Assembly: GCF_021065005.1 (NCBI RefSeq) | Contig: NZ_CP069247.1 | Coordinates: 186,001 to 250,000 of the forward strand | Reading direction: 5' to 3' | Source of the DNA: Candidatus Gromoviella agglomerans | GTDB lineage: Bacteria > Pseudomonadota > Alphaproteobacteria > CAJXXZ01 > G021065005 | DNA length: 64,000 nt | Part shown: in pieces, positions 1 to 64,000 of the stretch | How positions within the stretch are numbered: position 1 is the stretch's first letter | Layout: each line of letters opens with the position of its first letter | Notes under the pieces: model-generated | Databases searched by the model: none | What the model was told of the DNA's origin: nothing | The model's input: only the letters and a program-made list of their open reading frames with translations | Position numbers and translations under genes: made by a program

Positions 1-105
1 TCATTGAACCGCATTCCCAAAGTATAAATAACACTATTAATATAGAATGTGAACCACAAGGAGAAAAAATTATATACCCAAAATGTGAAAATGTCGGAGG
101 TCAAA

Positions 106-939
106 ATGAATAACTACGAGAATATACATTATATAGGAAATGAAAATGCTCATATAAAAACTCACTCAGGAATGAATGAAGCCCCAAAAATAATACGCAT
201 ACAAGTGAAAATACGTAAAATTCCATTCACTCCTAATAATGTGTCCTTTGCTTTTACTAATAATCAAAATCAACAGAAATTTGTAGGAATATATGATGAA
301 ATAAAACCTAATGTATGCCAAGGCATTACCTTTGAATATATATCAGCTGAATTTTCTCATAAAGGATGTATGTATACACTAGATCAATACGGAAAGAGCG
401 AAATAATTACTATCAATAGCAACTGTATAAAAAATGGATTTGAAATAATATTTAAAAAGTTAGAAGAAAACATAAGAGTAGGACTGATAAGAGAAACTCA
501 ATCTGTTAGATATAATTATGCGAATCTAATACACAATGCGTGCCCTTATTTCTACTATGGTGGATTTTTTAATGGACACGTCAATTCTGCAGAACAAGCC
601 TATTTTAATTGCGATGGATTGAATTTTGGATATACTCTCTATACCCTCAAGGATGTAATGAACAAAACAACTATCAATAATCAAAATTTAGTAAGTTATG
701 TCGATATAAATGCAAAAAAATATAACTTACTCTCTTTTCTAAAACATGGAGGATTTTCAATAAACGTCAGTATAAATGAATATGAAAACTGCTCCTCACC
801 ATGTAATATAAAATACACTTCAGCGAGTATTGATCAATTTACAGTACAAGAAACTGGAACAGCAGAAATACTCTTTCAAAGACATGAAATAAATTTCGAA
901 AAAGAGAAAGAAAAACAACAAAATTTGGAGGAAATATGA
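106..939 (+). CDS. Hypothetical protein, coupled to a holin-like gene
   Basis: A protein of 277 residues that I do not recognise. The frame stays open back to a GTG at 49, but a strong Shine-Dalgarno GGAGG (96-100) sits five bases before the ATG at 106, so that start is preferred. The sequence looks beta-rich and soluble, with aromatic and Asn-rich stretches and no signal peptide or membrane segment. Its stop overlaps the start of the next gene by four bases (ATGA), which implies translational coupling. As the partner is a phage/gene-transfer-agent type membrane protein, this may be a virion or tail component; that is inference from context only. Confidence 0.6.
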   Translation: MNNYENIHYIGNENAHIKTHSGMNEAPKIIRIQVKIRKIPFTPNNVSFAFTNNQNQQKFVGIYDEIKPNVCQGITFEYISAEFSHKGCMYTLDQYGKSEIITINSNCIKNGFEIIFKKLEENIRVGLIRETQSVRYNYANLIHNACPYFYYGGFFNGHVNSAEQAYFNCDGLNFGYTLYTLKDVMNKTTINNQNLVSYVDINAKKYNLLSFLKHGGFSINVSINEYENCSSPCNIKYTSASIDQFTVQETGTAEILFQRHEINFEKEKEKQQNLEEI

Positions 940-1559
940 AATATGACAATATCATATACTTTATATTAGAATTGGTGAAATTATCTCCAAGTATATTAAG
1001 TCTATTTAATATGCAAATACATAACACAAAAAATAATAATATAATAAAATTTATGCAAAAATTAATAGAAATAGCCCGCGTGTTGACAAATGAAAAAGAT
1101 ACAAATAAAGTCGTACAAAAATTTAAAACTGATGAAAATTTGTTAATAGAATTTCAATCTTTGGCTATCAAAGCTAAAAAAGAAATACTCGATATAGAAA
1201 TGTTAGATCGTCAAAACGCAAGAAATAGAAATATAATTCTTCATAATAATGGATATAAAAGCTATATGCCACATATTATGCTGTTTTTATCAGCAATAGG
1301 AACTATAATGTGCCCTTTGACCATTGTATGGTATATAAATATTTATGATAATATCCCAGGAGAAGTTGTTGCAATTGTATCAACCGCTACAACAATATTC
1401 GGATCATGCTTGAAAAGCATATATACATTTGAATTCGGAGAGTCAAGTAAAAATTATCAATATAAAGAAATTAAAAAAAATGGAATTATACGAAAAATTC
1501 ATATGAATACAAAAAAGTTTATTACCACAATTATTAGAGGAATTAAAAAAAATCTTTGA
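936..1559 (+). CDS. Phage/GTA-type 3TM holin-like membrane protein
   Basis: 207 residues. The N-terminal half is soluble and charged. Then comes a motif DRQNARNRNI (residues 89-98), a hydrophobic segment at about 109-131, and a second moderately hydrophobic segment (GEVVAIVSTATTIFGSCLKS, about 139-158) followed by FEFGESS. The order D-x-x-x-AR-x-R, membrane segments, then FEFG-S-S matches from memory the small membrane proteins of alphaproteobacterial phages and gene transfer agents annotated as three-TM holins. Start ATG has GGAGG about four bases upstream and overlaps the previous stop. A holin would permeabilise the inner membrane for particle release. No endolysin or capsid gene is visible, but the window begins here. 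Assignment is by motif memory, not by search. Confidence 0.55.
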   Translation: MKYDNIIYFILELVKLSPSILSLFNMQIHNTKNNNIIKFMQKLIEIARVLTNEKDTNKVVQKFKTDENLLIEFQSLAIKAKKEILDIEMLDRQNARNRNIILHNNGYKSYMPHIMLFLSAIGTIMCPLTIVWYINIYDNIPGEVVAIVSTATTIFGSCLKSIYTFEFGESSKNYQYKEIKKNGIIRKIHMNTKKFITTIIRGIKKNL

Positions 1560-1581
1560 TTTTTTAAAATGTATAACAATA

Positions 1582-1610
1582 TTGTAAAAATTCAATTATC
1601 ACAATATAAT
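1582..1610 (+). promoter_or_regulatory. Promoter of tRNA-Arg
   Basis: A -35-like TTGTAA (1582-1587), a 17-bp spacer and a perfect TATAAT (1605-1610) end eight bases before the first base of the mature tRNA. This is a good sigma-70 arrangement. Confidence 0.55.
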
Positions 1611-1618
1611 TTACTCCT

Positions 1619-1692
1619 GCGCCTGTAGCTCAATTGGATAGAGCGTTAGACTACGGATCTAAAGGTTGTGGGTTCAACCCCTGCCAGGCGTG
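1619..1692 (+). tRNA. tRNA-Arg (ACG)
   Basis: A complete 74-nt cloverleaf: acceptor GCGCCTG pairs with CAGGCGT (one G-U), D arm GCTC/GAGC, anticodon stem TTAGA/TCTAA with loop CTACGGA giving anticodon ACG, and T arm with loop TTCAACC. Discriminator G; CCA is not encoded. A34 is a substrate for the adenosine deaminase TadA, whose likely gene is at 26.8 kb. Confidence 0.93.
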
Positions 1693-1813
1693 TTACTACA
1701 AATATTGTATGAATGGGCCACATACATTGTATGATACAAGATGAAAAAATACATAACGCCTAGTCTTCAATTCCGTAAAATGATAATCATACGAAATAGC
1801 ATTAACTATAAAC

Positions 1814-1833
1814 TTTTCAATAATAATTGAAAA
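1814..1833 (-). terminator. Possible weak terminator after gatB
   Basis: An 8-bp A/T-rich inverted repeat (TTTTCAAT, loop of four, ATTGAAAA) lies 19 bases beyond the gatB stop codon. The stem has few G-C pairs and no clear T-run follows, so it could equally be chance in AT-rich DNA. Confidence 0.2.
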
Positions 1834-1851
1834 ACTTAAATAATAAAAATA

Positions 1852-3339
1852 TTACTTATTTAACTCTTCAAAAACAATACGGTTCAATAACTCAGGATTT
1901 GCCTTCCCATTCAGTTGTTTCATACACTGACCAACGAAAAATCCCAACAACCTATCTTTCCCATTTTTATAATCATTCACTTCATTCTGATTATTACTAA
2001 TCACTGACACTACAATCTTCCTAATATCATCAACATCATTAACTTGCTGCAAGCCTAGAGAGTTAATTATATCAAATGGCTTGCGTAAATCATTCCACAT
2101 TATTTGAATAACATCTCTTGCAATTTTTGTCGATATTACATTATCACGCAATAATATTGCCAATTCACATAAGAAATTAGAAGGAAATGGAATTTCATTA
2201 ACAGACTTTTCATTCATCATGCAAAATATATCACCAACAATCCAATTGTAAACTACATCAATCATATTGCTGTCACAACCCTTAATGCTATTCTCAAAAA
2301 AATCAGCAATGTACTGTTCAGTTCCAATAAGGGATGCTTTATCATATGATAATCCATAATCCATAACAAATCTCTTCACTCTATCATCTGGCAGCTCAGG
2401 AATCGATTTCTTTATATCATTTATGTAATCATCAGATAAGAATAATGGCAAAATATCAACATCTCTAAAATATCTATAATCTACTGCTGTTTCCTTCTCC
2501 CTCATTGAAAATGTAATAATAGATTTCGAATCAAAACCTCGAGTCTCCTGTACAACCTTTTCACCAGATCGAACAATCGTCACTTGGCGAGATAACTCAT
2601 ACTTCATGGCTTTTTCTATAAATTTCAGAGAATTTAAATTCTTAATCTCAGCCCTGTTTCCAAATTCTTCACCATGTCTGCGAATCGACATATTAACATC
2701 AACTCTGAACTCTCCTTCTTCCATCTTAGCAGTAGAAGATCCTACACATTGCAAAATAGCACGAATTTTCTTTATATACTCTATCGCTTCATGAATTGTC
2801 CTTATATCTGGATCAGAAACTATCTCCATCAACGGAGCTCCAGAGCGATTAAAATCCAAAAAAGAATATTTGTTTGACATATCGTGAATGCTTTTACCAG
2901 CATCTTGCTCCATTTGCAACCTGTTGATACCAATCCTCTTAATAGATCCATCATTTGAAATTATATCCACAAAACCTTTCTGACCAATAGGTGACCTAAG
3001 CTGAGAAATTTGATAACCTTGAGGTAAATCTGGATAAAAATAATGCTTCCTCTCAAAAACACTTCTTCTATTTATATCACAATTTAAAGCAAGTGAAGAC
3101 TTAATAGCTAATATAACGCACTTTTCGTTCAATAATGGCAAAGTACCAGGAATGGCAATATCAAATAAATCAACATTAGTGTTTTGATCACACCCAAACT
3201 CATTAGCTGCACGAGAAAATAACTTACTATCAGAAGCAATCTGAGCGTGTATTTCAATACCACACACCATTTCAAATTCTTCAACTCCTACTTCTTCATA
3301 ATCAAATTGAAATGATGAAATTATCATGCAAAACAACAT
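1852..3339 (-). CDS. gatB: Asp/Glu-tRNA amidotransferase subunit B
   Basis: GatB binds misacylated Glu-tRNA(Gln) or Asp-tRNA(Asn) and carries the kinase/transamidase site of the GatCAB complex. The frame shows the family hallmark CGIEIHAQI near the N-terminus, then KHYFYPDLPQGYQISQ, DFNRSGAPLMEIVSDPD, RVDVNMSIR and EIKNLNS, and a C-terminal YqeY-like tRNA-binding helical tail ending in NPELLNRIVFEEL. Length (up to 495 aa) is slightly above the usual 475-480. The first residues (MLFCMIISS) look superfluous; an internal start such as the ATG at 3327 is possible. It lies downstream of gatC and gatA on the same strand but is separated from gatA by about 340 bp. Confidence 0.95.
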   Translation of the reverse strand: MLFCMIISSFQFDYEEVGVEEFEMVCGIEIHAQIASDSKLFSRAANEFGCDQNTNVDLFDIAIPGTLPLLNEKCVILAIKSSLALNCDINRRSVFERKHYFYPDLPQGYQISQLRSPIGQKGFVDIISNDGSIKRIGINRLQMEQDAGKSIHDMSNKYSFLDFNRSGAPLMEIVSDPDIRTIHEAIEYIKKIRAILQCVGSSTAKMEEGEFRVDVNMSIRRHGEEFGNRAEIKNLNSLKFIEKAMKYELSRQVTIVRSGEKVVQETRGFDSKSIITFSMREKETAVDYRYFRDVDILPLFLSDDYINDIKKSIPELPDDRVKRFVMDYGLSYDKASLIGTEQYIADFFENSIKGCDSNMIDVVYNWIVGDIFCMMNEKSVNEIPFPSNFLCELAILLRDNVISTKIARDVIQIMWNDLRKPFDIINSLGLQQVNDVDDIRKIVVSVISNNQNEVNDYKNGKDRLLGFFVGQCMKQLNGKANPELLNRIVFEELNK

Positions 3340-3411
3340 TAAAACATATTTGAGTTAAGATTATCATTGAAATCAAAATCATACAACAATCAATACAAAA
3401 CTGAATTGAGT

Positions 3412-3597
3412 TCATCTTGATCTTAATACTTTAAATAAAATGATTATTATCAATAACATTATAATAAAAGGTAAAGCTAAATACATTAAATATGACAATA
3501 TGAATAAAATACAAAAAACTCCAGCAATAATTACAAAACCACTCATCAAACAACACAGGAATACAGAGAAAATAGTGAGAAATAAAGCAAAAATCAT
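3412..3597 (-). CDS. Possible small two-helix membrane protein
   Basis: A 61-residue frame between gatA and gatB on their strand. It is almost wholly hydrophobic and would form two membrane helices (about residues 3-27 and 30-57), ending in KVLRSR. A weak GGGAT lies just before the ATG. There is no recognisable family. Because AT-rich spacers readily give hydrophobic frames, it may be spurious, though it fills an otherwise empty gap in an operon. Confidence 0.3.
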   Translation of the reverse strand: MIFALFLTIFSVFLCCLMSGFVIIAGVFCILFILSYLMYLALPFIIMLLIIIILFKVLRSR

Positions 3598-3677
3598 ATC
3601 CCAAACTCATTATTCCACATTAATTATGATAAACTATTACCATCAATGCAATGATATCTTAGTCTAGATACAACAGA

Positions 3678-5129
3678 TTAATTGATATCAACCCACTGTT
3701 TGAAATTAATGAATCGCTCAATCTCAGCAGCAAAAGAAAAAGCCGCACTTTCATTAAAAGCACCATGTACAACTTGCAAACTAATTGGCAATCCATTAGA
3801 CATTCCAACCGGCAAAGAAATTCCACCTAAACAAGCAATATTAATTGGCAAAGTAAACAAATCTTGATAATACATTAATTCAGGATTTGCAACATCTTCA
3901 TAAAATGGAGCAGGACCAGATGTAACGGGCATCAATATACTATCCACACGATCAAATACCTCATTAAAATCATTTATTATCATATTCCTTACCTTAAGGG
4001 CTTTTGAGTAATAAACTTCATAATTTTCAGATGACAATACATACGTCCCAAGCAATATCCTTCTCTTCACCTCATCACCAAATCCATGAGTCCTAGTCAA
4101 AGAATACATCGACTCAATGTCAGAAGAACCTTCATATCTGTAACCATACCTAACTCCATCATACCTAGACATATTTGATGCAACTTCAGCACAAGCCAAA
4201 ACTCTATAAACAGCAAGAGCATAATGCATATTTGGTAACGAAACTTCGATACATTTTGCACCCATTGACTCCAAGTGCTTTACAATTTTATCCCTCGCTT
4301 CACAAATCTCCGAACACAATCCATCAACAAAACACTCTTTTGGCAAGCCAATTGTCATTCCCTTCACAGACTTTTCGCAAGATTTTTCGTAATCATCAAC
4401 TTTTACATCAGCACTTGTAGAATCCATTGCGTCTTCACCAGAAATAACTCTCAACAAAATCGCAGCATCAGAAACAGATCTAGCCATCACTCCAGCTTGA
4501 TCTAACGACTGAGCCATCGGAATCATTCCATATCTAGAAATTCTTCCATAAGTTGGACGGACTCCAACTATCCCCGTATGAGCTGCAGGCTGTCTTATCG
4601 ATCCACCTGTATCAGATCCAAGTGCTCCAAATGCAAGCCCAGCCGCAACCGCAACAGCAGATCCTCCAGAAGATCCACCTGGGATTCTATTTGAATTCCA
4701 AGGATTAATACATCTTCCAAAATCTGTATACATAGTAGCACTACCCATCGCAAATTCATCCATTAAAGTCTTTCCAATGAAAATTGCTCCCTCATTGAGC
4801 AACTTACTGGTTACCGTCGATTCATATGGAGGAATAAAATTCGCCAACATTCTCGATCCAGCAGTTGTTCTTATACCTTTTGTACAAAAAATATCCTTTA
4901 CAGCTATAGGAATACCTTCCAAAGTACGTACATTACCAGAGTATATCCTCTCATCTGCTTTTTTTGCACTATTCATGGCACTCTCAGCAAGCATGGTTAT
5001 ATAAGCTCCAAACTTTGTATCATCAACCCTTTTTAAATGATGACTTATGAGATCACTCACAGAAAATTCGCGATTTTTCAATGCAACCAGCGCTTGTTTT
5101 ATAGAAAGCGCATGAAAAGGAACAGACAT
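3678..5129 (-). CDS. gatA: Asp/Glu-tRNA amidotransferase subunit A
   Basis: The glutaminase subunit of GatCAB; it releases ammonia from glutamine for transamidation. The amidase signature is intact: Lys78 in IPIAVKD, the Gly/Ser loop GGSSGGS (151-157) and Ser177 in GSDTGGSIRQPAA give the expected Ser-cisSer-Lys triad. The length of 483 aa is typical. The gene follows gatC with a 16-base gap, so the two are almost certainly cotranscribed. Together with gatB this supports indirect synthesis of Gln-tRNA (and/or Asn-tRNA), as in other Rickettsiales. Confidence 0.97.
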   Translation of the reverse strand: MSVPFHALSIKQALVALKNREFSVSDLISHHLKRVDDTKFGAYITMLAESAMNSAKKADERIYSGNVRTLEGIPIAVKDIFCTKGIRTTAGSRMLANFIPPYESTVTSKLLNEGAIFIGKTLMDEFAMGSATMYTDFGRCINPWNSNRIPGGSSGGSAVAVAAGLAFGALGSDTGGSIRQPAAHTGIVGVRPTYGRISRYGMIPMAQSLDQAGVMARSVSDAAILLRVISGEDAMDSTSADVKVDDYEKSCEKSVKGMTIGLPKECFVDGLCSEICEARDKIVKHLESMGAKCIEVSLPNMHYALAVYRVLACAEVASNMSRYDGVRYGYRYEGSSDIESMYSLTRTHGFGDEVKRRILLGTYVLSSENYEVYYSKALKVRNMIINDFNEVFDRVDSILMPVTSGPAPFYEDVANPELMYYQDLFTLPINIACLGGISLPVGMSNGLPISLQVVHGAFNESAAFSFAAEIERFINFKQWVDIN

Positions 5130-5145
5130 AAATACTCCTATAAAA

Positions 5146-5424
5146 TCACTTTATAAACTTAGGAACCAAGATAAAACCATTATCCTGTAAGGCATTTGAC
5201 AATACATCGTTTCGAGAAGGCAAATCACAAATGGTATCAGAATAAAGTTTACACTTATACGGATAAAAGCCAGAAAATTCTTCCACTCCATCAGTATTAA
5301 CATTTAGTAAAACATTTATACACTTCAAAGCATCATCTATTGATCGCTCAAGCATAGCAATATCATCAATAGATAATTTTATACTCGCCAACTTCTCTAA
5401 CCTAGATAGGATCAATTTATCCAC
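5146..5424 (-). CDS. gatC: Asp/Glu-tRNA amidotransferase subunit C
   Basis: A small subunit that wraps around and stabilises GatA. The segment SRLEKLASIKLSIDDIAMLE matches the first helices of GatC, and the extended C-terminal strand ends in NGFILVPKFIK, similar to the usual VPKV(I/V) tail. The open frame reaches back to 5481, but that would add 19 hydrophobic residues foreign to the family. A GTG at 5424 gives 92 aa, the normal size, and is preferred. First gene of gatC-gatA-gatB. Confidence 0.85.
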   Translation of the reverse strand: MDKLILSRLEKLASIKLSIDDIAMLERSIDDALKCINVLLNVNTDGVEEFSGFYPYKCKLYSDTICDLPSRNDVLSNALQDNGFILVPKFIK

Positions 5425-5572
5425 AATAAAATTGAATAAAGCAATGAGCTTTTTTGTACAATAAAATATCAATATTTGCAACTGAATTTTTAATAAAAAA
5501 GCCTAAAATACCTATGAAAATTAAAAAATCTTGGTACAATGGTTCTTATTAGCTGTCTTTTATTTTTCATTT

Positions 5573-5935
5573 ATGGCTCGTTTGATTTTATTTTTGTGTA
5601 CATTGCTTATGTTTATGGGTTGTAGCAAAAACAGAATAAAATACGGAGTAGATGCTAGCTTAATAAGAGATATTAGCACAGAAAACAATCAATCATTAAC
5701 CATGAATGAGAAAGATGTTTTAGAAAAATTTGGCCATCCATCCTTTATAATATCAGAAGAGTCATCAGAAAAAATTAACGACAATAACTTGATCTATAGT
5801 AATTGGTACTACGTGTACTATGAGTTAGAGCCCAATCATATCTCAAAAAATCACAAAGTTAGTAAGAGCAAAATTGCTGTGTTTCGGTTTTTGAAAAATG
5901 GCAAATTGATGTCTTGTCGAATTTTCGAGCATTAA
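5573..5935 (+). CDS. BamE/SmpA-like outer-membrane lipoprotein
   Basis: Starting at the ATG at 5573 gives a short lipoprotein signal with lipobox FMGC (Cys17). The mature part shows the BamE plan: an N-terminal helix with NEKDVLEKFGHPSFI (compare the family's V...LG.P), then WYYVYYELE and later KIAVFRFLKNGKL, matching strand-W-Y-Y-V-strand and FN..G.L of SmpA/OmlA. BamE supports the beta-barrel assembly machine from the inner face of the outer membrane. The frame can be extended to 5531 but that part is unneeded. It is a lone gene divergent from gatC. The call is by pattern, so moderately sure. Confidence 0.6.
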   Translation: MARLILFLCTLLMFMGCSKNRIKYGVDASLIRDISTENNQSLTMNEKDVLEKFGHPSFIISEESSEKINDNNLIYSNWYYVYYELEPNHISKNHKVSKSKIAVFRFLKNGKLMSCRIFEH

Positions 5936-6622
5936 TTAAGAAAAAACTTCTATAATGAGTAAACAATTATACGTATCTTACTGATTAATATTTTACAACA
6001 ACTTCATATTTGGAACATTTTTTCTGCATTTTAGTTTTTCCACTGTGAATTTTGTCTCTAAAAGCCTTAGACTGTGCAATATCTTCATTCTATCTCAACA
6101 AATAATGTGAAATTCCATTTACAATATAGCAAATATATTGTGATAAATTTTCAAGATTTGCTGCTATTAAATTTACAATTTCTTTAGTACCATGATTATC
6201 GATAATGAATATACGATAAATTTGTAAAATAGTATTAATATATTTTTTGCAATTATTTTTCTAGAAATATAAATCAGTAGAATTTTACTCAATCCATAGA
6301 AGGTCAAAATGATTATAAAAATGCATCTTAACTGCCTCAATAATTTCGATATTTCCCAATCCTTTAAATAAGAATAGAAATTATTACTGTTTCAGAAATT
6401 TTTTAACATGAAGAATGACATTAGCTTGTACATAACTTAATTTCTCATAATTCAACTAAGGTGCAGAAAAAAAATTTTTCCACACAAACAAATATAACCC
6501 TTAATACAAACATCATATAGAGTGCATAAATCGATCAGAAATTAATTGATAACACTATCATCAATCAAGATTATCTATCAACAAAATTACTGTTACTGAA
6601 AAAACAATTTCACCAAATCAAA
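5936..6622. other. 687-bp gene-free spacer with a decayed copy of the pal-glmS spacer
   Basis: No credible frame on either strand. Positions about 6218-6283 resemble 7258-7323 (the glmS-pal spacer) at roughly three bases in four, including an identical run TAGAAATATAAATCA. It looks like the remnant of an old segmental duplication; the rest shows no recognisable gene remains. Confidence 0.5.
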
Positions 6623-7201
6623 TTATTGCTTAATAAAACGCATTCTTGCAGATTTATTCTCAAAATATCTCTTATTTTGCACATTCAGGTCTTTAGCCCA
6701 ATTCTTATTAGATACAACAGGCTCTTGATCATTTGGCATCAAAGCACCTTTACCAAAAGGAACTGTTTTTATTCTATTCGCAGGAACGCCCTCTTCAACC
6801 AGTACTTTTCTAACTTCAGCTGCTCTTTCTGCAGATAGTTTAATATTATAAGGTATAGATCCACAATCATCACAAAATCCTTCAACATTAACATTCAACT
6901 CAGGATTTTTCAACAAAAATGCAGCAACAGCGCGAACTTTCTCAGCATGCTCTGCACTTAATACAGACGAATTGTGCTGAAAGTATACTCTATCCATCTT
7001 TTCATTAACAATCTGACTATAACCATAAGAATCTACTGCAGAATTAAAAGAACTTTCAACGATATCGTCTTGAGAAACTTCACTAACCACAGCCACAGAA
7101 TTCTGTTCATCAAATTTTTTCTTTTTACCCTTTGAGCAACCTACAGCAATTAGAGATAGAAGACAAACTGCTAATCCACAAAAATTAAACTTCTTTTCCA
7201 T
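6623..7201 (-). CDS. pal: Peptidoglycan-associated lipoprotein
   Basis: 192 residues with a lipoprotein signal (lipobox AVGC, Cys22), a Lys-rich linker, and a C-terminal OmpA-like peptidoglycan-binding domain (about 70-170): VYFQHNSSVLSAEHAEKV, NVNVEGFCDDCGS, YNIKLSAERAAEVRKVL. The key Arg of the L-S-x-x-R-A motif is kept; the usual (H/N)xDxRG is replaced by CDDCGS, with two cysteines close together. After the domain there is an extra tail of about 30 residues. Pal tethers the outer membrane to the cell wall and works with TolQ (gene at 58.1 kb). It lies downstream of glmS after a 128-bp spacer. Confidence 0.88.
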   Translation of the reverse strand: MEKKFNFCGLAVCLLSLIAVGCSKGKKKKFDEQNSVAVVSEVSQDDIVESSFNSAVDSYGYSQIVNEKMDRVYFQHNSSVLSAEHAEKVRAVAAFLLKNPELNVNVEGFCDDCGSIPYNIKLSAERAAEVRKVLVEEGVPANRIKTVPFGKGALMPNDQEPVVSNKNWAKDLNVQNKRYFENKSARMRFIKQ

Positions 7202-7303
7202 AAAACATCATCTAAACACAGACTGAGATATTATGTATTATAGACAATTAATACACAACAAATTTGTGAAATTTATTAATGTGTTTTGTAATGATTTTTA
7301 TAG

Positions 7304-7337
7304 AAATATAAATCACTCAAAAATATAAATCACTCAA
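7304..7337. repeat. 17-bp x2 tandem duplication spanning the glmS stop codon
   Basis: Two perfect adjacent copies (7304-7320 and 7321-7337) of AAATATAAATCACTCAA. The second copy contains the last codons and TGA stop of glmS (stop complement at 7330-7332); the first lies just downstream of the gene. Confidence 0.9.
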
Positions 7338-9135
7338 CAGTAACAGACTTAGCTAAATTTCTTGGTCGATCAACGTTTTTTCTGCGAAATTCCGCACAAA
7401 AACAGGCTAATAACTGCATAGAAATCGCAAATGCAATTGGAGAAAATAAACTCTTTAAATTAGGTAACTTTATCGATTTGAAATTTAAATGATTAACCAC
7501 ATCAAATTCATCGCAATCAGAAATCACATAAACTTTTGCATTTCTGGATAAAATTTCTTCTACAGTAGAAAGCACACTTTGCACGTTACCAATATAATTC
7601 GAAAACAAAATGACAACAGGCATGTTTTCATCCAAAAGAGCAAAACTACCGTGCTTTAGCTCACCAATAGCAATAGCTTCAGCATGAATATAAGATAACT
7701 CCTTCATCTTCAGAGCACCTTCAAGCGCAATGACATGAAGATCTCCTCTACTAAGAAAAATACAATTTTGAAACTGCGCAATTTCATTCGCAATATCACG
7801 AATGTCTTTAGATGAATTAAAAACTATTTCACACAAAGTTTGAATATTTTTACTACTATCAACTAAATTAAAAAACTCATCACTGTTCGCTAACAGAATA
7901 AAAAGTAAAGTCAATACCTGAGCTGTAAACGCCTTTGTTGATGCAACACTAATCTCAGCTCCAGCATTAATAAAAATACTTTTGTCGCATAATCTTGCTA
8001 ATGTACAAATTTGAACATTTAAAACTGCATAATTTGTATAACCTAAAGATTTTGCTCGCTCACAAGCAGAAATTGTGTCAAAAGTCTCACCTGACTGAGA
8101 AACAAAAACACACAAATTTTTACCTTCTATGTTAATGAGATTTTTAAATCTAAACTCCGATGCTAATTCAACAAATATATGTTTATTTAAAAAACGTTCA
8201 CTCATAGCTCGTGCACCAAGACATGCATAATATGCAGAACCGCACCCGATTAGAGTAATCGCATCAAATGAAGATACTTGCAATTCAGCATAATGGCCAC
8301 GACGACATAAAAAATCCTCAACTAAACCAGACAATATATCAGGCTGTTCATGAATCTCTTTCATCATAAAGGATGAGTAATGACCTTTATCAAATAATGA
8401 ACCACAAATCTTTATAGAGATAAATTTCTTCTCGACATTTTCATTATCACGATACACACTCACAGAATTCTTAGACAAAACAGCAATCTCCATTGATTCT
8501 AAGTCTGAATATTCACTAGCAATATCATTAATTGCATTAATATCAGAAGCTAAGCAATTCAATGCATCACCTCTTCCAATAATCATTGGAGCATTCCCCT
8601 TCTTACATGCAAAAATTTTATCAGGAAAATTCTGACATATCAGAGCAATCGCAAAATTACCATCAAACTCCTGCAAAATATCAGACAAGCATTTTACAAA
8701 AACACCAACACTCGTTGCAGAATTCATTTCAAATAATCTCTTGACAAATAATTCAGTATCTGTTTCAGTCTCAAACAAAATTCCACGAGTTATCATTTCT
8801 TTTTTCAATTTTGCAAAGTTACTTATGATCCCATTATGAACAACAGCAAAGCCACCGAAGTATTGTGGATGAGCATTAATCTCACTAACACCGCCATGAG
8901 TGGCCCATCTAGTATGGCCAATTCCAATATCAAATTGACTATTCCAAATATAATCATCTTTTAAGTTAGTTATTAAATTTTCTACAAACCCCACATTTTT
9001 CTTTAATAACATATTTCCATTTGAATCAATCACGGCAACTCCAGACGAATCATATCCACGATATTCAAGCAATTTCATCGAATTTAATATATTATCAAGA
9101 CAATTTTGACCTACAATTCCAACAATTCCGCACAT
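7330..9135 (-). CDS. glmS: Glutamine-fructose-6-phosphate aminotransferase
   Basis: Makes glucosamine-6-phosphate from fructose-6-phosphate and glutamine, the entry step to UDP-GlcNAc. Class II glutaminase domain starts with the catalytic Cys2 (MCGIVGIVG) and shows YRGYDSSGVAV and GIGHTRWATHGG; two SIS sugar-isomerase domains follow (GCGSAYYACLGAR; VSQSGETFDTI; ISVASTKAFTAQ; LSRGDLHVIALEGALKMKELSYIHAE). It ends in the family-typical RPRNLAKSVTVE. Length of 601 aa is normal. It begins 13 bases after glmU, so the two form a UDP-GlcNAc operon. There is no sign of a glmS ribozyme upstream. Confidence 0.97.
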   Translation of the reverse strand: MCGIVGIVGQNCLDNILNSMKLLEYRGYDSSGVAVIDSNGNMLLKKNVGFVENLITNLKDDYIWNSQFDIGIGHTRWATHGGVSEINAHPQYFGGFAVVHNGIISNFAKLKKEMITRGILFETETDTELFVKRLFEMNSATSVGVFVKCLSDILQEFDGNFAIALICQNFPDKIFACKKGNAPMIIGRGDALNCLASDINAINDIASEYSDLESMEIAVLSKNSVSVYRDNENVEKKFISIKICGSLFDKGHYSSFMMKEIHEQPDILSGLVEDFLCRRGHYAELQVSSFDAITLIGCGSAYYACLGARAMSERFLNKHIFVELASEFRFKNLINIEGKNLCVFVSQSGETFDTISACERAKSLGYTNYAVLNVQICTLARLCDKSIFINAGAEISVASTKAFTAQVLTLLFILLANSDEFFNLVDSSKNIQTLCEIVFNSSKDIRDIANEIAQFQNCIFLSRGDLHVIALEGALKMKELSYIHAEAIAIGELKHGSFALLDENMPVVILFSNYIGNVQSVLSTVEEILSRNAKVYVISDCDEFDVVNHLNFKSIKLPNLKSLFSPIAFAISMQLLACFCAEFRRKNVDRPRNLAKSVTVE

Positions 9136-9148
9136 AAAAATCTCTAAC

Positions 9149-10468
9149 TCACTTCTTCTTCATCATCTTATACCTAGAAGCTGCATTTTTTAAATTGCAT
9201 TGCTTGATTTTAGTTGTACAAATTGCATTGTCTTCTACATTCTGTCTAACAACAGAACTTGCAGTTATTATCGCGTCATCTCCAATCATCACAGGAGCAA
9301 CAATAGATGAATTTGCTCCAATAAATGATCCTCTACCTACCTTAGTTTTATACTTGTTCAAACCATCAAAATTACAAAAAACAACACCAGCTCCAACATT
9401 CACTTTATCACCAATCTCTGTATCTCCAACATAAGAGAGGTGCTTTACTTTGGTATTAGCTCCTAATCTCGATCGATTAATTTCTGTAAAATTTCCCACA
9501 ACTACATTTTCATCAATATGAGAACTATCTTTAATTGTTGCAAAAGGTCCAACAGAGGCGAATGATGATATAACGCAATTTGATAAATAACAAAAAGGTA
9601 ATATCTTTGCATTTTCTCCGATTGAAACATTCACATCAAAAAAAGAGTTAGGATATACGATTGCACCCTGTGCAATTTTTACATCATAAGACAAGTAAAT
9701 GCTTTCTTCATCGATAAATGTCACACCATTGAGCCATAATTTTCTCTTTAATCGATATTGATAAGACCTTTCAGCTTTGAGGAAATCATCACGAGAATTC
9801 ACTCCAATAAAATCATCTTCTTGGCATTTTACACAGGATATATTTAGAGAATTTTCATATGCAATAGCAACAATATCAGTCAATAGGTACTCTCCACTTT
9901 CATTTCTTAAATCACGTAGCAAATTCACTGCATTTTTCGATAAAAATATTGCTCCGGCATTGCATAAATACTTATCAGATTCAGTGTTAGTGAGAAATCT
10001 TTTTTCAACAATTTTGCAAGCTTTTCCATTTTCACTCATATATATTCGGCCATAATCGTTCTCCTGACTTAATTCCATACCAAATAGAATCACATCACTT
10101 TGTGGATTGTTAAGAATGCCATCTTTCAGTAAACTCGAGTGAGAAATTAGTGTATCTCCAAGAAGAACAAGCACTCCACCATCAATGCCAGATTTTTGCA
10201 AGAAATCACAACCAATTAAAGTAGCATGACCAGTCCCTAGCGGCTCATCTTGCAATAAAATATGCAAATTCGTATTTTTGGGTAAAAACTCTACAACCAT
10301 CGCAGATGCAACAATAGTAATACTTCGAGGAAATAAATCAACAGCAGTATCAATCACATGACATAATAACTCCCTGTTGGCGATTTTCATAAGCATCTTA
10401 GAGTGCAAACTTCCCATTCTCTTACCACGACCAGCAGCAAGAATAACAACATTAAAACTACAACTCAC
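9149..10468 (-). CDS. glmU: Bifunctional GlcNAc-1-P uridyltransferase / GlcN-1-P acetyltransferase
   Basis: Converts glucosamine-1-phosphate to UDP-GlcNAc. The N-terminal nucleotidyltransferase has LAAGRGKRMGSLHSKML and LLQDEPLGTGHAT; the C-terminal half is a left-handed beta-helix of hexapeptide repeats with KHLSYVGDTEIGDKVNVGAG and NFDGLNKYKT. The open frame continues upstream to 10603 but runs through the tRNA-Ser gene, so it cannot be the true start; a GTG at 10468 (MSCSFNVVILAAG) places the Rossmann motif at the expected distance and gives about 440 aa. Followed by glmS. Confidence 0.94.
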   Translation of the reverse strand: MSCSFNVVILAAGRGKRMGSLHSKMLMKIANRELLCHVIDTAVDLFPRSITIVASAMVVEFLPKNTNLHILLQDEPLGTGHATLIGCDFLQKSGIDGGVLVLLGDTLISHSSLLKDGILNNPQSDVILFGMELSQENDYGRIYMSENGKACKIVEKRFLTNTESDKYLCNAGAIFLSKNAVNLLRDLRNESGEYLLTDIVAIAYENSLNISCVKCQEDDFIGVNSRDDFLKAERSYQYRLKRKLWLNGVTFIDEESIYLSYDVKIAQGAIVYPNSFFDVNVSIGENAKILPFCYLSNCVISSFASVGPFATIKDSSHIDENVVVGNFTEINRSRLGANTKVKHLSYVGDTEIGDKVNVGAGVVFCNFDGLNKYKTKVGRGSFIGANSSIVAPVMIGDDAIITASSVVRQNVEDNAICTTKIKQCNLKNAASRYKMMKKK

Positions 10469-10532
10469 TGTCAAAAAAAATAATGTATTTATAAAATATA
10501 CAGCAAAAATATCAATAAATAAAATTTCTTGG

Positions 10533-10617
10533 AGGAAAGAGAGGGATTCGAACCCTCGATACTTTTCAGTATACACACTTTCCAGGCGTGCGCTTTCGTC
10601 CACTCAGCCATCTTTCC
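10533..10617 (-). tRNA. tRNA-Ser (GGA)
   Basis: An 85-nt class II tRNA. Acceptor GGAAAGA pairs with TCTTTCC; anticodon stem CACGC/GTGTG encloses CTGGAAA, giving anticodon GGA; a long variable arm (TATACTGAAAAGTATC) follows; T arm is GAGGG-TTCGAAT-CCCTC. The discriminator would be T rather than the usual G for serine tRNA, and CCA is not encoded. Confidence 0.92.
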
Positions 10618-10624
10618 AGATTTC

Positions 10625-10652
10625 ATTTTAACACGAAATAACGATTTGTAAA
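10625..10652 (-). promoter_or_regulatory. Promoter of tRNA-Ser
   Basis: Read on the minus strand: TTTACA, a 16-bp spacer and TAAAAT, ending seven bases before the tRNA 5' end. Both boxes match sigma-70 consensus at five of six bases. Confidence 0.45.
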
Positions 10653-10735
10653 ATGAAAAACACTAAATATCTATTAAAACAAGCATCATGATGAAACACT
10701 AATAGATATATCGATTATCGATCCACGAATACTTA

Positions 10736-12118
10736 TTATTTTTTCACAAAATGCACTTGAGTTCCATTTTTTCCATCCCTCAAGTCAATTCCAATTTCTA
10801 TAAGTTCTTTTCTTATTTTGTCAGCTGTGACATAATCTCCTCGCTTCTTAGCTTGATTTCGTTCATCAATCATCAAATACACTTTTGCCATCAATTCTTC
10901 ATCAGCATTTGCAACATCATTTTTATTAAAAATTCCCAAAAATTTCATTGAAGCACAGAGAATTCTTCTCGATATATTGTATTCAACCTCAGAATCAGAT
11001 GAAGTTTTCGTCAATTCATGCAAACGTGCAATCGCCATAGGAGTATTTAAGTCATCCATCAAGCTTTTTAATACCACTTCATCAACGACCTCTGCTCCGG
11101 ATTCATCACAAAAACTTACAAGTTTTTCCAAAGAACGCTTGGACTGAACTAATGACTCATGAGACCAAACGACATCTTTTCGATAGTGAGATGAGAGAAA
11201 AAAATACCTCACAACCGGAGCAGAATACAACTTAATTGCTTCTTTAACAGATATAACATTCCCCTTTGATTTTGACATTTTATCCGACTCATCTCCACTT
11301 TTAATGGTAATCATTCCATTATGCATCCAAAAATTAGCAAGATTATTTGATGAATGACAACATCTAGACTGTGCATTTGTATTTTCATGATGAGGAAACA
11401 TCAAATCATGACCTCCTCCATGAATATCAAAATATTTCCCTAAATATTTATATCCCATAGCCGAACACTCTATATGCCACCCAGGTCGCCCTTCACTCCA
11501 AGGAGACATCCATTTTGGTTGATCAACACAAGGCTTCCACAGAACAAAGTCACTAAAATTTCTCTTTATGTCCATTACATCGACTCTCACTCCTGACATT
11601 ATTTCACTTTGGTTTATTTTAGAAATCTGACCATAATCTTCAAATTTAGAGACATCAAAGAACACATTTCCATCAACTTCATACGCAAAACCTCTTTCTA
11701 TAAGAGAGCAAATCATACTTATCATATCATCTATATGATCTGTAGCTTTTGGCTCAAATGTTGGAGGAATATTATTCAATGCACTCATATCTTCCTGAAA
11801 TGATTGCATTACATTTTCAGTTAATTCACTTACTGAAACTTCACTTAATTGTGCTTGTCGAATGATCTTATCATCAACATCAGTAATATTCCTCACATAA
11901 ACCACATTTTCATAAAGATACCTTAACAATCGAAAAAGAACATCAAACACAATAGTTGGCCTTGCATTACCAACATGAATATTCTGATATAAAGTTGGTC
12001 CACATACATACATTTTAACTTGATCATTAATTGGATAAAGAATCTTTTTCCGCTGTTGCAAACTATCATATAGATATAAATGCATACTTTTTGATAATTT
12101 TCTCATGATTGTCTTCAA
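10736..12118 (-). CDS. cysS: Cysteinyl-tRNA synthetase
   Basis: Class I synthetase charging tRNA-Cys. Signatures in order: MYVCGPTLYQNIHVGNARP (the HIGH motif as HVGN and first zinc Cys), GRPGWHIECSAM, HGGGHDLMFPHHENTNAQS (zinc His and Glu region), and DKMSKSKGNVIS (KMSKS). A helical C-terminal domain ends in GTQVHFVKK. The length of 460 aa is normal. The start may be an internal ATG near MHLYLYDSL, about 11 codons in, as the extra leader is not conserved in the family. It lies 61 bp downstream of gltX on the same strand. Confidence 0.96.
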   Translation of the reverse strand: MKTIMRKLSKSMHLYLYDSLQQRKKILYPINDQVKMYVCGPTLYQNIHVGNARPTIVFDVLFRLLRYLYENVVYVRNITDVDDKIIRQAQLSEVSVSELTENVMQSFQEDMSALNNIPPTFEPKATDHIDDMISMICSLIERGFAYEVDGNVFFDVSKFEDYGQISKINQSEIMSGVRVDVMDIKRNFSDFVLWKPCVDQPKWMSPWSEGRPGWHIECSAMGYKYLGKYFDIHGGGHDLMFPHHENTNAQSRCCHSSNNLANFWMHNGMITIKSGDESDKMSKSKGNVISVKEAIKLYSAPVVRYFFLSSHYRKDVVWSHESLVQSKRSLEKLVSFCDESGAEVVDEVVLKSLMDDLNTPMAIARLHELTKTSSDSEVEYNISRRILCASMKFLGIFNKNDVANADEELMAKVYLMIDERNQAKKRGDYVTADKIRKELIEIGIDLRDGKNGTQVHFVKK

Positions 12119-12179
12119 TTTTTTTAAGATTATAATTCAATTGCTGACTTAATAAACATAAATTTTTGAATGTAGCAAA

Positions 12180-13631
12180 TCAAGAATTTAGGTATTTAAT
12201 TGCAGAATTTAACCTATGCAATACAACTGTTTTATCGAAAAACCTAAAGATATCAGCCATTTTCGGACCATGCTTCATTCCAGTAATAGCCAATCTCAAT
12301 GGCATAAAGAGTCCTTTACCTTTTAATTCAGTCTCGTTTGATATTGCATTTGTCCATATACTCCAATTATCAGAGTCAAAGGAAATCGGCAGGTTCTTTT
12401 TAGCAATTTCAAAAAAATTTGAATCTACAGTATTTAAAGTATCACGATACTCATCCTTTGTAGCAAAAAAATCAATTAGATCATATTCATTTTGATTAGA
12501 TACAATATTCTCATACAGATCTATCTCATCAAAAAATATTTCTCGCCATTTGTTTAAGAATTCAAGAGATGTCATATCTGATCTAATGCACTCCCACATA
12601 TCTTCGTTTAGCCAACTGAGATCGTATTTCAAATTAGACTGAATCAGTTTTTTGAAACTCATGCGACTTATTAATTTTTGGTTAATAACCCATAAATTAT
12701 CAAGAGAGAAACGCACATCTGAATTTCCCAAACTTTGAAAAAAATTCTCCAGACCTTTTTGTCGAATATGCTCGATTAATTCGCTCATATTATCAAAATC
12801 TAGCATTTCACTAGAACCAAGGGATAAAAGATAATTGTTAATACTCATTGCAATCACTCCAGCATTTCTCAAAGAATCGATACTTAAGCTTTTCGCTCTT
12901 TTTGAAAATTTACTACCATCCTCATTAGAAAGTAATGGCAAATGAGCGAACTGCAATTTATCAATAACACACTGTACAGATTCATAGCTTAATGTTAAAT
13001 CTTTCATTTTTAATGGACCATTATTTTTCAACGCACACAATATCGCATGCATCATCTGAATCTGAATTGCAGTGTTAGATATATGATCTCGCCCTCTGAC
13101 TATATGAGTAATGCCCATTACTATATCATCTATAACAGAAGCAAGCAGATAAGTTATAGATCCATCACTTCTAAAAACAATCGGGTCACTTGTCATGGAT
13201 ATAGGCTCATGCTTTTCTTTTCCTCTGATAAGATCATTCCAAATCACTATATCCTTTTGAATCTCGAATCTCCAGCAGCAACTTTGAGTATTCTGAGTTT
13301 CAGCCTCGGCTCGTCTAACTCGGTTTGACTCAGTTAAGCTTGTAGATGAGTATATAAAATTTGCCTCTAACAGCAATTTGAACACAGATTTGTAATATTC
13401 CTGCCTTTCAGATTGCTGCAAAATTCGATTACAAAAAATTCCCAACCAATTCATATCACAATAAATATTTTTAATAAAATCTTCTCGAACAAGAGGAGCA
13501 TTTGTATCGTCTATTCTAAGACAAAGTTCTCCATTTAAAATTTTCGCAACAACATAATTCACAAGTGCAGAACGGCAATTTCCAGGATGCATAGCTCCAC
13601 TTGGAGCAGGAGCAAATCTAAGGATAGGCAT
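12180..13631 (-). CDS. gltX: Glutamyl-tRNA synthetase, divergent
   Basis: A class I GluRS of 483 aa from the ATG at 13631 (MPILRFAPAPSG); the frame extends 15 codons further but the family motif starts here. Seen: FAPAPSGAMHPGNCRSAL (HIGH motif, here HPGN), LRIDDTN for the usual RIEDTD, HIVRGRDHISNTAIQ, and DGSKFSKR (KMSKS equivalent). The proline in the HIGH motif and Asn in RIDDTN are unusual. Many Rickettsiales carry two GltX paralogues; this looks like the more divergent one and could be the form that misacylates tRNA-Gln for GatCAB. That role is inference. Upstream of cysS. Confidence 0.88.
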   Translation of the reverse strand: MPILRFAPAPSGAMHPGNCRSALVNYVVAKILNGELCLRIDDTNAPLVREDFIKNIYCDMNWLGIFCNRILQQSERQEYYKSVFKLLLEANFIYSSTSLTESNRVRRAEAETQNTQSCCWRFEIQKDIVIWNDLIRGKEKHEPISMTSDPIVFRSDGSITYLLASVIDDIVMGITHIVRGRDHISNTAIQIQMMHAILCALKNNGPLKMKDLTLSYESVQCVIDKLQFAHLPLLSNEDGSKFSKRAKSLSIDSLRNAGVIAMSINNYLLSLGSSEMLDFDNMSELIEHIRQKGLENFFQSLGNSDVRFSLDNLWVINQKLISRMSFKKLIQSNLKYDLSWLNEDMWECIRSDMTSLEFLNKWREIFFDEIDLYENIVSNQNEYDLIDFFATKDEYRDTLNTVDSNFFEIAKKNLPISFDSDNWSIWTNAISNETELKGKGLFMPLRLAITGMKHGPKMADIFRFFDKTVVLHRLNSAIKYLNS

Positions 13632-13703
13632 TGAAATAATCTTAATAAAATCAATTTTTATTCTACATAATAGCAATATTTAGGCAAGTTTTATAAAAAA
13701 GTA

Positions 13704-13732
13704 TTGACTCTAACAATCCAATCCTACATCAT
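13704..13732 (+). promoter_or_regulatory. Probable promoter of the secreted-protein gene at 13765
   Basis: TTGACT (13704-13709), a 17-bp spacer and CATCAT (13727-13732, four of six TATAAT bases), 32 bases before the ATG. It lies in the short divergent spacer with gltX. Confidence 0.35.
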
Positions 13733-13764
13733 ATTACCGTCTTGTAGTTTTTAATCTTAAAGTT

Positions 13765-14436
13765 ATGAAATCTTTTAAGAATAGATTGGCAGCTCTACTT
13801 TCTGCTGTCACTTTTTGTAGCCATATGAATAATGTTACCCATGCAGGTCAGATTGACTCTTCTGTATCAGGATTTTTAGCATCTATTGGTGTAGCTGGTA
13901 TTACTAGTCAATCAGGAGAAGCAGCTGCTGTTAATTTAGAAATTGGATACAGAGGCGAATACGTTTCTGGACGTCTATACACATCTTTGGGAGCACACTT
14001 TCCTGCATCTTTGGCAAGACAGTATGGAATCGGAGATCAAAAAGCTTTTGAAGAAAAGATGGGTAGTATTTTTAACACCGAAGATGATGAAGGTAAAACA
14101 ATAATGAATCCTATGGATAAAAAGACTGCTTTTCTTCTTAAAGTTGGAGTAAAAGTCTTGGCAGAGCTCAATGCAGCAAGTGCTGGTTTGTTCGGAGAAG
14201 TATGGCTTATTTTCAGAGAAGCAAGTAAATATGATGGATTTGCATTTGGTCCTTGTGTTGCTGTAAAAATGGGTGATATGTTTGAGTTTTGTCTTTCTGC
14301 AGGAATTAAATTTAATGGAGATTTGAAGCATAAAACCCCTGATAGCGATGAGGAAGAGGTATTCAAAAGAGCTCACAGCTATATTGCACAGGTTGGAGTT
14401 AACGTCAATCTCATTAGCCCAGACAGCGACGAATAA
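13765..14436 (+). CDS. Exported protein, possible outer-membrane protein
   Basis: 223 residues with a clear Sec signal peptide (charged MKSFKNR, hydrophobic core, cleavage likely after THA near residue 27). The mature part alternates hydrophobic and polar residues in short strands (NLEIGYRGEYVSGRLYTSLG, FAFGPCVAVKMGDMFEFCLS, YIAQVGVNVNLI), as in small outer-membrane beta-barrels, and ends with an acidic tail. It is richer in G/C and in common codons (GCT, GGT, TCT) than its neighbours, which suggests strong expression. I know no specific family; rickettsial surface antigens are a loose comparison. Single gene with its own promoter-like sequence, divergent from gltX. Confidence 0.6.
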   Translation: MKSFKNRLAALLSAVTFCSHMNNVTHAGQIDSSVSGFLASIGVAGITSQSGEAAAVNLEIGYRGEYVSGRLYTSLGAHFPASLARQYGIGDQKAFEEKMGSIFNTEDDEGKTIMNPMDKKTAFLLKVGVKVLAELNAASAGLFGEVWLIFREASKYDGFAFGPCVAVKMGDMFEFCLSAGIKFNGDLKHKTPDSDEEEVFKRAHSYIAQVGVNVNLISPDSDE

Positions 14437-14964
14437 TCTCTTTTCTTAGCTCTGTTGCGTAATTCATTGAATAGCAAGATAAATTCTGCTTTCTTTGTTT
14501 TGCGCATTTTTTCATATTATCATTTTCATTGATGCATCATCTTGTTTTATATTTTTGACTGCATTATGAAAAGTTTGATCGTTCATAGCTTTTGCATATT
14601 TTTTCATATATTAATATATTATCATTTTCACTAATGTGTGATTTTTTGTTGCATTATGCAATCTTTTATCTTACTATTTGCGTACTTTTTTGTTGAAACT
14701 GCAATAGTGATTATATACAATTTTTTTTTGTTGAAAGAATTGCAATTTTCATAATTTCTCGAGATTTTTTGAAAATATTTGCAACAATTCATATACATTA
14801 ATTGTTTTATGTTCATACCAACAACTCCAACAATGTGAGTAATCAAAGGCTCTAAAAAAAATATTAGACAAAACATAATTCGCAAAAATACAACGAGCTG
14901 AGAAAATGATAGAATGCAAGGAAAATCATGTGTATAACTAGTGAATCGCAAAAATAAAGAAGTA
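14437..14964. other. 528-bp spacer with an imperfect 65-bp direct repeat
   Basis: No convincing gene. Two related 65-base stretches lie at 14504-14568 and 14594-14658; both start GCAT..TTTTTTCATAT, share ATTATCATTTTC and end GCATTATG. A 129-codon frame on the minus strand (14631-15020) overlaps the next gene's end, is rich in Phe/Leu/Cys and looks fortuitous. Confidence 0.5.
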
Positions 14965-15552
14965 TCAAAAAAAATCAGAGACGTCAAACACAACCTTGTG
15001 ATCTTCATTAGATATAACATCTCTTGGAATTTTTACACTACAAGACTTCTGAATATCTTCGTACTTTTGAAAGTATTGATTATTTTTATTAATAGATATT
15101 AATGAAAACCTATCTCGTTTTATAGTCACAAATACGTTCCTATACTTCGTGAGCTCCAACTTACATGGCTTGGGTTCATTTGACTTTCCAATGGCAGTAA
15201 AACTGCCATACAAAAATACTGCAACCAACCTCTTTCTCATTTTGTCAGTAACTTTAATAGGATTAATATTTTTATTTGGAATAGGATATCTAATGTATAT
15301 CATCATAGATGAATAATTTTCCATATACAACTTTTGCAAGTTATCAAAATAGTACTTCGGCGGAGAGTTTCTAATTAATTCAGCTAATTCTTCATCGTAA
15401 ATAAAAACGAGATGCATAGGCATAGACATACAATCATTCATATCATTATCAGCTTGTATTTTGATAGTATTTAACCTACAATGATGCTCTTTCTTCTTTT
15501 CAGTACATCCAACAAGCAAAAAAGCAAATACAGCAAAGATTTTACAGAACAT
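14965..15552 (-). CDS. Hypothetical lipoprotein
   Basis: 195 residues with a short signal and lipobox LLVGC (Cys16) followed by a charged linker (TEKKKEHH). The mature part has a mixed composition with no motif I recognise; one segment reads VTDKMRKRLVAVFLYGSFTAIG. It is probably membrane-anchored and periplasm-facing. It lies 28 bases downstream of the SPOR-domain gene on the same strand, so the two may be cotranscribed and act together in the envelope. Confidence 0.55.
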   Translation of the reverse strand: MFCKIFAVFAFLLVGCTEKKKEHHCRLNTIKIQADNDMNDCMSMPMHLVFIYDEELAELIRNSPPKYYFDNLQKLYMENYSSMMIYIRYPIPNKNINPIKVTDKMRKRLVAVFLYGSFTAIGKSNEPKPCKLELTKYRNVFVTIKRDRFSLISINKNNQYFQKYEDIQKSCSVKIPRDVISNEDHKVVFDVSDFF

Positions 15553-15580
15553 AAGCGTATATAAAAGCTCAATCTGTATT

Positions 15581-16042
15581 CTATATCTTATCGAGAGTGC
15601 AGTAAATATTATGTGACTTTAATTCATTAATCTTTTTATTTGCAGCATGACTATCGTACTTTTCTTTGCTCACGACATAAAATAATCCATCTATATTAAT
15701 GACTTCTGTGTCATATTTGTGCTGATTCATCAACTTTTGCACCATAATATTTGCCAGATTGAACCTCTTAAATGATCCAAAACTAATCACATAATCATTT
15801 TCAATCAATACATCATGCTGTTGTTTATGAATTTGCGCGTACATATCCTCATTGTTTCTCAGAATATGTGATAACAGCAATCCTGAGATCGCAAAAAGAA
15901 CACCTAGACACATCAAAGAAAGACTAAATATTATAAATGGTTTTTTAAATACTGTTACAGTATCAGAATCAATTTTAGGAGTCAAAACTTGAGGAATTTC
16001 TTTAGACAAATCATCTTTCACCCATATTATTTCGTTTTGCAT
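15581..16042 (-). CDS. SPOR-domain inner-membrane protein
   Basis: 153 residues: a cytoplasmic leader of about 33 aa, one transmembrane helix (about 35-60), a short linker and a C-terminal domain (about 80-153) reading YVISFGSFKRFNLANIMVQK ... YDTEVI ... FYVVSKEKYDSHAANKKINELK. The pattern Y-V-x-x-GSF ... A ... L ... YRV-like ... A ... L fits the SPOR fold, which binds denuded glycan strands at the division septum (FtsN and relatives). The domain order matches FtsN-like proteins but without a long linker. The family assignment is by pattern. Confidence 0.55.
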   Translation of the reverse strand: MQNEIIWVKDDLSKEIPQVLTPKIDSDTVTVFKKPFIIFSLSLMCLGVLFAISGLLLSHILRNNEDMYAQIHKQQHDVLIENDYVISFGSFKRFNLANIMVQKLMNQHKYDTEVINIDGLFYVVSKEKYDSHAANKKINELKSHNIYCTLDKI

Positions 16043-16300
16043 AATGTTAAGATTCGTTTTGTATTAAGTTACGATTTAATCATTAAAAAAACGTGAAGTT
16101 TTTTTTGAAGATATACATTAAAATTCTGAATGATGTATCAAAAAAAGATCGATTAGTTATAAACAGAGTAAAAAAATATATAAATTATATAATAAGTATT
16201 TTACAATTTACACCTGATTAATAAAAACTAATACTTGATTTTTAATTAAAAATTAAATATATTAATGCTAATTGTAAACAGAATATTTTAAACTCACTTC

Positions 16301-16750
16301 ATGAACTCGCGCAATTATTTTGATGTATTCATGTCCGCAAGCAGAATAAACAAGCTATTTTTAGATGTGCTAAAATTTGAGCTTGATAAAATGAATATTA
16401 CAGACATAACAAGTGTACAAGCAGTTATATTGTACAATATCGGAAGATCAAAACTATCAGTTGGAGATATTATTAGTAAAGGATATTATATAGGCTCAAA
16501 TGTATCATACAATATCAAGAAAATGATCGATGCTCAGTATATCTTGCAGGAAATTTCTGAATACGATAAAAGGATCAATCAAATTCAACTTACTGAGAAG
16601 GGAATGGATCTATACGAAAAAATTCATGAAAAAATCATAAAATACGGATTAGGAAAAGAAGGAATAAAAGTGCAATCAAATGATATAGAATCGACTTTCA
16701 AAAAGATGTATGTAATAGAATCTGCACTGAATTCCATCGCAAAAAGATAA
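16301..16750 (+). CDS. MarR-family winged-helix regulator, LdtR-like
   Basis: 149 residues with a MarR winged helix: a dimerising N-terminal helix (INKLFLDVLKFELDKMNI), then DITSVQAVILYNIG, a helix-turn-helix with KGYYIGSNVSYNIKKMIDAQ (recognition helix), and a wing ending IQLTEKG. The motif GYY-GSNVSYN-KK is characteristic of the alphaproteobacterial LdtR subgroup, which in Liberibacter controls a cell-wall L,D-transpeptidase and stress tolerance. It is the only clear transcription factor in the window. Its target is unknown; the divergent SPOR-protein gene (start 16042) shares the upstream spacer and is a candidate. Confidence 0.75.
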   Translation: MNSRNYFDVFMSASRINKLFLDVLKFELDKMNITDITSVQAVILYNIGRSKLSVGDIISKGYYIGSNVSYNIKKMIDAQYILQEISEYDKRINQIQLTEKGMDLYEKIHEKIIKYGLGKEGIKVQSNDIESTFKKMYVIESALNSIAKR

Positions 16751-16975
16751 ACGATTCTGTAAGAATTATTCTAATGCATTAACAATTTTCTTCAAAATTC
16801 AAGATCAGCATTTAATACAGTGTTAGATAATAATATTATAAGATTCACTAAAAACACAAAATAAAGATATGGCCTTACTAAGCAAAGAACAAATCAGCTT
16901 ATGAAACATTTACGATATTTTTAATAAATTAATATATATCAAATAAAAATATCACATGCATTTTGAAATTTTAAT

Positions 16976-17908
16976 ATGACGAGCTACATAAACCCAATGA
17001 ATTACTACATTCTCAAAAGAATATTTTTCAACAACATAGATTGTGCAAAATTACTGTTTAGTACACTTGATATTGGAATAAATGAACTACCATCAGACAA
17101 TGAATTAATAGATGTTAAGACGCAGTTTGGATTTTTAAGTGCGTTTGAACTTAGTGATATGTCAAGTGTGATGATATTTCATGACTCCGACTCAATTTTT
17201 GTTGGCATTTTCTCTGAAGGAGTTTTAGTAAAAATAGACGAAATGTTAATAAAAATCTTTGAAAAGGCCTATAGCAGCGTATTTCGAGTATCTCAGAAAA
17301 TGAAATTAAAAGACTTAAATATTTTGTTTTTTTCTAAAAAGCACCTATTCAATCAAATCAACGTATTCATTCACGAATATATATCAAGTATCGCACAACA
17401 AAGATTTGCAGAAGAGAAAGATCAACCGCGAGTATCTATGTTTGATAATGTGAAAGTAAAGATAGTTGAACTACATAAGGGATTTTTATACTCACAAAAC
17501 AACCTTCTGAAAATAATTTGCGGATTCTTATGCGGCAATCAAATATATTTTGACGAATCTGATAATAGTTTTTATTTTCATTCTAATACTCTTGAGTTGA
17601 ATAAATCAGAAACTCCAACATATGTAAATCTAATAGATGAAAATGAAATAAATATAATAAAATATATGCTAAATATGATAAAACCAGTATCTTTTTCAAA
17701 CGAAGAATTGATGTACTATTACGACAATCAATCCAAAAGAGCAAAATTGCTAGATGTACAAAAAGATGCATTTGAGGAAGGATTTAAGTTAGGACACTAC
17801 GACGGTAGAATAAGCACAGCCTATTTGATAAAAAGCCTTTTATCTGAGAAAAATCCAAACATTGACGAATTTTTGACGAATTTATGCTACATAAAAGCAG
17901 ATGAGTAA
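16976..17908 (+). CDS. Hypothetical protein, faintly Rpn/PD-(D/E)XK-like
   Basis: 310 residues, soluble, no signal peptide. The N-terminus (NYYILKRIFFNNIDCAKLLF) and the C-terminal segment FEEGFKLGHYDGRISTAYLI (about 268-287) recall the ends of Rpn-type recombination-promoting nucleases, which begin with a 'K-F-x-x-N-x-x-LL' helix and end in Gly-rich E-G-x-x-x-G repeats. I do not find a convincing D...E-x-K catalytic core between them, so it may be an inactive relative or unrelated. It stands alone between the LdtR-like gene and infC. Confidence 0.35.
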   Translation: MTSYINPMNYYILKRIFFNNIDCAKLLFSTLDIGINELPSDNELIDVKTQFGFLSAFELSDMSSVMIFHDSDSIFVGIFSEGVLVKIDEMLIKIFEKAYSSVFRVSQKMKLKDLNILFFSKKHLFNQINVFIHEYISSIAQQRFAEEKDQPRVSMFDNVKVKIVELHKGFLYSQNNLLKIICGFLCGNQIYFDESDNSFYFHSNTLELNKSETPTYVNLIDENEINIIKYMLNMIKPVSFSNEELMYYYDNQSKRAKLLDVQKDAFEEGFKLGHYDGRISTAYLIKSLLSEKNPNIDEFLTNLCYIKADE

Positions 17909-18066
17909 AGCGAATTCAATACTAGCAAATTAACATATATGATGTAATATTTAAATGCAACTTAATCGAAACGAGTATCAAAATTATTAAAAATAAATAA
18001 TATATGTCAACAAAAAAAATCTAGCATATAAGAAATATCTCGACATAAAAATTTTTCCGTAAAGAT

Positions 18067-18639
18067 TCATACCTTCACAGATAATGGAGAGAACATCATA
18101 TACAATCTCTTTCTTTCCATTTTAGGCTCAGCACCGATCTTTCCAACTTCAGAAAGATCTTTCTTTATTCTATCAACAACTCTGTATGCGATATCCTTAT
18201 AATCAAGCTCGCGCCCTCTAAATATGACCGATATCTGAACCTTATCATTATCTTGCTGTAAAAATTTTATAGCCTGTTTTATTTTCACTTCATAGTCATG
18301 ATCATCAATTCTAGCAGTGAAGCGAATTTCTTTCACTTCAATAGCCTTGCTATTCTTTTTCATCTTTTTCTGCTTCTTTCTTGCTTCATACTCTTCTTTA
18401 GAAAAATCCAATATCTTGCAGACTGATTGAGGAGCATTTCCAGAAACTTCAACCAAATCGAGATTTGCATCTCTAGCCATTGTCATCGCAGTCCTCAGCG
18501 GGACAATTCCATTATCATTACCTTCCGCATCAATTAATCTCACAGATTCTGCTAAAATCTCTTCATTTATCCTATAATTCAACACTCTATTTTGTACTTC
18601 TTGAAAATTTTTTCCTGATCTAATATGTCTATTCAACAA
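18067..18639 (-). CDS. infC: Translation initiation factor IF-3
   Basis: 190 residues. N-terminal domain starts NYRINEEILAESVRLIDAEG and shows ANLDLVEVSGNAPQSVCKIL; a Lys-rich linker (RKKQKKMKKNSK) leads to the C-terminal domain with VKEIRFTARIDDHDYEVKIK and VQISVIFRGRELDYKDIA. IF-3 binds the 30S subunit and checks start codons. Size is normal with a leader of about 20 residues before the conserved core. It is not next to rpmI-rplT as in many bacteria. Divergent from murA across a 182-bp spacer that contains a duplicated 36-mer. Confidence 0.95.
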   Translation of the reverse strand: MLNRHIRSGKNFQEVQNRVLNYRINEEILAESVRLIDAEGNDNGIVPLRTAMTMARDANLDLVEVSGNAPQSVCKILDFSKEEYEARKKQKKMKKNSKAIEVKEIRFTARIDDHDYEVKIKQAIKFLQQDNDKVQISVIFRGRELDYKDIAYRVVDRIKKDLSEVGKIGAEPKMERKRLYMMFSPLSVKV

Positions 18640-18709
18640 AAAAACCTCTTTAAAAAAACACCAGACTACATGTTAGTCAAGAATAGTAAACGAATCAAGC
18701 TTATTACGT

Positions 18710-18814
18710 AAGCAAAAATTCATATAATTCCAAGAGCAAAAAAAAGTCCAACGTTATAAAGAATTGTATAGAATAAACAAGCAAAAATTCATATAATTCC
18801 AAGAGCAAAAAAAA
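18710..18814. repeat. 36-bp x2 direct repeat in the infC-murA spacer
   Basis: Identical 36-base copies at 18710-18745 and 18779-18814, centred on AAAATTCATATAATTCCAAG, separated by 33 bases. The second copy ends seven bases before the murA ATG and so carries the murA leader and any ribosome-binding element; CATATAAT could serve as a -10 box in each copy. Confidence 0.85.
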
Positions 18815-18821
18815 CAGTGAA

Positions 18822-20156
18822 ATGGAGAAAAAAATTATAGTATCAGGAAAAGAAATAATGTCTGGTGAGATAAAAATTCAGGGAGCAAAAAACTCATCTC
18901 TCCTTTTAATTGCATGCAGTATATTGACAAATGATGAATTGATCTTGAGAAATATTCCCAACATCACAGACATTTTTAACATGATCGATCTATTACAGGA
19001 ATGCGGAGTAAAAATAGATTTATCAAAAGAACAAAACCACAACAATTCACCAACGGATGGTGTTTCTTATGAAGCAAAAATGAAATACATAGGTAGACCA
19101 AAACTATCAGAAATAAAGTTCAGCGATAAAGCTGGAAAGATTCGCACTTCAATCATCTTATTGGGGCCATTGTTATCTCGGGGCATCTCAGTAATTTTAG
19201 AAAAACCTGGAGGATGCAACCTCAACCTCGGCACTCGCGCAATAGACATGCACATAGACGCATTAACAAAAATGGGGGCTACAATTACAATAAACGAAAA
19301 CGAAGGCAAGGAATATGTCTTCGCACAAGCTCCTAAATCATTACAATCAATCGACTACACATTTCGACAAATATCAGTCACCGCAACTGCAAATGTAATC
19401 ATGGCTGCATCTCTTGCAAATGGAAGTAGCATACTGAGAAACATCGCAATAGAACCAGAAATCGTAAATCTTATAGAAATGCTAAAATGCATGGGAGCTC
19501 AAATCGAATTCATATCAGAGCGAACAGTATCTATCACTGGAGTGCAAAATTTAAGAGGCACAAAACATGATGTAATTTTAGACCGAATCGAAGCTGGAAC
19601 GTATATGATACTAGCCGCCGCAATTGGAGAAAAGGTCAAAATTCATATAGATCCATCTCTTGTAAAAAATACAACCGAAACTCTGAGGTTAATTGGAGCT
19701 TCAATCAAAGAATACGATGAACATGTAGAAATAAGTAGATCAAATCTAAGAGCTATTAACCTCAAAACAGGGCCATATCCTGAATTTTCTACAGACCTAC
19801 AACCCCAATTAGTATCAATACTTTGCATCGCAAATGGAAAATCAGAAATTGAAGAGACAATGTTTGATAACAGATTTCACCATGTCAATGAATTAAAAAA
19901 AATGGGAGCAAGCATCACTCTTGAAAAATCACAAAAATCTATCGGAAGCATCATTCACATTAACGGAGTGAGCAAATTAACACACGCATCAGTTGATGCT
20001 CATACTCTAAGAGATGCAGCAGCAATGGTGATCGCTGGTTTAATATCGACAGGAGAAACTCACATCAATAATATCGAGAATCTACACAGAGGATACGGAA
20101 ATTTGGTTGAGAAGCTGAAATCATGCAAAATGAATATCAAGTACGAAGAAGTCTAA
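18822..20156 (+). CDS. murA: UDP-GlcNAc 1-carboxyvinyltransferase
   Basis: First committed step of peptidoglycan synthesis: adds enolpyruvate to UDP-GlcNAc. Seen: GAKNSSLLLIACSILT with Lys23/Asn24, the catalytic Cys132 in the loop EKPGGCNLNLGTRAIDMH, DRIEAGTYMILAAA, and FDNRFHHVNELKKMGA. Having Cys rather than Asp at this position predicts fosfomycin sensitivity. About 10 extra residues (near 68-80, NHNNSPTDG) enlarge an N-terminal loop; total 444 aa versus about 420. The gene uses UDP-GlcNAc made by GlmU/GlmS at 7-10 kb. Just past its stop two imperfect copies of TAACCATCA..ATAACAA occur. Confidence 0.96.
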   Translation: MEKKIIVSGKEIMSGEIKIQGAKNSSLLLIACSILTNDELILRNIPNITDIFNMIDLLQECGVKIDLSKEQNHNNSPTDGVSYEAKMKYIGRPKLSEIKFSDKAGKIRTSIILLGPLLSRGISVILEKPGGCNLNLGTRAIDMHIDALTKMGATITINENEGKEYVFAQAPKSLQSIDYTFRQISVTATANVIMAASLANGSSILRNIAIEPEIVNLIEMLKCMGAQIEFISERTVSITGVQNLRGTKHDVILDRIEAGTYMILAAAIGEKVKIHIDPSLVKNTTETLRLIGASIKEYDEHVEISRSNLRAINLKTGPYPEFSTDLQPQLVSILCIANGKSEIEETMFDNRFHHVNELKKMGASITLEKSQKSIGSIIHINGVSKLTHASVDAHTLRDAAAMVIAGLISTGETHINNIENLHRGYGNLVEKLKSCKMNIKYEEV

Positions 20157-20352
20157 TAACCATCAGTCATAACAAAATAATTTGAATGTTATGAAATTAA
20201 CCAAGTAACCATCAATTATAACAATCGCCTCACAAAGAATCTTATAGCAGACACTGAGAGTATCATCAAAAAGATTCAATCAACACTCCCAGTTTAACGA
20301 AAAAATAACATTTGTAAAACTAAACTTGCACAGTCGCACATACATTTTTCTA

Positions 20353-21588
20353 ATGTTTGATAAATATAAAAAAACCATACCAGCTATTTTATGCTTAGTG
20401 TTAGTAATGGGAACTGAGGGCACATTGGTCAACGGAACACTATATAAATTTGATAAAGGAAGAATTTCCACTGCAAAATTAGGATCAAACGGCATAAAAT
20501 TCGATTCAGATAATAAAGTACCAAATGTACCGATTCAGACAAATCAATTTATTACACAACAAAAAAAGCCAGAATCAAGAATACAACAAACACAATACTT
20601 GCAGCCACCACCACAACCATACCAGCAGCCACAGCCATACCAGCAGCCACAACCATACCAGCAGCCACAGCCATACCAGCAGCCACAGCCATACCAGCAG
20701 CCACAGCCATACCAGCAGCCACAGCCATACCAGCAGCCACAGCCATACCAGCAGCCACAACCATACCAGCAGCTACAAATTCAAACCCCTAGTAGAATAA
20801 TAATAGAACAAACAAAAACACAAAGCTTTGAAGAAATAAATGGCTCACATTTCTTGTGGCTAGATGTAGATGCAATCAAAAATACAGTATATGAACCATT
20901 TGAAAAAATCGCATTTGGAATAAATTATGGTGCATTTAAACAAAAAGCTATACCAGGCAAGCCATTTGTAAATATAATGAATAGAATATCTCAATCTTTA
21001 TTATACTTAAGCGAAAATCAAGTAACATATAGAGCGATTAGTTTTAAATTTTATGCAAAAAATGGAATAGAGTTGTACAAGACTCCTCATATCCCTCAAA
21101 CTCAAACAAAGTCGAGCTCAATCATAAATGACAAAACTTTCTACCAAAATAGTTGGAAGTCAGGAATGTATAAACATATCACAGGAGCAGAAGCAATTAA
21201 CAATCATGATATAAAAAATATAGCCATCACTTTGAATCCAATCGAAGTAAAATTGTACTCTTATGACGAAGGAATGAAGAGAAGATTCGATGTCTTTGTA
21301 GTAGTGGAAATTGGCGAAATAGTAACTAATCCATCTGAAGAGGTTTTAATCATAGAAGTTCCGCCGTATAAATTTAATATATCAAAAGTACAAAATTCAA
21401 ATATTGCAGTAAAAAATGGAGATTTATACTCTAGCAATAATATAGATCATAAATTAACTACTAAGAAACTGTGTATTAATGGAACTAACCCTGCATTACG
21501 TGGAGAAACTCCAAGAATTTTGATGAATAAAGACATTGCAGATAAAATTTTGCATGAAGAAAAAAGTAATAGACAATATCAATATTGA
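20353..21588 (+). CDS. Exported protein with a Pro/Gln/Tyr repeat
   Basis: About 411 residues from the ATG at 20353 (nine more codons are open upstream to 20326). A signal peptide-like leader (MFDKYKKTIPAILCLVLVMG) is followed by about 60 residues, then nine hexapeptide units QPYQQP (positions about 86-145) and a globular C-terminal domain of about 270 residues with no family I recognise (segments WLDVDAIKNTVYEPFEKIAF, YRAISFKFYAKNGIELYK, FDVFVVVEIGEI). The repeat is a flexible, probably wall-spanning linker. The layout, signal then proline-rich linker then domain, suggests a periplasmic or surface protein. dnaE follows in the same direction 50 bp later. Confidence 0.6.
   Translation: MFDKYKKTIPAILCLVLVMGTEGTLVNGTLYKFDKGRISTAKLGSNGIKFDSDNKVPNVPIQTNQFITQQKKPESRIQQTQYLQPPPQPYQQPQPYQQPQPYQQPQPYQQPQPYQQPQPYQQPQPYQQPQPYQQPQPYQQLQIQTPSRIIIEQTKTQSFEEINGSHFLWLDVDAIKNTVYEPFEKIAFGINYGAFKQKAIPGKPFVNIMNRISQSLLYLSENQVTYRAISFKFYAKNGIELYKTPHIPQTQTKSSSIINDKTFYQNSWKSGMYKHITGAEAINNHDIKNIAITLNPIEVKLYSYDEGMKRRFDVFVVVEIGEIVTNPSEEVLIIEVPPYKFNISKVQNSNIAVKNGDLYSSNNIDHKLTTKKLCINGTNPALRGETPRILMNKDIADKILHEEKSNRQYQY
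20611..20772 (+). repeat. 18-bp x9 in-frame minisatellite
   Basis: Nine units of CCACAGCCATACCAGCAG (minor A/G changes), each encoding one QPYQQP hexapeptide. The units are nearly identical and far richer in G/C than the host gene, so recent expansion is likely. Confidence 0.95.
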
Positions 21589-21638
21589 ATATACATTCAA
21601 AACAAAATACCATCTATGCATCTAAGAATTAGTGAATT

Positions 21639-24600
21639 TTGAAAATAGAAAAGAATGAAATATGCGAAGTATCATACGTATCTCTAAGAAACAGAACAGA
21701 TTATTCCCTTTTAGAATGTCCGATGCATGTAGACACTCTTATTGCAGCATCAAAAGAGATAGGATTCCCCGCTATTGCAATAACTGATAACAATAATTTA
21801 TTTGGCGCAATAGAATTTTCGACAAAATGTATAAAAAACTCTATACAACCTATAATCGGATGCCAAATGTATGTAGCAACAAGAAATGATAAAAACAATA
21901 TAGAATTAACATCGATCATAATTTATGCTCGTACGGAAATTGGATATAAAAACCTCATAAAAATCAACACATTATCACATATGAATAAAAATGAGATGTA
22001 TAAAAAAATCACAATCAACGATTTAATCAATAACAAGGATGGACTATCAATAATGTTTGACTTTCAAAATGATCTAAAAAACAACATAAACATAGGAGTG
22101 TTTAAGCAAATTAAAAAGGTATTTCAAACTGAATTTTACGCAGAAATATCCAGAAATAGATTAATACGAGAAGATATAAAAGAAACAGCTACAACAAAAC
22201 TGTCATCACAAGAAAATGTTCCCATTATTGCCACAAATGATGTTTTTTTTGAAAAAAGAGAAGATTATAGGGCATATCAAGTTTTGAGATGCATCGATCG
22301 CGGAGAGTATATATCAAACTTTACAGATACATACGTCACAGAAGAGAATTACCTTAAATCTTTCACAGAAATGGAAATACTTTTTTCAGATATGCCAATA
22401 GCACTCAAAAACAGCGTACACTTAGCCAAAAAATGCAATTTTTTACTGCAAAAAAGAAATACAATTTTTCCAAAATTCTCTTGCGTGAGATCTGAAGAAG
22501 AAGAACTCGAAGTAAGAGCAAAAATTGGATTGATAAAAATATTCTTACGCAAGCAAAATCGATCCGTAGAAGAAATAGACGAAGCAGTATCATATAAATC
22601 AGACATTTCAAGCATAAACTCTCAACTTCAAAAAATAGTTCCAGAAAATTATGCCACACAAATCGAATACGAATTATCAGTAACATCAAAAGTTGGATTT
22701 TCCGGATATTTTCTCATTGTTGCAGATTTTATTTCATGGGCAAAGAGTAATCATATTCCAGTAGGACCAGGAAGAGGTTCTGGGGCAGGATCTGTAGTTG
22801 CTTGGAGCTTAAGTATAACAACAATAGACCCTATAAGATTTTCATTGCTGTTTGAAAGATTTCTAAACCCAGATAGAATAAGCTTACCCGATTTCGATAT
22901 AGATTTTTGCCAAGAAAGAAGAAATGAAGTAATAGAATACGTGAAGCAAAAGTATGGGTATGATTGCGTCGCTCATATAATTACATTTGGTAAATTACAA
23001 CCAAAAGCAGCTTTAAAAGATATCGGCAGAGTAATGCTTATGCCATACACATTAGTAGATAATATTGCACAACTAATTCCATTTTCTGCTATTCAGCAGG
23101 TTACTCTGAGCGAAGCAATAGCAAAAGAAAAGAAATTACAAGAAATGCAAGATAAAGACGCAAAAATAAAAGAATTATTTTCAATTGCACTAAAATTAGA
23201 AGGAACTAACCGACATGTATCTGTTCACGCAGCTGGCACAGTAATATCACCTGAACCAATCCTAAATATCATTCCAATATATAGAGAAATTGATTCTGAT
23301 GATATAATCACTCAATTTCATATGTATGGAGTGGAAGAATCTGGATTAATAAAATTTGATTTTCTTGGATTAAAAACTTTAACTGTAATAAAAAACACAA
23401 CAAATTTTGTTAAACAGTACAGAAATATAGATGTGGATATAGATTGTATAGACCTCAAAGATCAAAATACCTTCAAAATATTGAGAGATAAAAAAACCCT
23501 AGGAGTATTCCAACTTGAAGGTTCAGGTATGAGCGATGTTCTTGAGCAGCTAAAAATAGATGAATTTGAACAGATAATCGCGTTAGTTTCACTGTATAGA
23601 CCAGGCCCAATGGAAAATATATCTCAGTATATCTCGTGCAAAAATGGAGAAGAAGAAATATCTTACGCATACCCATGCCTCGAACCAATTCTGAAAGAAA
23701 CATATGGCATTCCTGTATATCAAGAGCAAGTAATGAAAATCGCTCAAACTCTTGCAGGATACAGTCTTGCACAAGCGGATTTGTTGAGACGAGCAATGGG
23801 TAAGAAATTACCAGAAGAAATGAAAAAACATGAGAATGTATTCATAGAAGAAGCTATGAAAAATCATGGAGGGCAAAGAGAAAAAGCTTCATCAGTGTTC
23901 AACCAAATCGCAAAATTTGCCGGGTATGCATTCAACAAAGCACACGCAACATCGTACGCTATGATATCGTACCAAACAGCATATCTCAAAGCGAATTATA
24001 CCATAGAATTTTTCACGGCTCTCTTGACAAGTGACATACAACAATCAGAAAAAATTGCTCATATAATTCAAGATATAAGAAAGTTTAATATAGAAGTACT
24101 CCCTCCAAATATAAATAGCTCTATGGTGAAATTTTCCATCGAAAATGGAGGAATTCGATACGCAATATCAGCAATAAAAGGTATAGGCATGCAATGCGCA
24201 GAATCAATAGTAAGAGAAAGAGAAAAAAATGGACCTTACTCATCAATACACGACTTAATCTGTAGATTGTCTGACACATCAATCAACAAAAAACAGCTAG
24301 AAAATCTTATCGCAGCGGGAGCTTTCGATCAATTACACAACAACAGAAGAGATATATATGAAGGAGTCAAAGATATTCTAAATAATAAAAACACTCAACT
24401 ATTATTTTCATCACAAATATTTAACTCTGATGCTTCTAATTGGTCAATTCATACTAAAATGCAAAAAGAGTTTGAGGCTATGGGTTTTTATCTATCAAAA
24501 CATCCAACTGAATTATACAAAGATTATATATCTCATATTTCAGCTCTAAATACAAAAACCATATTCACAAGTCAAGTAAAACAGGCAAAAATTGTAGCAA

Positions 24601-25064
24601 CTATCATAATCATAAGCAAAAAACTAAATAAAATGAGAGAAAAATACGCGTTCGTCACATTATCAGACAATCATGGTATGTGCGAAATGACGATTTTTCC
24701 AAAAATTATGCAACAATACGAAGATATACTACGAGAAGGAGAAAATTATCTCTTTCATGTTTCATGCAGAAATCAAAATGGAACAATCAGTCTATCATGC
24801 ATCACAGTTCAGCAATTGACAGATGCAGTCATAGATAATCTGTCGGCAATAACATTTAGAGTAAGTAACAAAGATGAAATAACAGAAATAAAGAATTTGC
24901 TAAATCAATCAAATTCCAATAATCTGGCAAAAACGAGTGCAAAAATCTATATTATATTGCAAATTGAAAATCATCAAATCAAATTCAGAATCAATAACTC
25001 TGTTAAAGTTACACCAAAATTAATGCAGTTTTGCTATGAAAACAATGCTAAAATCGAGTGGTAA
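21639..25064 (+). CDS. dnaE: DNA polymerase III alpha subunit
   Basis: The replicative polymerase, 1,141 aa. Palm: GYFLIVADFISWAK, PVGPGRGSGAGSVVAWSL, and LPDFDIDFCQERRNEVIEYV with the two catalytic aspartates; fingers: LYRPGPMENI, QVMKIAQTLAGYSLAQADLLRRAMGKK and FNKAHATSYAMISYQTAYLKANY; then a helix-hairpin-helix and an OB fold (AKIVATIII ... YAFVTLSD). The start is a TTG at 21639, as no ATG precedes the conserved SLRNRTDYSLLEC. In the N-terminal PHP domain the usual HLRxHS is SLRNRT, so the metal ligands are lost and this domain is probably inactive; proofreading would then depend on DnaQ. Confidence 0.97.
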   Translation: MKIEKNEICEVSYVSLRNRTDYSLLECPMHVDTLIAASKEIGFPAIAITDNNNLFGAIEFSTKCIKNSIQPIIGCQMYVATRNDKNNIELTSIIIYARTEIGYKNLIKINTLSHMNKNEMYKKITINDLINNKDGLSIMFDFQNDLKNNINIGVFKQIKKVFQTEFYAEISRNRLIREDIKETATTKLSSQENVPIIATNDVFFEKREDYRAYQVLRCIDRGEYISNFTDTYVTEENYLKSFTEMEILFSDMPIALKNSVHLAKKCNFLLQKRNTIFPKFSCVRSEEEELEVRAKIGLIKIFLRKQNRSVEEIDEAVSYKSDISSINSQLQKIVPENYATQIEYELSVTSKVGFSGYFLIVADFISWAKSNHIPVGPGRGSGAGSVVAWSLSITTIDPIRFSLLFERFLNPDRISLPDFDIDFCQERRNEVIEYVKQKYGYDCVAHIITFGKLQPKAALKDIGRVMLMPYTLVDNIAQLIPFSAIQQVTLSEAIAKEKKLQEMQDKDAKIKELFSIALKLEGTNRHVSVHAAGTVISPEPILNIIPIYREIDSDDIITQFHMYGVEESGLIKFDFLGLKTLTVIKNTTNFVKQYRNIDVDIDCIDLKDQNTFKILRDKKTLGVFQLEGSGMSDVLEQLKIDEFEQIIALVSLYRPGPMENISQYISCKNGEEEISYAYPCLEPILKETYGIPVYQEQVMKIAQTLAGYSLAQADLLRRAMGKKLPEEMKKHENVFIEEAMKNHGGQREKASSVFNQIAKFAGYAFNKAHATSYAMISYQTAYLKANYTIEFFTALLTSDIQQSEKIAHIIQDIRKFNIEVLPPNINSSMVKFSIENGGIRYAISAIKGIGMQCAESIVREREKNGPYSSIHDLICRLSDTSINKKQLENLIAAGAFDQLHNNRRDIYEGVKDILNNKNTQLLFSSQIFNSDASNWSIHTKMQKEFEAMGFYLSKHPTELYKDYISHISALNTKTIFTSQVKQAKIVATIIIISKKLNKMREKYAFVTLSDNHGMCEMTIFPKIMQQYEDILREGENYLFHVSCRNQNGTISLSCITVQQLTDAVIDNLSAITFRVSNKDEITEIKNLLNQSNSNNLAKTSAKIYIILQIENHQIKFRINNSVKVTPKLMQFCYENNAKIEW

Positions 25065-25550
25065 ATTCTTGAATATCATGCTCAACAATATCGTACTGAT
25101 AAGAGATCGAATCTTATAAACAACACAAATATCTTATAACAACAACAGAATGAAATAGATATTATAAATCATTGATCAGACTAAAAGTTAAAACACTCAA
25201 TTAAAAGACTACAATATACACTTTCGACTCTTCATGCATGAGTGAATAGCAATCATACTTCCCAATTATTGAAAGAAAATAACTCAAATTATCAGAAATA
25301 TTATTGAAATCAACAAGTAATTAAGAATATTCTCAAATTTTATAGATGAATCCAACCAACTAAAATCGAAGGTTCAAGTTAAGATCATATAACAAAAAAC
25401 ATACTCAATAGAGTATAAACTGATAAATTACAATAAATACCAAGTTGGGCAACAAAATACATAATAATTATACAAATTACAATCCTAATCATAAGATTAA
25501 TGACAAAAAATCATATCACAGCAATGAAATATCACATATAGATAAAAATA
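25065..25550. other. 486-bp gene-free spacer between dnaE and plsX
   Basis: The two flanking genes converge here. Very AT-rich, with no frame, repeat or strong hairpin that I can support. Confidence 0.5.
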
Positions 25551-26561
25551 CTACAAGCAATTTCCTATATCATGTACAATATGCTCATTCAGATTGCTCT
25601 CTATTATATCAACGGCAGTTTTTATAGCACAATAAAATGCAAAAGCATCAGCTGAACCATGACTTTTCACTGCAACACCCTTCAATCCTATCCAAAACGC
25701 ACCATTATACAGACGAGGATCAAATAAATCTTTTACATTCTTGAAAGCTTTCTTCAATAAAAATGCACCAACTTTTGCAACAATTGATTGATTAACCTCC
25801 CTCTTTATTTGAGCCATCAGTACTTTTATAACTCCCTCGGCAGTTTTTAGAGAAATATTCCCAGTAAATCCATCAGTCACATATACATCAGCTTTGCCAA
25901 AATATATATCATCACCTTCAAGAAAACCCAAAAAATTCAAATCCTCAGCCTCCATAAGCTTTCGAGCAGAAATGAGAGTATCACTTCCTTTGTAACTTTC
26001 AGTTCCAACATTTAGCAACGCAACCGAAGGATTCTGCTTTTTTGTCACATAACGAGCATACAGACTCCCCATAATAGCAAATTGTACTAAAATCTCTGCA
26101 GAACAGGATAAATTAGCTCCCAAGTCAAGCATTACACTCTCTCCCACCTGAGTTGGAATTTTGCTTATAATCGCAGGCCTTCGAATACCATCTATTGATC
26201 CTAAAATGGATTTCGCAAGAGCAAGATATGCTCCAGTATTACCAGATGATAAAGCTCCATGAGACTCTCCACTTGCAACAGATTCCAAGCACAAACGCAT
26301 ACTTGAGTCTTTCATCCTTTCACTAATTGCTCTCGATATAGAAGTATCATTAGTGATAACGGAAGACGAATCAACGGAGCGAAATCTATTCAATAATGAA
26401 GAGTGTTTTGACGCAGATTTCTGTATTGCAACACTATCTCCAAACAACAAAAAATACACACCAGGCATAGCATTAGCAGCCATAGCAACGCCATCTATCA
26501 ATACATCCAATCCACGATCACTTCCCATACAATCTACAGAAAGTATACAACTCCCATTCAT
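25551..26561 (-). CDS. plsX: Acyl-ACP:phosphate acyltransferase
   Basis: Makes acyl-phosphate from acyl-ACP for phospholipid synthesis. The family pattern is complete: ILSVDCMGSDRGLDVLIDG at the N-terminus, ALSSGNTGAYLALAK, RRPAIISKIPT, MLDLGAN, ALLNVGTESYKGSD, FLGFLEGDDI and VTDGFTGNISLKTAEGV. The length of 336 aa is typical. It follows rpmF by four bases on the same strand, the usual rpmF-plsX order; fabH, which often comes next, is absent here. PlsX needs a PlsY partner outside the window; PlsC for the second acylation is at 49.6 kb. Confidence 0.96.
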   Translation of the reverse strand: MNGSCILSVDCMGSDRGLDVLIDGVAMAANAMPGVYFLLFGDSVAIQKSASKHSSLLNRFRSVDSSSVITNDTSISRAISERMKDSSMRLCLESVASGESHGALSSGNTGAYLALAKSILGSIDGIRRPAIISKIPTQVGESVMLDLGANLSCSAEILVQFAIMGSLYARYVTKKQNPSVALLNVGTESYKGSDTLISARKLMEAEDLNFLGFLEGDDIYFGKADVYVTDGFTGNISLKTAEGVIKVLMAQIKREVNQSIVAKVGAFLLKKAFKNVKDLFDPRLYNGAFWIGLKGVAVKSHGSADAFAFYCAIKTAVDIIESNLNEHIVHDIGNCL

Positions 26562-26565
26562 ACAA

Positions 26566-26751
26566 CTAATTATCTTTCTTTATATCCAAAAAAGGTTTGC
26601 CATTATAAAATCCACACGACATGCAGACGTGATGAGGATATTTATCGCTATTACAATTCGTACAAACAGAATGTGCCCTAAGCTGAACCGTTCTTTGTCC
26701 TCTACGTAACTTTCTTTTATGTAATGAAGTCTTTTTCTTTGGAACTGCCAT
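26566..26751 (-). CDS. rpmF: 50S ribosomal protein L32
   Basis: 61 residues beginning MAVPKKKTSLHKRKLRRG, the invariant L32 start, with a four-Cys zinc ribbon (CTNC ... CMSCG) and a tail GFYNGKPFLDIKK. Directly upstream of plsX, four bases apart. Confidence 0.97.
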   Translation of the reverse strand: MAVPKKKTSLHKRKLRRGQRTVQLRAHSVCTNCNSDKYPHHVCMSCGFYNGKPFLDIKKDN

Positions 26752-26835
26752 ATTAGTAATAAAAATATATAATAGAATGTGTATAACAAATTTCGTTTTA
26801 AAGCAAGAGTGGAATATAAAAAGGTATTATCAAAT

Positions 26836-27255
26836 ATGAAGAAATTACTTGAATTTGCAAAGAATAGTTTGGTTAAGGATGAAGATATTTATTCATCTTC
26901 TGTACCAGTATTTGCAATGATTACTGACCTAAATGGACAGGTCATTTCAATAGCAAGAAATAGCTTTATTGAACCAATTGACCATGCAGAAATCATTGCC
27001 ATGAAGTGTGTTCATCAGAAATATCTGCATAATTATTACTTATTTGTAACTTTAGAGCCATGTCCAATGTGTCAGCATGCAATAGAATTAAAAAGACTCA
27101 AAAATGTATTTTTCGGTGCTTATAGAGATTTTACTGTCAATAATCATTCTGAGTTTATTGGAGGCATCTGCGAAGAAGATTGCTCTGAAATGATTCAAAA
27201 TTTTTTCAAGAATATTAGAAAATATAATGAATCACAAACACTCATTACAAAATAA
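26836..27255 (+). CDS. tadA: tRNA-specific adenosine deaminase-like protein
   Basis: A cytidine/deoxycytidylate-deaminase fold: HAE (zinc His and catalytic Glu) in PIDHAEIIAMK and the zinc pair in VTLEPCPMCQHAIELKRLKN followed by VFFGAYRD. TadA converts A34 to inosine in tRNA-Arg(ACG), which is encoded at 1.6 kb. The ATG at 26836 (MKKLLEFAKNSL) fits the family start and gives 139 aa; the frame extends to 26779. The usual TadA reading 'AMCAGAMxHARI' is PMCQHAIELKRL here, so it is a divergent member; another deaminase of the family cannot be excluded. Confidence 0.85.
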   Translation: MKKLLEFAKNSLVKDEDIYSSSVPVFAMITDLNGQVISIARNSFIEPIDHAEIIAMKCVHQKYLHNYYLFVTLEPCPMCQHAIELKRLKNVFFGAYRDFTVNNHSEFIGGICEEDCSEMIQNFFKNIRKYNESQTLITK

Positions 27256-27314
27256 TGTAAATTTGTTTTTTATACACTTGACGCAATGAGTTTTATATTG
27301 TACTCATAAAAAGC

Positions 27315-27386
27315 GCTGCTGTAGCTCAGTGGTAGAGCACACCCTTGGTAAGGGTGAGGTCGCTGGTTCAATTCCATTCAGCAGCA
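27315..27386 (+). tRNA. tRNA-Thr (GGT)
   Basis: A 72-nt cloverleaf: acceptor GCTGCTG/CAGCAGC, D arm GCTC/GAGC, anticodon stem CACCC/GGGTG with loop TTGGTAA (anticodon GGT). The T stem GCTGG/CCATT has one C-T mismatch and one G-T pair, so it is weaker than normal. Discriminator A, no encoded CCA. A TTGACG box at 27278-27283 is a possible -35 element, though no good -10 follows at the right distance. Confidence 0.9.
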
Positions 27387-27387
27387 A

Positions 27388-27948
27388 TTATTGTAGAGTA
27401 TTTCTATCATGAAAATCTTTTGCAAGGTAATTATGAATTATATCAAGTCCTTTCTTCAAATAATACAGCTCTCTCCTCATAACATCAAATCTAACATCAA
27501 TATTTATTGGCTGATTTTTGACAACTGATTTTTCTATTATAGTATCTATATTTCTATCAATCATTCCAAAAATCGCTCTAATTCTGTAATATTTCTTTAT
27601 AATTCTATCATGTTTTATTGGTATATCTTTGACTCTATATCCTCTAGAATTTGAAATACGACCCAATATACAAGAACTAATTGGAGTAAGACATGTAATA
27701 GCTTGATGAGAAATCTTAAAATATGCACGAGCAGCTTCTAATTGCTCTTGATTTATGTATTTCAGAAGAAATAAATCGTATATATGTGGGCATAAGCCAC
27801 ATTTAGAATGTCGAAGAAAATCTCCTTTGTTGTGATTCAATTTTTGACGAATCCTTGGTCGCCCCCTAGTCTTCTTAAAAGAAGAAGTAAAGTCAGTTTT
27901 TGATTTCCACGCAAATATCATAAAATCCCTATGTGTAATGTATACCAT
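27388..27948 (-). CDS. Hypothetical basic protein with an RGRPR motif
   Basis: 186 residues, strongly basic, no signal peptide. It carries KKTRGRPRIRQK near residue 27 (AT-hook-like, nucleic-acid binding) and a helical segment INQEQLEAARAYFKISHQAI. That segment recalls alphaproteobacterial phage-associated proteins with an 'I-x-x-x-Q-x-x-AA-x-x-Y' helix, but I cannot name the family. Its stop codon lies one base beyond the 3' end of the oppositely oriented tRNA-Thr, which is an unusually tight abutment and might mark an old insertion at the tRNA. No neighbours are cotranscribed. Confidence 0.45.
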   Translation of the reverse strand: MVYITHRDFMIFAWKSKTDFTSSFKKTRGRPRIRQKLNHNKGDFLRHSKCGLCPHIYDLFLLKYINQEQLEAARAYFKISHQAITCLTPISSCILGRISNSRGYRVKDIPIKHDRIIKKYYRIRAIFGMIDRNIDTIIEKSVVKNQPINIDVRFDVMRRELYYLKKGLDIIHNYLAKDFHDRNTLQ

Positions 27949-28310
27949 TCAATGGTGACATACAAGGTCTCGTAATCGCAATTTACTGCTATCATAATGA
28001 TATGATATGATATGAATATTTATAAATACTCATTCAATATAAGAATATAATCATATACAAAACGATGGAAAGTTCAGTGTAAAAATTGAATAAGAAAAGT
28101 AGATCACAAATAGAATATTCCATCTATAAAAAAGGTTAACAATCAAAAATACAGATATGATAAAGCATATAAATGGTATCAATTAAAAAAAATATTCAAA
28201 GCTTTGGACATAACAGACATTGCCAAATTCTAACTCAAAGAATAGAGTTATTAACACAGATTCGAACTACTCTCATATATATCTAGCAAATTACAATACA
28301 TCACAGAAAG
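27949..28310. other. Gene-free AT-rich stretch before the 35-bp array
   Basis: About 360 bases without a supportable gene or repeat; TATGATATGATATGA (about 27999-28013) is a short slippage-prone run. Confidence 0.45.
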
Positions 28311-28735
28311 TCATTATTGAGCAGAATCACCTGCGCGACACTCACTCATTATTATGCAGAATCACCTGCGCGACATTCACTCATTATTATGCAGAATCAT
28401 CTGCGCGACATTCACTCATTATTATGCAGAATCACCTGCGCGACACTCACTCATTATTGAGCAGAATCACCTGCGCGACACTCACTCATTATTGAGCAGA
28501 ATCATCTGCGCGACATTCACTCATTATTGAGCAGAATCATCTGCGCGACATTCACTCATTATTGAGCAGAATCATCTGCGCGACATTCACTCATTATTAT
28601 GCAGAATCACCTGCGCGACATTCACTCATTATTGAGCAGAATCATCTGCGCGACATTCACTCATTATTGAGCAGAATCACCTGCGCGACACTCACTCATT
28701 ATTGAGCAGAATCACCTGCGCGACACTCACTCATT
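28311..28735. repeat. 35-bp x12 tandem array (minisatellite)
   Basis: Twelve head-to-tail copies starting every 35 bases from 28321 to 28706; the last is cut after 30 bases, and ten bases of a unit precede the first. Each unit begins GCAGAATCA(C/T)CTGCGCG and continues GACA(C/T)TCACTCATTATT then AT or GA. The only differences are those two C/T sites and the final dinucleotide. The unit is near 48% G+C in AT-rich surroundings. It is not a multiple of three and frames across it break, so it is noncoding. There are no unique spacers, so it is not CRISPR. It lies 35 bases beyond the radC stop codon. Confidence 0.97.
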
Positions 28736-28770
28736 CGTAAATGTAAGATCAAATAAATAACAGAACGATC

Positions 28771-30372
28771 TCATAGCAAACCCAACGACTTCATCGATGA
28801 ATGGCCAAATTTTCCTATAATTATGTGATCATGCAATTTTATATCAACAGATTCAAGAGCAATCTTCACTTGTTTTGTTATTTGCACATCTGACATAGAA
28901 GGAGTTGGATCTCCTGTTGGGTGATTATGCACCATAATCACAGCACCAGCATTTATCTCAATTGCTCTTCTAACTACCTCTCTTGGGTATATAGGCATCT
29001 GATCTATAGTTCCACTATTTTGTACTTCATCCGCGATCAAAAAATTCTTTTTGTTGAGAAACAGTATTCGAAATTCTTCTCGAGGTAAACATGCCATAGA
29101 TATCTTGCAGTAATTTATAACTTTCTCGTTATTGCTGAGGATTGGAGTTTTCGCAACTTCTTCTTTTAACACTCTACAAAAAATCTCATGAACGAGCTTT
29201 ATAACAGAAATCGTTGTATCGCCTACATTTTTTATTCTTTTTAGCTGACTCACATCTGCACTTAAAATTCCATTTATAGACTTAAATGTACTAATCATAT
29301 CCTTTGCAATCTTTTTCTGATCTCTTCTGGGCTGAGCAAGAAACATCATCACCTCTACGAGCTCATAATTATGCATTGAACTTATATTTCCATTTAATAT
29401 CTTCTTACGCATTCTGCTTCTATGACCATCTTTATAATAATCTGTATCAGATTCATCTTTATGATCAATTACTACATCTTGCATTGTACTTTTTGCACTC
29501 AGTGGAATTTTTTTCAACTCCTCATGTGAACATTCAAATGAATCTTTATTCTCATCAACCCTCGATGAATATACTTCTGTTTTATGAACTATTTTCAGCA
29601 AATCTTTGCTAGCAGCATCATTTTCACTTGATAAATTCTCTTTATACTTTTGCTGATTATTATCGATGGTACCAAAAAAATCTCTACAATCAGAATTGTT
29701 AAAAACTGCAGAATTTGGATCGATATCAGGTTGAATAATACGGATTATTTGATGTGTTTTTTCTATTCCATCATCAGAACCTTTACGATTCAAATTAGTT
29801 CTCCTCTTAAATAATGATATCTTTTCACTCAAAACATCTCTATCAAAAAGAACCTTAGTTACACTGCATTTTCTGTCTTGGTTATTATATTTTTTATTTA
29901 AATCTTCATCAATTTTACAAAATTTATCGACAAATACATCATCTAGGCATAAATTAGATTCTTCAAGGAAGGAAGTGTGTTTTCTTCTAAAACGATTTTT
30001 GGATGTAACTCGTTGTCTAAAAACAACATCTTTATGATTATTATCAGATGAGTCAAATTTCTTATTAATATCACCTTCAAATGAAGAATCATCTGAATTC
30101 GCAACTAACTGAGCAAAGGTTTTAACATTCTCACAAGAATTTTCTACTTTATCATCAAAATCTTGTAAACTTAAACCAACTTCATCTAGAAGTAATGTAT
30201 GCGGCACTCCAAAAGAATTTAAAGAGCCAGAATCACAATCAATATCATTTGAAGACGTTATAATATCATTTATATTGGCACTGATGGATTTATTTTGATG
30301 TAAAAGATGCTGTTCATCTCGCATTCTGCAATCAACATGCTTTTCATGGATTCTGATCAATTTCTTCTTCAT
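28771..30372 (-). CDS. radC: RadC/MPN-domain protein with a long N-terminal extension
   Basis: 533 residues. Residues about 316-533 are a complete RadC: helix-hairpin-helix region (GHRSRMRKK, LSADVSQLKRIKNVGDTTI) and a JAMM/MPN metalloprotease-like domain with HNHPTGDPTPSMSD (from 482) and HDHIIIG. Residues 1-315 are an Asp/Ser/Asn/Lys-rich, low-complexity segment with repeated acidic patches and no domain I recognise; standard RadC is about 220 aa. RadC homologues are linked to mobile DNA and stress, but their function is unsettled. The extension has no stop or frameshift, so it is likely translated. Confidence 0.85.
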   Translation of the reverse strand: MKKKLIRIHEKHVDCRMRDEQHLLHQNKSISANINDIITSSNDIDCDSGSLNSFGVPHTLLLDEVGLSLQDFDDKVENSCENVKTFAQLVANSDDSSFEGDINKKFDSSDNNHKDVVFRQRVTSKNRFRRKHTSFLEESNLCLDDVFVDKFCKIDEDLNKKYNNQDRKCSVTKVLFDRDVLSEKISLFKRRTNLNRKGSDDGIEKTHQIIRIIQPDIDPNSAVFNNSDCRDFFGTIDNNQQKYKENLSSENDAASKDLLKIVHKTEVYSSRVDENKDSFECSHEELKKIPLSAKSTMQDVVIDHKDESDTDYYKDGHRSRMRKKILNGNISSMHNYELVEVMMFLAQPRRDQKKIAKDMISTFKSINGILSADVSQLKRIKNVGDTTISVIKLVHEIFCRVLKEEVAKTPILSNNEKVINYCKISMACLPREEFRILFLNKKNFLIADEVQNSGTIDQMPIYPREVVRRAIEINAGAVIMVHNHPTGDPTPSMSDVQITKQVKIALESVDIKLHDHIIIGKFGHSSMKSLGLL

Positions 30373-30422
30373 TCACAAAAGCACCAGAAAAAAGCTAGTA
30401 AAATATTATCAAATAAACACAA

Positions 30423-31040
30423 TCAGTTCAATTTTTCTTTTAGCAATACACCAACATCTGAGTTGAGTTTAAGCTTCTTCATGCAATAACTTATGATAGA
30501 GATCGATTGTCGACGACAATTCGCATCATCACTAACAGATATCGCTTGTTGAGCATTCTTTATAGCAGAAATGTAATTTCCTTCTCTTATATACTCATTA
30601 GCAACACATATATAATGATTAGACATAAACTTGCACGCTCTTCTTTTTATATCTTCCATCTGTTGCATATCTTCAATAGAAACATTATCATTCAACTGAA
30701 ACATATATACATATTCATTCACTGAATCAATCAATTTCTCTGCATAATCAACAGATATAGAATGATCATTTAAAAGATAACTATTTGCAATAATAAGCAT
30801 TTGCATAACAGGAATACTCATTTCTGAGCCAATAGACACCAAATCCTTCGCTTTGTTCAAGATCTTAATAGCAGCACGATATTTCTTAACAGAAATAAAA
30901 TACTTAGCTTTCAAGATAATTTCTGCAACATTTTCCTGTACATTGTATTTATCTCTAATCATCCCTTTTTTAGATAGAGTATGATCATTATGTAAAAGTA
31001 TAGATACAACAAATGCAAGTAAAAATAAAACTTTCATCAT
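30423..31040 (-). CDS. Exported TPR-like helical protein
   Basis: 205 residues with an N-terminal signal peptide (MMKVLFLLAFVVSILLHNDH; no lipobox Cys) and helical pairs resembling tetratricopeptide repeats: AEIILKAKYFISVKKYRAAIKILNKA, and ANEYIREGNYISAIKNAQQA near the C-terminus. The A...Y...A-I spacing is TPR-like. It would be periplasmic and might scaffold envelope assembly; a relation to BamD or YbgF is possible but not shown. It is upstream of radC (50-bp gap) and downstream of the phage-type gene at 31.1 kb, all on the minus strand. Confidence 0.55.
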   Translation of the reverse strand: MMKVLFLLAFVVSILLHNDHTLSKKGMIRDKYNVQENVAEIILKAKYFISVKKYRAAIKILNKAKDLVSIGSEMSIPVMQMLIIANSYLLNDHSISVDYAEKLIDSVNEYVYMFQLNDNVSIEDMQQMEDIKRRACKFMSNHYICVANEYIREGNYISAIKNAQQAISVSDDANCRRQSISIISYCMKKLKLNSDVGVLLKEKLN

Positions 31041-31135
31041 GAACTTTAAAACACAGTTTTTAATTATACATCAAAAAATTAAATTTGATATAAAAAAATG
31101 GCTATACTCACATTCAAGCATATATTGTTATTCAC

Positions 31136-31798
31136 TTAATCCATCCATTTCGGAATATCTCTATTAATCCATTTTGCAAATGAAACTTTATCCATTTTGT
31201 AGTACAACCTATAAGACTCAACACAGTCATCACTTCTGTAAATATCTGGCATAGCCTGAGGTGGATGTACAAATTCCACATTTTGAAAAGATGAAATGAA
31301 CAACATAAATATATCTTCAGAAGATACTATCTTATTAGCCAATCGAGCTACTACACAAAAAGATTTGTGACTATCATTATAATTCAATGACAAATTAGCA
31401 ATTAAATTACGCTGCACATCAAAATCATTCAAATTTGACAAAAAATTTCCATTAATTATATCAAAATCCCAATTATCAACGAAATCATCAAATTCTGCAC
31501 AAGAAATATTGCTCTTATATCTATATAAGTACTCTCTATCTAGCAGAGCGCATAAACTCCACAAATAAAACCAATGCTTAAAAGAAGACATTGCCCACAA
31601 AACGCATGGATGCTTAATATGAGTAGATCTGTAAATTTCAATATCTTCAAAAATCTTCATGGAACTAATAGATAAAATAACTGATCTAAATGATGTACAG
31701 AGAATTTGAGCATACTCCAGTATCATCTTGATGACATGCTTATCGCAATGATATTGCGCACATTTTCTTATATCATAATCAAGAAAAAATATATTCAT
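31136..31798 (-). CDS. Conserved phage-type protein of unknown function
   Basis: 220 residues beginning MNIFFLDYDIRKCAQYHCDK followed by HVIKMILEYAQIL, then HIKHPCVLWAMSS, and near the end PPQAMPDIYRSDD and VESYRLYYKMDKVSFAKW. This arrangement (M-N-I-F ... C-A-x-x-HCDKHV-KM ... HP ... W ... PPQAMP-x-x-Y ... YR-x-YY ... F-x-x-W) is one I know from uncharacterised proteins of large tailed phages, notably marine T4-like phages. The conserved His/Cys/Asp suggest an enzyme; function unknown. Its start overlaps the nth stop by four bases (ATGA), so it is translated with nth, which hints at a DNA-related role. Confidence 0.6.
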   Translation of the reverse strand: MNIFFLDYDIRKCAQYHCDKHVIKMILEYAQILCTSFRSVILSISSMKIFEDIEIYRSTHIKHPCVLWAMSSFKHWFYLWSLCALLDREYLYRYKSNISCAEFDDFVDNWDFDIINGNFLSNLNDFDVQRNLIANLSLNYNDSHKSFCVVARLANKIVSSEDIFMLFISSFQNVEFVHPPQAMPDIYRSDDCVESYRLYYKMDKVSFAKWINRDIPKWMD

Positions 31799-32424
31799 AT
31801 CACAGTTAAATTACTAAAGTAAGCACAAAACTCACTTACAGGACATTTATCACACAAAGGCAAACGAGATCTACAAATATACCTCCCATGCATTACCATA
31901 GTTGAATGAATTGTTTTTTTTATTTCATTCGGAGTAATCTCATTTAATACAATTTCAACTTCACGCGGAGTCTTTGCATGAGAAATTCCCAACCTATTTG
32001 AAACTCTAAAAACATGAGTATCAACAGCAATTGTTGGCTCTCCATAAAGTATATTTAGTATAACATTCGCAGATTTTCTTCCCACTCCAGGTAAACTTTC
32101 CAAATCTTTTCTATTATTTGGAACATTTGAATTAAATTTTTCTATCAAAATCTTACTTAATTCATTAATATACCTAGCTTTCGATCTATACAAGCCAATT
32201 TTATTTATACGTTTTTCTATCTCGATTATTCCAAGACTATAAATATGTTCAGGAGTATCGCCATCTTTAAACAACACAGGAGTAACTTTATTTACCACAA
32301 CGTCTTTACATCTGGCAGACAAAATAACAGCAATGAGAAGTGTATAAGGAGATTTATAGACTAATTCAGTCTCAACAATAGGAGTCGCGTTATGCAAAAT
32401 CATCAAAACTTTATCGACTTGCAA
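31795..32424 (-). CDS. nth: Endonuclease III
   Basis: Base-excision repair glycosylase/AP lyase for oxidised pyrimidines. The helix-hairpin-helix LPGVGRKSANVILN carries Lys117 and the catalytic Asp135 is in AVDTHVFRVSNRLG; the C-terminal [4Fe-4S] loop C-x6-C-x2-C-x5-C (CRSRLPLCDKCPVSEFC) is intact. 209 aa, normal size. The usual LSAQ near residue 37 is LSAR, so the DNA-inserting Gln (Gln41 in E. coli) is replaced by Arg. Downstream it overlaps the phage-type gene by four bases. Confidence 0.95.
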   Translation of the reverse strand: MQVDKVLMILHNATPIVETELVYKSPYTLLIAVILSARCKDVVVNKVTPVLFKDGDTPEHIYSLGIIEIEKRINKIGLYRSKARYINELSKILIEKFNSNVPNNRKDLESLPGVGRKSANVILNILYGEPTIAVDTHVFRVSNRLGISHAKTPREVEIVLNEITPNEIKKTIHSTMVMHGRYICRSRLPLCDKCPVSEFCAYFSNLTVI

Positions 32425-32501
32425 GATAATTCAATAGTAAATTCAATGCTAAATCATAATATCAACATTAGTTGATCGCAATCAAAATCAATCAAAAATC
32501 T

Positions 32502-33383
32502 TCAATATACAACATTTGTTAAATATAATCCAAACGCAGGTGCAATATTCCTCTTCATTTTTCTACCATGTAGTATATCTTTTATATCAGAAATATTAAT
32601 TTTTTTTAGCCCAACTTCTTTTATAAACCAAGTCATGATTCTCACTTGATTATGCAAAAATGACTTTGATGCAATATGAACATAAATCATATCTAGCGAT
32701 TCTTTGGTAACAAAACATGACTCAACCATCTTAATGGTTGATTTGCTCTGACATTGTGCACTTCGAAAATTTGCAAAATCATGAGTACCAACAAAAATAT
32801 CAGCAGCTTGTTGCATGAGATCAATATTAAGACTTTGATTAACATGCCATTCTCTACCTCTACAAAATGATGACATCGCAGATCTGTTAAGTATTTTGTA
32901 CAAATATTCTCTCCGTATAGCATCAAAACGAGCATGAAAATCATCAGCAACTTTTTCAACATTTATGATAGATACTGGACATAAATCATCACTTAAAACA
33001 TGAAGAAAGTAATGCATAGATGATCTAGAGCTAAAAACCTCAGACTGATTTACATTAATCACACATTGAGATGATGATTCAAAAAACGCACGATTCATAT
33101 ATTTTACTTTTTCTTTAAATATTTCTCGCAAATGGAAATTAATTCCACACATTATCGAATACTCTTCCATCATAGGCAGATCAACGTGAGCAACTTGATT
33201 TAGAGCATGGACTCCAGCATCTGTACGACTAGAACCATTAAACCTCACATTTAAACCACAAAATCTACTGCAAGCGGACTCCAAAATACCTTGAACAGAG
33301 TCCAGACCTTTTTGAAATTGCCAACCAAAGAAAAATCTGCCATCGTACTCAATCGTGATTTTGTATCTCACATAAGTATTCAT
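32502..33383 (-). CDS. truA: tRNA pseudouridine(38-40) synthase
   Basis: Isomerises U38-U40 in the anticodon arm. Motifs: ITIEYDGRFFFGWQFQ, catalytic Asp in GSSRTDAGVHALNQVAHVD, FHARFDAIRREYLYKI, GTHDFANF and the C-terminal SFLHNQVRIM. From the ATG at 33383 it has 293 aa, about 30-40 longer than usual. The excess lies in the segment after the RTDAGVHA loop (KYMNRAFFESSSQCVINVNQ through SIINVEKVADD), replacing the usual short LP-x-x-I-V-V linker. Orientation is the same as nth, 77 bp upstream. Confidence 0.95.
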   Translation of the reverse strand: MNTYVRYKITIEYDGRFFFGWQFQKGLDSVQGILESACSRFCGLNVRFNGSSRTDAGVHALNQVAHVDLPMMEEYSIMCGINFHLREIFKEKVKYMNRAFFESSSQCVINVNQSEVFSSRSSMHYFLHVLSDDLCPVSIINVEKVADDFHARFDAIRREYLYKILNRSAMSSFCRGREWHVNQSLNIDLMQQAADIFVGTHDFANFRSAQCQSKSTIKMVESCFVTKESLDMIYVHIASKSFLHNQVRIMTWFIKEVGLKKINISDIKDILHGRKMKRNIAPAFGLYLTNVVY

Positions 33384-33467
33384 AAGTAACATTAAATTCT
33401 AATAATATACTCTAATACATGAAAGGAAAATTTTAATCATGAAAAATGAAAATTATAAAGTTCTGAA

Positions 33468-33496
33468 TTGTGTTTTCGATCTAAAAAGATTACCAT
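33468..33496 (+). promoter_or_regulatory. Probable promoter of tRNA-Leu
   Basis: TTGTGT (33468-33473), 17-bp spacer, TACCAT (33491-33496), ending eight bases before the tRNA. Confidence 0.35.
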
Positions 33497-33504
33497 TCAT
33501 TCAT

Positions 33505-33586
33505 GCGGCTGTGGTGGAATAGGTAGACACGCAGCGTTGAGGTCGCTGTGAAGCGATTCGTGGAAGTTCGAGTCTTCTCAGCCGTA
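33505..33586 (+). tRNA. tRNA-Leu (GAG)
   Basis: An 82-nt class II tRNA: acceptor GCGGCTG/CAGCCGT (one G-U), anticodon stem CAGCG/CGCTG with loop TTGAGGT (anticodon GAG), a variable arm (TGAAGCGATTCG region), and T loop TTCGAGT. Discriminator A as expected for leucine; no CCA encoded. Confidence 0.93.
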
Positions 33587-33967
33587 CTTTTCTACTAATG
33601 TATTTATATAAATTCATAAAAATATGAAAAATAACTAAAAAAATTGGAGCAATATAGGTTGTAACAAACAAATATGAACATAATCATTCACTTGAGATAA
33701 TTATTGCTGAATTGAAATAAGGTCAAAAAATATCATCGCAAAATAGTGATAGATATAAAAACAAATGGACAACCTTTTTGAAATATAATTTGCTATTGAA
33801 ATGATGTGGACTCAAAATTCAAATAGACATTGATACAAAATACTTATCGATCAGAAAATAATCTTATGCATAATGGTTTATAAATCAAAAGAAATACTCG
33901 ATCTTAGTCAAAGACTGTTTTATTCACATAAAACATGTAATATTGACAAATCACCTGCATATTAAAT
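33587..33967. other. 381-bp gene-free spacer
   Basis: Between tRNA-Leu and the comF-family gene. AT-rich; no frame, repeat or hairpin that I can support. Confidence 0.45.
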
Positions 33968-34786
33968 ATGCTGAGCAAATTGAATATTGCACTAAATTGC
34001 ATAATAGATTGGATATGGCCAATTCCTTGTCCTATATGCAAATATACTTGCCATACAAGAGGCCTATGCGCAACCTGTTGGAAAAATGCCGATATAGTCT
34101 CATATAATTCATGTAACCTATGCGGAACAGTTATAACTCAATCTCCATTTATTTCAAGCGCTTCTAATATTGAATTTCAACAAATCTGCGAATACTGTAA
34201 TATACAAAAGAAATCTTATATAGATCGAAATTTCTCCATCTTTATGTATAATAAATCTGGTAAAAAGATCACACTTCAAATCAAAAATCGTCAGTTTTAT
34301 GATCACTTACATATAGTGAAAAATATGTTCAACTTCTTAAGTCAACGCAATCCATCTATAAAATCAATTGATTATATCGTGCCAATACCTCTACACTGGA
34401 CACGATTGATTTGTAGAGGATATAATCAAGCAAAATTTCTATCAATCATATTATCTAAATGTATTAATATCAAAGTAATTCAATGTATATTCAGGTGCAA
34501 AAAAACAGAATCATTGGGTAAAATGAAAATCGGAGAAAGAAAAAAAATCATAAATCAAGCATTCAAAATGAAAGAAAAATTTATCTCACAAATTAAAGGC
34601 AAAACAATATTACTTGTCGATGATGTTATAACTACTGGCACAACACTAAACGAAGCAGCAAAATTGCTGAAAGATAATGGAGCAAAGTATGTATTTAGTA
34701 TCACTTTATGCAAAACATATAATACAAACAAAATTATAAATGATTTGTACAGATCTATTGATCCTCAAAAAGAAATAGAATGGTGA
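33968..34786 (+). CDS. comF: ComF-family phosphoribosyltransferase-like protein
   Basis: 272 residues. N-terminal zinc-finger-like part with CPICKYTC, CATCW, CNLCG and CEYC cysteine pairs; C-terminal PRTase domain with YIVPIPLHWTRLICRGYNQA (ComF hallmark RG-x-NQ) and the PRPP loop ILLVDDVITTGTTLNEAAK. ComF/GntX proteins are linked to DNA uptake and the purine-like PRTase fold; the cellular reaction is unknown. Ends IEW. A single gene with convergent fabZ downstream. Confidence 0.9.
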   Translation: MLSKLNIALNCIIDWIWPIPCPICKYTCHTRGLCATCWKNADIVSYNSCNLCGTVITQSPFISSASNIEFQQICEYCNIQKKSYIDRNFSIFMYNKSGKKITLQIKNRQFYDHLHIVKNMFNFLSQRNPSIKSIDYIVPIPLHWTRLICRGYNQAKFLSIILSKCINIKVIQCIFRCKKTESLGKMKIGERKKIINQAFKMKEKFISQIKGKTILLVDDVITTGTTLNEAAKLLKDNGAKYVFSITLCKTYNTNKIINDLYRSIDPQKEIEW

Positions 34787-35294
34787 ATTTACTCAAAATA
34801 GAAAATTTTGAAAAAAAGTTTTGAAATTATTCAGAATATCAATAAACTACAGAATTACTAACGATTTTCAAAATACTTCAACAATGCAATATATGGCTTA
34901 ACCAAATTATATAAAAGATAAAAAAATAGATATGAAATATTCTCATTTCGAAATTACTGCAAACAATCATACAGATAAAATTAATCTTGTAGTAAATAGT
35001 TGAATTGAGTAGTGCAAAAATATAATAATTACACTAAATCTTAAAAGATCACATAACAGGAAATTCCTATTCCAAATATCAATATCATGATGAATACAAG
35101 AAATATCAATATCATGATGAATACAAGTATTATAATGATAATTCAGGAGTTAATAAAAAAACATTAGCATTTATATAAAGCACCAACTTTTGCAATCGCA
35201 TCACCCACACATAACTCACAACTCGCACCATCAACTGATAAAAGCACCAACTTTTGCAATGGCATCACCCACACATAACTCACAACTCGCACCA
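34787..35294. other. 508-bp spacer holding two sets of tandem repeats
   Basis: Between the convergent comF and fabZ genes. The left half shows nothing; 35074-35127 holds a 27-bp duplication and 35180-35307 holds two extra copies of the fabZ 3' end. Frames across these repeats are by-products. Confidence 0.6.
35074..35127. repeat. 27-bp x2 tandem repeat
   Basis: Two perfect adjacent copies (35074-35100, 35101-35127) with core TATCAATATCATGATGAATA. The inner ATCATGAT is palindromic. Not linked to a gene end. Confidence 0.9.
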
Positions 35295-35328
35295 TCAACT
35301 GATAAAAGCACCAACTTTTGCAATGGCA
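35180..35328. repeat. 64-bp tandem duplication of the fabZ 3' end
   Basis: Units begin at 35180, 35244 and 35308 with GCACCAACTTTTGCAAT. The third start lies inside fabZ (complement of its last codons); after 21 bases it diverges from the other two. The fabZ stop (35295-35297) lies within the second unit. Copies 1 and 2 differ at one base in the core (TCGCA versus TGGCA). Unit length is not a multiple of three. Confidence 0.92.
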
Positions 35329-35744
35329 ACTACATCACCTTCGACCTTTGCTTCACAAGAGAAAAGAAAATAATCACCCAATTCCTTAATCTTCTTAACA
35401 TACAATTGCAATAAATCTCCAGGCACAACCTTTTTCTTAAACTTAGCATCAGTTATACTAGATAAATATGCAATTTTGCTATCTTTCTTGGTAAGACAAT
35501 TGAATGTAACTATACAAGTTTGAGCCATTGCTTCTAAAATCAGCACTCCAGGCATCACAGGCTCTTGCTTAAAATGCCCTTGAAAAAACCATTCATTAAA
35601 CGAAACACATTTAATGCCAGTAGCACTATAATCTTCACAAACATCAATAACTCTATCAAGAAGCAACATCGGATAAGAGTGAGGTAAGATTTTTATAATC
35701 TCATCGATAAATACTTCTTTCATATAAAAATAAACAGCGCTCAC
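35295..35744 (-). CDS. fabZ: 3-hydroxyacyl-ACP dehydratase
   Basis: Hot-dog-fold dehydratase of type II fatty acid synthesis. Motifs: LPHSYPMLLLDRV, FFQGHFKQEPVMPGVLILEAMAQ with the catalytic His (GHF) and Glu (LEAMAQ), and KFKKKVVPGDLLQL. 149 aa is normal. The C-terminus ends AIAKVGAFIS at a stop codon inside a tandem repeat, so the tail (usually VAxAEI-x-A) may once have read on differently. Not clustered with lpxD/lpxA here. Confidence 0.95.
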   Translation of the reverse strand: MSAVYFYMKEVFIDEIIKILPHSYPMLLLDRVIDVCEDYSATGIKCVSFNEWFFQGHFKQEPVMPGVLILEAMAQTCIVTFNCLTKKDSKIAYLSSITDAKFKKKVVPGDLLQLYVKKIKELGDYFLFSCEAKVEGDVVAIAKVGAFIS

Positions 35745-35891
35745 TCATTTTGAAATTTTTTATAATAAAATTCAACCCTATTTATATTCAACAAATATAA
35801 TTTTTGCATAACATGCTGCAAAAAAAAATTTACTCTCGATTGATTTCGCAAGTATATAATGAAGAAAAATCTTAACAATAAAAAGGTTTAT

Positions 35892-36033
35892 AAAAAATTA
35901 CTCCAAAAATATTAAAATACTCAACCATCAAATGAAAAACACATAGCTAACAACGCATAACAACCATAAAGTGAAAAACACATAAATTTTATCAATAACA
36001 CTTACATGTATAATAAAAAAATTACTCCAAAAT
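35892..36033. repeat. Diverged repeat pair around the RND gene 3' end
   Basis: AAAAAATTACTCCAAAA occurs at about 35892-35909 and again at about 36015-36032, where it is the complement of the RND gene's last codons and stop. Between them TGAAAAACACATA occurs twice (about 35933 and 35972). This looks like an older, partly eroded 3'-end duplication of about 124 bp. Confidence 0.5.
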
Positions 36034-39000
36034 CACCTTCTTTTTCGCAAAAGGCTTAATATAAGAATAAACAACTGGAAAAACTAACAATATAAATAAA
36101 GTTCCTGTAGACATACCTCCAACAATAACCCAACCAAGCTGTCTCCTCACAGCAGAACCAGTACCAGTAGCAAGAGCTAAAGGCAAAGATCCAAGCACCA
36201 TAGCAAATGTAGTCATTAATATCGCACGCCATCTCAATAAACAAGCATTTATAATAGCAGATTGAATACTGTATCCATCTCTGACCATTTTATCCGCAAA
36301 ATCAACTATCAATATTCCATGCTTCGTGATAAGACCAACTAAAGTAATAAATCCAATATTACTAAATATATTCAAGCTACCATCAGGAATCAATCTCAAT
36401 GTGAAAAGCGCACCACTAAGAGCCAAAGGCACAGTGAACATAACTATCAAAGGAGACACAAAACTCTCAAATTGAGCAGCCATAATAAGAAAAACAAATA
36501 CAATAGCGAGCAAGAACATAATCAATGTAGTATTTGACTCTTCTATCACTCGCACTAAATCTTGTCCTGGAGATAAAAATACTCCATCAGGCAAAAAAGC
36601 AGATACATCATTCTTTATAGATTTATACACATCAAGATTAGAACATCCCTCTCGAACTTTCACTCCAAATCCAATCGTACGCAACGCACCAGAATGCTTA
36701 ACTTCTGGAAATTTCGAAACCTGTCGCATTTTGAAAACATCATTTAATGAAACAGATCCTTTTTTAACAGGATACATAAAAGTAAATATATCCTTTTCAG
36801 TTTCTCTAAATTCCTTATCAGCCACAATTAACACCCGATAACGAGCATAACCATCAGTAGAGAAAGTAGTAACATGCTTTCCGTGCCATATCGCAGACAT
36901 CTGATCTGCAACATCTCTTAAATTAGTAACACCAAGAGAAGTTAACATATCCAGATCTATAGTTAACTCAATCTCAGAAATTCGCTCAGATAAATCCCAT
37001 TGAGCATAATGCACATTAGGATTCATTCTTAATTGCGATAAAACAACACCAGCATTTGAAATCAAATCATCATAGTTTCCATTACTTTGCAACAAAAATG
37101 TAAAATCGTACTGCTTACTACTAGATGAAGATAACAAACTAGAAGGAGCATAAGCATAAAACTGTACAACATTCGACATTTTCTTAAATTCCTCATTCAT
37201 AATCTTCGCTAACTCAAATGAAGAACGCTTTCTTCCCTTTTTTAGGGTCAAAACTAAATAATTTTCATCACTCAACTGAACAGCTGATATTATATCCTTT
37301 ACCTCTGGAAAACTTCTTGCTAACTTCTCAACATTTCGAACATATGGCTCAGATTTATCTAATGGAGTACCAAAATGCGTAAGCCCACTAATATAAATCT
37401 GCCCTATATCATCAGGTTTTGAAAATTCTGAAGGCAAAGATACAAACGAAATAGTAGCAAAAACAGATAAAAACACAAGTCCTATAAGGACATAATGCTT
37501 AAAATTCATCACAAAATTCAGATAATTTTCATATAATCTACGCAATCTTTCATCAAAACTACTAAACCAACCAAAACACCCTTCCAAAACTCTACTAGAA
37601 CTAGATGAAGACAATAATCTTGCACACATCATAGGAGATAAAGTAATAGCAACAAAACCAGAAATCAAAACACAACCAGCAAGAGTAACAGCAAATTCTC
37701 TAAAAAACTTCGCTGTCGTACCACCGTAAAGCAAAATGGGCAAATAAACTGCACTCAAAGTAAAAGTCATCGCAATAACAGCAGAGCTTATCTCGCCAAA
37801 CCCTTTCTTAGCAGCCTCAAATGGAGCGTAACCTTGCTCTACATAGCGATATATATTCTCCAAAACCAAAATTGCATCATCAACTAACAGACCAACGGAT
37901 AAAACTAATGCCAACAATGTAATAACGTTTATACTAAAACCGAAAAATTTAATGATCATGAAAGTAGAAATTAAACATATCGGAATAGTAATAACAGGAA
38001 CGATGGAACCTCTAAAAGAACGCAAGAAAAGCAATATCGTAATAACAACCAAAATCACCGCCTCTATTATACTTTTGTAAACCTCAAATATAGAATCCTT
38101 AACAGAATCAGAAGCATCATAAGCTACATCCAATTTCATTCCACCTGGCAATCTGTCTCGAAGTGAAGGCAAAATCTTCATCACTTCTTTGGAAACATCA
38201 ACAGGATTTGTATGAGAAATAATATGAATAAAAATAGCACGATTGCCATTAAAATATGCACGACTTTTCTCCTTCTCAGCAGACAAACTCACCTTTCCAA
38301 CATCACGAAATTTTATGATCGACCCATCATTAGTCATGATTGGAATATCACCGTATTCTTCTTCCGTCTTCAAATCATTTACTAGAACAACACTCATCTC
38401 AGAATCTTTGTTCTCGAAACGACCGATGTTGAGGCGATTTATATTAATATCATAAACAGCCTTAACCACATCATTAGATGATATTCCATAATGATTGAGT
38501 TTTATAGAATTAAGCAAAATTCTCATCTCTGGCTGAGATCCACCATATGTTATCGCACTTGCAACACCTGGCAAAGATGCTAATAAACTCTCCAAATTTC
38601 TCACAGAATAATCGTACAAAGATGAACGATCAAATGCATCTCCATACAATACCAAATACATAACAGGAGAAGAGTCTACATCAGCTTTTGTAACTTTCTG
38701 AACAAAATTTTTCGGCAAAACTTCATTTAACTGTTGCATAGAAGATAAAACATCAACGTACGCTGTATTAATGTTAGCATCTTCTCTAAACTTTAACTTA
38801 ACAAGCGTCCTATCATTTTCACTTCTAGAATCGATACTTTTTAACGACTCGATACTAGCAAACCGATCCTCCAAAACCTTAGTCACTTGCATCTCCATAA
38901 CATCAGAGCTAAACCCAGGACATCTAACCTCAACCGTAATAACTGGATAAGATATCTTCGGATATTCCCTCACTCCAATTTGAAAATAACAGACAATACC

Positions 39001-39069
39001 AGCGACAGTAATCATTATACTCATAACCCAAGCCAAAACTGGCCTGTATATAAAGAAATTTAAATTCAT
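36022..39069 (-). CDS. RND (HAE1-type) efflux pump, inner-membrane subunit
   Basis: 1,015 residues with the AcrB plan: N-terminal helix (FIYRPVLAWVMSIMITVAG), first porter loop, TM2-7 with the proton-relay aspartates in GLLVDDAILVLENIYR, TM with AITLSPMMCARLL, a second large porter loop and the final helix bundle (IMAAQFESFVSPLIVMFTVP, ITLVGLITKHGILIVDFAD). Drives proton-coupled export of drugs, lipids or similar. It is preceded by its membrane-fusion protein with AAGGAG 13 bases upstream. No outer-membrane channel gene lies nearby, so a shared TolC must be supplied elsewhere. The substrate is unknown. Confidence 0.95.
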   Translation of the reverse strand: MNLNFFIYRPVLAWVMSIMITVAGIVCYFQIGVREYPKISYPVITVEVRCPGFSSDVMEMQVTKVLEDRFASIESLKSIDSRSENDRTLVKLKFREDANINTAYVDVLSSMQQLNEVLPKNFVQKVTKADVDSSPVMYLVLYGDAFDRSSLYDYSVRNLESLLASLPGVASAITYGGSQPEMRILLNSIKLNHYGISSNDVVKAVYDININRLNIGRFENKDSEMSVVLVNDLKTEEEYGDIPIMTNDGSIIKFRDVGKVSLSAEKEKSRAYFNGNRAIFIHIISHTNPVDVSKEVMKILPSLRDRLPGGMKLDVAYDASDSVKDSIFEVYKSIIEAVILVVITILLFLRSFRGSIVPVITIPICLISTFMIIKFFGFSINVITLLALVLSVGLLVDDAILVLENIYRYVEQGYAPFEAAKKGFGEISSAVIAMTFTLSAVYLPILLYGGTTAKFFREFAVTLAGCVLISGFVAITLSPMMCARLLSSSSSSRVLEGCFGWFSSFDERLRRLYENYLNFVMNFKHYVLIGLVFLSVFATISFVSLPSEFSKPDDIGQIYISGLTHFGTPLDKSEPYVRNVEKLARSFPEVKDIISAVQLSDENYLVLTLKKGRKRSSFELAKIMNEEFKKMSNVVQFYAYAPSSLLSSSSSKQYDFTFLLQSNGNYDDLISNAGVVLSQLRMNPNVHYAQWDLSERISEIELTIDLDMLTSLGVTNLRDVADQMSAIWHGKHVTTFSTDGYARYRVLIVADKEFRETEKDIFTFMYPVKKGSVSLNDVFKMRQVSKFPEVKHSGALRTIGFGVKVREGCSNLDVYKSIKNDVSAFLPDGVFLSPGQDLVRVIEESNTTLIMFLLAIVFVFLIMAAQFESFVSPLIVMFTVPLALSGALFTLRLIPDGSLNIFSNIGFITLVGLITKHGILIVDFADKMVRDGYSIQSAIINACLLRWRAILMTTFAMVLGSLPLALATGTGSAVRRQLGWVIVGGMSTGTLFILLVFPVVYSYIKPFAKKKVILE

Positions 39070-39082
39070 ATCAATCTCTCCT

Positions 39083-40159
39083 TTAGCTATTAGATACTAC
39101 ATCAACAGGCATATTATCATAAATACTATGCACACCAGATATAACAACTTCATCACCATTTACCAAAGAGCCATCTTCAACAGGACTTACATGAACATCA
39201 TTGCTATCTTTTTTCTCAACACCAGCAATAACTTCAATTTTCTGCACAAATCCACTCTTTACACAAAATACATACGATTTACCTTCTTCATTCTTTATAG
39301 AAATTTTCGGCACAAATAAACCACTAGAAGCCTTTTGAATATCAACAACAACAGTCACAGATTTTCCAGGCAATAAACCATAATTCTTGGCCAAATTATC
39401 AATTTTTGCACGAACCAAGAACATTTTACTATTATCAGCAACAACATCTCTTCCAACAAAAGAAGCATTTACAAAGGAAGATCCACTATTATCGAGCAAA
39501 ACTTGAATATTACCATTTTCAATATATTCAACAATTCTTTGTGGAACATGAAATTCAATATAAAAACTAGAATCATCAACCACAACTGCTAATTTAGTAG
39601 TCGCACTTGTCCTCATATCATCATAACCAGTAGTCGCACCTACTAGCTTATAAGACACACCAATCTTTCCAGATATAGGAGAAACAATATTTGATCTCTT
39701 CTTCAGAGCCTCCGCTTCCTTTAAGTTTGCAGCAGCAACCTCAAACTTTTCTTTTGCGCTTTCAAGATCATTAATAGATATAGAATCAGTATTATATAAA
39801 TTGGAAGCCCTCTGATATGTCGCTTGAGACTTCTTTAAAGTAGCCAAAGCAGACTCATACTTAGCCTCAATATCCTGAGAATCTATCTCATACAATAATT
39901 GCCCCTCTTTTACATATGAATTTGGAGTAAAATGTATTTTCTTTATATACCCTTTGATATCACAATGGACCTCAAATGTACGAACAGCATTAACAGATGC
40001 AGAAGTTCTATAAGACTCAACAACCTTATCAGAATAAACTCTAGATACCTCTACATTTTGCTTTCTATAAGAAATCTCCTTATCCTTCTGATTAGAACAA
40101 CCTGATAAAAGCCCAACAGCGCAAATGTAATAAAAAACACGAATTTTGTTCATAAACAA
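39083..40159 (-). CDS. RND efflux periplasmic adaptor lipoprotein
   Basis: 358 residues with a lipoprotein signal (lipobox LLSGC, about Cys21). Mature order: biotinyl-lipoyl half (VHCDIKGYIKKIHFTPNSYV, KEGQLLYEIDSQD), an alpha-helical hairpin (ATLKKSQATYQRASNLYNTD ... ANLKEAEALKKR), second lipoyl half (IVSPISGKIGVSYKLVGA), beta-barrel (YGLLPGKSVTVVVDI) and membrane-proximal domain. It links the RND pump to the outer-membrane channel. It sits 13 bases upstream of the pump gene and 32 bases after pgsA; the three probably form one transcript. Confidence 0.94.
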   Translation of the reverse strand: MFMNKIRVFYYICAVGLLSGCSNQKDKEISYRKQNVEVSRVYSDKVVESYRTSASVNAVRTFEVHCDIKGYIKKIHFTPNSYVKEGQLLYEIDSQDIEAKYESALATLKKSQATYQRASNLYNTDSISINDLESAKEKFEVAAANLKEAEALKKRSNIVSPISGKIGVSYKLVGATTGYDDMRTSATTKLAVVVDDSSFYIEFHVPQRIVEYIENGNIQVLLDNSGSSFVNASFVGRDVVADNSKMFLVRAKIDNLAKNYGLLPGKSVTVVVDIQKASSGLFVPKISIKNEEGKSYVFCVKSGFVQKIEVIAGVEKKDSNDVHVSPVEDGSLVNGDEVVISGVHSIYDNMPVDVVSNS

Positions 40160-40191
40160 TAAATATAGCTCAAATTTTGCTCCATTATAAA

Positions 40192-40773
40192 CTAAGTTTC
40201 ATTACAATTAAAGCAATATATTACATATTGAACACAACTTATAAAAGAATTAATCGCAGATAATACCAACAGATAATATCCAACATGATCAATAAAAATT
40301 AAAACTTCATTACTTAAAATTAATTTAAACGACAAACAAAATAAAATACAGCCCAAACTTACCATTTGCAGTAAAGTCTTAAATTTTGCACTTAAACTCA
40401 CTGGAAAGGTCATAAATTTCCTTAACTCTGAGACAAAAATTTCTCTAAAAACTATAACAGAAGCGCAAGCAATACCTACTTCATCAAACACTCCTCTATA
40501 AGATAAAAGCAAGAGAACATTTGTAATCAGCAATTTATCTGCTATAGGATCCATAAATGCACCAATTTTGGAAACAGATGTAAGCAATCTAGCAAGATAT
40601 CCATCAAAATAATCAGTAATAGTCGCAAACAAAAACAAAAAAAATGCAAAGCAATCAAACTTCTGAGTTGACAAACAAAGCATCCAAGTAATAAATGGGA
40701 CAGCAGCAATACGACTTCCAGTTAATATATTAGGAATGTATTTCACATCTACAAAGCAGGCGTAATAATTCAT
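40192..40773 (-). CDS. pgsA: CDP-diacylglycerol-glycerol-3-phosphate 3-phosphatidyltransferase
   Basis: Makes phosphatidylglycerophosphate, precursor of phosphatidylglycerol. The CDP-alcohol phosphotransferase signature DG-x2-AR-x8-G-x3-D-x3-D is intact (FDGYLARLLTSVSKIGAFMD then PIAD), preceded by PNILTGSRIAAVPFI, the usual PgsA N-terminus (PN-x-LT-x-x-R). About six membrane segments; 193 aa is typical. The family also includes cardiolipin and phosphatidylserine synthases; the PNxLTxxR start favours PgsA. Upstream of the MFP-RND pair on the same strand. Confidence 0.92.
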   Translation of the reverse strand: MNYYACFVDVKYIPNILTGSRIAAVPFITWMLCLSTQKFDCFAFFLFLFATITDYFDGYLARLLTSVSKIGAFMDPIADKLLITNVLLLLSYRGVFDEVGIACASVIVFREIFVSELRKFMTFPVSLSAKFKTLLQMVSLGCILFCLSFKLILSNEVLIFIDHVGYYLLVLSAINSFISCVQYVIYCFNCNET

Positions 40774-40874
40774 AATAACAACAATATAAGTACATATAAA
40801 CTGAAAAATTTATAAAAAAATATCATCACTAACAATCTTCTATGTTACCATTGAAAATCGAAATATTTAAAATC

Positions 40875-41465
40875 ATGCAAATAAACGTACTTATGATTGT
40901 AGCACTTGCTTTATTGTGCTCAGATACTCTTGCAAAACAAGAAGCAAATAAAAAAGAAGGCGGAGAAATCAATAAAATAACAGAAAGTACTATCAAGCAA
41001 AGTAAAGATTGGCTCAAAAATGCTAATAAAAAAATACTTTCATGTTTCAATATGGAAACAGCTGAATCTGTAATAGACGAAATATTTCATATAGAACACA
41101 TACTTTACTTAGCAACAAAAATCAAAAAAATCACTAATGAAGAAAAAAAAATATTTACTATATTTTTAGCAAAAATATTCTTTATGAACATAAAAGACAT
41201 ATGTGAGAACATAAAATTCTTAAATGCAAAACATGTTGATAAAAACCTAATACACGTAGAAACTAGCGCTCCAGGAGGAATTTATATAACATGGGTCGTT
41301 ATCTTTCTTCCTAATAACAAAGAGAAGTTTAGAATTTACGATGTTTTAGTCAACAATAGTAGCGTCTTTATAGAATTTAGAAAAGACATTTTAAAAATTC
41401 CACACACTCATTCAAACAGAAACAAAGATATATTTGAAGCAATACAAGACTACAATATCAGTTAG
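40875..41465 (+). CDS. MlaC-like periplasmic phospholipid-binding protein
   Basis: About 196 residues from the ATG at 40875 (frame open to 40842). A Sec signal peptide (MQINVLMIVALALLCSDTLA) precedes a helical-then-strand domain. The end reads FRIYDVLVNNSSVFIEFRKDI, which matches the MlaC/Ttg2D hallmark 'W-(K/R)-(I/V)-YDV-(L/I)-(V/I)-(D/E)-G-x-S-(L/V)-...-YR-x-x-F', and the middle (IFTIFLAKIFFMN) fits the 'F...F...L' helix before it. MlaC carries phospholipid between the outer-membrane MlaA and inner-membrane MlaFEDB. No other mla gene is adjacent, so the identification rests on the pattern alone. Confidence 0.55.
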   Translation: MQINVLMIVALALLCSDTLAKQEANKKEGGEINKITESTIKQSKDWLKNANKKILSCFNMETAESVIDEIFHIEHILYLATKIKKITNEEKKIFTIFLAKIFFMNIKDICENIKFLNAKHVDKNLIHVETSAPGGIYITWVVIFLPNNKEKFRIYDVLVNNSSVFIEFRKDILKIPHTHSNRNKDIFEAIQDYNIS

Positions 41466-41632
41466 TAAAATCATTGCCTAATTATTTGATCAACAATCAA
41501 AACACAAGTAAGAGTAAAAAAATGTTCACTAATTCCAAACAATAATTATGTGCAGAAAACCACTCAACGAGCATTTGACTCTAGATGCATGAATTACTGT
41601 AGAAATAGTTTATCGAAAATTTAAAATATAGA

Positions 41633-41660
41633 TTGAAAAAATACAATATTATAGTACAAT
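41633..41660 (+). promoter_or_regulatory. Promoter of tRNA-Ala
   Basis: TTGAAA (41633-41638, five of six), 16-bp spacer, TACAAT (41655-41660, five of six), ending ten bases before the tRNA. Confidence 0.5.
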
Positions 41661-41670
41661 TGAACCTATT

Positions 41671-41743
41671 GGGGATATAGCTCATCTGGTAGAGCATATG
41701 CTTTGCAAGCATAGGGTGGTCGGTTCGAGTCCGACTATCTCCA
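41671..41743 (+). tRNA. tRNA-Ala (TGC)
   Basis: A 73-nt cloverleaf: acceptor GGGGATA/TATCTCC (one G-T; no G3-U70 in the expected alanine position other than this pair, which is G3-T70 and so the alanine identity element), D arm GCTC/GAGC, anticodon stem TATGC/GCATA with loop TTTGCAA (TGC), T arm GTCGG-TTCGAGT-CCGAC. Discriminator A. It stands alone, not in an rRNA operon spacer. Confidence 0.95.
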
Positions 41744-42114
41744 CAATTATTTTGCATCAAGATCAATTCTGTACATTTTACTTGTTCATAAATCATAATT
41801 ATTTGTCCATCATGTAATATCTGAAAGATAAGTGAGCCATTTGGTGGATTAATAAAAATATTTTCCAATTATCAATAGTGCAGGTATATATTAAAAATCA
41901 TATTGTGAATAAGATAATTGAATTTGAAATTACATCTTCGAAAATAAATAAGGTTTATAAATATGAACAAAACTAAGCAGAATAAACACCATCAAAAATG
42001 CCATCAATTGTTGCATCCATAGCGTTTATAAATATGAACAAAACTAAGCAGAATAAACACCATCAAAAATGCCATCAATTGTTGCATCCATAGCGTTTAT
42101 AAATATGAACAAAA
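41744..42114. other. 371-bp spacer, right half made of pdhA tail copies
   Basis: 41744-41952 holds no supportable gene; 41953-42114 is covered by two complete extra copies, and the start of the third copy, of the 71-bp unit that ends pdhA. Confidence 0.6.
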
Positions 42115-42165
42115 CTAAGCAGAATAAACACCATCAAAAATGCCATCAATTGTTGCATCCATAGC
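41953..42165. repeat. 71-bp x3 perfect tandem repeat including the pdhA 3' end
   Basis: Three identical units start at 41953, 42024 and 42095, each beginning GTTTATAAATATGAACAAAA. The third holds the pdhA stop (complement at 42115-42117) and last 16 codons; the first two repeat that tail, stop and 20 downstream bases. A further GTTT at 42166 marks the unit boundary inside the gene. 71 is not a multiple of three. Confidence 0.97.
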
Positions 42166-43152
42166 GTTTCTCGCATCATCGTAAGCGCTTGATATTATTA
42201 CTCGAATGTGCTCTTTCACAAAATCAACAACTTCTGCCCCACAATCGTGTGATAACTCATCTTCTAAGCGCATAAGTGGGTCTATACCTTTCATCTCATT
42301 GACCTCATCCTTTGTTCTATATAAAGCAGGATCTGACATTGAATGTCCTTTATACCTATAAGTTTTCATCTCAACAAGCTGTGGAGTTTGAGTTTTACGT
42401 ACATTTTCTATAATATTCATTAAGGAATTTCTGGCAGTTTTTACATCCATTCTTTCAATTAAAGTACCTTTTATTCCGTAAGGCTCACCTCTTTTAAACA
42501 AATCTCCCGCACAAGCACGCTCGCAGCTAGTTCCCATTCCATATCCATTATTTTCTATTATATAAAGCACAGGTAATTTCCACAAAGCAGCCATGTTGAA
42601 TGCCTCATACACCTGCCCCTGATTACTAGCCCCATCTCCCATAAAAGTCACAGTTATTCCACCATCTTCCTTATATTTGTGAGCAAAAGCAAGACCTGTC
42701 CCAATAGGGACTTGCGCTCCAACTATTCCATGTCCTCCCCAAAATCCTTCTTTTGTGTTAAACAAGTGCATTGATCCACCTTTTCCTTTAGCAGAGCCAG
42801 TAACTTTACCCATAAGTTCACTAAATATAGAGAATGGGGATGCTCCACTTAACAACATATGACCATGACACCTATAAGCTGTGATTACACTATCTTGTGG
42901 CAATAAAACAGACTGAACTGAAGTAGCCACTGCTTCTTGGCCAATGTATAAATGACAAAATCCGCCAATCTCTCTTTTACCATACACCGCGCCACATTTT
43001 TCTTCAAATTTTCTTATGAGATGCATTGCATAGTAAAGACTGATGCTCTCAAGCTGCAAAGAATTAAAATTAGCGTTTAGATTCTTAAGACATTTCTCCA
43101 ACTCAAAAACATTAAATTTATGAAAAGGGCACAAATTCATAATGTTCATCAC
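42115..43152 (-). CDS. pdhA: Pyruvate dehydrogenase E1 component, alpha subunit
   Basis: Thiamine-diphosphate-dependent decarboxylation of pyruvate, with PdhB. Seen: YAMHLIRKFEEKCGAVYGKR, GFCHLYIGQEAV, YRCHGHML, the TPP/Mg motif GDGASNQGQVYEAFNMAALW closing with ENNGYGMGTS, and the phosphorylation-loop-like YRYKGHSMSDPALYR. 345 aa; about 20 extra residues at the N-terminus before the core. The C-terminal codons form part of a 71-bp repeat. It diverges from pdhB over a 124-bp spacer instead of forming the usual pdhA-pdhB operon. Confidence 0.96.
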   Translation of the reverse strand: MMNIMNLCPFHKFNVFELEKCLKNLNANFNSLQLESISLYYAMHLIRKFEEKCGAVYGKREIGGFCHLYIGQEAVATSVQSVLLPQDSVITAYRCHGHMLLSGASPFSIFSELMGKVTGSAKGKGGSMHLFNTKEGFWGGHGIVGAQVPIGTGLAFAHKYKEDGGITVTFMGDGASNQGQVYEAFNMAALWKLPVLYIIENNGYGMGTSCERACAGDLFKRGEPYGIKGTLIERMDVKTARNSLMNIIENVRKTQTPQLVEMKTYRYKGHSMSDPALYRTKDEVNEMKGIDPLMRLEDELSHDCGAEVVDFVKEHIRVIISSAYDDARNAMDATIDGIFDGVYSA

Positions 43153-43276
43153 AAACAGTACAACAATATAGCAAGATTATGAATCATAGTAAATTTACAT
43201 CATCAGAAATTGAATATTTTTTGCTATTCAACTTTCATATTAATCAAAACTATAATATCTTTTTAGTAATACAATC

Positions 43277-44272
43277 ATGAATACTATGTCAAGAACTACT
43301 GTTAGAGAATCCTTACGAGATGCAATGATAGAAGAAATGGACAGAGATTATAATGTTATTATTTTAGGAGAAGAAGTTGGAGAATATAACGGTGCTTACA
43401 AAGTAACGCAAGGTCTGCTGAGTAAATTCGGACCAAAGAGAGTAATTGACACTCCTATCACAGAAGCTGGATTTGCTGGACTTGGAATTGGAGCTGCATT
43501 TAATGGCCTAAGACCAATTGTAGAATTCATGACATTTAATTTCGCCATGCAGGCTATAGATCAAATAATAAATTCAGCAGCAAAAACATCATACATGTCT
43601 GGAGGAGCTATAAACTGCCCAATAGTCTTTAGAGGACCAAACGGAGCAGCATCTCAAGTTGCAGCACAACACTCACAATGCTTTGCAAGTTGGTATGCTC
43701 ATTGTCCTGGTTTAAAGGTCATCTCTCCATATGATGCTCAAAGATCTAAAATACTACTAAAAGCAGCAATTCGCGATAACAATCCTGTAGTATTTCTAGA
43801 AAATGAAATTTTGTACAATAGGTATTTTGATATTGATCCCAATGATACAGAAGCAGAAATCGGCAAGAGCTTCATAATTCGCAAAGGAACAGATATCACT
43901 ATCACTGGATTTTCAATAATGCTGGAAAAAATTATAAAAGCAGCAGACATACTTCAGGAGAATTACGGAATCAATGCAGAGATAATAGATTTATGCACAT
44001 TAAGACCACTTGATGTTGAAACGATAACAAATTCTATTAAGAAAACTGGATTTTTACTATCTGTAGAAGAAGGATGGCCTTTTGCTTCAATAGGCTCAGA
44101 AATATGCGCAACAATTATGGAGTACGCGTTTGATTGGTTAGATGGCCCTCCTTGTAGACTATCGTCAAAGGACATTCCTTTACCATACGCAAAAACAATG
44201 GAAGAGAGGACAATTCCTCAAGTAGAGGACATTGTTAATAAAGCTTGCTACATACTTAACGTACAGCAATGA
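43277..44272 (+). CDS. pdhB: Pyruvate dehydrogenase E1 component, beta subunit
   Basis: 331 residues. Transketolase-type pyrimidine-binding domain: TVRESLRDAMIEEMDRD, LGEEVGEYNGAYKVTQGLL, VIDTPITEAGFAGLGIGAA, PIVEFMTFNFAMQAIDQI, VFRGPNGAASQVAAQHSQCF; C-terminal transketolase domain with DLCTLRPLD and VEEGWPFASIGSEI. The glutamate of TPITE activates the thiazolium. Size and motifs are those of the alphaproteobacterial PdhB without an N-terminal lipoyl domain. It is transcribed away from pdhA, so both share one spacer for control. Confidence 0.96.
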   Translation: MNTMSRTTVRESLRDAMIEEMDRDYNVIILGEEVGEYNGAYKVTQGLLSKFGPKRVIDTPITEAGFAGLGIGAAFNGLRPIVEFMTFNFAMQAIDQIINSAAKTSYMSGGAINCPIVFRGPNGAASQVAAQHSQCFASWYAHCPGLKVISPYDAQRSKILLKAAIRDNNPVVFLENEILYNRYFDIDPNDTEAEIGKSFIIRKGTDITITGFSIMLEKIIKAADILQENYGINAEIIDLCTLRPLDVETITNSIKKTGFLLSVEEGWPFASIGSEICATIMEYAFDWLDGPPCRLSSKDIPLPYAKTMEERTIPQVEDIVNKACYILNVQQ

Positions 44273-44490
44273 TTTTGCATAGATATTAATCTCATCAGTC
44301 ATTATCTTTGTTATTATAAAATATGAAAAACATACATCTTCATAAAGTGATTTTTCATAATTTAAAAAATTCTCATATAGTTTTTACAATCGTTAAATTA
44401 TATTATATAACCAATTGATCTTCATGATCTAATCAATATTGTCATACACTGATGAAAAGAGTAACCTCTATATCATATTGCAATCCCTCA

Positions 44491-45555
44491 ATGCGTACAA
44501 TACTTGCAATAGAAACAAGCTGCGACGATTCTTCTTGTGCTATTTTGCAAGATGAAAACATTTTATCAAACATTGTAAGCACTCAATCAATTCATCATAC
44601 ATATGGAGGCGTTATTCCACACATTGCCGCAGATGAACATGCAAAAAACCTTATTGACACAGCTGAAAGAGCAATTCACGAAGCGCAAATATCACTTAAA
44701 GATGTAGATTACTACACAGCAACATGCGGCCCAGGATTAATAGGCAGCTTAATAGTAGGCGCAACATTTACTAAAACGCTAGCAGTCATGTGTGATAAGC
44801 CATTCATAGCAATGAATCACTTGCGTGGACACGCACTAGCCGCAAGAATACTATCGAAAAACATCAAATATCATTACGAAAAAAAAAGAGACTTTGAAAT
44901 AAAACCTGAATTCCCATACCTATTATTACTATTATCTGGCGGACATTCTCAAATATTAATCGTACATGATCCATTAAAATATACAGTACTAGGGTCGACA
45001 TTAGACGACTCTGTAGGAGAAACATTTGACAAAGTTGCAAAAATGCTAAAATTACCTTACCCTGGAGGTCCTCATATAGAAGAAGCAGCAAAAAACGGCA
45101 ATGGGGCTACATTTAATTTCCCTCGACCGATGCTATACACAAATGATTGCAACATGTCATTTTCTGGACTAAAAACTGCTGTCAGAATGCAAATAGAGAA
45201 AATACAAAATATTTCCGAACAAGAAATAAAAGATATTTCAGCATCATTTCAAATGGCTATTTTAGAGGTAGTGTTAGCCAAAACAAGAATAGCAATTCAG
45301 AAATTCATTCAATTAACAGGAAAATCCATAGAAACAATAGTAATATCTGGCGGAGTTTCAGCAAATCAATTCATATCTTCAAATTTAAACAGTAAAATAC
45401 TTAAAGAATATGGAATAAGAGTTATATCACCAATTCATCACTTATGCACAGATAACGCTGGAATGATAGCATGGGCAGCAAATGAAATGATAAATTATGG
45501 ATACAAAACAAATGACTTATATTTCGAACCAACTCCTAGATGGGAACTCAATTAA
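44491..45555 (+). CDS. tsaD: tRNA N6-adenosine threonylcarbamoyltransferase
   Basis: Transfers the threonylcarbamoyl group to A37 of ANN-decoding tRNAs. ASKHA fold with ILAIETSCDDSSCAIL, VIPHIAADEHAKN, CGPGLIGSLIVGATF, the metal-binding MNHLRGHALAARI (two His), LLLSGGHSQILIV, VGETFDKVAKML and FSGLKTAV. The ATG at 44491 (MRTILAIETSCDD) is the better start, giving 354 aa; 13 codons more are open upstream. It stands alone between pdhB and ychF. Confidence 0.96.
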   Translation: MRTILAIETSCDDSSCAILQDENILSNIVSTQSIHHTYGGVIPHIAADEHAKNLIDTAERAIHEAQISLKDVDYYTATCGPGLIGSLIVGATFTKTLAVMCDKPFIAMNHLRGHALAARILSKNIKYHYEKKRDFEIKPEFPYLLLLLSGGHSQILIVHDPLKYTVLGSTLDDSVGETFDKVAKMLKLPYPGGPHIEEAAKNGNGATFNFPRPMLYTNDCNMSFSGLKTAVRMQIEKIQNISEQEIKDISASFQMAILEVVLAKTRIAIQKFIQLTGKSIETIVISGGVSANQFISSNLNSKILKEYGIRVISPIHHLCTDNAGMIAWAANEMINYGYKTNDLYFEPTPRWELN

Positions 45556-45842
45556 TTTTAAATGTTTTCACAATTTCCTTGGATTTTGCAAAAATCTCAC
45601 ACTTTGGAAAAGTATTCAAAAGATGATATCAGAATTTTTTTGTATTATAATCAATAATCTCTAAGTAGATTAACTACTGAATTTTATCTCAAAATAAACT
45701 ACAGGAATATATATAAAAATCACTCTTTTTTCGACATATGATTTCTCAGAAATACTAACAAGCAAGTCTAATTCATTCAAAAGTCATAATGGACTTTGTA
45801 TAAGTTTGATTTATAATATCAGGAATATACATTTTAAGTATC

Positions 45843-46988
45843 ATGGGGTTTAGATGTGGTATTGTTGGATTACCAAACGTAGGAAAATCAAGTTTATTTA
45901 ATGCACTTTCAAGTAAAAACAAGGCAGAATCAGCAAATTACCCATTTTGCACGATAGAACCAAATAAAACTACAATTCCAGTACCTGATTCTAGACTCAA
46001 AACTTTGATGGCAATCGAAAAATCTCAGAGAATGGTCAACACTCAAATAGAACTTGTTGATATCGCTGGCATAATTAGTGGAGCGCACAAAGGTGATGGA
46101 TTAGGGAACAAGTTTCTATCTCATATAAGGGAAATGGATGTGATAGCATTTGTTCTCAGATGTTTTGACAATAAAGACATAATTCACGTAAATAATAAAA
46201 TCGATCCTATATCTGAACTGGAAATTCTCTGCACAGAGTTGATTTTGTCTGATATTGATACCCTTGAAAGAAAAATATCAAAAAAAATGGACAAAAATGT
46301 CAGCGACATCATCACAAAATTGATAAAAATTCTGCAGGAATGGACTCCGCAAAAATGGATAGAATTGACTTTGAGTAAGTTCAATCCACAACAAACAAAA
46401 TACAAATACCCTTTTACATCTATCACTGATAACAAAGATCAGGAAGAGTTACTAAATATCGTTTTAAGTGAAAGCAACATTTTCATTAATAAACCTATAA
46501 TGTGTATATGCAATGTAAATGATATAGATTCAGTTAACGGTAATGATCACAGCAAGAATGTTGCAAAATATATCGGATACGATCCGATCATTGTATCAGC
46601 CGCAATTGAATCAGAGATGGCAGAAATGAATGAAGAAGATAGAAATGAAATGATGCAGTCATTTGGAATGAAAATGACAGGATTAGATAAAATAGCCTCA
46701 TCTGGATATAAATTACTCAATTGCATTACATTTTTCACAGTAGGAGAAAAAGAAGCTAGAGCATGGACTATAAAAAATGGTACCAACGCTCAAAAAGCAG
46801 CACGATGCATTCATAATGATATCGCAGATGGATTTATCAAGGCAGAAATAATTTCTTTTAATGATTTTGTTGAATTTAATGGAAGAAATGGAGCGAGAGA
46901 CAACGGAAAAATCAGAATTGAAGGAAAAGAATGTATAGTGCAAGATGGAGATATTATATTATTTAAGCATCATACTACTCAAAAATAA
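45843..46988 (+). CDS. ychF: Redox-responsive ATPase of the Obg/YchF family
   Basis: 381 residues beginning MGFRCGIVGLPNVGKSSLFN (Walker A), with NYPFCTIEPNK, the DxxG loop VDIAGIISGAHKGDGLGNKF and FLSHIREMD. The nucleotide-specificity motif reads CNVND, as in YchF/OLA1, which prefer ATP. The TGS domain lies at the C-terminus (FFTVGEKEARAWTIKNGTNA, IHNDIADGFIKAEII, GKECIVQDGDIILFK). It associates with ribosomes; elsewhere it is often paired with pth, which here is 3 kb away on the other strand. Confidence 0.96.
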   Translation: MGFRCGIVGLPNVGKSSLFNALSSKNKAESANYPFCTIEPNKTTIPVPDSRLKTLMAIEKSQRMVNTQIELVDIAGIISGAHKGDGLGNKFLSHIREMDVIAFVLRCFDNKDIIHVNNKIDPISELEILCTELILSDIDTLERKISKKMDKNVSDIITKLIKILQEWTPQKWIELTLSKFNPQQTKYKYPFTSITDNKDQEELLNIVLSESNIFINKPIMCICNVNDIDSVNGNDHSKNVAKYIGYDPIIVSAAIESEMAEMNEEDRNEMMQSFGMKMTGLDKIASSGYKLLNCITFFTVGEKEARAWTIKNGTNAQKAARCIHNDIADGFIKAEIISFNDFVEFNGRNGARDNGKIRIEGKECIVQDGDIILFKHHTTQK

Positions 46989-47178
46989 ATTCCGAAAAGC
47001 AATTTTATAATAACAGTGAATTATCAAAACAGCTAAATAGAAATTTTGAAAAGCAAATAGAAATAGTTGCGATAATAATATCATTAGATGATTGAAAGTA
47101 TAAAAACATCACACTAAGCGAGTCATTCAATTTTTTCAGACATTTAAACCAATTTGGTGTTCAAATACAACAAGCTCA

Positions 47179-48123
47179 TTAATGTAGATTCATCAAAACA
47201 ATTGATGCAGATAATTTTATAAATTCACTGCATTTCAAGTTCTCAGGGCGTAATTTCATATCAATGTTGCACTCATCAAAAACATTATTCACACTGCTAG
47301 TATACAAACCCATAGAAACAGCATTTCTGATAATAGTTCCAATATTTTTACGCCTTTGCTGAAAGAGCACAGAAGTCAATTTGAATAATTCCATTTGTAT
47401 TTCATTTTTATAAAAAGAAAAGAAATCATCTCGAGAATTCTTCTGCAAAGAAGGTATATCATGAGTAAATCCGTTAAAATTATCACAAAAGTGAAACTTC
47501 AAAACACTAGAATATACCTTTGGTTTTGGCCAAAATACAGAAGGATTCACATTCATAACTCTTTCTATTTTTGCATGAAATTGTGCCATAACAGAGAGTT
47601 TCCCATATTCAGATGTATTTTCTTTAGCCAAAATTCTGTCAGCAACCTCTTTTTGAAACATAAAAACCGCTCCAGCAAAGTGATCTTTAAGATTAAAAAT
47701 GCGAAATAAAATCGGAACAGATATATTGTATGGTAAATTTCCAATGAGAACGAATTTTTTATGGAGTATTTCGCTATTAAAGACCAAGTTCCAATCAAAA
47801 TTCAAAACATCATGATTAAATATATTGATCTTAGGAATCGAAGCTAACAAATCAACAAAAGCAGAGTCTTTTTCTATAACATACAAATCACTCATAGGAA
47901 ACCTCTCTGCCATGAAAGCCGTCATTATACCAGGACCAGGACCTATTTCAACAATACTACAGTTGGAATTTTGCATAAAACAATCAAGTTCATCAGGAAT
48001 CCTCTTAATAACATTTAAATCAATCAAGAAATTTTGCCCTAGAGATTTCTTTCCAAATAAGACAATATCCCGTATATAAGCCTTTGGAGTTCTATCGTTT
48101 AAAAAAACAGACAAATAACTCAT
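47179..48123 (-). CDS. rsmA: 16S rRNA dimethyladenosine transferase
   Basis: KsgA/RsmA dimethylates two adjacent adenosines of the 16S rRNA 3' hairpin. Motifs: KKSLGQNFLIDLNVIKRI, SAM-binding IVEIGPGPGIMTAFMAERF, catalytic NLPYNISVPILFRIF, and PKPKVYSSVLKF. 314 aa, about 40 more than typical, mostly in the C-terminal helical domain (NDRT leader and segment GFTHDIPSLQKNSRDDFFSF). Loss of this protein gives kasugamycin resistance in other bacteria. Confidence 0.95.
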   Translation of the reverse strand: MSYLSVFLNDRTPKAYIRDIVLFGKKSLGQNFLIDLNVIKRIPDELDCFMQNSNCSIVEIGPGPGIMTAFMAERFPMSDLYVIEKDSAFVDLLASIPKINIFNHDVLNFDWNLVFNSEILHKKFVLIGNLPYNISVPILFRIFNLKDHFAGAVFMFQKEVADRILAKENTSEYGKLSVMAQFHAKIERVMNVNPSVFWPKPKVYSSVLKFHFCDNFNGFTHDIPSLQKNSRDDFFSFYKNEIQMELFKLTSVLFQQRRKNIGTIIRNAVSMGLYTSSVNNVFDECNIDMKLRPENLKCSEFIKLSASIVLMNLH

Positions 48124-48519
48124 TAAATCAAAATATATAATATATGCAATACTATGATGAATACAAAATAATTGATACGATAATAATCAAAAACTCAAAA
48201 GTGAAGACATTGAAATAGAACAGATTTGCATTGTAAAGTAAAACATATCGAATAATGAATCAAAAAAATCAAAATGAAGATTAAAAGTAATATCAAGCAA
48301 GAATTAACAATCAAAAATCAGATAAAAAGCGGTAGAAAAAAACTCAGATAATCAAATTAATGACAGTAAAAGATCTTAAAACCACAAAAGCTGAGAATTC
48401 ATCAAATGAAACGCAAAAATACCAACAATGATAATGAAAATACATAACTTAGAATGCAATAAAATCTCAAATAAAACACAATACACAGAAAATCAATGAA
48501 AAAATAAATTGCAGATCAA
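48124..48519. other. 396-bp gene-free spacer between rpmB and rsmA
   Basis: Very A-rich on the plus strand; no frame above background, no repeat seen. Confidence 0.45.
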
Positions 48520-48828
48520 TCATCCCCTAATCTTAAATTCATGATTTCCTGACAAACGCTTCATCAAGCCTCTCTTGACCTTTTGCCCCAAATCAGTCAA
48601 TTTTCGACTGTCAATAGACAGCATAAAAGCATCAAATCCGCCATTATTCATTATGGTCCTATTCGTACTAGTACAGACTCTAAACCTAAAACTAGAATCC
48701 ATAATCTGACTAAAATACCTAATAGTCTGCAAATTAGGCATGAACCTACGCTTAGTCCTATTTTTCGCATGGCTAACATTATTACCGACCAAAGGTCGCA
48801 CTCCCATGAGATCACATTTCCAAGACAT
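48520..48828 (-). CDS. rpmB: 50S ribosomal protein L28
   Basis: From the ATG at 48828 (MSWKCDLMGVRPLVGNNVSH) it has 102 aa. The family core C-x-(L/V)-x-G-x-x-P-x-x-GNNVSHA-x-x-x-T-x-RRF-x-PNLQ is intact, followed by FRFRVCTSTNRTIMNNGGFD. Four further codons are open upstream. Single gene, apart from its usual partner rpmG. Confidence 0.95.
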   Translation of the reverse strand: MSWKCDLMGVRPLVGNNVSHAKNRTKRRFMPNLQTIRYFSQIMDSSFRFRVCTSTNRTIMNNGGFDAFMLSIDSRKLTDLGQKVKRGLMKRLSGNHEFKIRG

Positions 48829-48918
48829 GTCAAAAAACAAAAAACACTTTGGTGATATTACACTTTATATTCAAAAGAGTCAACTACATGAAATGGTATA
48901 GTCTCAACAGATCATCAC

Positions 48919-49557
48919 TCATGCAATCAAAATGCCAATGATTTGTAAAATTTTATCTGCAAGATTGATCAAAGTGTTATCAATTATCGCTCGTTCATTT
49001 TTTAGAAATTTTCCAAGTACATAATTTGAAATATCTCCAATTTGAGGGCGATCTATTCCAACTCCAATCTTATAATAATTCATTCCTATGGAATTATCTA
49101 AACTCTTTAATCCATTATGTGAACTCTTTTTCACCATCACTCTGATTTTACCCAATTTTTTATCTAGCTCATCATGAAAAACAAGAATTCTCATATTACC
49201 AAATATATCATGAGATATGCTCTTATACTTCAAAAATTCCTTCACTGCAATTCCAGATGAATTCATGAAAGTAGTCGGCTTAATAAGAAAGATGGTGCAA
49301 TTTAATATAGAATCTTCAAATTTGAGATCTAGACTCGAATTGGTTATAATTTTATCAAATAAATCAACATAATTAGTTGAAGTAACTTTAACCCTTGGTA
49401 CATTAATCTGAACATTACACAAATCAGCTTGAAATTTAGATTTACTCCACTTAAGAGACATATTTTTCGCTACCAAGTCGAGGAAATCAAATCCCACATT
49501 ATGCCTTGTACCATCGTAGCCTGGATTACCTAAACCAACAAGCAAAACATTAACCAT
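48919..49557 (-). CDS. pth: Peptidyl-tRNA hydrolase
   Basis: Recycles peptidyl-tRNA dropped from ribosomes. VLLVGLGNPGYDGTRHNVGF carries the catalytic His; IFLIKPTTFMNSSG and LVFHDELDKKLGKIRV (catalytic Asp) follow, then SHNGLKSL and YKIGVGIDRP. The frame opens at a TTG at 49569, but GGAGG lies seven bases before the ATG at 49557, which is preferred (212 aa). It is the last gene of ftsE-ftsX-plsC-pth. An insertion near residues 65-80 slightly lengthens it. Confidence 0.95.
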   Translation of the reverse strand: MVNVLLVGLGNPGYDGTRHNVGFDFLDLVAKNMSLKWSKSKFQADLCNVQINVPRVKVTSTNYVDLFDKIITNSSLDLKFEDSILNCTIFLIKPTTFMNSSGIAVKEFLKYKSISHDIFGNMRILVFHDELDKKLGKIRVMVKKSSHNGLKSLDNSIGMNYYKIGVGIDRPQIGDISNYVLGKFLKNERAIIDNTLINLADKILQIIGILIA

Positions 49558-49571
49558 AATCTCCTCCAATC

Positions 49572-50285
49572 TTAACCATTCAACAAACTTGCTGTAGATT
49601 CCTCAATCGATTTTTCAAGCAAATTCATAAAACTCACTTTATCCATTCCACTCTTTATTGGAGGTAAGAATTGAACTGTAATAATACCTTGATACTTCAA
49701 AAAAGATCTTCTAGGCCAACACAAACCAGAGTTTAAAGCGACAGGAACAACATCAATTCCAGTTTTCTGATATATATAAAAAACTCCAGATTTGTATTTT
49801 TTTCTACTACCAACATTTACTCTTGTTCCTTCAGGAAAAATCAATAAAGACATACCATCATCAATTACTTTTTTGGCATCATCAACGTAGCTTAAATTCG
49901 GTTTCTTTCTATTTATCGGAATAACTCTAAATTTCTTAAAAAAAGTTCCCAAGAGAGGAATATACATCAATTCTTTCTTAACAAAAGCAGTAATATTACT
50001 CAAGAAAAAAGGAAATGCAAAAATATCCCACGACGACTGATGCTTCGATGCAAAAATCACTGTAGATTGAGGAATATTTTCCATCCCAAGGACTTGAAAC
50101 CTTATTTTGCATATCAATCTAGCACTTAATAAAACTCCTCCACACCAAATATCGCATAATTTTCTGATCCACGTCAAAGGTAACACAAGAAATGGAAGAA
50201 AAATTAGACAAAAAGCCACAGACCAAGCATACAGAAATACATTAAATACCAATGATCTAATGAAAACCACAAAATGATTCATCAT
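49572..50285 (-). CDS. plsC: 1-acyl-sn-glycerol-3-phosphate acyltransferase
   Basis: Second acylation in phosphatidic acid synthesis. The acyltransferase HX4D motif is KHQSSWD (His82, Asp87), followed by ELMYIPLLGTFFKKFRVIPI and FPEGTRVNVGSRKKYKSGVF; N-terminal hydrophobic segments anchor it to the inner membrane. 237 aa is normal. Its ATG overlaps the ftsX stop by four bases (ATGA), so the two are translationally coupled, and pth follows at 14 bases. Confidence 0.94.
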   Translation of the reverse strand: MMNHFVVFIRSLVFNVFLYAWSVAFCLIFLPFLVLPLTWIRKLCDIWCGGVLLSARLICKIRFQVLGMENIPQSTVIFASKHQSSWDIFAFPFFLSNITAFVKKELMYIPLLGTFFKKFRVIPINRKKPNLSYVDDAKKVIDDGMSLLIFPEGTRVNVGSRKKYKSGVFYIYQKTGIDVVPVALNSGLCWPRRSFLKYQGIITVQFLPPIKSGMDKVSFMNLLEKSIEESTASLLNG

Positions 50286-50983
50286 ATCCTCTTAATAGCA
50301 CTTCTGATTAATAGATGAAATATAGATAAGAACAACATCAGATAAAGAAACAATGAAAGACTAATGACGAAATAATCCACACTAGATCTCATAAAAAAAA
50401 TCATAATAAAACAAGAAAATAAGAAAAAATTAAGAATATAAAAACTCTTCCCTATGTTTTGCTTTACGATATTATAATATACAAAATCACTTGTCGCTCC
50501 TATTAGCCTCAAAGTGTGTATTTTATCGAAATTAGTAGACAAAACTAATCGAACACTTATCACAGCCCACAATATAGAAATTATAAAAAATATAAATGCA
50601 TTAAATGCTAAAAAAGACAGCCAAATATTTTCGAAAAGATATCCATAATCTTCTATTTTGTACGGTACATTATTTAAGTCCATAATATCTATTAATGACT
50701 TATCTCCAATAACCTCAAAAAAACCTCCGCATTTATCTTCAAAATACTCAGAAGAATCCTTAATCAAATGTAAAAGAGTAGTACTTGAAATAGATGAATC
50801 ACTCACTATTGCACAAGAAGACATCGCATATTGAGACAAAAACACTTTGCACTTAGACATTTGAAAACGATCAATGAATAGATTGAATCCAGACAAAATC
50901 ATCAGCAATATCATAACAAAGTACATCATTTTCTTTATGCCAAAATCGTAAGTATTACTTTTCTTAAGGTATAAATAGCTCAT
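50282..50983 (-). CDS. ftsX: FtsX-like permease subunit
   Basis: 233 residues with one N-terminal membrane helix (MMYFVMILLMILSGFNLFI), a periplasmic loop of about 90 residues, then three helices around residues 115-228. The segment HTLRLIGATSDFVYYNIVKQ is the FtsX/MacB-type coupling region (L-x-L-x-GA-x-x-x-x-I). It is shorter than typical FtsX (about 300) and the periplasmic domain is reduced. Position directly after ftsE identifies it. FtsEX links division to peptidoglycan hydrolase activation. Confidence 0.85.
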   Translation of the reverse strand: MSYLYLKKSNTYDFGIKKMMYFVMILLMILSGFNLFIDRFQMSKCKVFLSQYAMSSCAIVSDSSISSTTLLHLIKDSSEYFEDKCGGFFEVIGDKSLIDIMDLNNVPYKIEDYGYLFENIWLSFLAFNAFIFFIISILWAVISVRLVLSTNFDKIHTLRLIGATSDFVYYNIVKQNIGKSFYILNFFLFSCFIMIFFMRSSVDYFVISLSLFLYLMLFLSIFHLLIRSAIKRI

Positions 50984-50996
50984 TTCATCTCCTATA

Positions 50997-51653
50997 TTAT
51001 TTTATATGACGAATTGAAGTATCTTTTATAACAATATGAAAAACATCCCCCAAGCTACGCACAATAGAATGGTTATGAGTAGATAATATGATAGTCACTC
51101 CAATATCCTGCAAAGCTTTTAGCAATTTAATCACATGCCATGCATTTGCTTCATCGAGACTTTCGATAGGTTCATCAGCAATTATTATCTCAGGTTTTGC
51201 AATAACAGCTCGAGCAATTCCAACTCTCTGTTTCTCTCCTCCAGATAAAAATGAAGGATAAGCGTCGTAACAATTTATACCAGCCCAATCAAGCATTTTA
51301 TACGCCTGCTCTCTTGCTTCAAAAATAGGAAAATGACGCACACTCAGTGGCAAAGCAACATTATCGAGCACATTCATATCTTCAATCAATTTGAAATCCT
51401 GAAAAATAATGCCCAATCTTTGCCGCAAAAATGCTTTATCATTTATTCGAGAAAGGTCCTCATTCAACACAATTAAATTACCCCATGTTGGAGTCAAATC
51501 CATATATATCATACGCAGAAGAGATGTTTTCCCAATTCCGCTATCTCCAGTTAAAATACAAAACGAACCACAAGGAATATCTATGTTAGCACCTTCAAAT
51601 ATAATACGATCATCGTATGATAAACCAACATTTTTTAGAGACAATGCTATCAT
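50997..51653 (-). CDS. ftsE: Cell-division ABC transporter ATPase
   Basis: About 218 residues from the ATG at 51653 (MIALSLKNVGLSYDD); 20 more codons are open upstream but are not conserved. Walker A LTGDSGIGKTSLLRM (Gly-Asp-Ser-Gly-Ile-Gly-Lys-Thr), Q-loop LGIIFQDFKLI, signature FLSGGEKQRVGIARAV, Walker B EIIIADEPIESLD, and H-loop ILSTHNHSIV. FtsE powers FtsX. The gap to ftsX is 13 bases; with plsC and pth it forms a four-gene unit. Confidence 0.94.
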   Translation of the reverse strand: MIALSLKNVGLSYDDRIIFEGANIDIPCGSFCILTGDSGIGKTSLLRMIYMDLTPTWGNLIVLNEDLSRINDKAFLRQRLGIIFQDFKLIEDMNVLDNVALPLSVRHFPIFEAREQAYKMLDWAGINCYDAYPSFLSGGEKQRVGIARAVIAKPEIIIADEPIESLDEANAWHVIKLLKALQDIGVTIILSTHNHSIVRSLGDVFHIVIKDTSIRHIK

Positions 51654-51751
51654 AACATTCAACTCAATTTGGCAAGAGGTTATTACATAATTATTCTTAT
51701 TACAAGATATCAATTAACTTTAAAAAAATTTACTTTGAACCATATCAAGTT

Positions 51752-54700
51752 TTATTTTCTTTTTTTATCCTTATTTCCATGATTGTTTTCATGTGGCATC
51801 ATCACCATTCTATATCTACTTTTCGTCTTTTGGGCTTTATTTATAATAATTCCAAAGCGATTATCATCAAGTCTAAACAATCTTAGTGATTGATTTGGCA
51901 AATTAAAACGAAATTTAATGTCTCTCTCAGAATCCTGATTATCTGACTTGAGCAAAGTTATCTCTTCAATTTTATCTGTTTTCAATACAACCGCATAATC
52001 ACTTAAATGTGATGCACTATCGATAAAATTAATAATGTCTATAACGTTATAAGCGCCAGTATTATCAGGAAAAACCTCAACACCCTCATAATACATAGAA
52101 TGATCGTTTTCACAAACATGAGGAATATGATTATTATATTCGTCAGAAATAACATCTACTTTAGATTCTCTTATCTTAAACTCAGGCAAATTTTTTTCAT
52201 TTACAATCTCAGGATTAGCATGAAGATTAACACTCATATAAGGTTGTGAATCAATTTTCTGCTGAGCATTAAACAATTTCCAGTAATTTTTATGAATTTT
52301 TTGTCGTTGATGAGGATCATAATGAATTAAAACATGATCAGAGCATATGTCTTGATGATAGTGATCGCCATCTGATGTTTTCATAGAATTATCAACAAAT
52401 CGAGAATTTATATCAAAATATATCAATTCAGTAACAGATTCAGTCTGCACTTCCTGATCAGACATTTGATGAGGCGACCCAGTCTGCACTTCCTGATTCT
52501 GAGACTCGAATGCCGTTTGCACTTCCTGATTCTGAGACTCGAATGCCGTTTGCACTTCCTGATCAGACATTTGATGAGGTGACCCAGTTTGCACTTCCTG
52601 ATCAGACATTTGATGAGGTGACCCAGTCTGCACTTCCTGATTCTGAGACTCGAATGCCGTTTGCACTTCCTGATTCTGAGACTCGAATGCCGTTTGCACT
52701 TCCTGATTCTGAGACTCGAATGCCGTTTGCACTTCCTGATTCTGAGACTCGAATGCCGTTTGCACTTCCTGATTCTGAGACTCGAATGCCGTTTGCACTT
52801 CCTGATTCTGAGACTCGAATGCCGTTTGCACTCCCTGATTCTGAGACTCGAATGCCGTTTGCACTTCTTTCGCAAGCATTTGAGGAGATACCTGAATCTC
52901 AACACCCTTAATAGATGTATCTGCAGTCTGAGTATCTCTCTCTATAAACGTTTTAGATTTCAGAGCATCAAATTCCTTTCTTAATAGATTTAACTGATTA
53001 TGCAAAATTTCTTTTTGATGAGTCGTATCTATCAAAGCATCATGTAGCTGTAGATTCTCTGTTTTTTGCACCCTCAGAGCCGCTAACTGCTGCTCGTGCT
53101 GCTGCCTCAGAGCCGCCAGCTGCTGATCTTTCTCAGCCACCTGCTGCTCGTGCTTCTGCTTCAGAGCCACCAACTGCTGCTCGTTATCGGCCACCTGCTG
53201 CCTCAGAGCCACCACCTGCTGCTCGTGCTGCTGCCTCAGAGCCGCCAGCTGCTGATCTTTCTCAGCCACCTGCTGCTCGTTATCGGCCAGCTGCTGCCTC
53301 AGAGCCACCACCTGCTGATCTTTCTCAGCCACCTGCTGCTCGTGCTGCTTCCGCAAATCCGCCAGCTCCCGATCTTTCTCAGCCACCTGCTGCCTCAAAT
53401 CCGCTAACTCCCGATCTTTCTCAGCCACCTGCTGCCTCAAATCCACCACCTGCTGCTCGTTATCGGCCACCTGCTGCCTCAGAGCCACCACCTGCTGCTC
53501 GTGCTGCTGCCTCAGAGCCACCACCTGCTGATCTTTCTCAGCCACCTGCTGCTCGTTATCGGCCAGCTGCTGCCTCAGAGCCACCACCTGCTGATCTTTC
53601 TCAGCCACCTGCTGCTCGTGCTGCTTCCGCAAATCCGCCAGCTCCCGATCTTTCTCAGCCACCTGCTGCCTCAAATCCGCTAACTCCCGATCTTTCTCAG
53701 CCACCTGCTGCCTCAAATCCACCACCTGCTGCTCGTGCTGCTGCCTCAGAGCCACCACCTGCTGCTCGTTATCGGCCAGCTTCTGCCTCAAATCCGCCAG
53801 CTGCTGCTCGTTATCGGCCAGCTTCTGCCTCAAATCCGCCAGCTGCTGCTCGTTATCGGCCAGCTTCTGCCTCAGAGCCACCACCTGCTGCTCGTGCTGC
53901 ACCTTCAGAGCCACCACCTGCTGCTCGTTATCGGCCAGCTGCTTCCGCAAATCCGGCAACTGCTGCTCGTTATCGGCCACCTGCTGCTCGTGCTTCTGCT
54001 TCAGAGCCACCAACTGCTGCTCGTTATCGGCCAGCTGCTTCCGCAAATCCGCCAACTGCCGCTCATTATCGGCCACCTGCTGCTTCAGAGCCACCACCTG
54101 CTGCTCGTGCTGCACCTTCAGAGCCACCACCTGCTGCTCGTTATCGGCCAGCTTCTGCCTCAAATCCACCACCTGCTGATCGTTATCGGCCAGCTTCTGC
54201 CTCAAATCCGCCAACTGCTGCTCGTGCTTCTGCTTCAGAGCCACCACCTGCTGCTCGTTATCGGCCAGCTTCTGCCTCAAATCCACCACAGCCTGCGATT
54301 CAGCTAATTGATCTGCTAAACTTTCTACCACATGACCACCTGCTTCATAATCAGAAAAATCTGCATCAAATGAATTTGATGGCAAGTCATCATGTTGCTC
54401 ACGCAGTATCTTATTTTCCCCACGCAATTCATCATTTTCCCCACGCAGTATCTTATTTTCTCCACGCAATATATTATATTGAGCAAGCAATTCCTCATTT
54501 TCACCAAGCAATGTCTTATATTCACTAAGCAATTCCTCATTTTCTCCACGCAATTGATTATTTTCACCACACAATTCCTCATTTTTCCCACGCAATTGAT
54601 TATTTTCCCCACGCAATTGATTATTTTTATCACGCAATTCATTCAAACAAGGACGTACTTCTAATAATTCTGCTTCTAATGCTTCATTCTTTTGTTGAAA

Positions 54701-56626
54701 AGAATCCAACTGTCGATTTATTTCCACTAAATGTTGACTTTGAAGATTATAATTCTCAATTATACCTGCTCCAAATAGCAAAGAATCGACTATTGATTCT
54801 CCATAACCTGCAAATTGAGGATGCTTTTTTAGTTCAGAATATTGAGATAGCAGATTAACACCACCACCTGGCTTAGTAGAATCAATACGATACTTCAGAT
54901 CACTCATACAACTATTAATAAGGCCAACCAAATATCCAGTAATCTTCTGTATAGACTCTTTATCAACACCTCCTATGCGAAAGAGAATTAATCCTTGATT
55001 AATAAGATTTACAGCAGAAAACCCCTTAATATTTCGAGTATAATATTCGACCTCCTTAAGATTATTAATATTATTACGTAACTCTCTAGGCAAATAAGCA
55101 TCAATGGTATGCATACATATAGGAAGTTCTTCTTTATCATATACAATACGACCTAATCCTTCCTCGAGAAAAATTAATCCTTGACTAATAACATCCGGAT
55201 TAGTTTTATCCAAGGTATCCACCACTATCAGATCTAAGCTTCCGTCAGGGTCTATCTGTTCTTCTTCACTAATTGATTGGTGCAAAAAATCTAGCCTCAC
55301 CTTTTTTGGTGAGTTAGTCACCATCAATTTAGTCAGGTGATTCAGTTGCTTCATCAACGCATTAAAGTGATCTGGAGATTCATCACTCTCTGAATTTTGC
55401 TGATTTTCTTTTTGTATGGGTGATTGATGAATGATTTTAATGCATTCCAGTTCTTTTATAGCAGAATCTAGAGCTTTATTTTTTTCTTCAAGCTCAATCA
55501 CTTTTTCAGTACGCGCTTCGCATATTCTAACTAACTGCTTATTATGCATATCTAGCTCTGCAATTGACTGTTCATGAAGATTGTTTTTATTTCTAAGACG
55601 TTCTATCTCTGCATTGGCTTGATCGAGACATAGAGCGTACTCTTGATTTGTTGCTTTTAAAGATACCTGATATTCATGGTCCCGTTTATTTTGTTCATAA
55701 GATACACTAAGCTCATCTATAATGGATGGTATTATATTACTTACAAAATCCATAAGAGAAATTGGAGCGTCTAATCCACATGACTTACTAAGGGTTTCTG
55801 AATGCTTTTTCAGCTCATCTATAATGGATGGTATTACATTACTTACAAAATCCATAAGAGAAATTGGAGCGTCTAATCCACATGACTTACTAAGGGTTTC
55901 TGAATGCTTTTTCAGCTCATCTATAATGGATGGTATTACATTACTTACAAAATCCATAAGAGAAATTGGAGCGTCTAATCCACATGACTTACTAAGGGTT
56001 TCTGAATGCTTTTTCAGCTCATCTATCATCCTGATGAATTGTAGTGTAGGCTCCCCTTCGTCACCCAATTCTTTAGATAAATCAAGGTTTTCACACAATT
56101 GTATAATAAACTTTTCAAGTATCTGTAATCTTTCAAGTTTTTCTGCTACATCTCCATCTTGATTAAATTGCTCATCTTGCTTGGATTTTTTTACAAATTT
56201 ATCCTCAGAACTTGCACATTGCAACTGAAGAAATTGCACTTCCTCCTCTAATACTGCAATGCGTGAGTCCCTCTCTTTCAATTCGAGTTTTAATTTTTCT
56301 ATTTCATCAAGACTATTACGTGATTTAATCTCATATTCCAACTCTAGACGGGGTGAAATTGCCTCCGTAGATGGGCTATTCGGTTGAAGAGATTGATTAG
56401 GAAGCTCATCAATTAACTTTGCAAATAACTGTATCACACTATAAGTACCTGAGTTTCCACCTTGTACAATAATTTTATGCAATTGCGCACTGAGTCTATT
56501 AAATGCTTCTAATTGAGTACTTGACTCAGGACAAGTTGCCTCCAAATTAGAATTAGAACACATAGAAACTGTACTCCACATTGGTAAAATCGTAGTACAA
56601 ACTATTAATATGACCTTTTTCTTCAT
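51752..56626 (-). CDS. Giant exported coiled-coil repeat protein
   Basis: 1,624 residues, unlike any named family I know. A signal peptide (MKKKVILIVCTTILPMWSTV, cleavage near 23) is preceded by AGAGGT seven bases from the ATG. Order: N-terminal coil (about 90-200); three 34-residue repeats (204-306, IIDELKKHSETLSKSCGLDA...); coil with a globular part (about 420-620); 7-residue LRGENNQ/LLGENEE repeats (about 663-741); a long region of 14- and 11-residue units such as LADLRQKLADNEQQ and VVALRQQHEQQ (about 776-1190); EVQT repeats (about 1253-1396); and a non-repetitive C-terminal part of about 230 residues with a basic end. A long periplasmic or surface rod is likely; surface adhesin or host-directed factor is inference. 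Downstream of nothing; its own transcript divergent from xer. Confidence 0.8.
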   Translation of the reverse strand: MKKKVILIVCTTILPMWSTVSMCSNSNLEATCPESSTQLEAFNRLSAQLHKIIVQGGNSGTYSVIQLFAKLIDELPNQSLQPNSPSTEAISPRLELEYEIKSRNSLDEIEKLKLELKERDSRIAVLEEEVQFLQLQCASSEDKFVKKSKQDEQFNQDGDVAEKLERLQILEKFIIQLCENLDLSKELGDEGEPTLQFIRMIDELKKHSETLSKSCGLDAPISLMDFVSNVIPSIIDELKKHSETLSKSCGLDAPISLMDFVSNVIPSIIDELKKHSETLSKSCGLDAPISLMDFVSNIIPSIIDELSVSYEQNKRDHEYQVSLKATNQEYALCLDQANAEIERLRNKNNLHEQSIAELDMHNKQLVRICEARTEKVIELEEKNKALDSAIKELECIKIIHQSPIQKENQQNSESDESPDHFNALMKQLNHLTKLMVTNSPKKVRLDFLHQSISEEEQIDPDGSLDLIVVDTLDKTNPDVISQGLIFLEEGLGRIVYDKEELPICMHTIDAYLPRELRNNINNLKEVEYYTRNIKGFSAVNLINQGLILFRIGGVDKESIQKITGYLVGLINSCMSDLKYRIDSTKPGGGVNLLSQYSELKKHPQFAGYGESIVDSLLFGAGIIENYNLQSQHLVEINRQLDSFQQKNEALEAELLEVRPCLNELRDKNNQLRGENNQLRGKNEELCGENNQLRGENEELLSEYKTLLGENEELLAQYNILRGENKILRGENDELRGENKILREQHDDLPSNSFDADFSDYEAGGHVVESLADQLAESQAVVDLRQKLADNEQQVVALKQKHEQQLADLRQKLADNDQQVVDLRQKLADNEQQVVALKVQHEQQVVALKQQVADNERQLADLRKQLADNEQQLVALKQKHEQQVADNEQQLPDLRKQLADNEQQVVALKVQHEQQVVALRQKLADNEQQLADLRQKLADNEQQLADLRQKLADNEQQVVALRQQHEQQVVDLRQQVAEKDRELADLRQQVAEKDRELADLRKQHEQQVAEKDQQVVALRQQLADNEQQVAEKDQQVVALRQQHEQQVVALRQQVADNEQQVVDLRQQVAEKDRELADLRQQVAEKDRELADLRKQHEQQVAEKDQQVVALRQQLADNEQQVAEKDQQLAALRQQHEQQVVALRQQVADNEQQLVALKQKHEQQVAEKDQQLAALRQQHEQQLAALRVQKTENLQLHDALIDTTHQKEILHNQLNLLRKEFDALKSKTFIERDTQTADTSIKGVEIQVSPQMLAKEVQTAFESQNQGVQTAFESQNQEVQTAFESQNQEVQTAFESQNQEVQTAFESQNQEVQTAFESQNQEVQTAFESQNQEVQTGSPHQMSDQEVQTGSPHQMSDQEVQTAFESQNQEVQTAFESQNQEVQTGSPHQMSDQEVQTESVTELIYFDINSRFVDNSMKTSDGDHYHQDICSDHVLIHYDPHQRQKIHKNYWKLFNAQQKIDSQPYMSVNLHANPEIVNEKNLPEFKIRESKVDVISDEYNNHIPHVCENDHSMYYEGVEVFPDNTGAYNVIDIINFIDSASHLSDYAVVLKTDKIEEITLLKSDNQDSERDIKFRFNLPNQSLRLFRLDDNRFGIIINKAQKTKSRYRMVMMPHENNHGNKDKKRK
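52440..52872 (-). repeat. 33-bp and 39-bp in-frame repeats coding EVQT units
   Basis: Nine copies of an 11-residue unit EVQTAFESQNQ (33 bp; one starts GVQT) and three of a 13-residue unit EVQTGSPHQMSDQ (39 bp). Order in the protein: seven of the first, two of the second, two of the first, one of the second. The 33-bp copies are nearly identical in DNA, which implies recent spread or conversion. Confidence 0.95.
53060..54300 (-). repeat. G/C-rich coiled-coil repeat block (33/42-bp units)
   Basis: About 1.2 kb of mosaic units encoding 14-residue double heptads (LADLRQKLADNEQQ, LADLRQQVAEKDRE) and 11-residue hendecads (VVALRQQHEQQ). A larger stretch of some 240 bp recurs (around 53240-53480 and 53520-53720). 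The block is much richer in G+C than the genome, with codons like CAG, CTG, GCC, GAG favoured. Confidence 0.92.
54407..54640 (-). repeat. 21-bp in-frame heptad repeats
   Basis: About eleven degenerate 21-bp units coding LRGENNQ, LRGKNEE, LLGENEE, LRGENKI and similar; one exact heptad per unit, typical of a regular parallel coiled coil. Confidence 0.85.
55711..56016 (-). repeat. 102-bp x3 in-frame repeat
   Basis: Three nearly identical 102-bp units (starts 55711, 55813, 55915; a further partial start at 56017) coding 34 residues each with KKHSETLSKSCGLDAPISLM; only a V/I change (SNVIPS/SNIIPS) separates the copies. Each holds one cysteine. Confidence 0.95.
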
Positions 56627-56889
56627 ACTTTATACCTCTGCAAGTCCATTTATTTAACAATAACATTTAATAATATATGATTAAACCCAAACAAACAAAT
56701 AGTATGTATAGAAAATTTTGCTGTTTTATATAAAATGGTTCAAGTAAAATACAATAAATAAATTATATTTACTATACTAAATACTAAGGCTATTCAATAA
56801 ATAACATAATTAAACAAAAAAAATAAAATTTTCTCGTTGCATTCAGTTGATAAATAGCATATCTTTTATACTAGTTTTTTGTATCAAAA

Positions 56890-57831
56890 ATGCAAGATAT
56901 ACTTCAAGATGAAGTTATAAAATTATTAACAGACTATGAATCATGGATTTTGCATGAAAAGGCTTACGCAAAAAACACTTTATTCAACTACAAAAATGAC
57001 ATTAAATCACTGTTAATGTTTATGTTTGACAAACAAAAATGCAAAATTTCCTTAAGGGATATAAAGATGACCACTCCATCCTTAATTCGTGAATTTATGA
57101 CCTCAAAAATCATTTGCAAAAACAGCAAAAAACGCACTTTATCATCAATAAAATCACTACATAAATTCATGATTAAAAAAAAAATATTAAGTGAGAGCCA
57201 CATTTTATGCATGGAACAAGGGAAAGGTGAAAAACCAATTCCAAAACCAATCTCATACGAAGAAATCGTTAATATTATTAACAATTCTCCCAACAAACTT
57301 GCTCGCGCAGTATTTTTTTCTCTGTACGCAACGGGATTACGAATATCAGAACTCCTTTCACTGAGATTAACCGATCTCACATGCATGATACAAAAAAGAG
57401 AAATAATAGTAAAAGGAAAAGGAGAGAAAGAAAGATTAGTACCAATTATAAGCAAACAAATAAAACTGATTATAGATTATTTGTCAGAAAAATATAAAAT
57501 TCACGAATCAGAATTCGAAAACTTGATTCAACAAAAATCAAATGAATTCATATTTTCCTCGAAAAGAAATGTGGATAAACCACTGTCAGCGAGGTATATT
57601 CAGATAATCATGAAAACAATCATTGAAAAAAATGGAATACATAAAAGATATACACCTCATAGCTTTCGCCACAGCTTTGCATCTCACATGATTGAAGATG
57701 GAGCTCCCATTCGTCATGTTCAAGAATTGATGGGCCACAAATCCATAAGATCGACTCAAATATACACAAAAATAGATACTAGAAAATTCATTGCAAATCA
57801 TCAAAAATTCCATCCTCGAAATAATAATTGA
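56890..57831 (+). CDS. Tyrosine recombinase, Xer type
   Basis: 313 residues with an N-terminal SAM-like DNA-binding domain and a complete catalytic set: Arg151 (ATGLRISELLSLRL), Lys175 (IVKGKGEKER), His257 and Arg260 (PHSFRHSFASHM), His283 (LMGHKSIRSTQ) and Tyr292 (IYTKID). It ends HQKFHPRNNN, near the usual XerC/D end. XerC/XerD resolve chromosome dimers at dif; which of the two this is cannot be told without comparison. The stop codon arises where a tandem copy of the 3' end begins, so the last codons may have been altered by the duplication. Confidence 0.9.
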   Translation: MQDILQDEVIKLLTDYESWILHEKAYAKNTLFNYKNDIKSLLMFMFDKQKCKISLRDIKMTTPSLIREFMTSKIICKNSKKRTLSSIKSLHKFMIKKKILSESHILCMEQGKGEKPIPKPISYEEIVNIINNSPNKLARAVFFSLYATGLRISELLSLRLTDLTCMIQKREIIVKGKGEKERLVPIISKQIKLIIDYLSEKYKIHESEFENLIQQKSNEFIFSSKRNVDKPLSARYIQIIMKTIIEKNGIHKRYTPHSFRHSFASHMIEDGAPIRHVQELMGHKSIRSTQIYTKIDTRKFIANHQKFHPRNNN

Positions 57832-58059
57832 AGATGGAGCCCGTTGTTCAAGAATTGATGCATCACAAATCCATAAGATCGACTCAAATATACACAAAAA
57901 TAGATACTAGAAAATTCATCAAACCATCAAAAATTCCATCCTCGAAATAATAATTGAAGTGAAGCCCGTTGTTCAAGAATTGATGGGCCACAAATCCATA
58001 AGATCGACTCAAATATACACAAAAATAGATACTAGAAAATTCATTGCAAATCATCAAAA
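57691..58059 (+). pseudogene. Tandem copies of the recombinase 3' end
   Basis: Three repeats: 57691-57826 (inside the gene), 57827-57952 and 57953-58059. Each starts ATTGAAG and includes codons for VQELM-x-HKSIRSTQIYTKID with the catalytic His/Tyr. Copies 2 and 3 share a derived GCCCGTTGTTCAAG where the gene has GCTCCCATTCGTCATGTTCAAG-type sequence, so one was copied from the other. Copy 2 is damaged (MHHKS, then TRKFIKPSK); copy 3 keeps an open frame from a GTG at 57959 to 58156 but lacks the rest of the enzyme. Confidence 0.88.
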
Positions 58060-58117
58060 TGGTGACAATCAAAAATTTATCAACAAGCAAGATTCATATA
58101 AATTTATCTCGAGACAA

Positions 58118-58726
58118 TTACTTGCGATCCACACCAACTCCCTTCAATTTCTTTAACAAAGAGTAAAGACTAGACTCAATTCCATCCAAATCAGAAGATA
58201 TTTTGTTATACGCCAAAGTCGAAGGAATCGCAACCAACAAACCAATAGCAGTAGCAAGCAAAGACTCTGCAATTCCTGGAGCTATAGCGGCAATTCCGAC
58301 ATCACTTGCCATAGCCCTAAAGCTTGACATTATACCCCATACAGTTCCCAATAAACCTATAAAAGGAGATATCGAACCAACCGAAGCTATATAGTCTATC
58401 CCACTTCTCAAATCAAAAATATAATCATCAACAACAGATTCCATGGTAAAAAAATTTATAGACCCTCGTTCTGCCATTCTATTCATGTAAGCATAGAATT
58501 TCACAGAAAATTCGCCTCTAAGAGAAGAAATACTAGATATAAAAGAAAAAACAGAAGAAGACATAGATAAAGAAGAATGTAAATCTCTACATAAACCTTT
58601 TGCAGACGAAATTTGCCTAACCTTAATAAAGATAAATCCCCAAGACCAAATAGATATTAAAAACATAGCTATCATCAATATTTTTACGAACAAAGATGAC
58701 AACAAAAAAAGCTCAATCAGAAACAC
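58118..58726 (-). CDS. tolQ: Tol-Pal system proton channel subunit
   Basis: 202 residues of the MotA/TolQ/ExbB family: N-terminal helix (LLSSLFVKILMIAMFLISIW), a cytoplasmic loop, then two helices with SVGSISPFIGLLGTVWGIMS and APGIAESLLATAIGLLVAIPS. Start is a GTG at 58726 with GGAGG eight bases upstream. TolQ with TolR powers the Tol-Pal link during constriction; pal is at 6.6 kb, and no tolR follows here, the place being taken by xer repeat debris. ExbB is the alternative name for the fold, less likely given Pal. Confidence 0.88.
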   Translation of the reverse strand: MFLIELFLLSSLFVKILMIAMFLISIWSWGFIFIKVRQISSAKGLCRDLHSSLSMSSSVFSFISSISSLRGEFSVKFYAYMNRMAERGSINFFTMESVVDDYIFDLRSGIDYIASVGSISPFIGLLGTVWGIMSSFRAMASDVGIAAIAPGIAESLLATAIGLLVAIPSTLAYNKISSDLDGIESSLYSLLKKLKGVGVDRK

Positions 58727-58750
58727 CTCAGCAACCTCCGCAATAACAGA

Positions 58751-59461
58751 TCAATCATTTCTCCTGTTACCAAAAAAACGCAACATAAACACAAACAAAT
58801 TAACGAAATTCACGTACAGAGACAAAGAGCCAATTATAGCAATCTTGTTTAAACTCTCACCATTCATAGAGTAATGAGAATGAATAGATATTAAATTCTG
58901 AATATTATAAGCAGTCAAAGCAGTAAAAACTACAACTCCAATGAGAGAAATAACAAAATCGAGTGAACTACTCTTAATGAATATATTAAGAACAGAAGCA
59001 ATCATTATTCCAACAACACCCATAAACATAAACATTCCCATGTAAGACAAGTCTTTTTTTGTACTTCTACCATATATAGCAGCAGACAAAAAAACTCCAG
59101 AAGTCACAAAAAAAGTCCTAGCTATACTCTCTCCTGTGTACAAAAGAAAAACTGAAGACATAGAAACAGCCATTAGCATACAATATAGCCAAAATAAATT
59201 TTGCAACATATAAACACTCATAGATTGAAACCTAGCACTAATGTACATAGACACACCAAGAGGCGCGAGAGCAAAAACAAAAAACAAAGGTGTGCTAAAA
59301 ATAGCATGCATGACGTGAGGCATATTAGAAAGAATCAATGAAAGCACGCCAGTAAGAGCCAAGCCTCCAGACATAAACAAAAAAACTCTAGATAGAAAAG
59401 AACGAACATCAACCGACATGTTATACCCCATGCGAGGGTTTTGCCCATAATTTATTTGCAT
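58751..59461 (-). CDS. Bax inhibitor-1/YccA family membrane protein
   Basis: 236 residues with seven hydrophobic segments. Starts with a short polar leader (NPRMGYNMSVDVRSFLSRVF) and shows the family pattern LFFVFALAPLGVSMYISARF, TGESIARTFFVTSGVFLSAA, YGRSTKKDLSYMGMFMFMGV, and FTALTAYNIQNLISIH. Homologues are calcium-leak channels or regulators of membrane proteases. It lies 24 bases before tolQ on the same strand and probably shares its transcript. Confidence 0.9.
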   Translation of the reverse strand: MQINYGQNPRMGYNMSVDVRSFLSRVFLFMSGGLALTGVLSLILSNMPHVMHAIFSTPLFFVFALAPLGVSMYISARFQSMSVYMLQNLFWLYCMLMAVSMSSVFLLYTGESIARTFFVTSGVFLSAAIYGRSTKKDLSYMGMFMFMGVVGIMIASVLNIFIKSSSLDFVISLIGVVVFTALTAYNIQNLISIHSHYSMNGESLNKIAIIGSLSLYVNFVNLFVFMLRFFGNRRND

Positions 59462-59691
59462 ATCAGATCACCAGACCAAAGTTATGACAATTATACAAGC
59501 AATTTTCACAAAATACAAATCAAAAAACAATTAAGTAGACAAATAAAAATATAAGAAACATCAATATAATCTTGAAAATTTATTTACAATCAAAAAACAC
59601 CCTACCGAAGTTTAGTAGAAAGACACAAAACACAAGTAGATGATAAAAGTATCAAAGAATAGAAATCAATCCAATGAAATAACTTTGGAAG

Positions 59692-60057
59692 TTATACAAG
59701 CTGAATGTATGCCATCTCAGAACCGTCACCCAATCTGTATCCAGCGCGCACAATTCTAGTATATCCACCATTCCTATCTTGATATTTTTTCCCTATTTCA
59801 TCAATCAATTTACATGCAACGTCAGGAGATTGCACACTACCATGCAAAATAGAAATTATCCTTCTTCTAGAATACAAATCTCCTTTCTTTCCAAGAGTTA
59901 TCAACCTCTCAGCAAATGGCCTCAAAGCCTTTGCTTTAGTTATAGTAGTCTTTATTTTATCACCAGACAAAAACAAAGACATACTCAAACTTGACAACAA
60001 AAATTCTCTATTTCTTCCACCTTTCGTAAGTTTATAACGCAAAATATTATGTCGCAT
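59692..60057 (-). CDS. rplQ: 50S ribosomal protein L17
   Basis: 121 residues with the L17 start MRHNILRYKLTKGGRNREFL (family: MRH-x-x-x-x-x-KLxRxxxHRxA), ITKAKALRPFAERLITLGK and the C-terminal GGYTRIVRAGYRLGD. Strong Shine-Dalgarno GAGGAGGT upstream. Last gene of rpsM-rpsK-rpoA-rplQ. Confidence 0.97.
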   Translation of the reverse strand: MRHNILRYKLTKGGRNREFLLSSLSMSLFLSGDKIKTTITKAKALRPFAERLITLGKKGDLYSRRRIISILHGSVQSPDVACKLIDEIGKKYQDRNGGYTRIVRAGYRLGDGSEMAYIQLV

Positions 60058-60086
60058 TTTTACACCTCCTCATAATCTCGATCAAT

Positions 60087-61244
60087 TTATGATACACCAT
60101 CATCACCACCATCACCATCCTCTACAGAAAAACTATCACCCCTAGAATTCCCAAAATAAGCAGCATTATATGCAGCTGTATCCTCATTCACTTCAGTCAT
60201 CATATCCAAAATTCGCTGAGGAATATCCATCCCAAGAGACAACCCCTGAGAAGCAAGCACACTTTTTACCTCAAGAAGGGACTTATGACCAAAATTCGCT
60301 ATAAAAAGCAATTCTTTATCTGTCATTTGCACCAATTGCCAAATCTTCATAGGACGATCTACCCCACCTCTCTCCTTTTGCATATTCCGCAAACAGTTAC
60401 TAGAGCGAACCGTCAACTCAAGCTGATCAACACTTCTCATCAATTTTTCACAGAGATCACTATCGGAACTTTTCATGATATTATCATCATAAAGCCCCGT
60501 AGATTTACTTTCCAGAACCTTCATATCACCAGAAATTTTAGCAAACTGATTCACCAAAAAACTAGCAGACTTTTTAACTACATCATCAGGAGTAATGGAA
60601 CCATCCGTACGAACATTTAAAGTCAATCTCTCACACTTTTGCCCATCTGGAGATCTAATCTCATCTATAACAAAAGAGAAAGACTCAACAGGAGAATAAT
60701 TAGAACTTACAGGCATAGACAATCCTTCAATATTCCACAAATACTTCTCATCATCATCAGAATGAAAAGATTTCTCAACAAATCCTATTCCGGATTTTAC
60801 CAATATATATATATCTAGTTCTCGTGCTTCAGATATCTCACAAATATAAGTTTCAGGATTAATACAAGAAACATCATCATTATGAACAATCGAATTCCCA
60901 TTAACTATACAGGGACCAACGGCATGTACATGCAAAAGAACAGGAGATTTTAAACTATCGCCAGAACAACGAAATCTAAGAGCTTTGAGATTTGTCAAAA
61001 TATCCACAACATCCTCAATTACTCCAGAAACATTTGAAAACTCATGCCGAACACCAGGAATTTTTACAGCACAAACCGCAATACCCTCCATCGAAGAAAA
61101 AGCAACTCTCCGTAATGAATTACCAAAAATGACTCCAAATCCATATTTGAAAGGTTCAACAATAACAGAACCACTTCTCCCCTTATCAGATAAATTCCTA
61201 TATAAAACCTTATAAGGTTCCAATACATATCTCGCAGAAAACAT
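60087..61244 (-). CDS. rpoA: RNA polymerase alpha subunit
   Basis: 385 residues. N-terminal assembly domain: [54 protein letters not shown]-terminal domain: [16 protein letters not shown] and [20 protein letters not shown]. It is about 45 aa longer than usual, with an insert between the domains ([19 protein letters not shown]) and an acidic, Gly/Asp-rich tail. Starts two bases after rpsK, with AAGGAGAAG lying in the rpsK end. Confidence 0.97.
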
Positions 61245-61246
61245 AT

Positions 61247-61675
61247 TTATACTCTTCTCCTTTTTCTTGGTGTCGGACCATTGTGTGGTACTGGAGTAAC
61301 ATCATATATATCCGAAATTGGCAATCCAACACTAGCCAACCCACGTACAGCTGCATCTTTTCCTGGACCAGGACCTTTAACATATACTCCTTCCAAATTT
61401 TGCAAACCATACTCAGATTGAGCCTTTCTGAGTACAAACTCTGCAGTAACCTGAGCAGCATGAGGAGTCGATTTTCTAGGACCACTAAACCCCCTAGCTC
61501 CAGAAGAAGACGCACATATAACATTCCCAAATTGATCTGTCAAAGTCACTATAGTGTTATTAAAACTCGCATTCACAAACACTTTACCAGAAGTTACAGT
61601 CTTCAATTTTCTCTTGACTATAGATCCAGTCTTAGATCCACCTTTTAACGACCTACTTTTATCATTACGACTCAT
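61247..61675 (-). CDS. rpsK: 30S ribosomal protein S11
   Basis: 142 residues from the ATG at 61675 with GGAG seven bases upstream (a TTG two codons earlier also opens the frame). Core: [59 protein letters not shown], and the end [18 protein letters not shown]. An extra basic leader of about 15 residues precedes the core. Confidence 0.97.
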
Positions 61676-61713
61676 AAACAATCTCCAATTAAATCAAAAA
61701 AAATCAACAACAA

Positions 61714-62064
61714 TCAAATTGTCTTCAAAGAACGTCGAGTTTTAGCATTTGTATGAGTTCTCTGCCCCCTGCAAGGCAAACCCCTTATATGCCTTAGCCC
61801 TCTATAGCAACCTATATCAATCAATCTCCTGATATCATTACGCACCTGAGTCCTAAGATCTCCACCAACCTTGTAATTATTGTCTATGATGGAACGCATA
61901 AAAATGATCTGCTCATTAGTCAAATCCTTAATTCTAACAGAAGGATCGAGATTCATATCTTGTCTTATCTTCAAGGCAGTCTTCTTTCCAATCCCATAGA
62001 TGTAACTCAAAGATATTTCAACTCGCTTATCTGATGGAATAGTAGTTCCAGATATGATCAACAT
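61714..62064 (-). CDS. rpsM: 30S ribosomal protein S13
   Basis: 116 residues: ISGTTIPSDKRVEISLSYIY, GIGKKTALKI, VRNDIRRLIDIGCYRGLRHI, RGLPCRGQRTHTNAKTRR. The usual second-helix and C-terminal tail that contacts the P-site tRNA are present but the extreme Lys-rich end is short. First of the rpsM-rpsK-rpoA-rplQ set, separated from the rest of the str/spc cluster by lgt. Confidence 0.97.
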   Translation of the reverse strand: MLIISGTTIPSDKRVEISLSYIYGIGKKTALKIRQDMNLDPSVRIKDLTNEQIIFMRSIIDNNYKVGGDLRTQVRNDIRRLIDIGCYRGLRHIRGLPCRGQRTHTNAKTRRSLKTI

Positions 62065-62127
62065 TCATCAAAAAAACAAAAACATGCTTCATAATGTGTG
62101 ATATTTGCAAAATTGTCAATAATAACA

Positions 62128-63186
62128 TCAATTCTTTAGATTATTTTTCTCACGAACAACTTCAATAAACTTTAAGAAATTCATTAAAAATCCAAAAAAT
62201 ATCATAAAAATACAAAAAATTTGCCCTATAGGGATTAAACAAACCACTATTTCTGGTTCTTTAAATGATTCACAAAACACTCGAAAAATTCCGTAAGATA
62301 ATAAAAATGTTGAAAAAATCGCCCCATTTCGTAGAATATACGATAGTCGCAAAAAATACATCACAAAGAAATTTGTGCACAAATATATCAAAATTAAAAA
62401 AATATTAAATAAAAACAACACGTAACTTCCTACTAAAATGCAATACATTGCTCCTAAAATAAGAATAGACAACAAAATTGGAATAAAATTCCACCAAATT
62501 TTCATAAAAATATCAAAAAATCTTTTGTTCAGAACTAAACAATCAAAACTAGTTTTATATTTTTTAATAACATTAAATTTGGAAATTCTATTAAAATAAT
62601 GCGAATTATGTGTATCAAAATTCTTCAAAACCATCATAAGATATAACACTCCAAACAGAGCAAATCCCTCTAAAAAAGCCTCATATAACTGAGAAGGATG
62701 TCTAATAAAGCCATCACCAAAATCAACTCCATACAAAAAAGGAGGAGCCAACTTAATTCCAATTAATTCAGAATTTATAAAATTACCCAACCTAACTAAA
62801 AACAATCCGATCGGCGACCAAAATGCAAAACAATCAGCAATTTGAAAGAACGAAAATTTGCGAGTGATAGATAAACGCCAGAGACAAACAATTACACCGA
62901 TTAAACCACCATGAAATGACAATCCACCACTCCTAATAGAAAAAATAGACCAGGGATTCGACAAAAATTCATCAAAATTGTAAACCAAAACATCAAAAAT
63001 TCTAGCACAAACTATCATGCTAATTAAACTAAAATTAAAAATTTCAGCTAATAAAATACGATCTAAACCAAAGACACAAGCATAAGTAACTGAAAAGCGC
63101 CCAACTAGCAAAACAGATGCAGAATATAATACTCCGTACCAATATATTGGAAAACCAAAGACATACAATGCAACAGGGTCAAGCAT
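62128..63186 (-). CDS. lgt: Prolipoprotein diacylglyceryl transferase
   Basis: Transfers diacylglycerol to the lipobox Cys of prolipoproteins such as Pal, the BamE-like protein and the RND adaptor here. Seen: IYWYGVLYSASVL, RSGGLSFHGGLIGV, the signature RLGNFINSELIG (catalytic Arg), and RHPSQLYEAFLEG; the end has GIFRVFCESFKEPE. 352 aa against the usual 260-290: between the fifth and last conserved segments (about 185-285) about 90 extra residues carry two hydrophobic helices. The gene starts 11 bases after tlc. Confidence 0.93.
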   Translation of the reverse strand: MLDPVALYVFGFPIYWYGVLYSASVLLVGRFSVTYACVFGLDRILLAEIFNFSLISMIVCARIFDVLVYNFDEFLSNPWSIFSIRSGGLSFHGGLIGVIVCLWRLSITRKFSFFQIADCFAFWSPIGLFLVRLGNFINSELIGIKLAPPFLYGVDFGDGFIRHPSQLYEAFLEGFALFGVLYLMMVLKNFDTHNSHYFNRISKFNVIKKYKTSFDCLVLNKRFFDIFMKIWWNFIPILLSILILGAMYCILVGSYVLFLFNIFLILIYLCTNFFVMYFLRLSYILRNGAIFSTFLLSYGIFRVFCESFKEPEIVVCLIPIGQIFCIFMIFFGFLMNFLKFIEVVREKNNLKN

Positions 63187-63197
63187 AAACTAGAAGA

Positions 63198-64000
63198 CTA
63201 CTCTGCAGACTTAGCTTTCTCAGCAAGCTTCCTCTCATACATAGTAGATAATTTCTTAACACCAAATATCCAACTCAGAGACACAATAGTAAAAACTACT
63301 ACCGCATAAGGCACACACGAAATTATATTACCACTAAATATAGATAGCAAAATTATCCACAAATAACTTCCACCAGCCTTACCCAATCGACCTCCAACAA
63401 CATCAACAGCAGCCTTACCTCTAGCCCTCAAATCAGGATCAAGCGGAATATACGCCATCTCCTTTGTTGGATCAAATAAAATATACTTAGAACCTTTTCC
63501 AAATATATTTTGGACCGCACCTACATAAGTCGCAAAGGCCAGCGCAGTATAACCAACCGTGTCCATAAAGTAATTATCAAAGGCCTCATTATTACTCAGG
63601 AGCAAAAATACAATAAATAAAGATCCTGTAATAAACATAACCGCAGGTGTAATAACTGCACCAGTGAACCACTTAAATTTAGACAATATTTTCTGAGCAA
63701 CAAGAGTAGAGCACACAACAAAAATACCAGTATTTTGAGAGACACTACCCATAAAATATGCATACATTTGCTTGTTACCATCAAATCTAATTGCTAGCTG
63801 TTTTTTCCAGATTATCTCTATAATATTTATTGACATACCATAAGCAAATACCATCAACCCAATCAAAGCAATATATGGTGACTGAAAAACCTCTTTCAAA
63901 CCATCTTTCAGACTAATCTTTACCTTATTTTTGACATGCTTAGTTGTAGGACACAACTCTTTATCAGGAATGATCTTAAGCACAATATATCTATGACAAA
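63198..64000 (-). CDS. tlc: ATP/ADP translocase, C-terminal part (runs off the window)
   Basis: The last about 267 residues of a nucleotide transport protein of the Tlc/NTT family (full length near 500). The frame is open to the window's right edge (a GTG at 63983 is internal). Seen: SLKDGLKEVFQSPYIALIGL, FAYGMSINIIEIIWKKQL, the NTT hallmark FDPTKEMAYIPLDPDLRARGKAAVDVVGGRLGK-type region (positions roughly 170-200 of the visible part), and a charged cytoplasmic tail. It exchanges host ATP for ADP and marks an obligate intracellular energy parasite. lgt follows at 11 bases. Confidence 0.95.
   Translation of the reverse strand, partial: CHRYIVLKIIPDKELCPTTKHVKNKVKISLKDGLKEVFQSPYIALIGLMVFAYGMSINIIEIIWKKQLAIRFDGNKQMYAYFMGSVSQNTGIFVVCSTLVAQKILSKFKWFTGAVITPAVMFITGSLFIVFLLLSNNEAFDNYFMDTVGYTALAFATYVGAVQNIFGKGSKYILFDPTKEMAYIPLDPDLRARGKAAVDVVGGRLGKAGGSYLWIILLSIFSGNIISCVPYAVVVFTIVSLSWIFGVKKLSTMYERKLAEKAKSAE

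Follow-up and report, generated by a model that had tools for sequence, protein, structure and literature searches.

Tandem repeats whose first unit lies in the end of a gene have been described in the archaeal Borg elements, which also carry in-frame units within ORFs and flanking partial repeats (PLoS Biol 2023, PMC9879509). The arrays that we describe here are similar in that they too begin within the 3' end of a gene. However, Borg repeats are perfect, A-rich, archaeal and extrachromosomal, whereas the present ones are found in a bacterial chromosome and their copies go from perfect to decayed (98% identity in the fabZ array and 93% in the Xer array). Unlike for the Borg repeats, the ratio of 3' to 5' cases has been measured here. 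In Ehrlichia ruminantium non-coding tandem repeats expand and contract (Collins 2005, Frutos 2006), as far as the summary in PMC10710844 goes. This bacterium provides another parallel, a reduced, AT-rich intracellular genome with tandem repeats in non-coding DNA, although it belongs to a different order. Head-to-tail units, together with intragenic units that keep the frame, are features of the variable number tandem repeats of reduced bacterial genomes and both were found here, as seen in one assembly. What we describe is a familiar process in which a bias has been measured, and not a new system. We found no earlier measurement of a 3'-versus-5' bias in Holosporales, in a search that reached few subscription papers.

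The window, i.e., the whole 64-kb stretch of DNA that was analyzed, belongs to a genome (G000) of 589,967 bp in one contig with 31.8% GC (GC estimated from the sample). 'Candidatus Gromoviella agglomerans' has been described as a Holosporaceae symbiont of Paramecium polycaryum, with 590 kbp and 32% GC in one contig (PMC11909080). A sequence-only reading of the window had invoked E. ruminantium; this species is excluded as the source by the genome length and by the best PdhA identities, 50–62% in other genera. Because that reading had seen a single window and had chosen its cases, we extended the test outside the window, to a sample of 284 kb (the window plus 220 kb more, 48% of the genome), to a same-order comparison set of five genomes (~1.06 Mb) and to six genomes around Anaplasma/Rickettsiales (1.6 Mb, the Rickettsiales side). 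The same-order relatives include G002 (627,924 bp) and G007 (615,988 bp).

Gene-end arrays of the window

Arrays were located by Tandem Repeats Finder (TRF), and the four gene-end arrays of the sequence-only reading were all recovered at their places. Profile searches also gave the expected gene identities, GlmS, FabZ, pyruvate dehydrogenase E1 alpha, a XerC/D-like protein and an RND permease. The glmS array (7304..7337, reverse strand; 17 bp x2.0, 100% identity) lies over the stop at 7330-7332 of glmS (7330..9135, reverse strand; TIGR01135/NF001484), the gene contributing only 5 nt and the stop. The fabZ array (35177..35328, reverse strand; 64 bp x2.4, 98%) covers the stop at 35295-35297 of fabZ (35295..35744, reverse strand; NF000582), with 31 nt within the gene and 118 nt past it. 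In the case of pdhA (42115..43152, reverse strand; TIGR03182) the array (41953..42169, reverse strand; 71 bp x3.1, 100%) extends over the stop at 42115-42117, and a protein search finds two additional 17-aa copies of the C-terminus. The fourth array (57717..58059, forward strand; about 125 bp x2.7, diverged to 93%) spans the stop of a Xer-type tyrosine recombinase gene (56890..57831, forward strand; TIGR02224/TIGR02225, below the curated cut-offs), with 112 nt within the gene and 228 nt past it; copies are also apparent at the protein level at G000:C1:243843-244060. The identities found by TRF go from perfect down to 93%. In all four arrays the copy nearest to the gene holds the gene's own stop, past which there are 1.5 to 2.3 units. 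The profile matches extend to or near the C-terminus and thus these stops are the natural ones. The neighbors of fabZ, pdhA and Xer are all convergent, and the strong cases are located in promoter-free convergent spacers.

To obtain a chance level for the window we ran 20 Markov-3 simulations, which gave 0.05 arrays per window with a score of at least 68 and none of at least 100, the observed numbers being 12 and 11. The pdhA, fabZ and Xer arrays are certainly far beyond chance, while the glmS repeat taken alone is marginal because its score of 68 sits at the simulated level of 0.05 per window. Downstream of the RND permease gene (36022..39069, reverse strand; profile match), where a weaker case had been suspected, the best repeat was an 11-bp ungapped match with a score of 22, within the range given by shuffled DNA, and this case is not supported. 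It is very improbable that the arrays as a whole come from misassembly or from the matches that AT-rich DNA gives by chance: the 17-bp glmS repeat and the RND match hardly exceed the chance level, if at all, but no simulated array scores above 100, the fabZ and Xer copies differ from one another, and the same kind of array appears in independent assemblies of relatives.

The window contains other arrays as well. A repeat overlapping a gene start (16031..16076, reverse strand; 22 bp x2, 83%) belongs to ORF 15581-16042, which has no family match, and is a counter-example to the 3' focus. In the 5' flank of murA (18710..18840, forward strand; 69 bp x1.9) an exact 36-bp core stops 7 bp short of the ATG and the overlap with the start given by TRF is weak. 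An intergenic array of 35 bp x12 (28311..28735) is found 36 bp beyond a radC-like stop; this array is GC-richer than its surroundings and the upstream ORF codes for 533 aa with a C-terminal RadC domain. Beside the fabZ array there is a perfect intergenic repeat (35074..35127; 27 bp x2). We also examined the possibility that the extra copy at fabZ derived from an older FabZ end that had decayed. One of its frames does read like a FabZ tail, but the possibility was rejected, the 8-bp DNA match not being significant.

Several in-frame arrays are found within genes of the window. ORF 51752-56626 (reverse strand, 1624 aa) has at least four in-frame repeat blocks (units of about 33/144, 276/117, 42 and 102 bp), i.e., a large repeat protein, and sits in a GC-rich island (43% vs. 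about 32%). At 20611-20777 an in-frame repeat of 18 bp x9.3 was detected within ORF 20326-21588. Intergenic, start-overlapping, 5'-flank and in-frame arrays that do not fit a 3' focus had gone uncounted in the sequence-only reading. The focus itself recurs in other genomes of the order (see below) and does not come from the choice of a single window.

Unit sequences and mobility

The units are mutually unrelated. The best match between any two of them is 18 nt (pdhA/xer), without extended similarity, and no copies exist elsewhere in the 284-kb sample other than two 16-nt matches at chance level; the pdhA region is single in the whole genome. A dispersed mobile repeat (MITE- or REP-like) was discarded, the units matching only their own arrays in the 284-kb sample. 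With units that neither resemble one another nor are scattered over the sample, no mobile repeat is involved, in agreement with what had been proposed.

Integrative elements that insert into gene 3' ends are established biology. The displaced 3' ends could in principle have been left by such elements, by duplication of the att site through a tyrosine recombinase; one of the affected genes is Xer-like and gene 3' ends are known as integration sites. Here, however, the copies are adjacent and directly head-to-tail, up to three of them, with no element or remnant between, and the units, of 17–125 bp, have no common core and occur nowhere else in the sample, which makes this origin extremely improbable.

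Homology at the borders of the units is 4 bp (GTTT) in pdhA, where the lag run is 146 nt, 6 bp (GAAGTA) in the polynucleotide phosphorylase gene pnp, and 14 bp in one 114-bp intergenic array. In other arrays it is 0 bp, and some arrays finish in partial copies. Border homology and partial copies suit slippage or short-homology recombination, without proving either. The loss of recA, mutS or rho was considered as a cause and rejected, as all three genes are present in G000.

RNA folding compared with shuffled sequences was not unusual for fabZ (z = 0.9), pdhA (0.3) and Xer (2.3), while glmS (–2.9) and pnp (–2.4) were somewhat more structured. At the fabZ and pdhA ends we saw neither a terminator-like site nor a hairpin. 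We give little credit to the idea that selection keeps the tandem 3' ends for a function, for instance as backup stop codons or as RNA elements of the 3' end. They recur in unrelated genes, including dnaA, tgt, ssb, pnp, pdhA and fabZ, but the copies decay (93% in Xer; in L103 the copies are partial and weaker), the units, mostly unstructured, are not related to one another, and those affected genes that were identified are not the same in different relatives.

Gene ends and gene starts across genomes

In a test independent of the repeat finder, the 45 nt that close each gene were compared with 300 nt of downstream sequence, and the 45 nt that open it with 300 nt of upstream sequence, a displaced copy being counted at a score of at least 30 (at least 45 in a stricter variant). 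In the order, including G000, displaced 3' copies were found in 22 of 758 genes and 5' copies in 1 of 757, while shuffled targets gave 0 and 1, respectively. Gene starts came from a caller written by us, and the longest ORFs served as gene model for two very AT-rich relatives (G004 and G007); the asymmetry counts agree across three gene models, the other two giving 20:2 and 20:0 (3':5') in the same order. The asymmetry persists when G000 is left out (16:1, P = 0.0003). The 3' asymmetry is thus real and a property of this order.

The six Rickettsiales-side genomes showed no bias (12:9), and TRF found in them 2 arrays at stops and 6 at starts. The two groups differ at a score of at least 30 (Fisher P = 0.003), in a comparison that is post hoc and has ~20 events per group; at a score of at least 45 the order gave 11:1 and the contrast is no longer significant (P = 0.17). 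Part of this difference may be due to longer spacers on the Rickettsiales side. One of these genomes, of 1,516,355 bp, presumably the length of E. ruminantium Welgevonden, gave 6:3, i.e., no strong 3' bias, and in this it departs from the order studied here.

In the order, among spacers of at least 100 bp, displaced 3' ends were found in 15 of 257 convergent vs. 7 of 281 codirectional cases. The genes that carry them are unrelated: dnaA, tgt, ssb, a T2SS F protein and others, a cytidylyltransferase and an RNase J fragment also being among them. Within the order, G002 has stop-spanning arrays like those of G000, whereas arrays are few in G007, with one case that spans a start.

A number of other features were noticed during these comparisons. 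G002 (L113-L117, L196-L202, L229-L231), in which tandem arrays number about 39 per 100 kb, is the densest genome sampled. In codirectional spacers of the Rickettsiales side (L136-L195) intergenic arrays lie closer to the gene that follows, on its 5' side (29 vs. 12), and the Holosporaceae order shows the reverse (20 vs. 36). In L112, the polynucleotide phosphorylase gene (16266-18110, forward strand) falls about 75 residues short of the full family profile at its end and has a perfect 85-bp duplication across its stop; a single spacer of L112 (11552-12309) holds three side-by-side arrays (37 bp x6, 114 bp x3 and 25 bp x2.3). In L106, two neighboring genes (2226-3869 and 4074-5672) are each preceded, at about 56 bp, by an identical 17-bp x2 repeat (3925-3957 and 5729-5761); these repeats could be duplicated promoters belonging to related genes.

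Mutation and selection at gene boundaries

The asymmetry could come from an excess at stops or from a depletion at starts. As a placement null, each unit was set at random, either in a non-coding position or across a gene boundary. For TRF units of at least 25 bp, the order has 14 arrays at stops, 2 at starts and 45 intergenic, the expectations being 8.7, 9.0 and 43.4 (P = 0.04 for 14 or more at stops; P = 0.003 for 2 or fewer at starts). Excluding G000 the figures are 10, 1 and 37 against 6.3, 6.7 and 34.9, with P = 0.09 for the stops. Among units of 10–24 bp there are 11 at stops where 4.7 are expected (P = 0.007). Tandem units at stops are therefore about 1.5 to 1.9 times the placement expectation and those at starts about 4 times too rare, so that it is clearly the depletion at starts that carries most of the asymmetry, the excess at stops being modest. 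Counted in this way, over the 48% sample and the relatives, stops are hit far more often than 5' ends, as predicted by the sequence-only reading, but only slightly more often than spacers. When the start and its upstream flank were forbidden, in a placement run on the four genomes whose genes were called best, the stop expectation went up to 9.2 vs. 14 observed (P about 0.05). Such a promoter-forbidding filter as the explanation of the whole stop excess had to be rejected, the excess being lowered and not removed. Inside genes, the eight arrays of G000 with units of at least 25 bp all have multiples of three and keep the frame, and in the order 10 long in-frame arrays are near the gene 3' end vs. 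3 near the 5' end.

In this order, some process linked to the ends of transcription (terminating or colliding RNA polymerases, R-loops or break repair via tandem duplication) might make gene 3' ends the preferred places of new duplications. The 1.5–1.9-fold stop excess, the preference for convergent spacers and the absence of the bias from the Rickettsiales-side genomes are all in its favor. We nevertheless consider it unlikely: for units of at least 25 bp the excess is not significant without G000 (P = 0.09), the asymmetry comes mostly from start depletion, and many arrays are purely intergenic or within genes. Besides, the fabZ, pdhA and Xer units lack unusual RNA structure (those of glmS and pnp are somewhat structured), no terminator-like site was seen at the fabZ or pdhA ends, and rho is present. 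A lineage-specific transcription-end process, strongest between convergent genes, that places tandem duplications over stop codons and makes 3' ends hotspots of new sequence, is quite doubtful. The sequence-only reading had also invoked a specific process at stop codons, the need for which finds no support in a rate of 1.5–1.9 times the non-coding expectation; the other option that it offered, that duplications on the 3' side are the only ones permitted by selection, is the one that fits best.

The gene-end duplications are thus probably ordinary tandem duplications, produced by slippage or at short homologies and filtered by selection. Small tandem duplications, with units of about 15–300 bp, would arise irrespective of where genes begin and end. 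Replication slippage, or recombination between short homologies, is the probable mechanism, and a part of the duplications would then grow to 3–12 copies. Their retention would be set by selection. Within genes only in-frame units would last, and duplications over starts or promoters would perturb expression and be mostly lost. Those over stops would keep the gene intact and drift, above all between promoter-free convergent genes, and the outcome would be a collection of unrelated 3'-end duplications. Two observations go against selection as the filter. Under equal selection the bias would be expected on the Rickettsiales side, yet the values there were 12:9 in the gene-end test and 2 stops vs. 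6 starts by TRF, and in the order a residual 1.5–1.9-fold stop excess is left, together with that of the short units. Even so, the 3' bias most likely reflects random small duplications that are harmless past stops and weeded out at starts.

In one order, by a count that was replicated, small tandem duplications thus persist almost exclusively 3' of genes (22:1), a bias that is missing from another repeat-rich order. Mutation versus selection at gene boundaries becomes testable in this way, and the arrays show how spacers grow in genomes that are otherwise shrinking.

Follow-up and report, generated by a model that had tools for sequence, protein, structure and literature searches.

The chromosome of Candidatus Gromoviella agglomerans, a Paramecium symbiont of the Holosporaceae, is assembled as one contig of 589,967 bases with a G+C content of 32.2%. 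In the window considered here, a stretch of 64,000 nucleotides spanning chromosomal positions 186001 to 250000, a tandem array with a 35-bp unit occupies positions 28311–28735 (plus strand). TRF reports a period of 35, 12.1 copies, 95% match, zero indels and a score of 724, and a table of the individual units resolves 12 full copies followed by TCATT, in line with the 12 head-to-tail units described in an earlier note on this DNA. The array sits between two minus-strand genes (i.e. a non-convergent arrangement), near the 3' end of radC. That gene (28771–30372, minus strand) codes for 533 amino acids with a C-terminal RadC JAB domain (Pfam PF04002, E 1.7e-39), and the array starts 35 bases past its stop codon, which bears out the previously noted placement behind radC. 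On the far side, 362 bases separate the array from the start of a gene on the same strand as radC (27388–27948, minus strand), which encodes a hypothetical protein of 186 amino acids with no Pfam match. The RadC protein itself carries an N-terminal extension of ~300 amino acids ahead of its conserved part; the main match starts at residue 297–316 in most relatives and at residue 226 in one of them (G001).

The units abut directly, with no spacers between them, as had been stated before; lacking unique spacers, the locus is not a CRISPR array. Variation among the 12 units is confined to columns 9–10 (GA or AT), 20 (C or T) and 31 (C or T), matching the two C/T sites and the AT/GA site recognized earlier. 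Along the array, the haplotypes run GA-CC, AT-CT, AT-TT, AT-CC, GA-CC, three GA-TT, AT-CT, GA-TT and two GA-CC. The linkage that had been reported between the two C/T sites is real: T at the first site is accompanied by T at the second in 5/5 units, while C at the first occurs with C in 5/7 units and with T in 2/7 (Fisher p=0.028, 12 units). This is the pattern expected from stepwise mutation followed by copying. Clustering of like copies, which had also been proposed, is not significant (runs-test p 0.19–0.64 per site and 0.37 for haplotypes), and the adjacent T-T-GA units number three rather than two. The pentamer TCATT that opens the first unit (28311–28315, plus strand) recurs past the last one (28731–28735). 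Each unit also contains an imperfect inverted repeat, which in the first unit (28321–28334, plus strand) reads GCAG-AATCAC-CTGC and folds into a weak hairpin; in the T variants its arms are 5 bp long.

The array is richer in G+C than the surrounding 2 kb (44.5% versus 31.6%), a difference of ~1.4-fold and not the twofold previously given. From this difference it had been concluded that the unit did not arise from its surroundings. A modest excess over the flanks is shared by several other noncoding arrays of the genome, however, so this conclusion does not follow. The claim that the array lacks coding potential holds: stop codons interrupt 6/6 frames and 35 is not divisible by 3. The same length, together with an unconvincing 91 amino acids for the longest open reading frame reaching into the array, argues against a coding repeat.

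The search for the unit in this genome and related ones, which the earlier note had suggested, places it at a single locus. A 33-base core, allowed up to 3 mismatches, has 12 matches in the chromosome, and 12/12 are within the array, which excludes the dispersed element that the note had held out as an alternative. A profile built from the units finds next-best chromosomal matches only at chance level (E at least 1.5). Among 40 related genomes, none of them from the same species or the same GTDB family, we found only matches of chance length (16–24 bp, in five relatives). An exact-pattern search of GTDB genome contigs did not find the unit. It is likewise absent from the viral contigs, plasmids and phages searched, which argues against a plasmid, phage or viral origin.

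Tandem repetition is nevertheless common in this chromosome. TRF identifies 42 non-overlapping arrays with a score of at least 150, and about 14 of these are noncoding, with units of 25–127 bp in 2–12 copies, several of them 100% identical. Examples include 31 bp x12.1, 31 bp x9.6, 37 bp x5.9 (100% identical), 114 bp x3.1 (100%) and 92 bp x3.0 (100%). By eye, the units of these ~14 arrays are mutually unrelated. Those in the window include 35177–35328, 41953–42169 and 57717–58059; several straddle a gene 3' end, and the first overlaps the end of a gene that looks, by eye, like fabZ. Gene calling simply took the longest ORFs, so the figures for placement are approximate. Of the 14 noncoding arrays, 11 lie in convergent intergenic DNA, which makes up 30.5% of all intergenic bases (binomial p=0.0003), and for 13 the nearest gene end is a 3' end (null 55%, p=0.003). 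The same trend is seen in one relative (G002; 627,924 bases), where a 3' end is nearest in 24 of 28 arrays (p=0.002). Another relative (G007; 615,988 bases, with 80,000 left out) has just two such noncoding arrays. Two Holosporaceae genomes, both extremely reduced, thus have their noncoding arrays concentrated past gene 3' ends, mostly between convergent genes. Such a concentration is what one would expect if promoter regions tolerate no expansion.

Near-identical units of ~10–100 bp arranged head to tail, noncoding, at one locus and not dispersed, are among the marks of a minisatellite of the VNTR type, and the array has each of these. We therefore think it highly likely that it is a noncoding minisatellite that was tandemly duplicated, expanded by slippage and/or unequal recombination, and tolerated 3' of radC. 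Of the three readings offered earlier, the junk minisatellite is thus favored by the single locus, the absence of related units and the many similar arrays, and nothing supports either a binding array or a recombination site. A plausible history begins with a 35-bp stretch of the intergenic region 3' of radC, flanked by the direct repeat TCATT, which would have been duplicated in tandem; TCATT may have served as the microhomology that seeded this first duplication. Expansion would then proceed via slipped-strand mispairing and/or RecA-dependent unequal recombination, and point mutations would be passed among copies through the same turnover. The array may persist because DNA past gene 3' ends is free of promoters and tolerates changes in length. 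It is probably neutral, and its copy number probably variable. A protein of the RecA family, as recombination would need, is present in the genome. So are the MutS and MutL families, and hence a mismatch-repair defect does not explain the expansion. The low divergence among copies could in principle reflect selection rather than turnover.

Comparable loci are known. In Wolbachia and Ehrlichia ruminantium, intergenic arrays vary in copy number and slippage has been invoked (PMC3287509, PMC10710844). Wolbachia VNTR-105 and VNTR-141 are likewise intergenic and multi-copy with near-identical periods, but these periods are longer (105 and 141 bp) and strain variation is proven (PMC3287509); the authors of that study suggested hairpins as a trigger of slippage. 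Ehrlichia ruminantium resembles Gromoviella in being an obligate intracellular alphaproteobacterium with a reduced genome and many noncoding tandem arrays. Active expansion and contraction of its intergenic repeats have been observed (Collins et al. 2005, cited in PMC3287509 and PMC10710844), whereas the Gromoviella array is known from one genome.

Other explanations fare less well. The inverted repeats make it conceivable that the array binds a protein, serving in repressor titration or as a nucleoid or partition site, with the imperfect palindrome GCAGAATCAYCTGC present 12 times. The arms of this palindrome measure 4–5 bp in every unit, and the C/T variation at the first site alters only the innermost arm pair. 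Beyond the array, however, the 14-mer has one match with 1 mismatch and all others have 2, and this near-absence elsewhere implies that there is no target regulon. Moreover, a spacing of 35 bp corresponds to a non-integer number of helical turns, and the units of the other arrays are unrelated to the 35-bp unit. The locus, at 214 kb, is mid-replichore and remote from the maximum (29 kb) and minimum (393 kb) of cumulative GC skew, which speaks against such a binding array and also against replication-origin iterons or a terminus element. We consider protein binding improbable.

Transcription of radC would run into the array, 35 bases past the stop codon, and a second possibility is that the array is transcribed into a structured RNA, either as the 3' UTR of radC or as a small RNA, whose repeated hairpins would stabilize the mRNA or block read-through. 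Folding z-scores (–1.5 to –2.0 for a single unit, –2.3 for the whole region) and the preference of the genome's arrays for sites 3' of genes are consistent with such a role. Yet the array matches no Rfam family, and no intrinsic terminator was found between positions 27900 and 28900, where a terminator array would show a G+C-rich stem followed by a T run. Nor do hairpins characterize the genome's other arrays: their units show no enrichment (mean z –0.09), and no general link between arrays and unit hairpins was found. An RNA function thus seems unlikely too. We give similarly little credence to the idea that in extremely reduced genomes of the Holosporaceae the arrays past gene 3' ends, among them the one behind radC, are selected because they insulate convergent genes or stabilize transcript 3' ends, in which case repetition would matter and unit sequence hardly at all. 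Least likely is an assembly artefact, in which copies were miscounted or the expansion is spurious: tandem arrays are described as a known source of assembly errors (PMC6868369), but the units bear a non-periodic mixture of linked variants and the same single-contig chromosome contains many other arrays.

Taken alone, the minisatellite is of little import: it is another locus of the VNTR type and a possible strain-typing marker for the symbiont. The relative with the most arrays, G002, has kept MutS and shows no match to the MutL family domain; this absence may have something to do with its many tandem repeats, a connection for which the sample is too small. In Gromoviella, arrays wholly inside open reading frames have periods that are, in every case, a multiple of three. 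One gene region of the window (52441–54643) contains nested tandem repeats of 21, 33, 42, 96, 117 and 276 bp, each length divisible by 3, with a G+C content that reaches ~60%, versus 32% for the genome. Its product is presumably a repetitive coiled-coil-like protein, and comparable G+C-rich repetitive genes lie at 143–159 kb of the chromosome.

Follow-up and report, generated by a model that had tools for sequence, protein, structure and literature searches.

A predicted exported coiled-coil protein built from five repeat classes in the reduced genome of Candidatus Gromoviella agglomerans

A single uninterrupted reading frame of Candidatus Gromoviella agglomerans (51752..56626, minus strand) encodes a predicted exported protein of 1,624 residues that combines five classes of repeat unit. 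It adds a lineage-specific case to an established kind of protein, the coiled-coil proteins that host-associated bacteria export and build from repeats. The reading favored here, to which we give about an even chance, is that of a Sec-exported, lineage-specific fibrous spacer protein at the bacterial surface or host interface. Ca. G. agglomerans is a symbiont of Paramecium polycaryum with a one-contig genome of 590 kbp and 32% GC (PMC11909080), and probably lives inside Paramecium. The window analyzed is the 64,000-nt stretch at positions 186001-250000 of the 589,967-bp contig (window GC 32.6%), and coordinates are those of the window unless they carry the contig prefix C1.

Repeat architecture and rod geometry

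The frame begins with ATG and runs for 4.9 kb with no internal stop codon, and every repeat unit in it is a multiple of 3 bp. Units of 34, 7, 11/14, 11 and 13 residues were all found, as the original prediction had described. The first class is a 34-residue repeat (DELKKHSETLSKSCGLDAPISLMDFVSNVIPSII, 3.1 copies with a 102-bp period) at residues about 201-305 (55710..56026, minus strand). It is followed by a non-repetitive middle part, residues 310-627 (54746..55699, minus strand), to which neither profile nor relative searches assigned a family. Residues about 662-742 (54400..54643, minus strand) form a heptad block of LRGENNQ type, with a 21-bp DNA repeat mapped to 54400-54639, modeled as helix by single-sequence AF2 at a pLDDT of about 80. 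Next comes the main rod, residues 770-1190 (53057..54319, minus strand; GC about 57%), tiled by units of 7, 11 and 14 residues and recognized from its repeats, its periodicity and a modeled AF2 helix; TRF reported periods of 33, 42, 117 and 276 bp in it, and one 276-bp block is duplicated.

Behind the rod lies the EVQT array, residues 1228-1398 (52433..52945, minus strand), which a motif scan and cassette alignment resolved into DTQT and EIQV, followed by 13 VQT sites at intervals of 11 or 13 residues. The 11- and 13-residue cassettes cover 52441-52867 in the order AFESQNQ seven times, GSPHQMSDQ twice, AFESQNQ twice and GSPHQMSDQ once. This 7-2-2-1 order is as first reported, and together with cassette copies that are almost identical in DNA it supports the unequal exchange proposed from it. 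The AT-rich C-terminal part, residues 1398-1624 (51755..52435, minus strand), has no family by profile search and no barrel or anchor signature; its single-sequence model, with a few low-confidence strands, is unusable at a mean pLDDT of 32. Nearly identical DNA copies had been claimed within each class. That description fits the 34-residue repeat (99% match), the EVQT cassettes, whose copies differ by hardly a letter, and the 276-bp block (95%), but not the heptads, which at 73-78% alike are an older block.

The mixing of heptads and hendecads was said to keep a hydrophobic seam, and this is borne out by marker spacing and periodicity. Successive markers of the rod (DNEQQ, HEQQ, EKDRE and their variants) are separated only by 7, 11 or 14 residues. 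Over residues 770-1190 hydrophobicity has a period of 3.54, which falls between the heptad value of 3.50 and the hendecad value of 3.67, at a strength reached in none of 300 shuffles. A single-sequence AF2 model of residues 640-1400 placed helices at 641-745, 778-887, 903-1023, 1035-1222, 1248-1333 and 1355-1381. These helices are interrupted at the linker behind the heptad block and at the 13-residue cassettes; because the model's mean pLDDT is only 64, we take the model as supportive of a helical state and not as proof. Periodicity and model together predict a coiled coil for the rod. The continuous rod suggested earlier is therefore retained in part: helical geometry holds over 421 residues, but breaks occur at about 743-767 and at the 13-residue cassettes.

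No match to the protein passed the cut-off in Pfam, NCBIfam or PDB, the last searched by sequence without any match, and no relative was found, so the statement that it has no known family stands. The repeats gave sub-cut-off coiled-coil matches and the unique parts nothing convincing. General coiled-coil likeness or composition is all that is shared with the helix-rich Mycoplasma protein model TIGR04523 (44.8 bits, cut-off 270), the SMC model (29.9 bits, cut-off 567) and the intermediate filament model, Pfam Filament (19.1 bits, cut-off 40). A profile search with the C-terminal domain, which could have placed it in a cytoplasmic family, gave no match at all. Residues 1-659 found no relative in the species-genome collection or in phages, the last 230 residues none within the order, and the protein as a whole none in seven order-mates; among 40 relatives searched with the whole protein, one had a weak coiled-coil similarity. 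These relative searches were pattern-seeded, and distant relatives could escape them.

Related rods and G-ending codons in the same genome

Searching with the whole protein returned two further places in its own genome. The protein is not a one-off within this genome: its rod is common to a second leader-bearing protein. That protein, of 532 residues with a GTG start and a hydrophobic leader (G000:C1:138655-140253, minus strand), has the same DNEQQ/HEQQ/EKDRE rod units at 76-94% DNA identity over short stretches. Homology of the two rods at the DNA level was seen by blastn as matches of 87% over 94 bp, 82% over 125 bp and 94% over 48 bp, with E-values down to 1e-30 that are optimistic owing to low complexity. 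It differs from the window protein in lacking the 34-residue repeats, the EVQT array and the window protein's C-terminal part.

A tandem cluster of four leader-bearing coiled-coil genes, of 2171, 1498, 1096 and 271 residues, lies at G000:C1:143159-158913 (minus strand). Their leaders are near-identical (VKKVFIPLLCLISYQFHLSSKNGSTEA..., 69-92% identity to the first; pattern VKK[VI]F[IV]PLLCLIS), and their 45-bp upstream sequences differ by only a few bases. In three of the four the leader is followed by GAAPGYVGKVGSVN-type repeats, and the coiled-coil bodies beyond these differ from one another in both length and sequence. The cluster resembles the window protein in its leaders, its long repeat-built coiled-coil bodies and its G-ending rod codons; it differs in having its own leader and upstream sequence and the GAAPGYVGKVGSVN repeats, and blastn found no DNA match between the window rod and the cluster rods at 1e-5. 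We considered the window gene as a member of the cluster family and did not file it there, since it has neither the cluster leader nor the 45-bp upstream sequence; a search with the cluster N-terminus does not return it. Neither the 532-residue protein nor the cluster N-terminus had a match in the seven order-mates. Rod sharing, and a separate cluster absent from sequenced relatives, suggest at the level of sequence a fast-changing host interface. A leader-like fifth fragment was noted beside the cluster (C1:142341-142424), and two more frames with hydrophobic leaders adjoin it (C1:160210-161777).

The rods share a bias in codon composition. G occupies 71% of third codon positions in the window rod, against 18% in residues 1-628 of the same gene; in the 2171-, 1498- and 1096-codon genes the rod values are 67%, 75% and 62%. 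Across the four genes rods thus range over 62-75%, versus 13-21% in the non-rod parts measured. Codons ending in a purine have moved much further than those ending in a pyrimidine: the window rod uses CAG 101 times and CAA twice for Gln, GTG for all 48 Val, GAG 38 times and GAA once for Glu, and GAT 38 times and GAC never for Asp. We also considered that biased conversion had simply raised GC, a process not expected to spare GAT. Because GAT was spared while CAG, GTG and GAG became nearly exclusive, we favor repeat amplification, and infer that a founder unit in which most third positions were G was multiplied by slippage in frame or by unequal exchange. Such rods with G at every third base illustrate concretely how in-frame slippage may lengthen coiled coils. 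A reduced genome of 590 kb retains, and apparently still amplifies, leader-bearing genes for coiled-coil repeat proteins that together exceed 20 kb; these are a likely host interface and provide a short candidate list in a symbiont lineage for which few effectors are known.

Tandem repeats were also seen elsewhere in the window. An 18-bp repeat (9.3 copies) overlaps a 420-residue frame with a hydrophobic N-terminus (20326-21588), a 35-bp repeat of 12 copies at 95% (28311-28735), with a period that is not a multiple of 3, is apparently intergenic, and three identical 71-bp copies (41953-42169) overlap the 3' end of the frame at 42115-43152.

Export and place of action

Residues 1 to about 23 (56558..56626, minus strand) form a Sec-type leader, MKKKVILIVCTTILPMWSTVSMC, by hydropathy and with the cleavage site judged by eye; it consists of KKK and a hydrophobic core, without a clear lipobox. 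The leader is the hydropathy maximum of the whole protein and supports the exported leader first proposed, and the hydropathy scan showed no second transmembrane-like segment in the 1,624 residues. We argue for Sec export because this leader is present and nothing else in the protein looks like a membrane segment. Export itself, oligomerization, outer-membrane crossing and host contact are all steps that we infer for this protein.

As we picture the surface or host-interface spacer, the leader would bring the protein to the inner membrane, to be inserted there or carried through. Long helices would be formed by the rod of 7/11/14-residue units together with the heptad block, the simplest arrangement being a coiled coil of about 60 nm (421 residues x 0.15 nm). 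They would hold the N-terminal and C-terminal parts far apart, and the EVQT/13-mer segment may serve as a hinge or flexible stalk joining the rod to the C-terminal part. Rod and stalk lengths could vary through in-frame unequal exchange. The protein would act on the outer surface, or be released into the host, in attachment, aggregation or masking. We place it there because the periplasm has no room for an upright 60-nm rod, and because other exported coiled-coil proteins of the same genome share a leader and differ in their bodies. A host-facing role is also favored because Holospora obtusa has periplasmic proteins of 63 kDa and 89 kDa that get as far as the Paramecium host or come to be exposed to it (PMC9866348). 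These two, PRP1 and the invasion-tip protein, are likewise exported and host-directed, and H. obtusa is a Paramecium symbiont from the same family (PMC9866348); they are described as DNA-binding and actin-motif proteins, and their likeness to the window protein is one of description.

Further points in favor of the spacer are the formation of aggregates by Ca. G. agglomerans in its host (PMC11909080), the intact 4.9-kb frame with its leader, the rod period and modeled helices over 641-745 and 767-1222 with short breaks, and the presence of rod DNA in a second leader-bearing protein and of a separate leader-bearing cluster, none matched in the seven order-mates. Against it stands the route out of the cell. 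The autotransporter domain PF03797 had no match across the whole genome, so the window protein, with no C-terminal barrel of this type and a C-terminus without family or anchor signature, lacks the mark of a type V protein. The genome's match to the outer-membrane-channel family scored 21.2 bits, just under the curated cut-off of 22. A T6SS sheath protein is encoded above cut-off. The leader and upstream sequence are unlike those of the cluster, which tells against counting the gene in that family. Tandem-repeat effectors of the Ehrlichia/Anaplasma type are secreted by a type I system (T1SS) and are not known to have an N-terminal Sec leader; the window protein differs from them in its N-terminal hydrophobic leader.

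A Sec-type leader with no outer-membrane exporter found would also suit the main rival, a periplasmic or envelope scaffold lying along the membrane and aiding cell shape or division, which we regard as possible but doubtful. It draws on the gene neighborhood. The location next to ftsE and divergent from a recombinase was confirmed, both neighbors being sub-cut-off profile matches: an FtsE-like ABC ATPase gene lies downstream on the same strand, outside the protein (50997..51713, minus strand; best NCBIfam match TIGR02673 FtsE, 194.7 bits, cut-off 264.85), and a XerC/XerD-type tyrosine recombinase gene is divergent (56890..57831, plus strand; 226.2 bits, cut-off 335). The FtsE-like gene is followed by an FtsX-like gene (50282-50983), assigned only from its position and transmembrane pattern. 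But a conserved link to ftsE is unsupported, the best ABC matches near the loci examined in relatives being of LolD type, and lineage restriction with fast repeat turnover is unlike a core division protein. At 57717-58059 a 125-bp tandem repeat (2.7 copies, 93%) copies the 3' end of the recombinase gene past its stop codon.

It is unlikely that the protein is a cytoplasmic, intermediate-filament-like cytoskeletal element whose N-terminal stretch is an uncleaved anchor or goes unused. Its coiled-coil architecture and the weak Filament match agree with that, but a sub-cut-off score of this size is typical of any coiled coil, and KKK with a hydrophobic core makes a standard-looking leader of a sort that several similarly built proteins in the genome carry. 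We hold it somewhat less probable still that the repeats grew mostly neutrally by slippage and have little function of their own: near-identical copies and runs of G-ending codons in several genes do point to amplification, but units in frame, a hydrophobic seam over 421 residues and the lack of stop codons along 4.9 kb, all in a 590-kb reduced genome, speak against it.

The EVQT array and dynein light chain

The EVQT array invites one further reading, as a multivalent mimic that would bind host dynein light chain (LC8) dimers like beads and tie the bacterium, or the released protein, to dynein, or crosslink dynein. All 15 [TVI]Q[TV] triplets of the protein, each carrying the LC8 anchor, fall within residues 1232-1395 at spacings of 11-13, directly behind the rod, with a single one in 5,568 residues of five other leader-bearing proteins. 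The two cassettes have [DN]QEVQT in common, and this stretch falls on positions -4 to +1 of the LC8 footprint; the letters in which they differ would be linker. VQT is an accepted anchor, through which ZFPM1, SON and MAST1 bind (PMC6607443; PMC12017986), coiled coils commonly adjoin LC8 sites (PMC12017986), and the cassette linkers of 3 and 5 residues lie inside the range of 1 to 41 residues between the LC8 sites of ASCIZ (PMC10046861). The multivalent LC8 clients Nup159 and ASCIZ likewise carry [TV]QT anchors in tandem close to a coiled coil, human ASCIZ with 11 motifs against up to 15 putative ones here; the window array differs from them in being bacterial, a single amplified motif and scored no higher than non-binders.

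Controls weakened this as a strong reading, which we retain at low probability. Thirteen of the copies are one amplified unit and are not independent. With a PSSM from published LC8 binders, 14 sites scored 8.0-11.8 and EIQV scored -0.6, compared with leave-one-out binders at a mean of 14.0 and published anchor-bearing non-binders at a mean of 9.5; because the sites score below most binders and level with the non-binders, the PSSM cannot discriminate here. In the window's other frames, 2 of 18,678 octamers reach 8.0, a rarity that mainly reflects the anchor. At least 118 further records matched a scan for four xQT with 11-residue periodicity; many come from free-living bacteria, and some, such as ADLKQEVQTGF, are clear hendecad coils. 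Single-sequence AF2 on the array gave helix for the 11-mers and none for the 13-mers, at a pLDDT of up to about 70, whereas LC8 needs disorder, and the protein would also have to be delivered to the host cytosol. We judge it very unlikely, on motif evidence, that the symbiont multiplied one short unit and so evolved an exported coiled coil with up to 15 putative LC8 motifs that would tether to or crosslink host dynein/LC8. The bacterial hendecad coils ADLKQEVQTGF and TELRSEMQTRI resemble the EVQT cassette.
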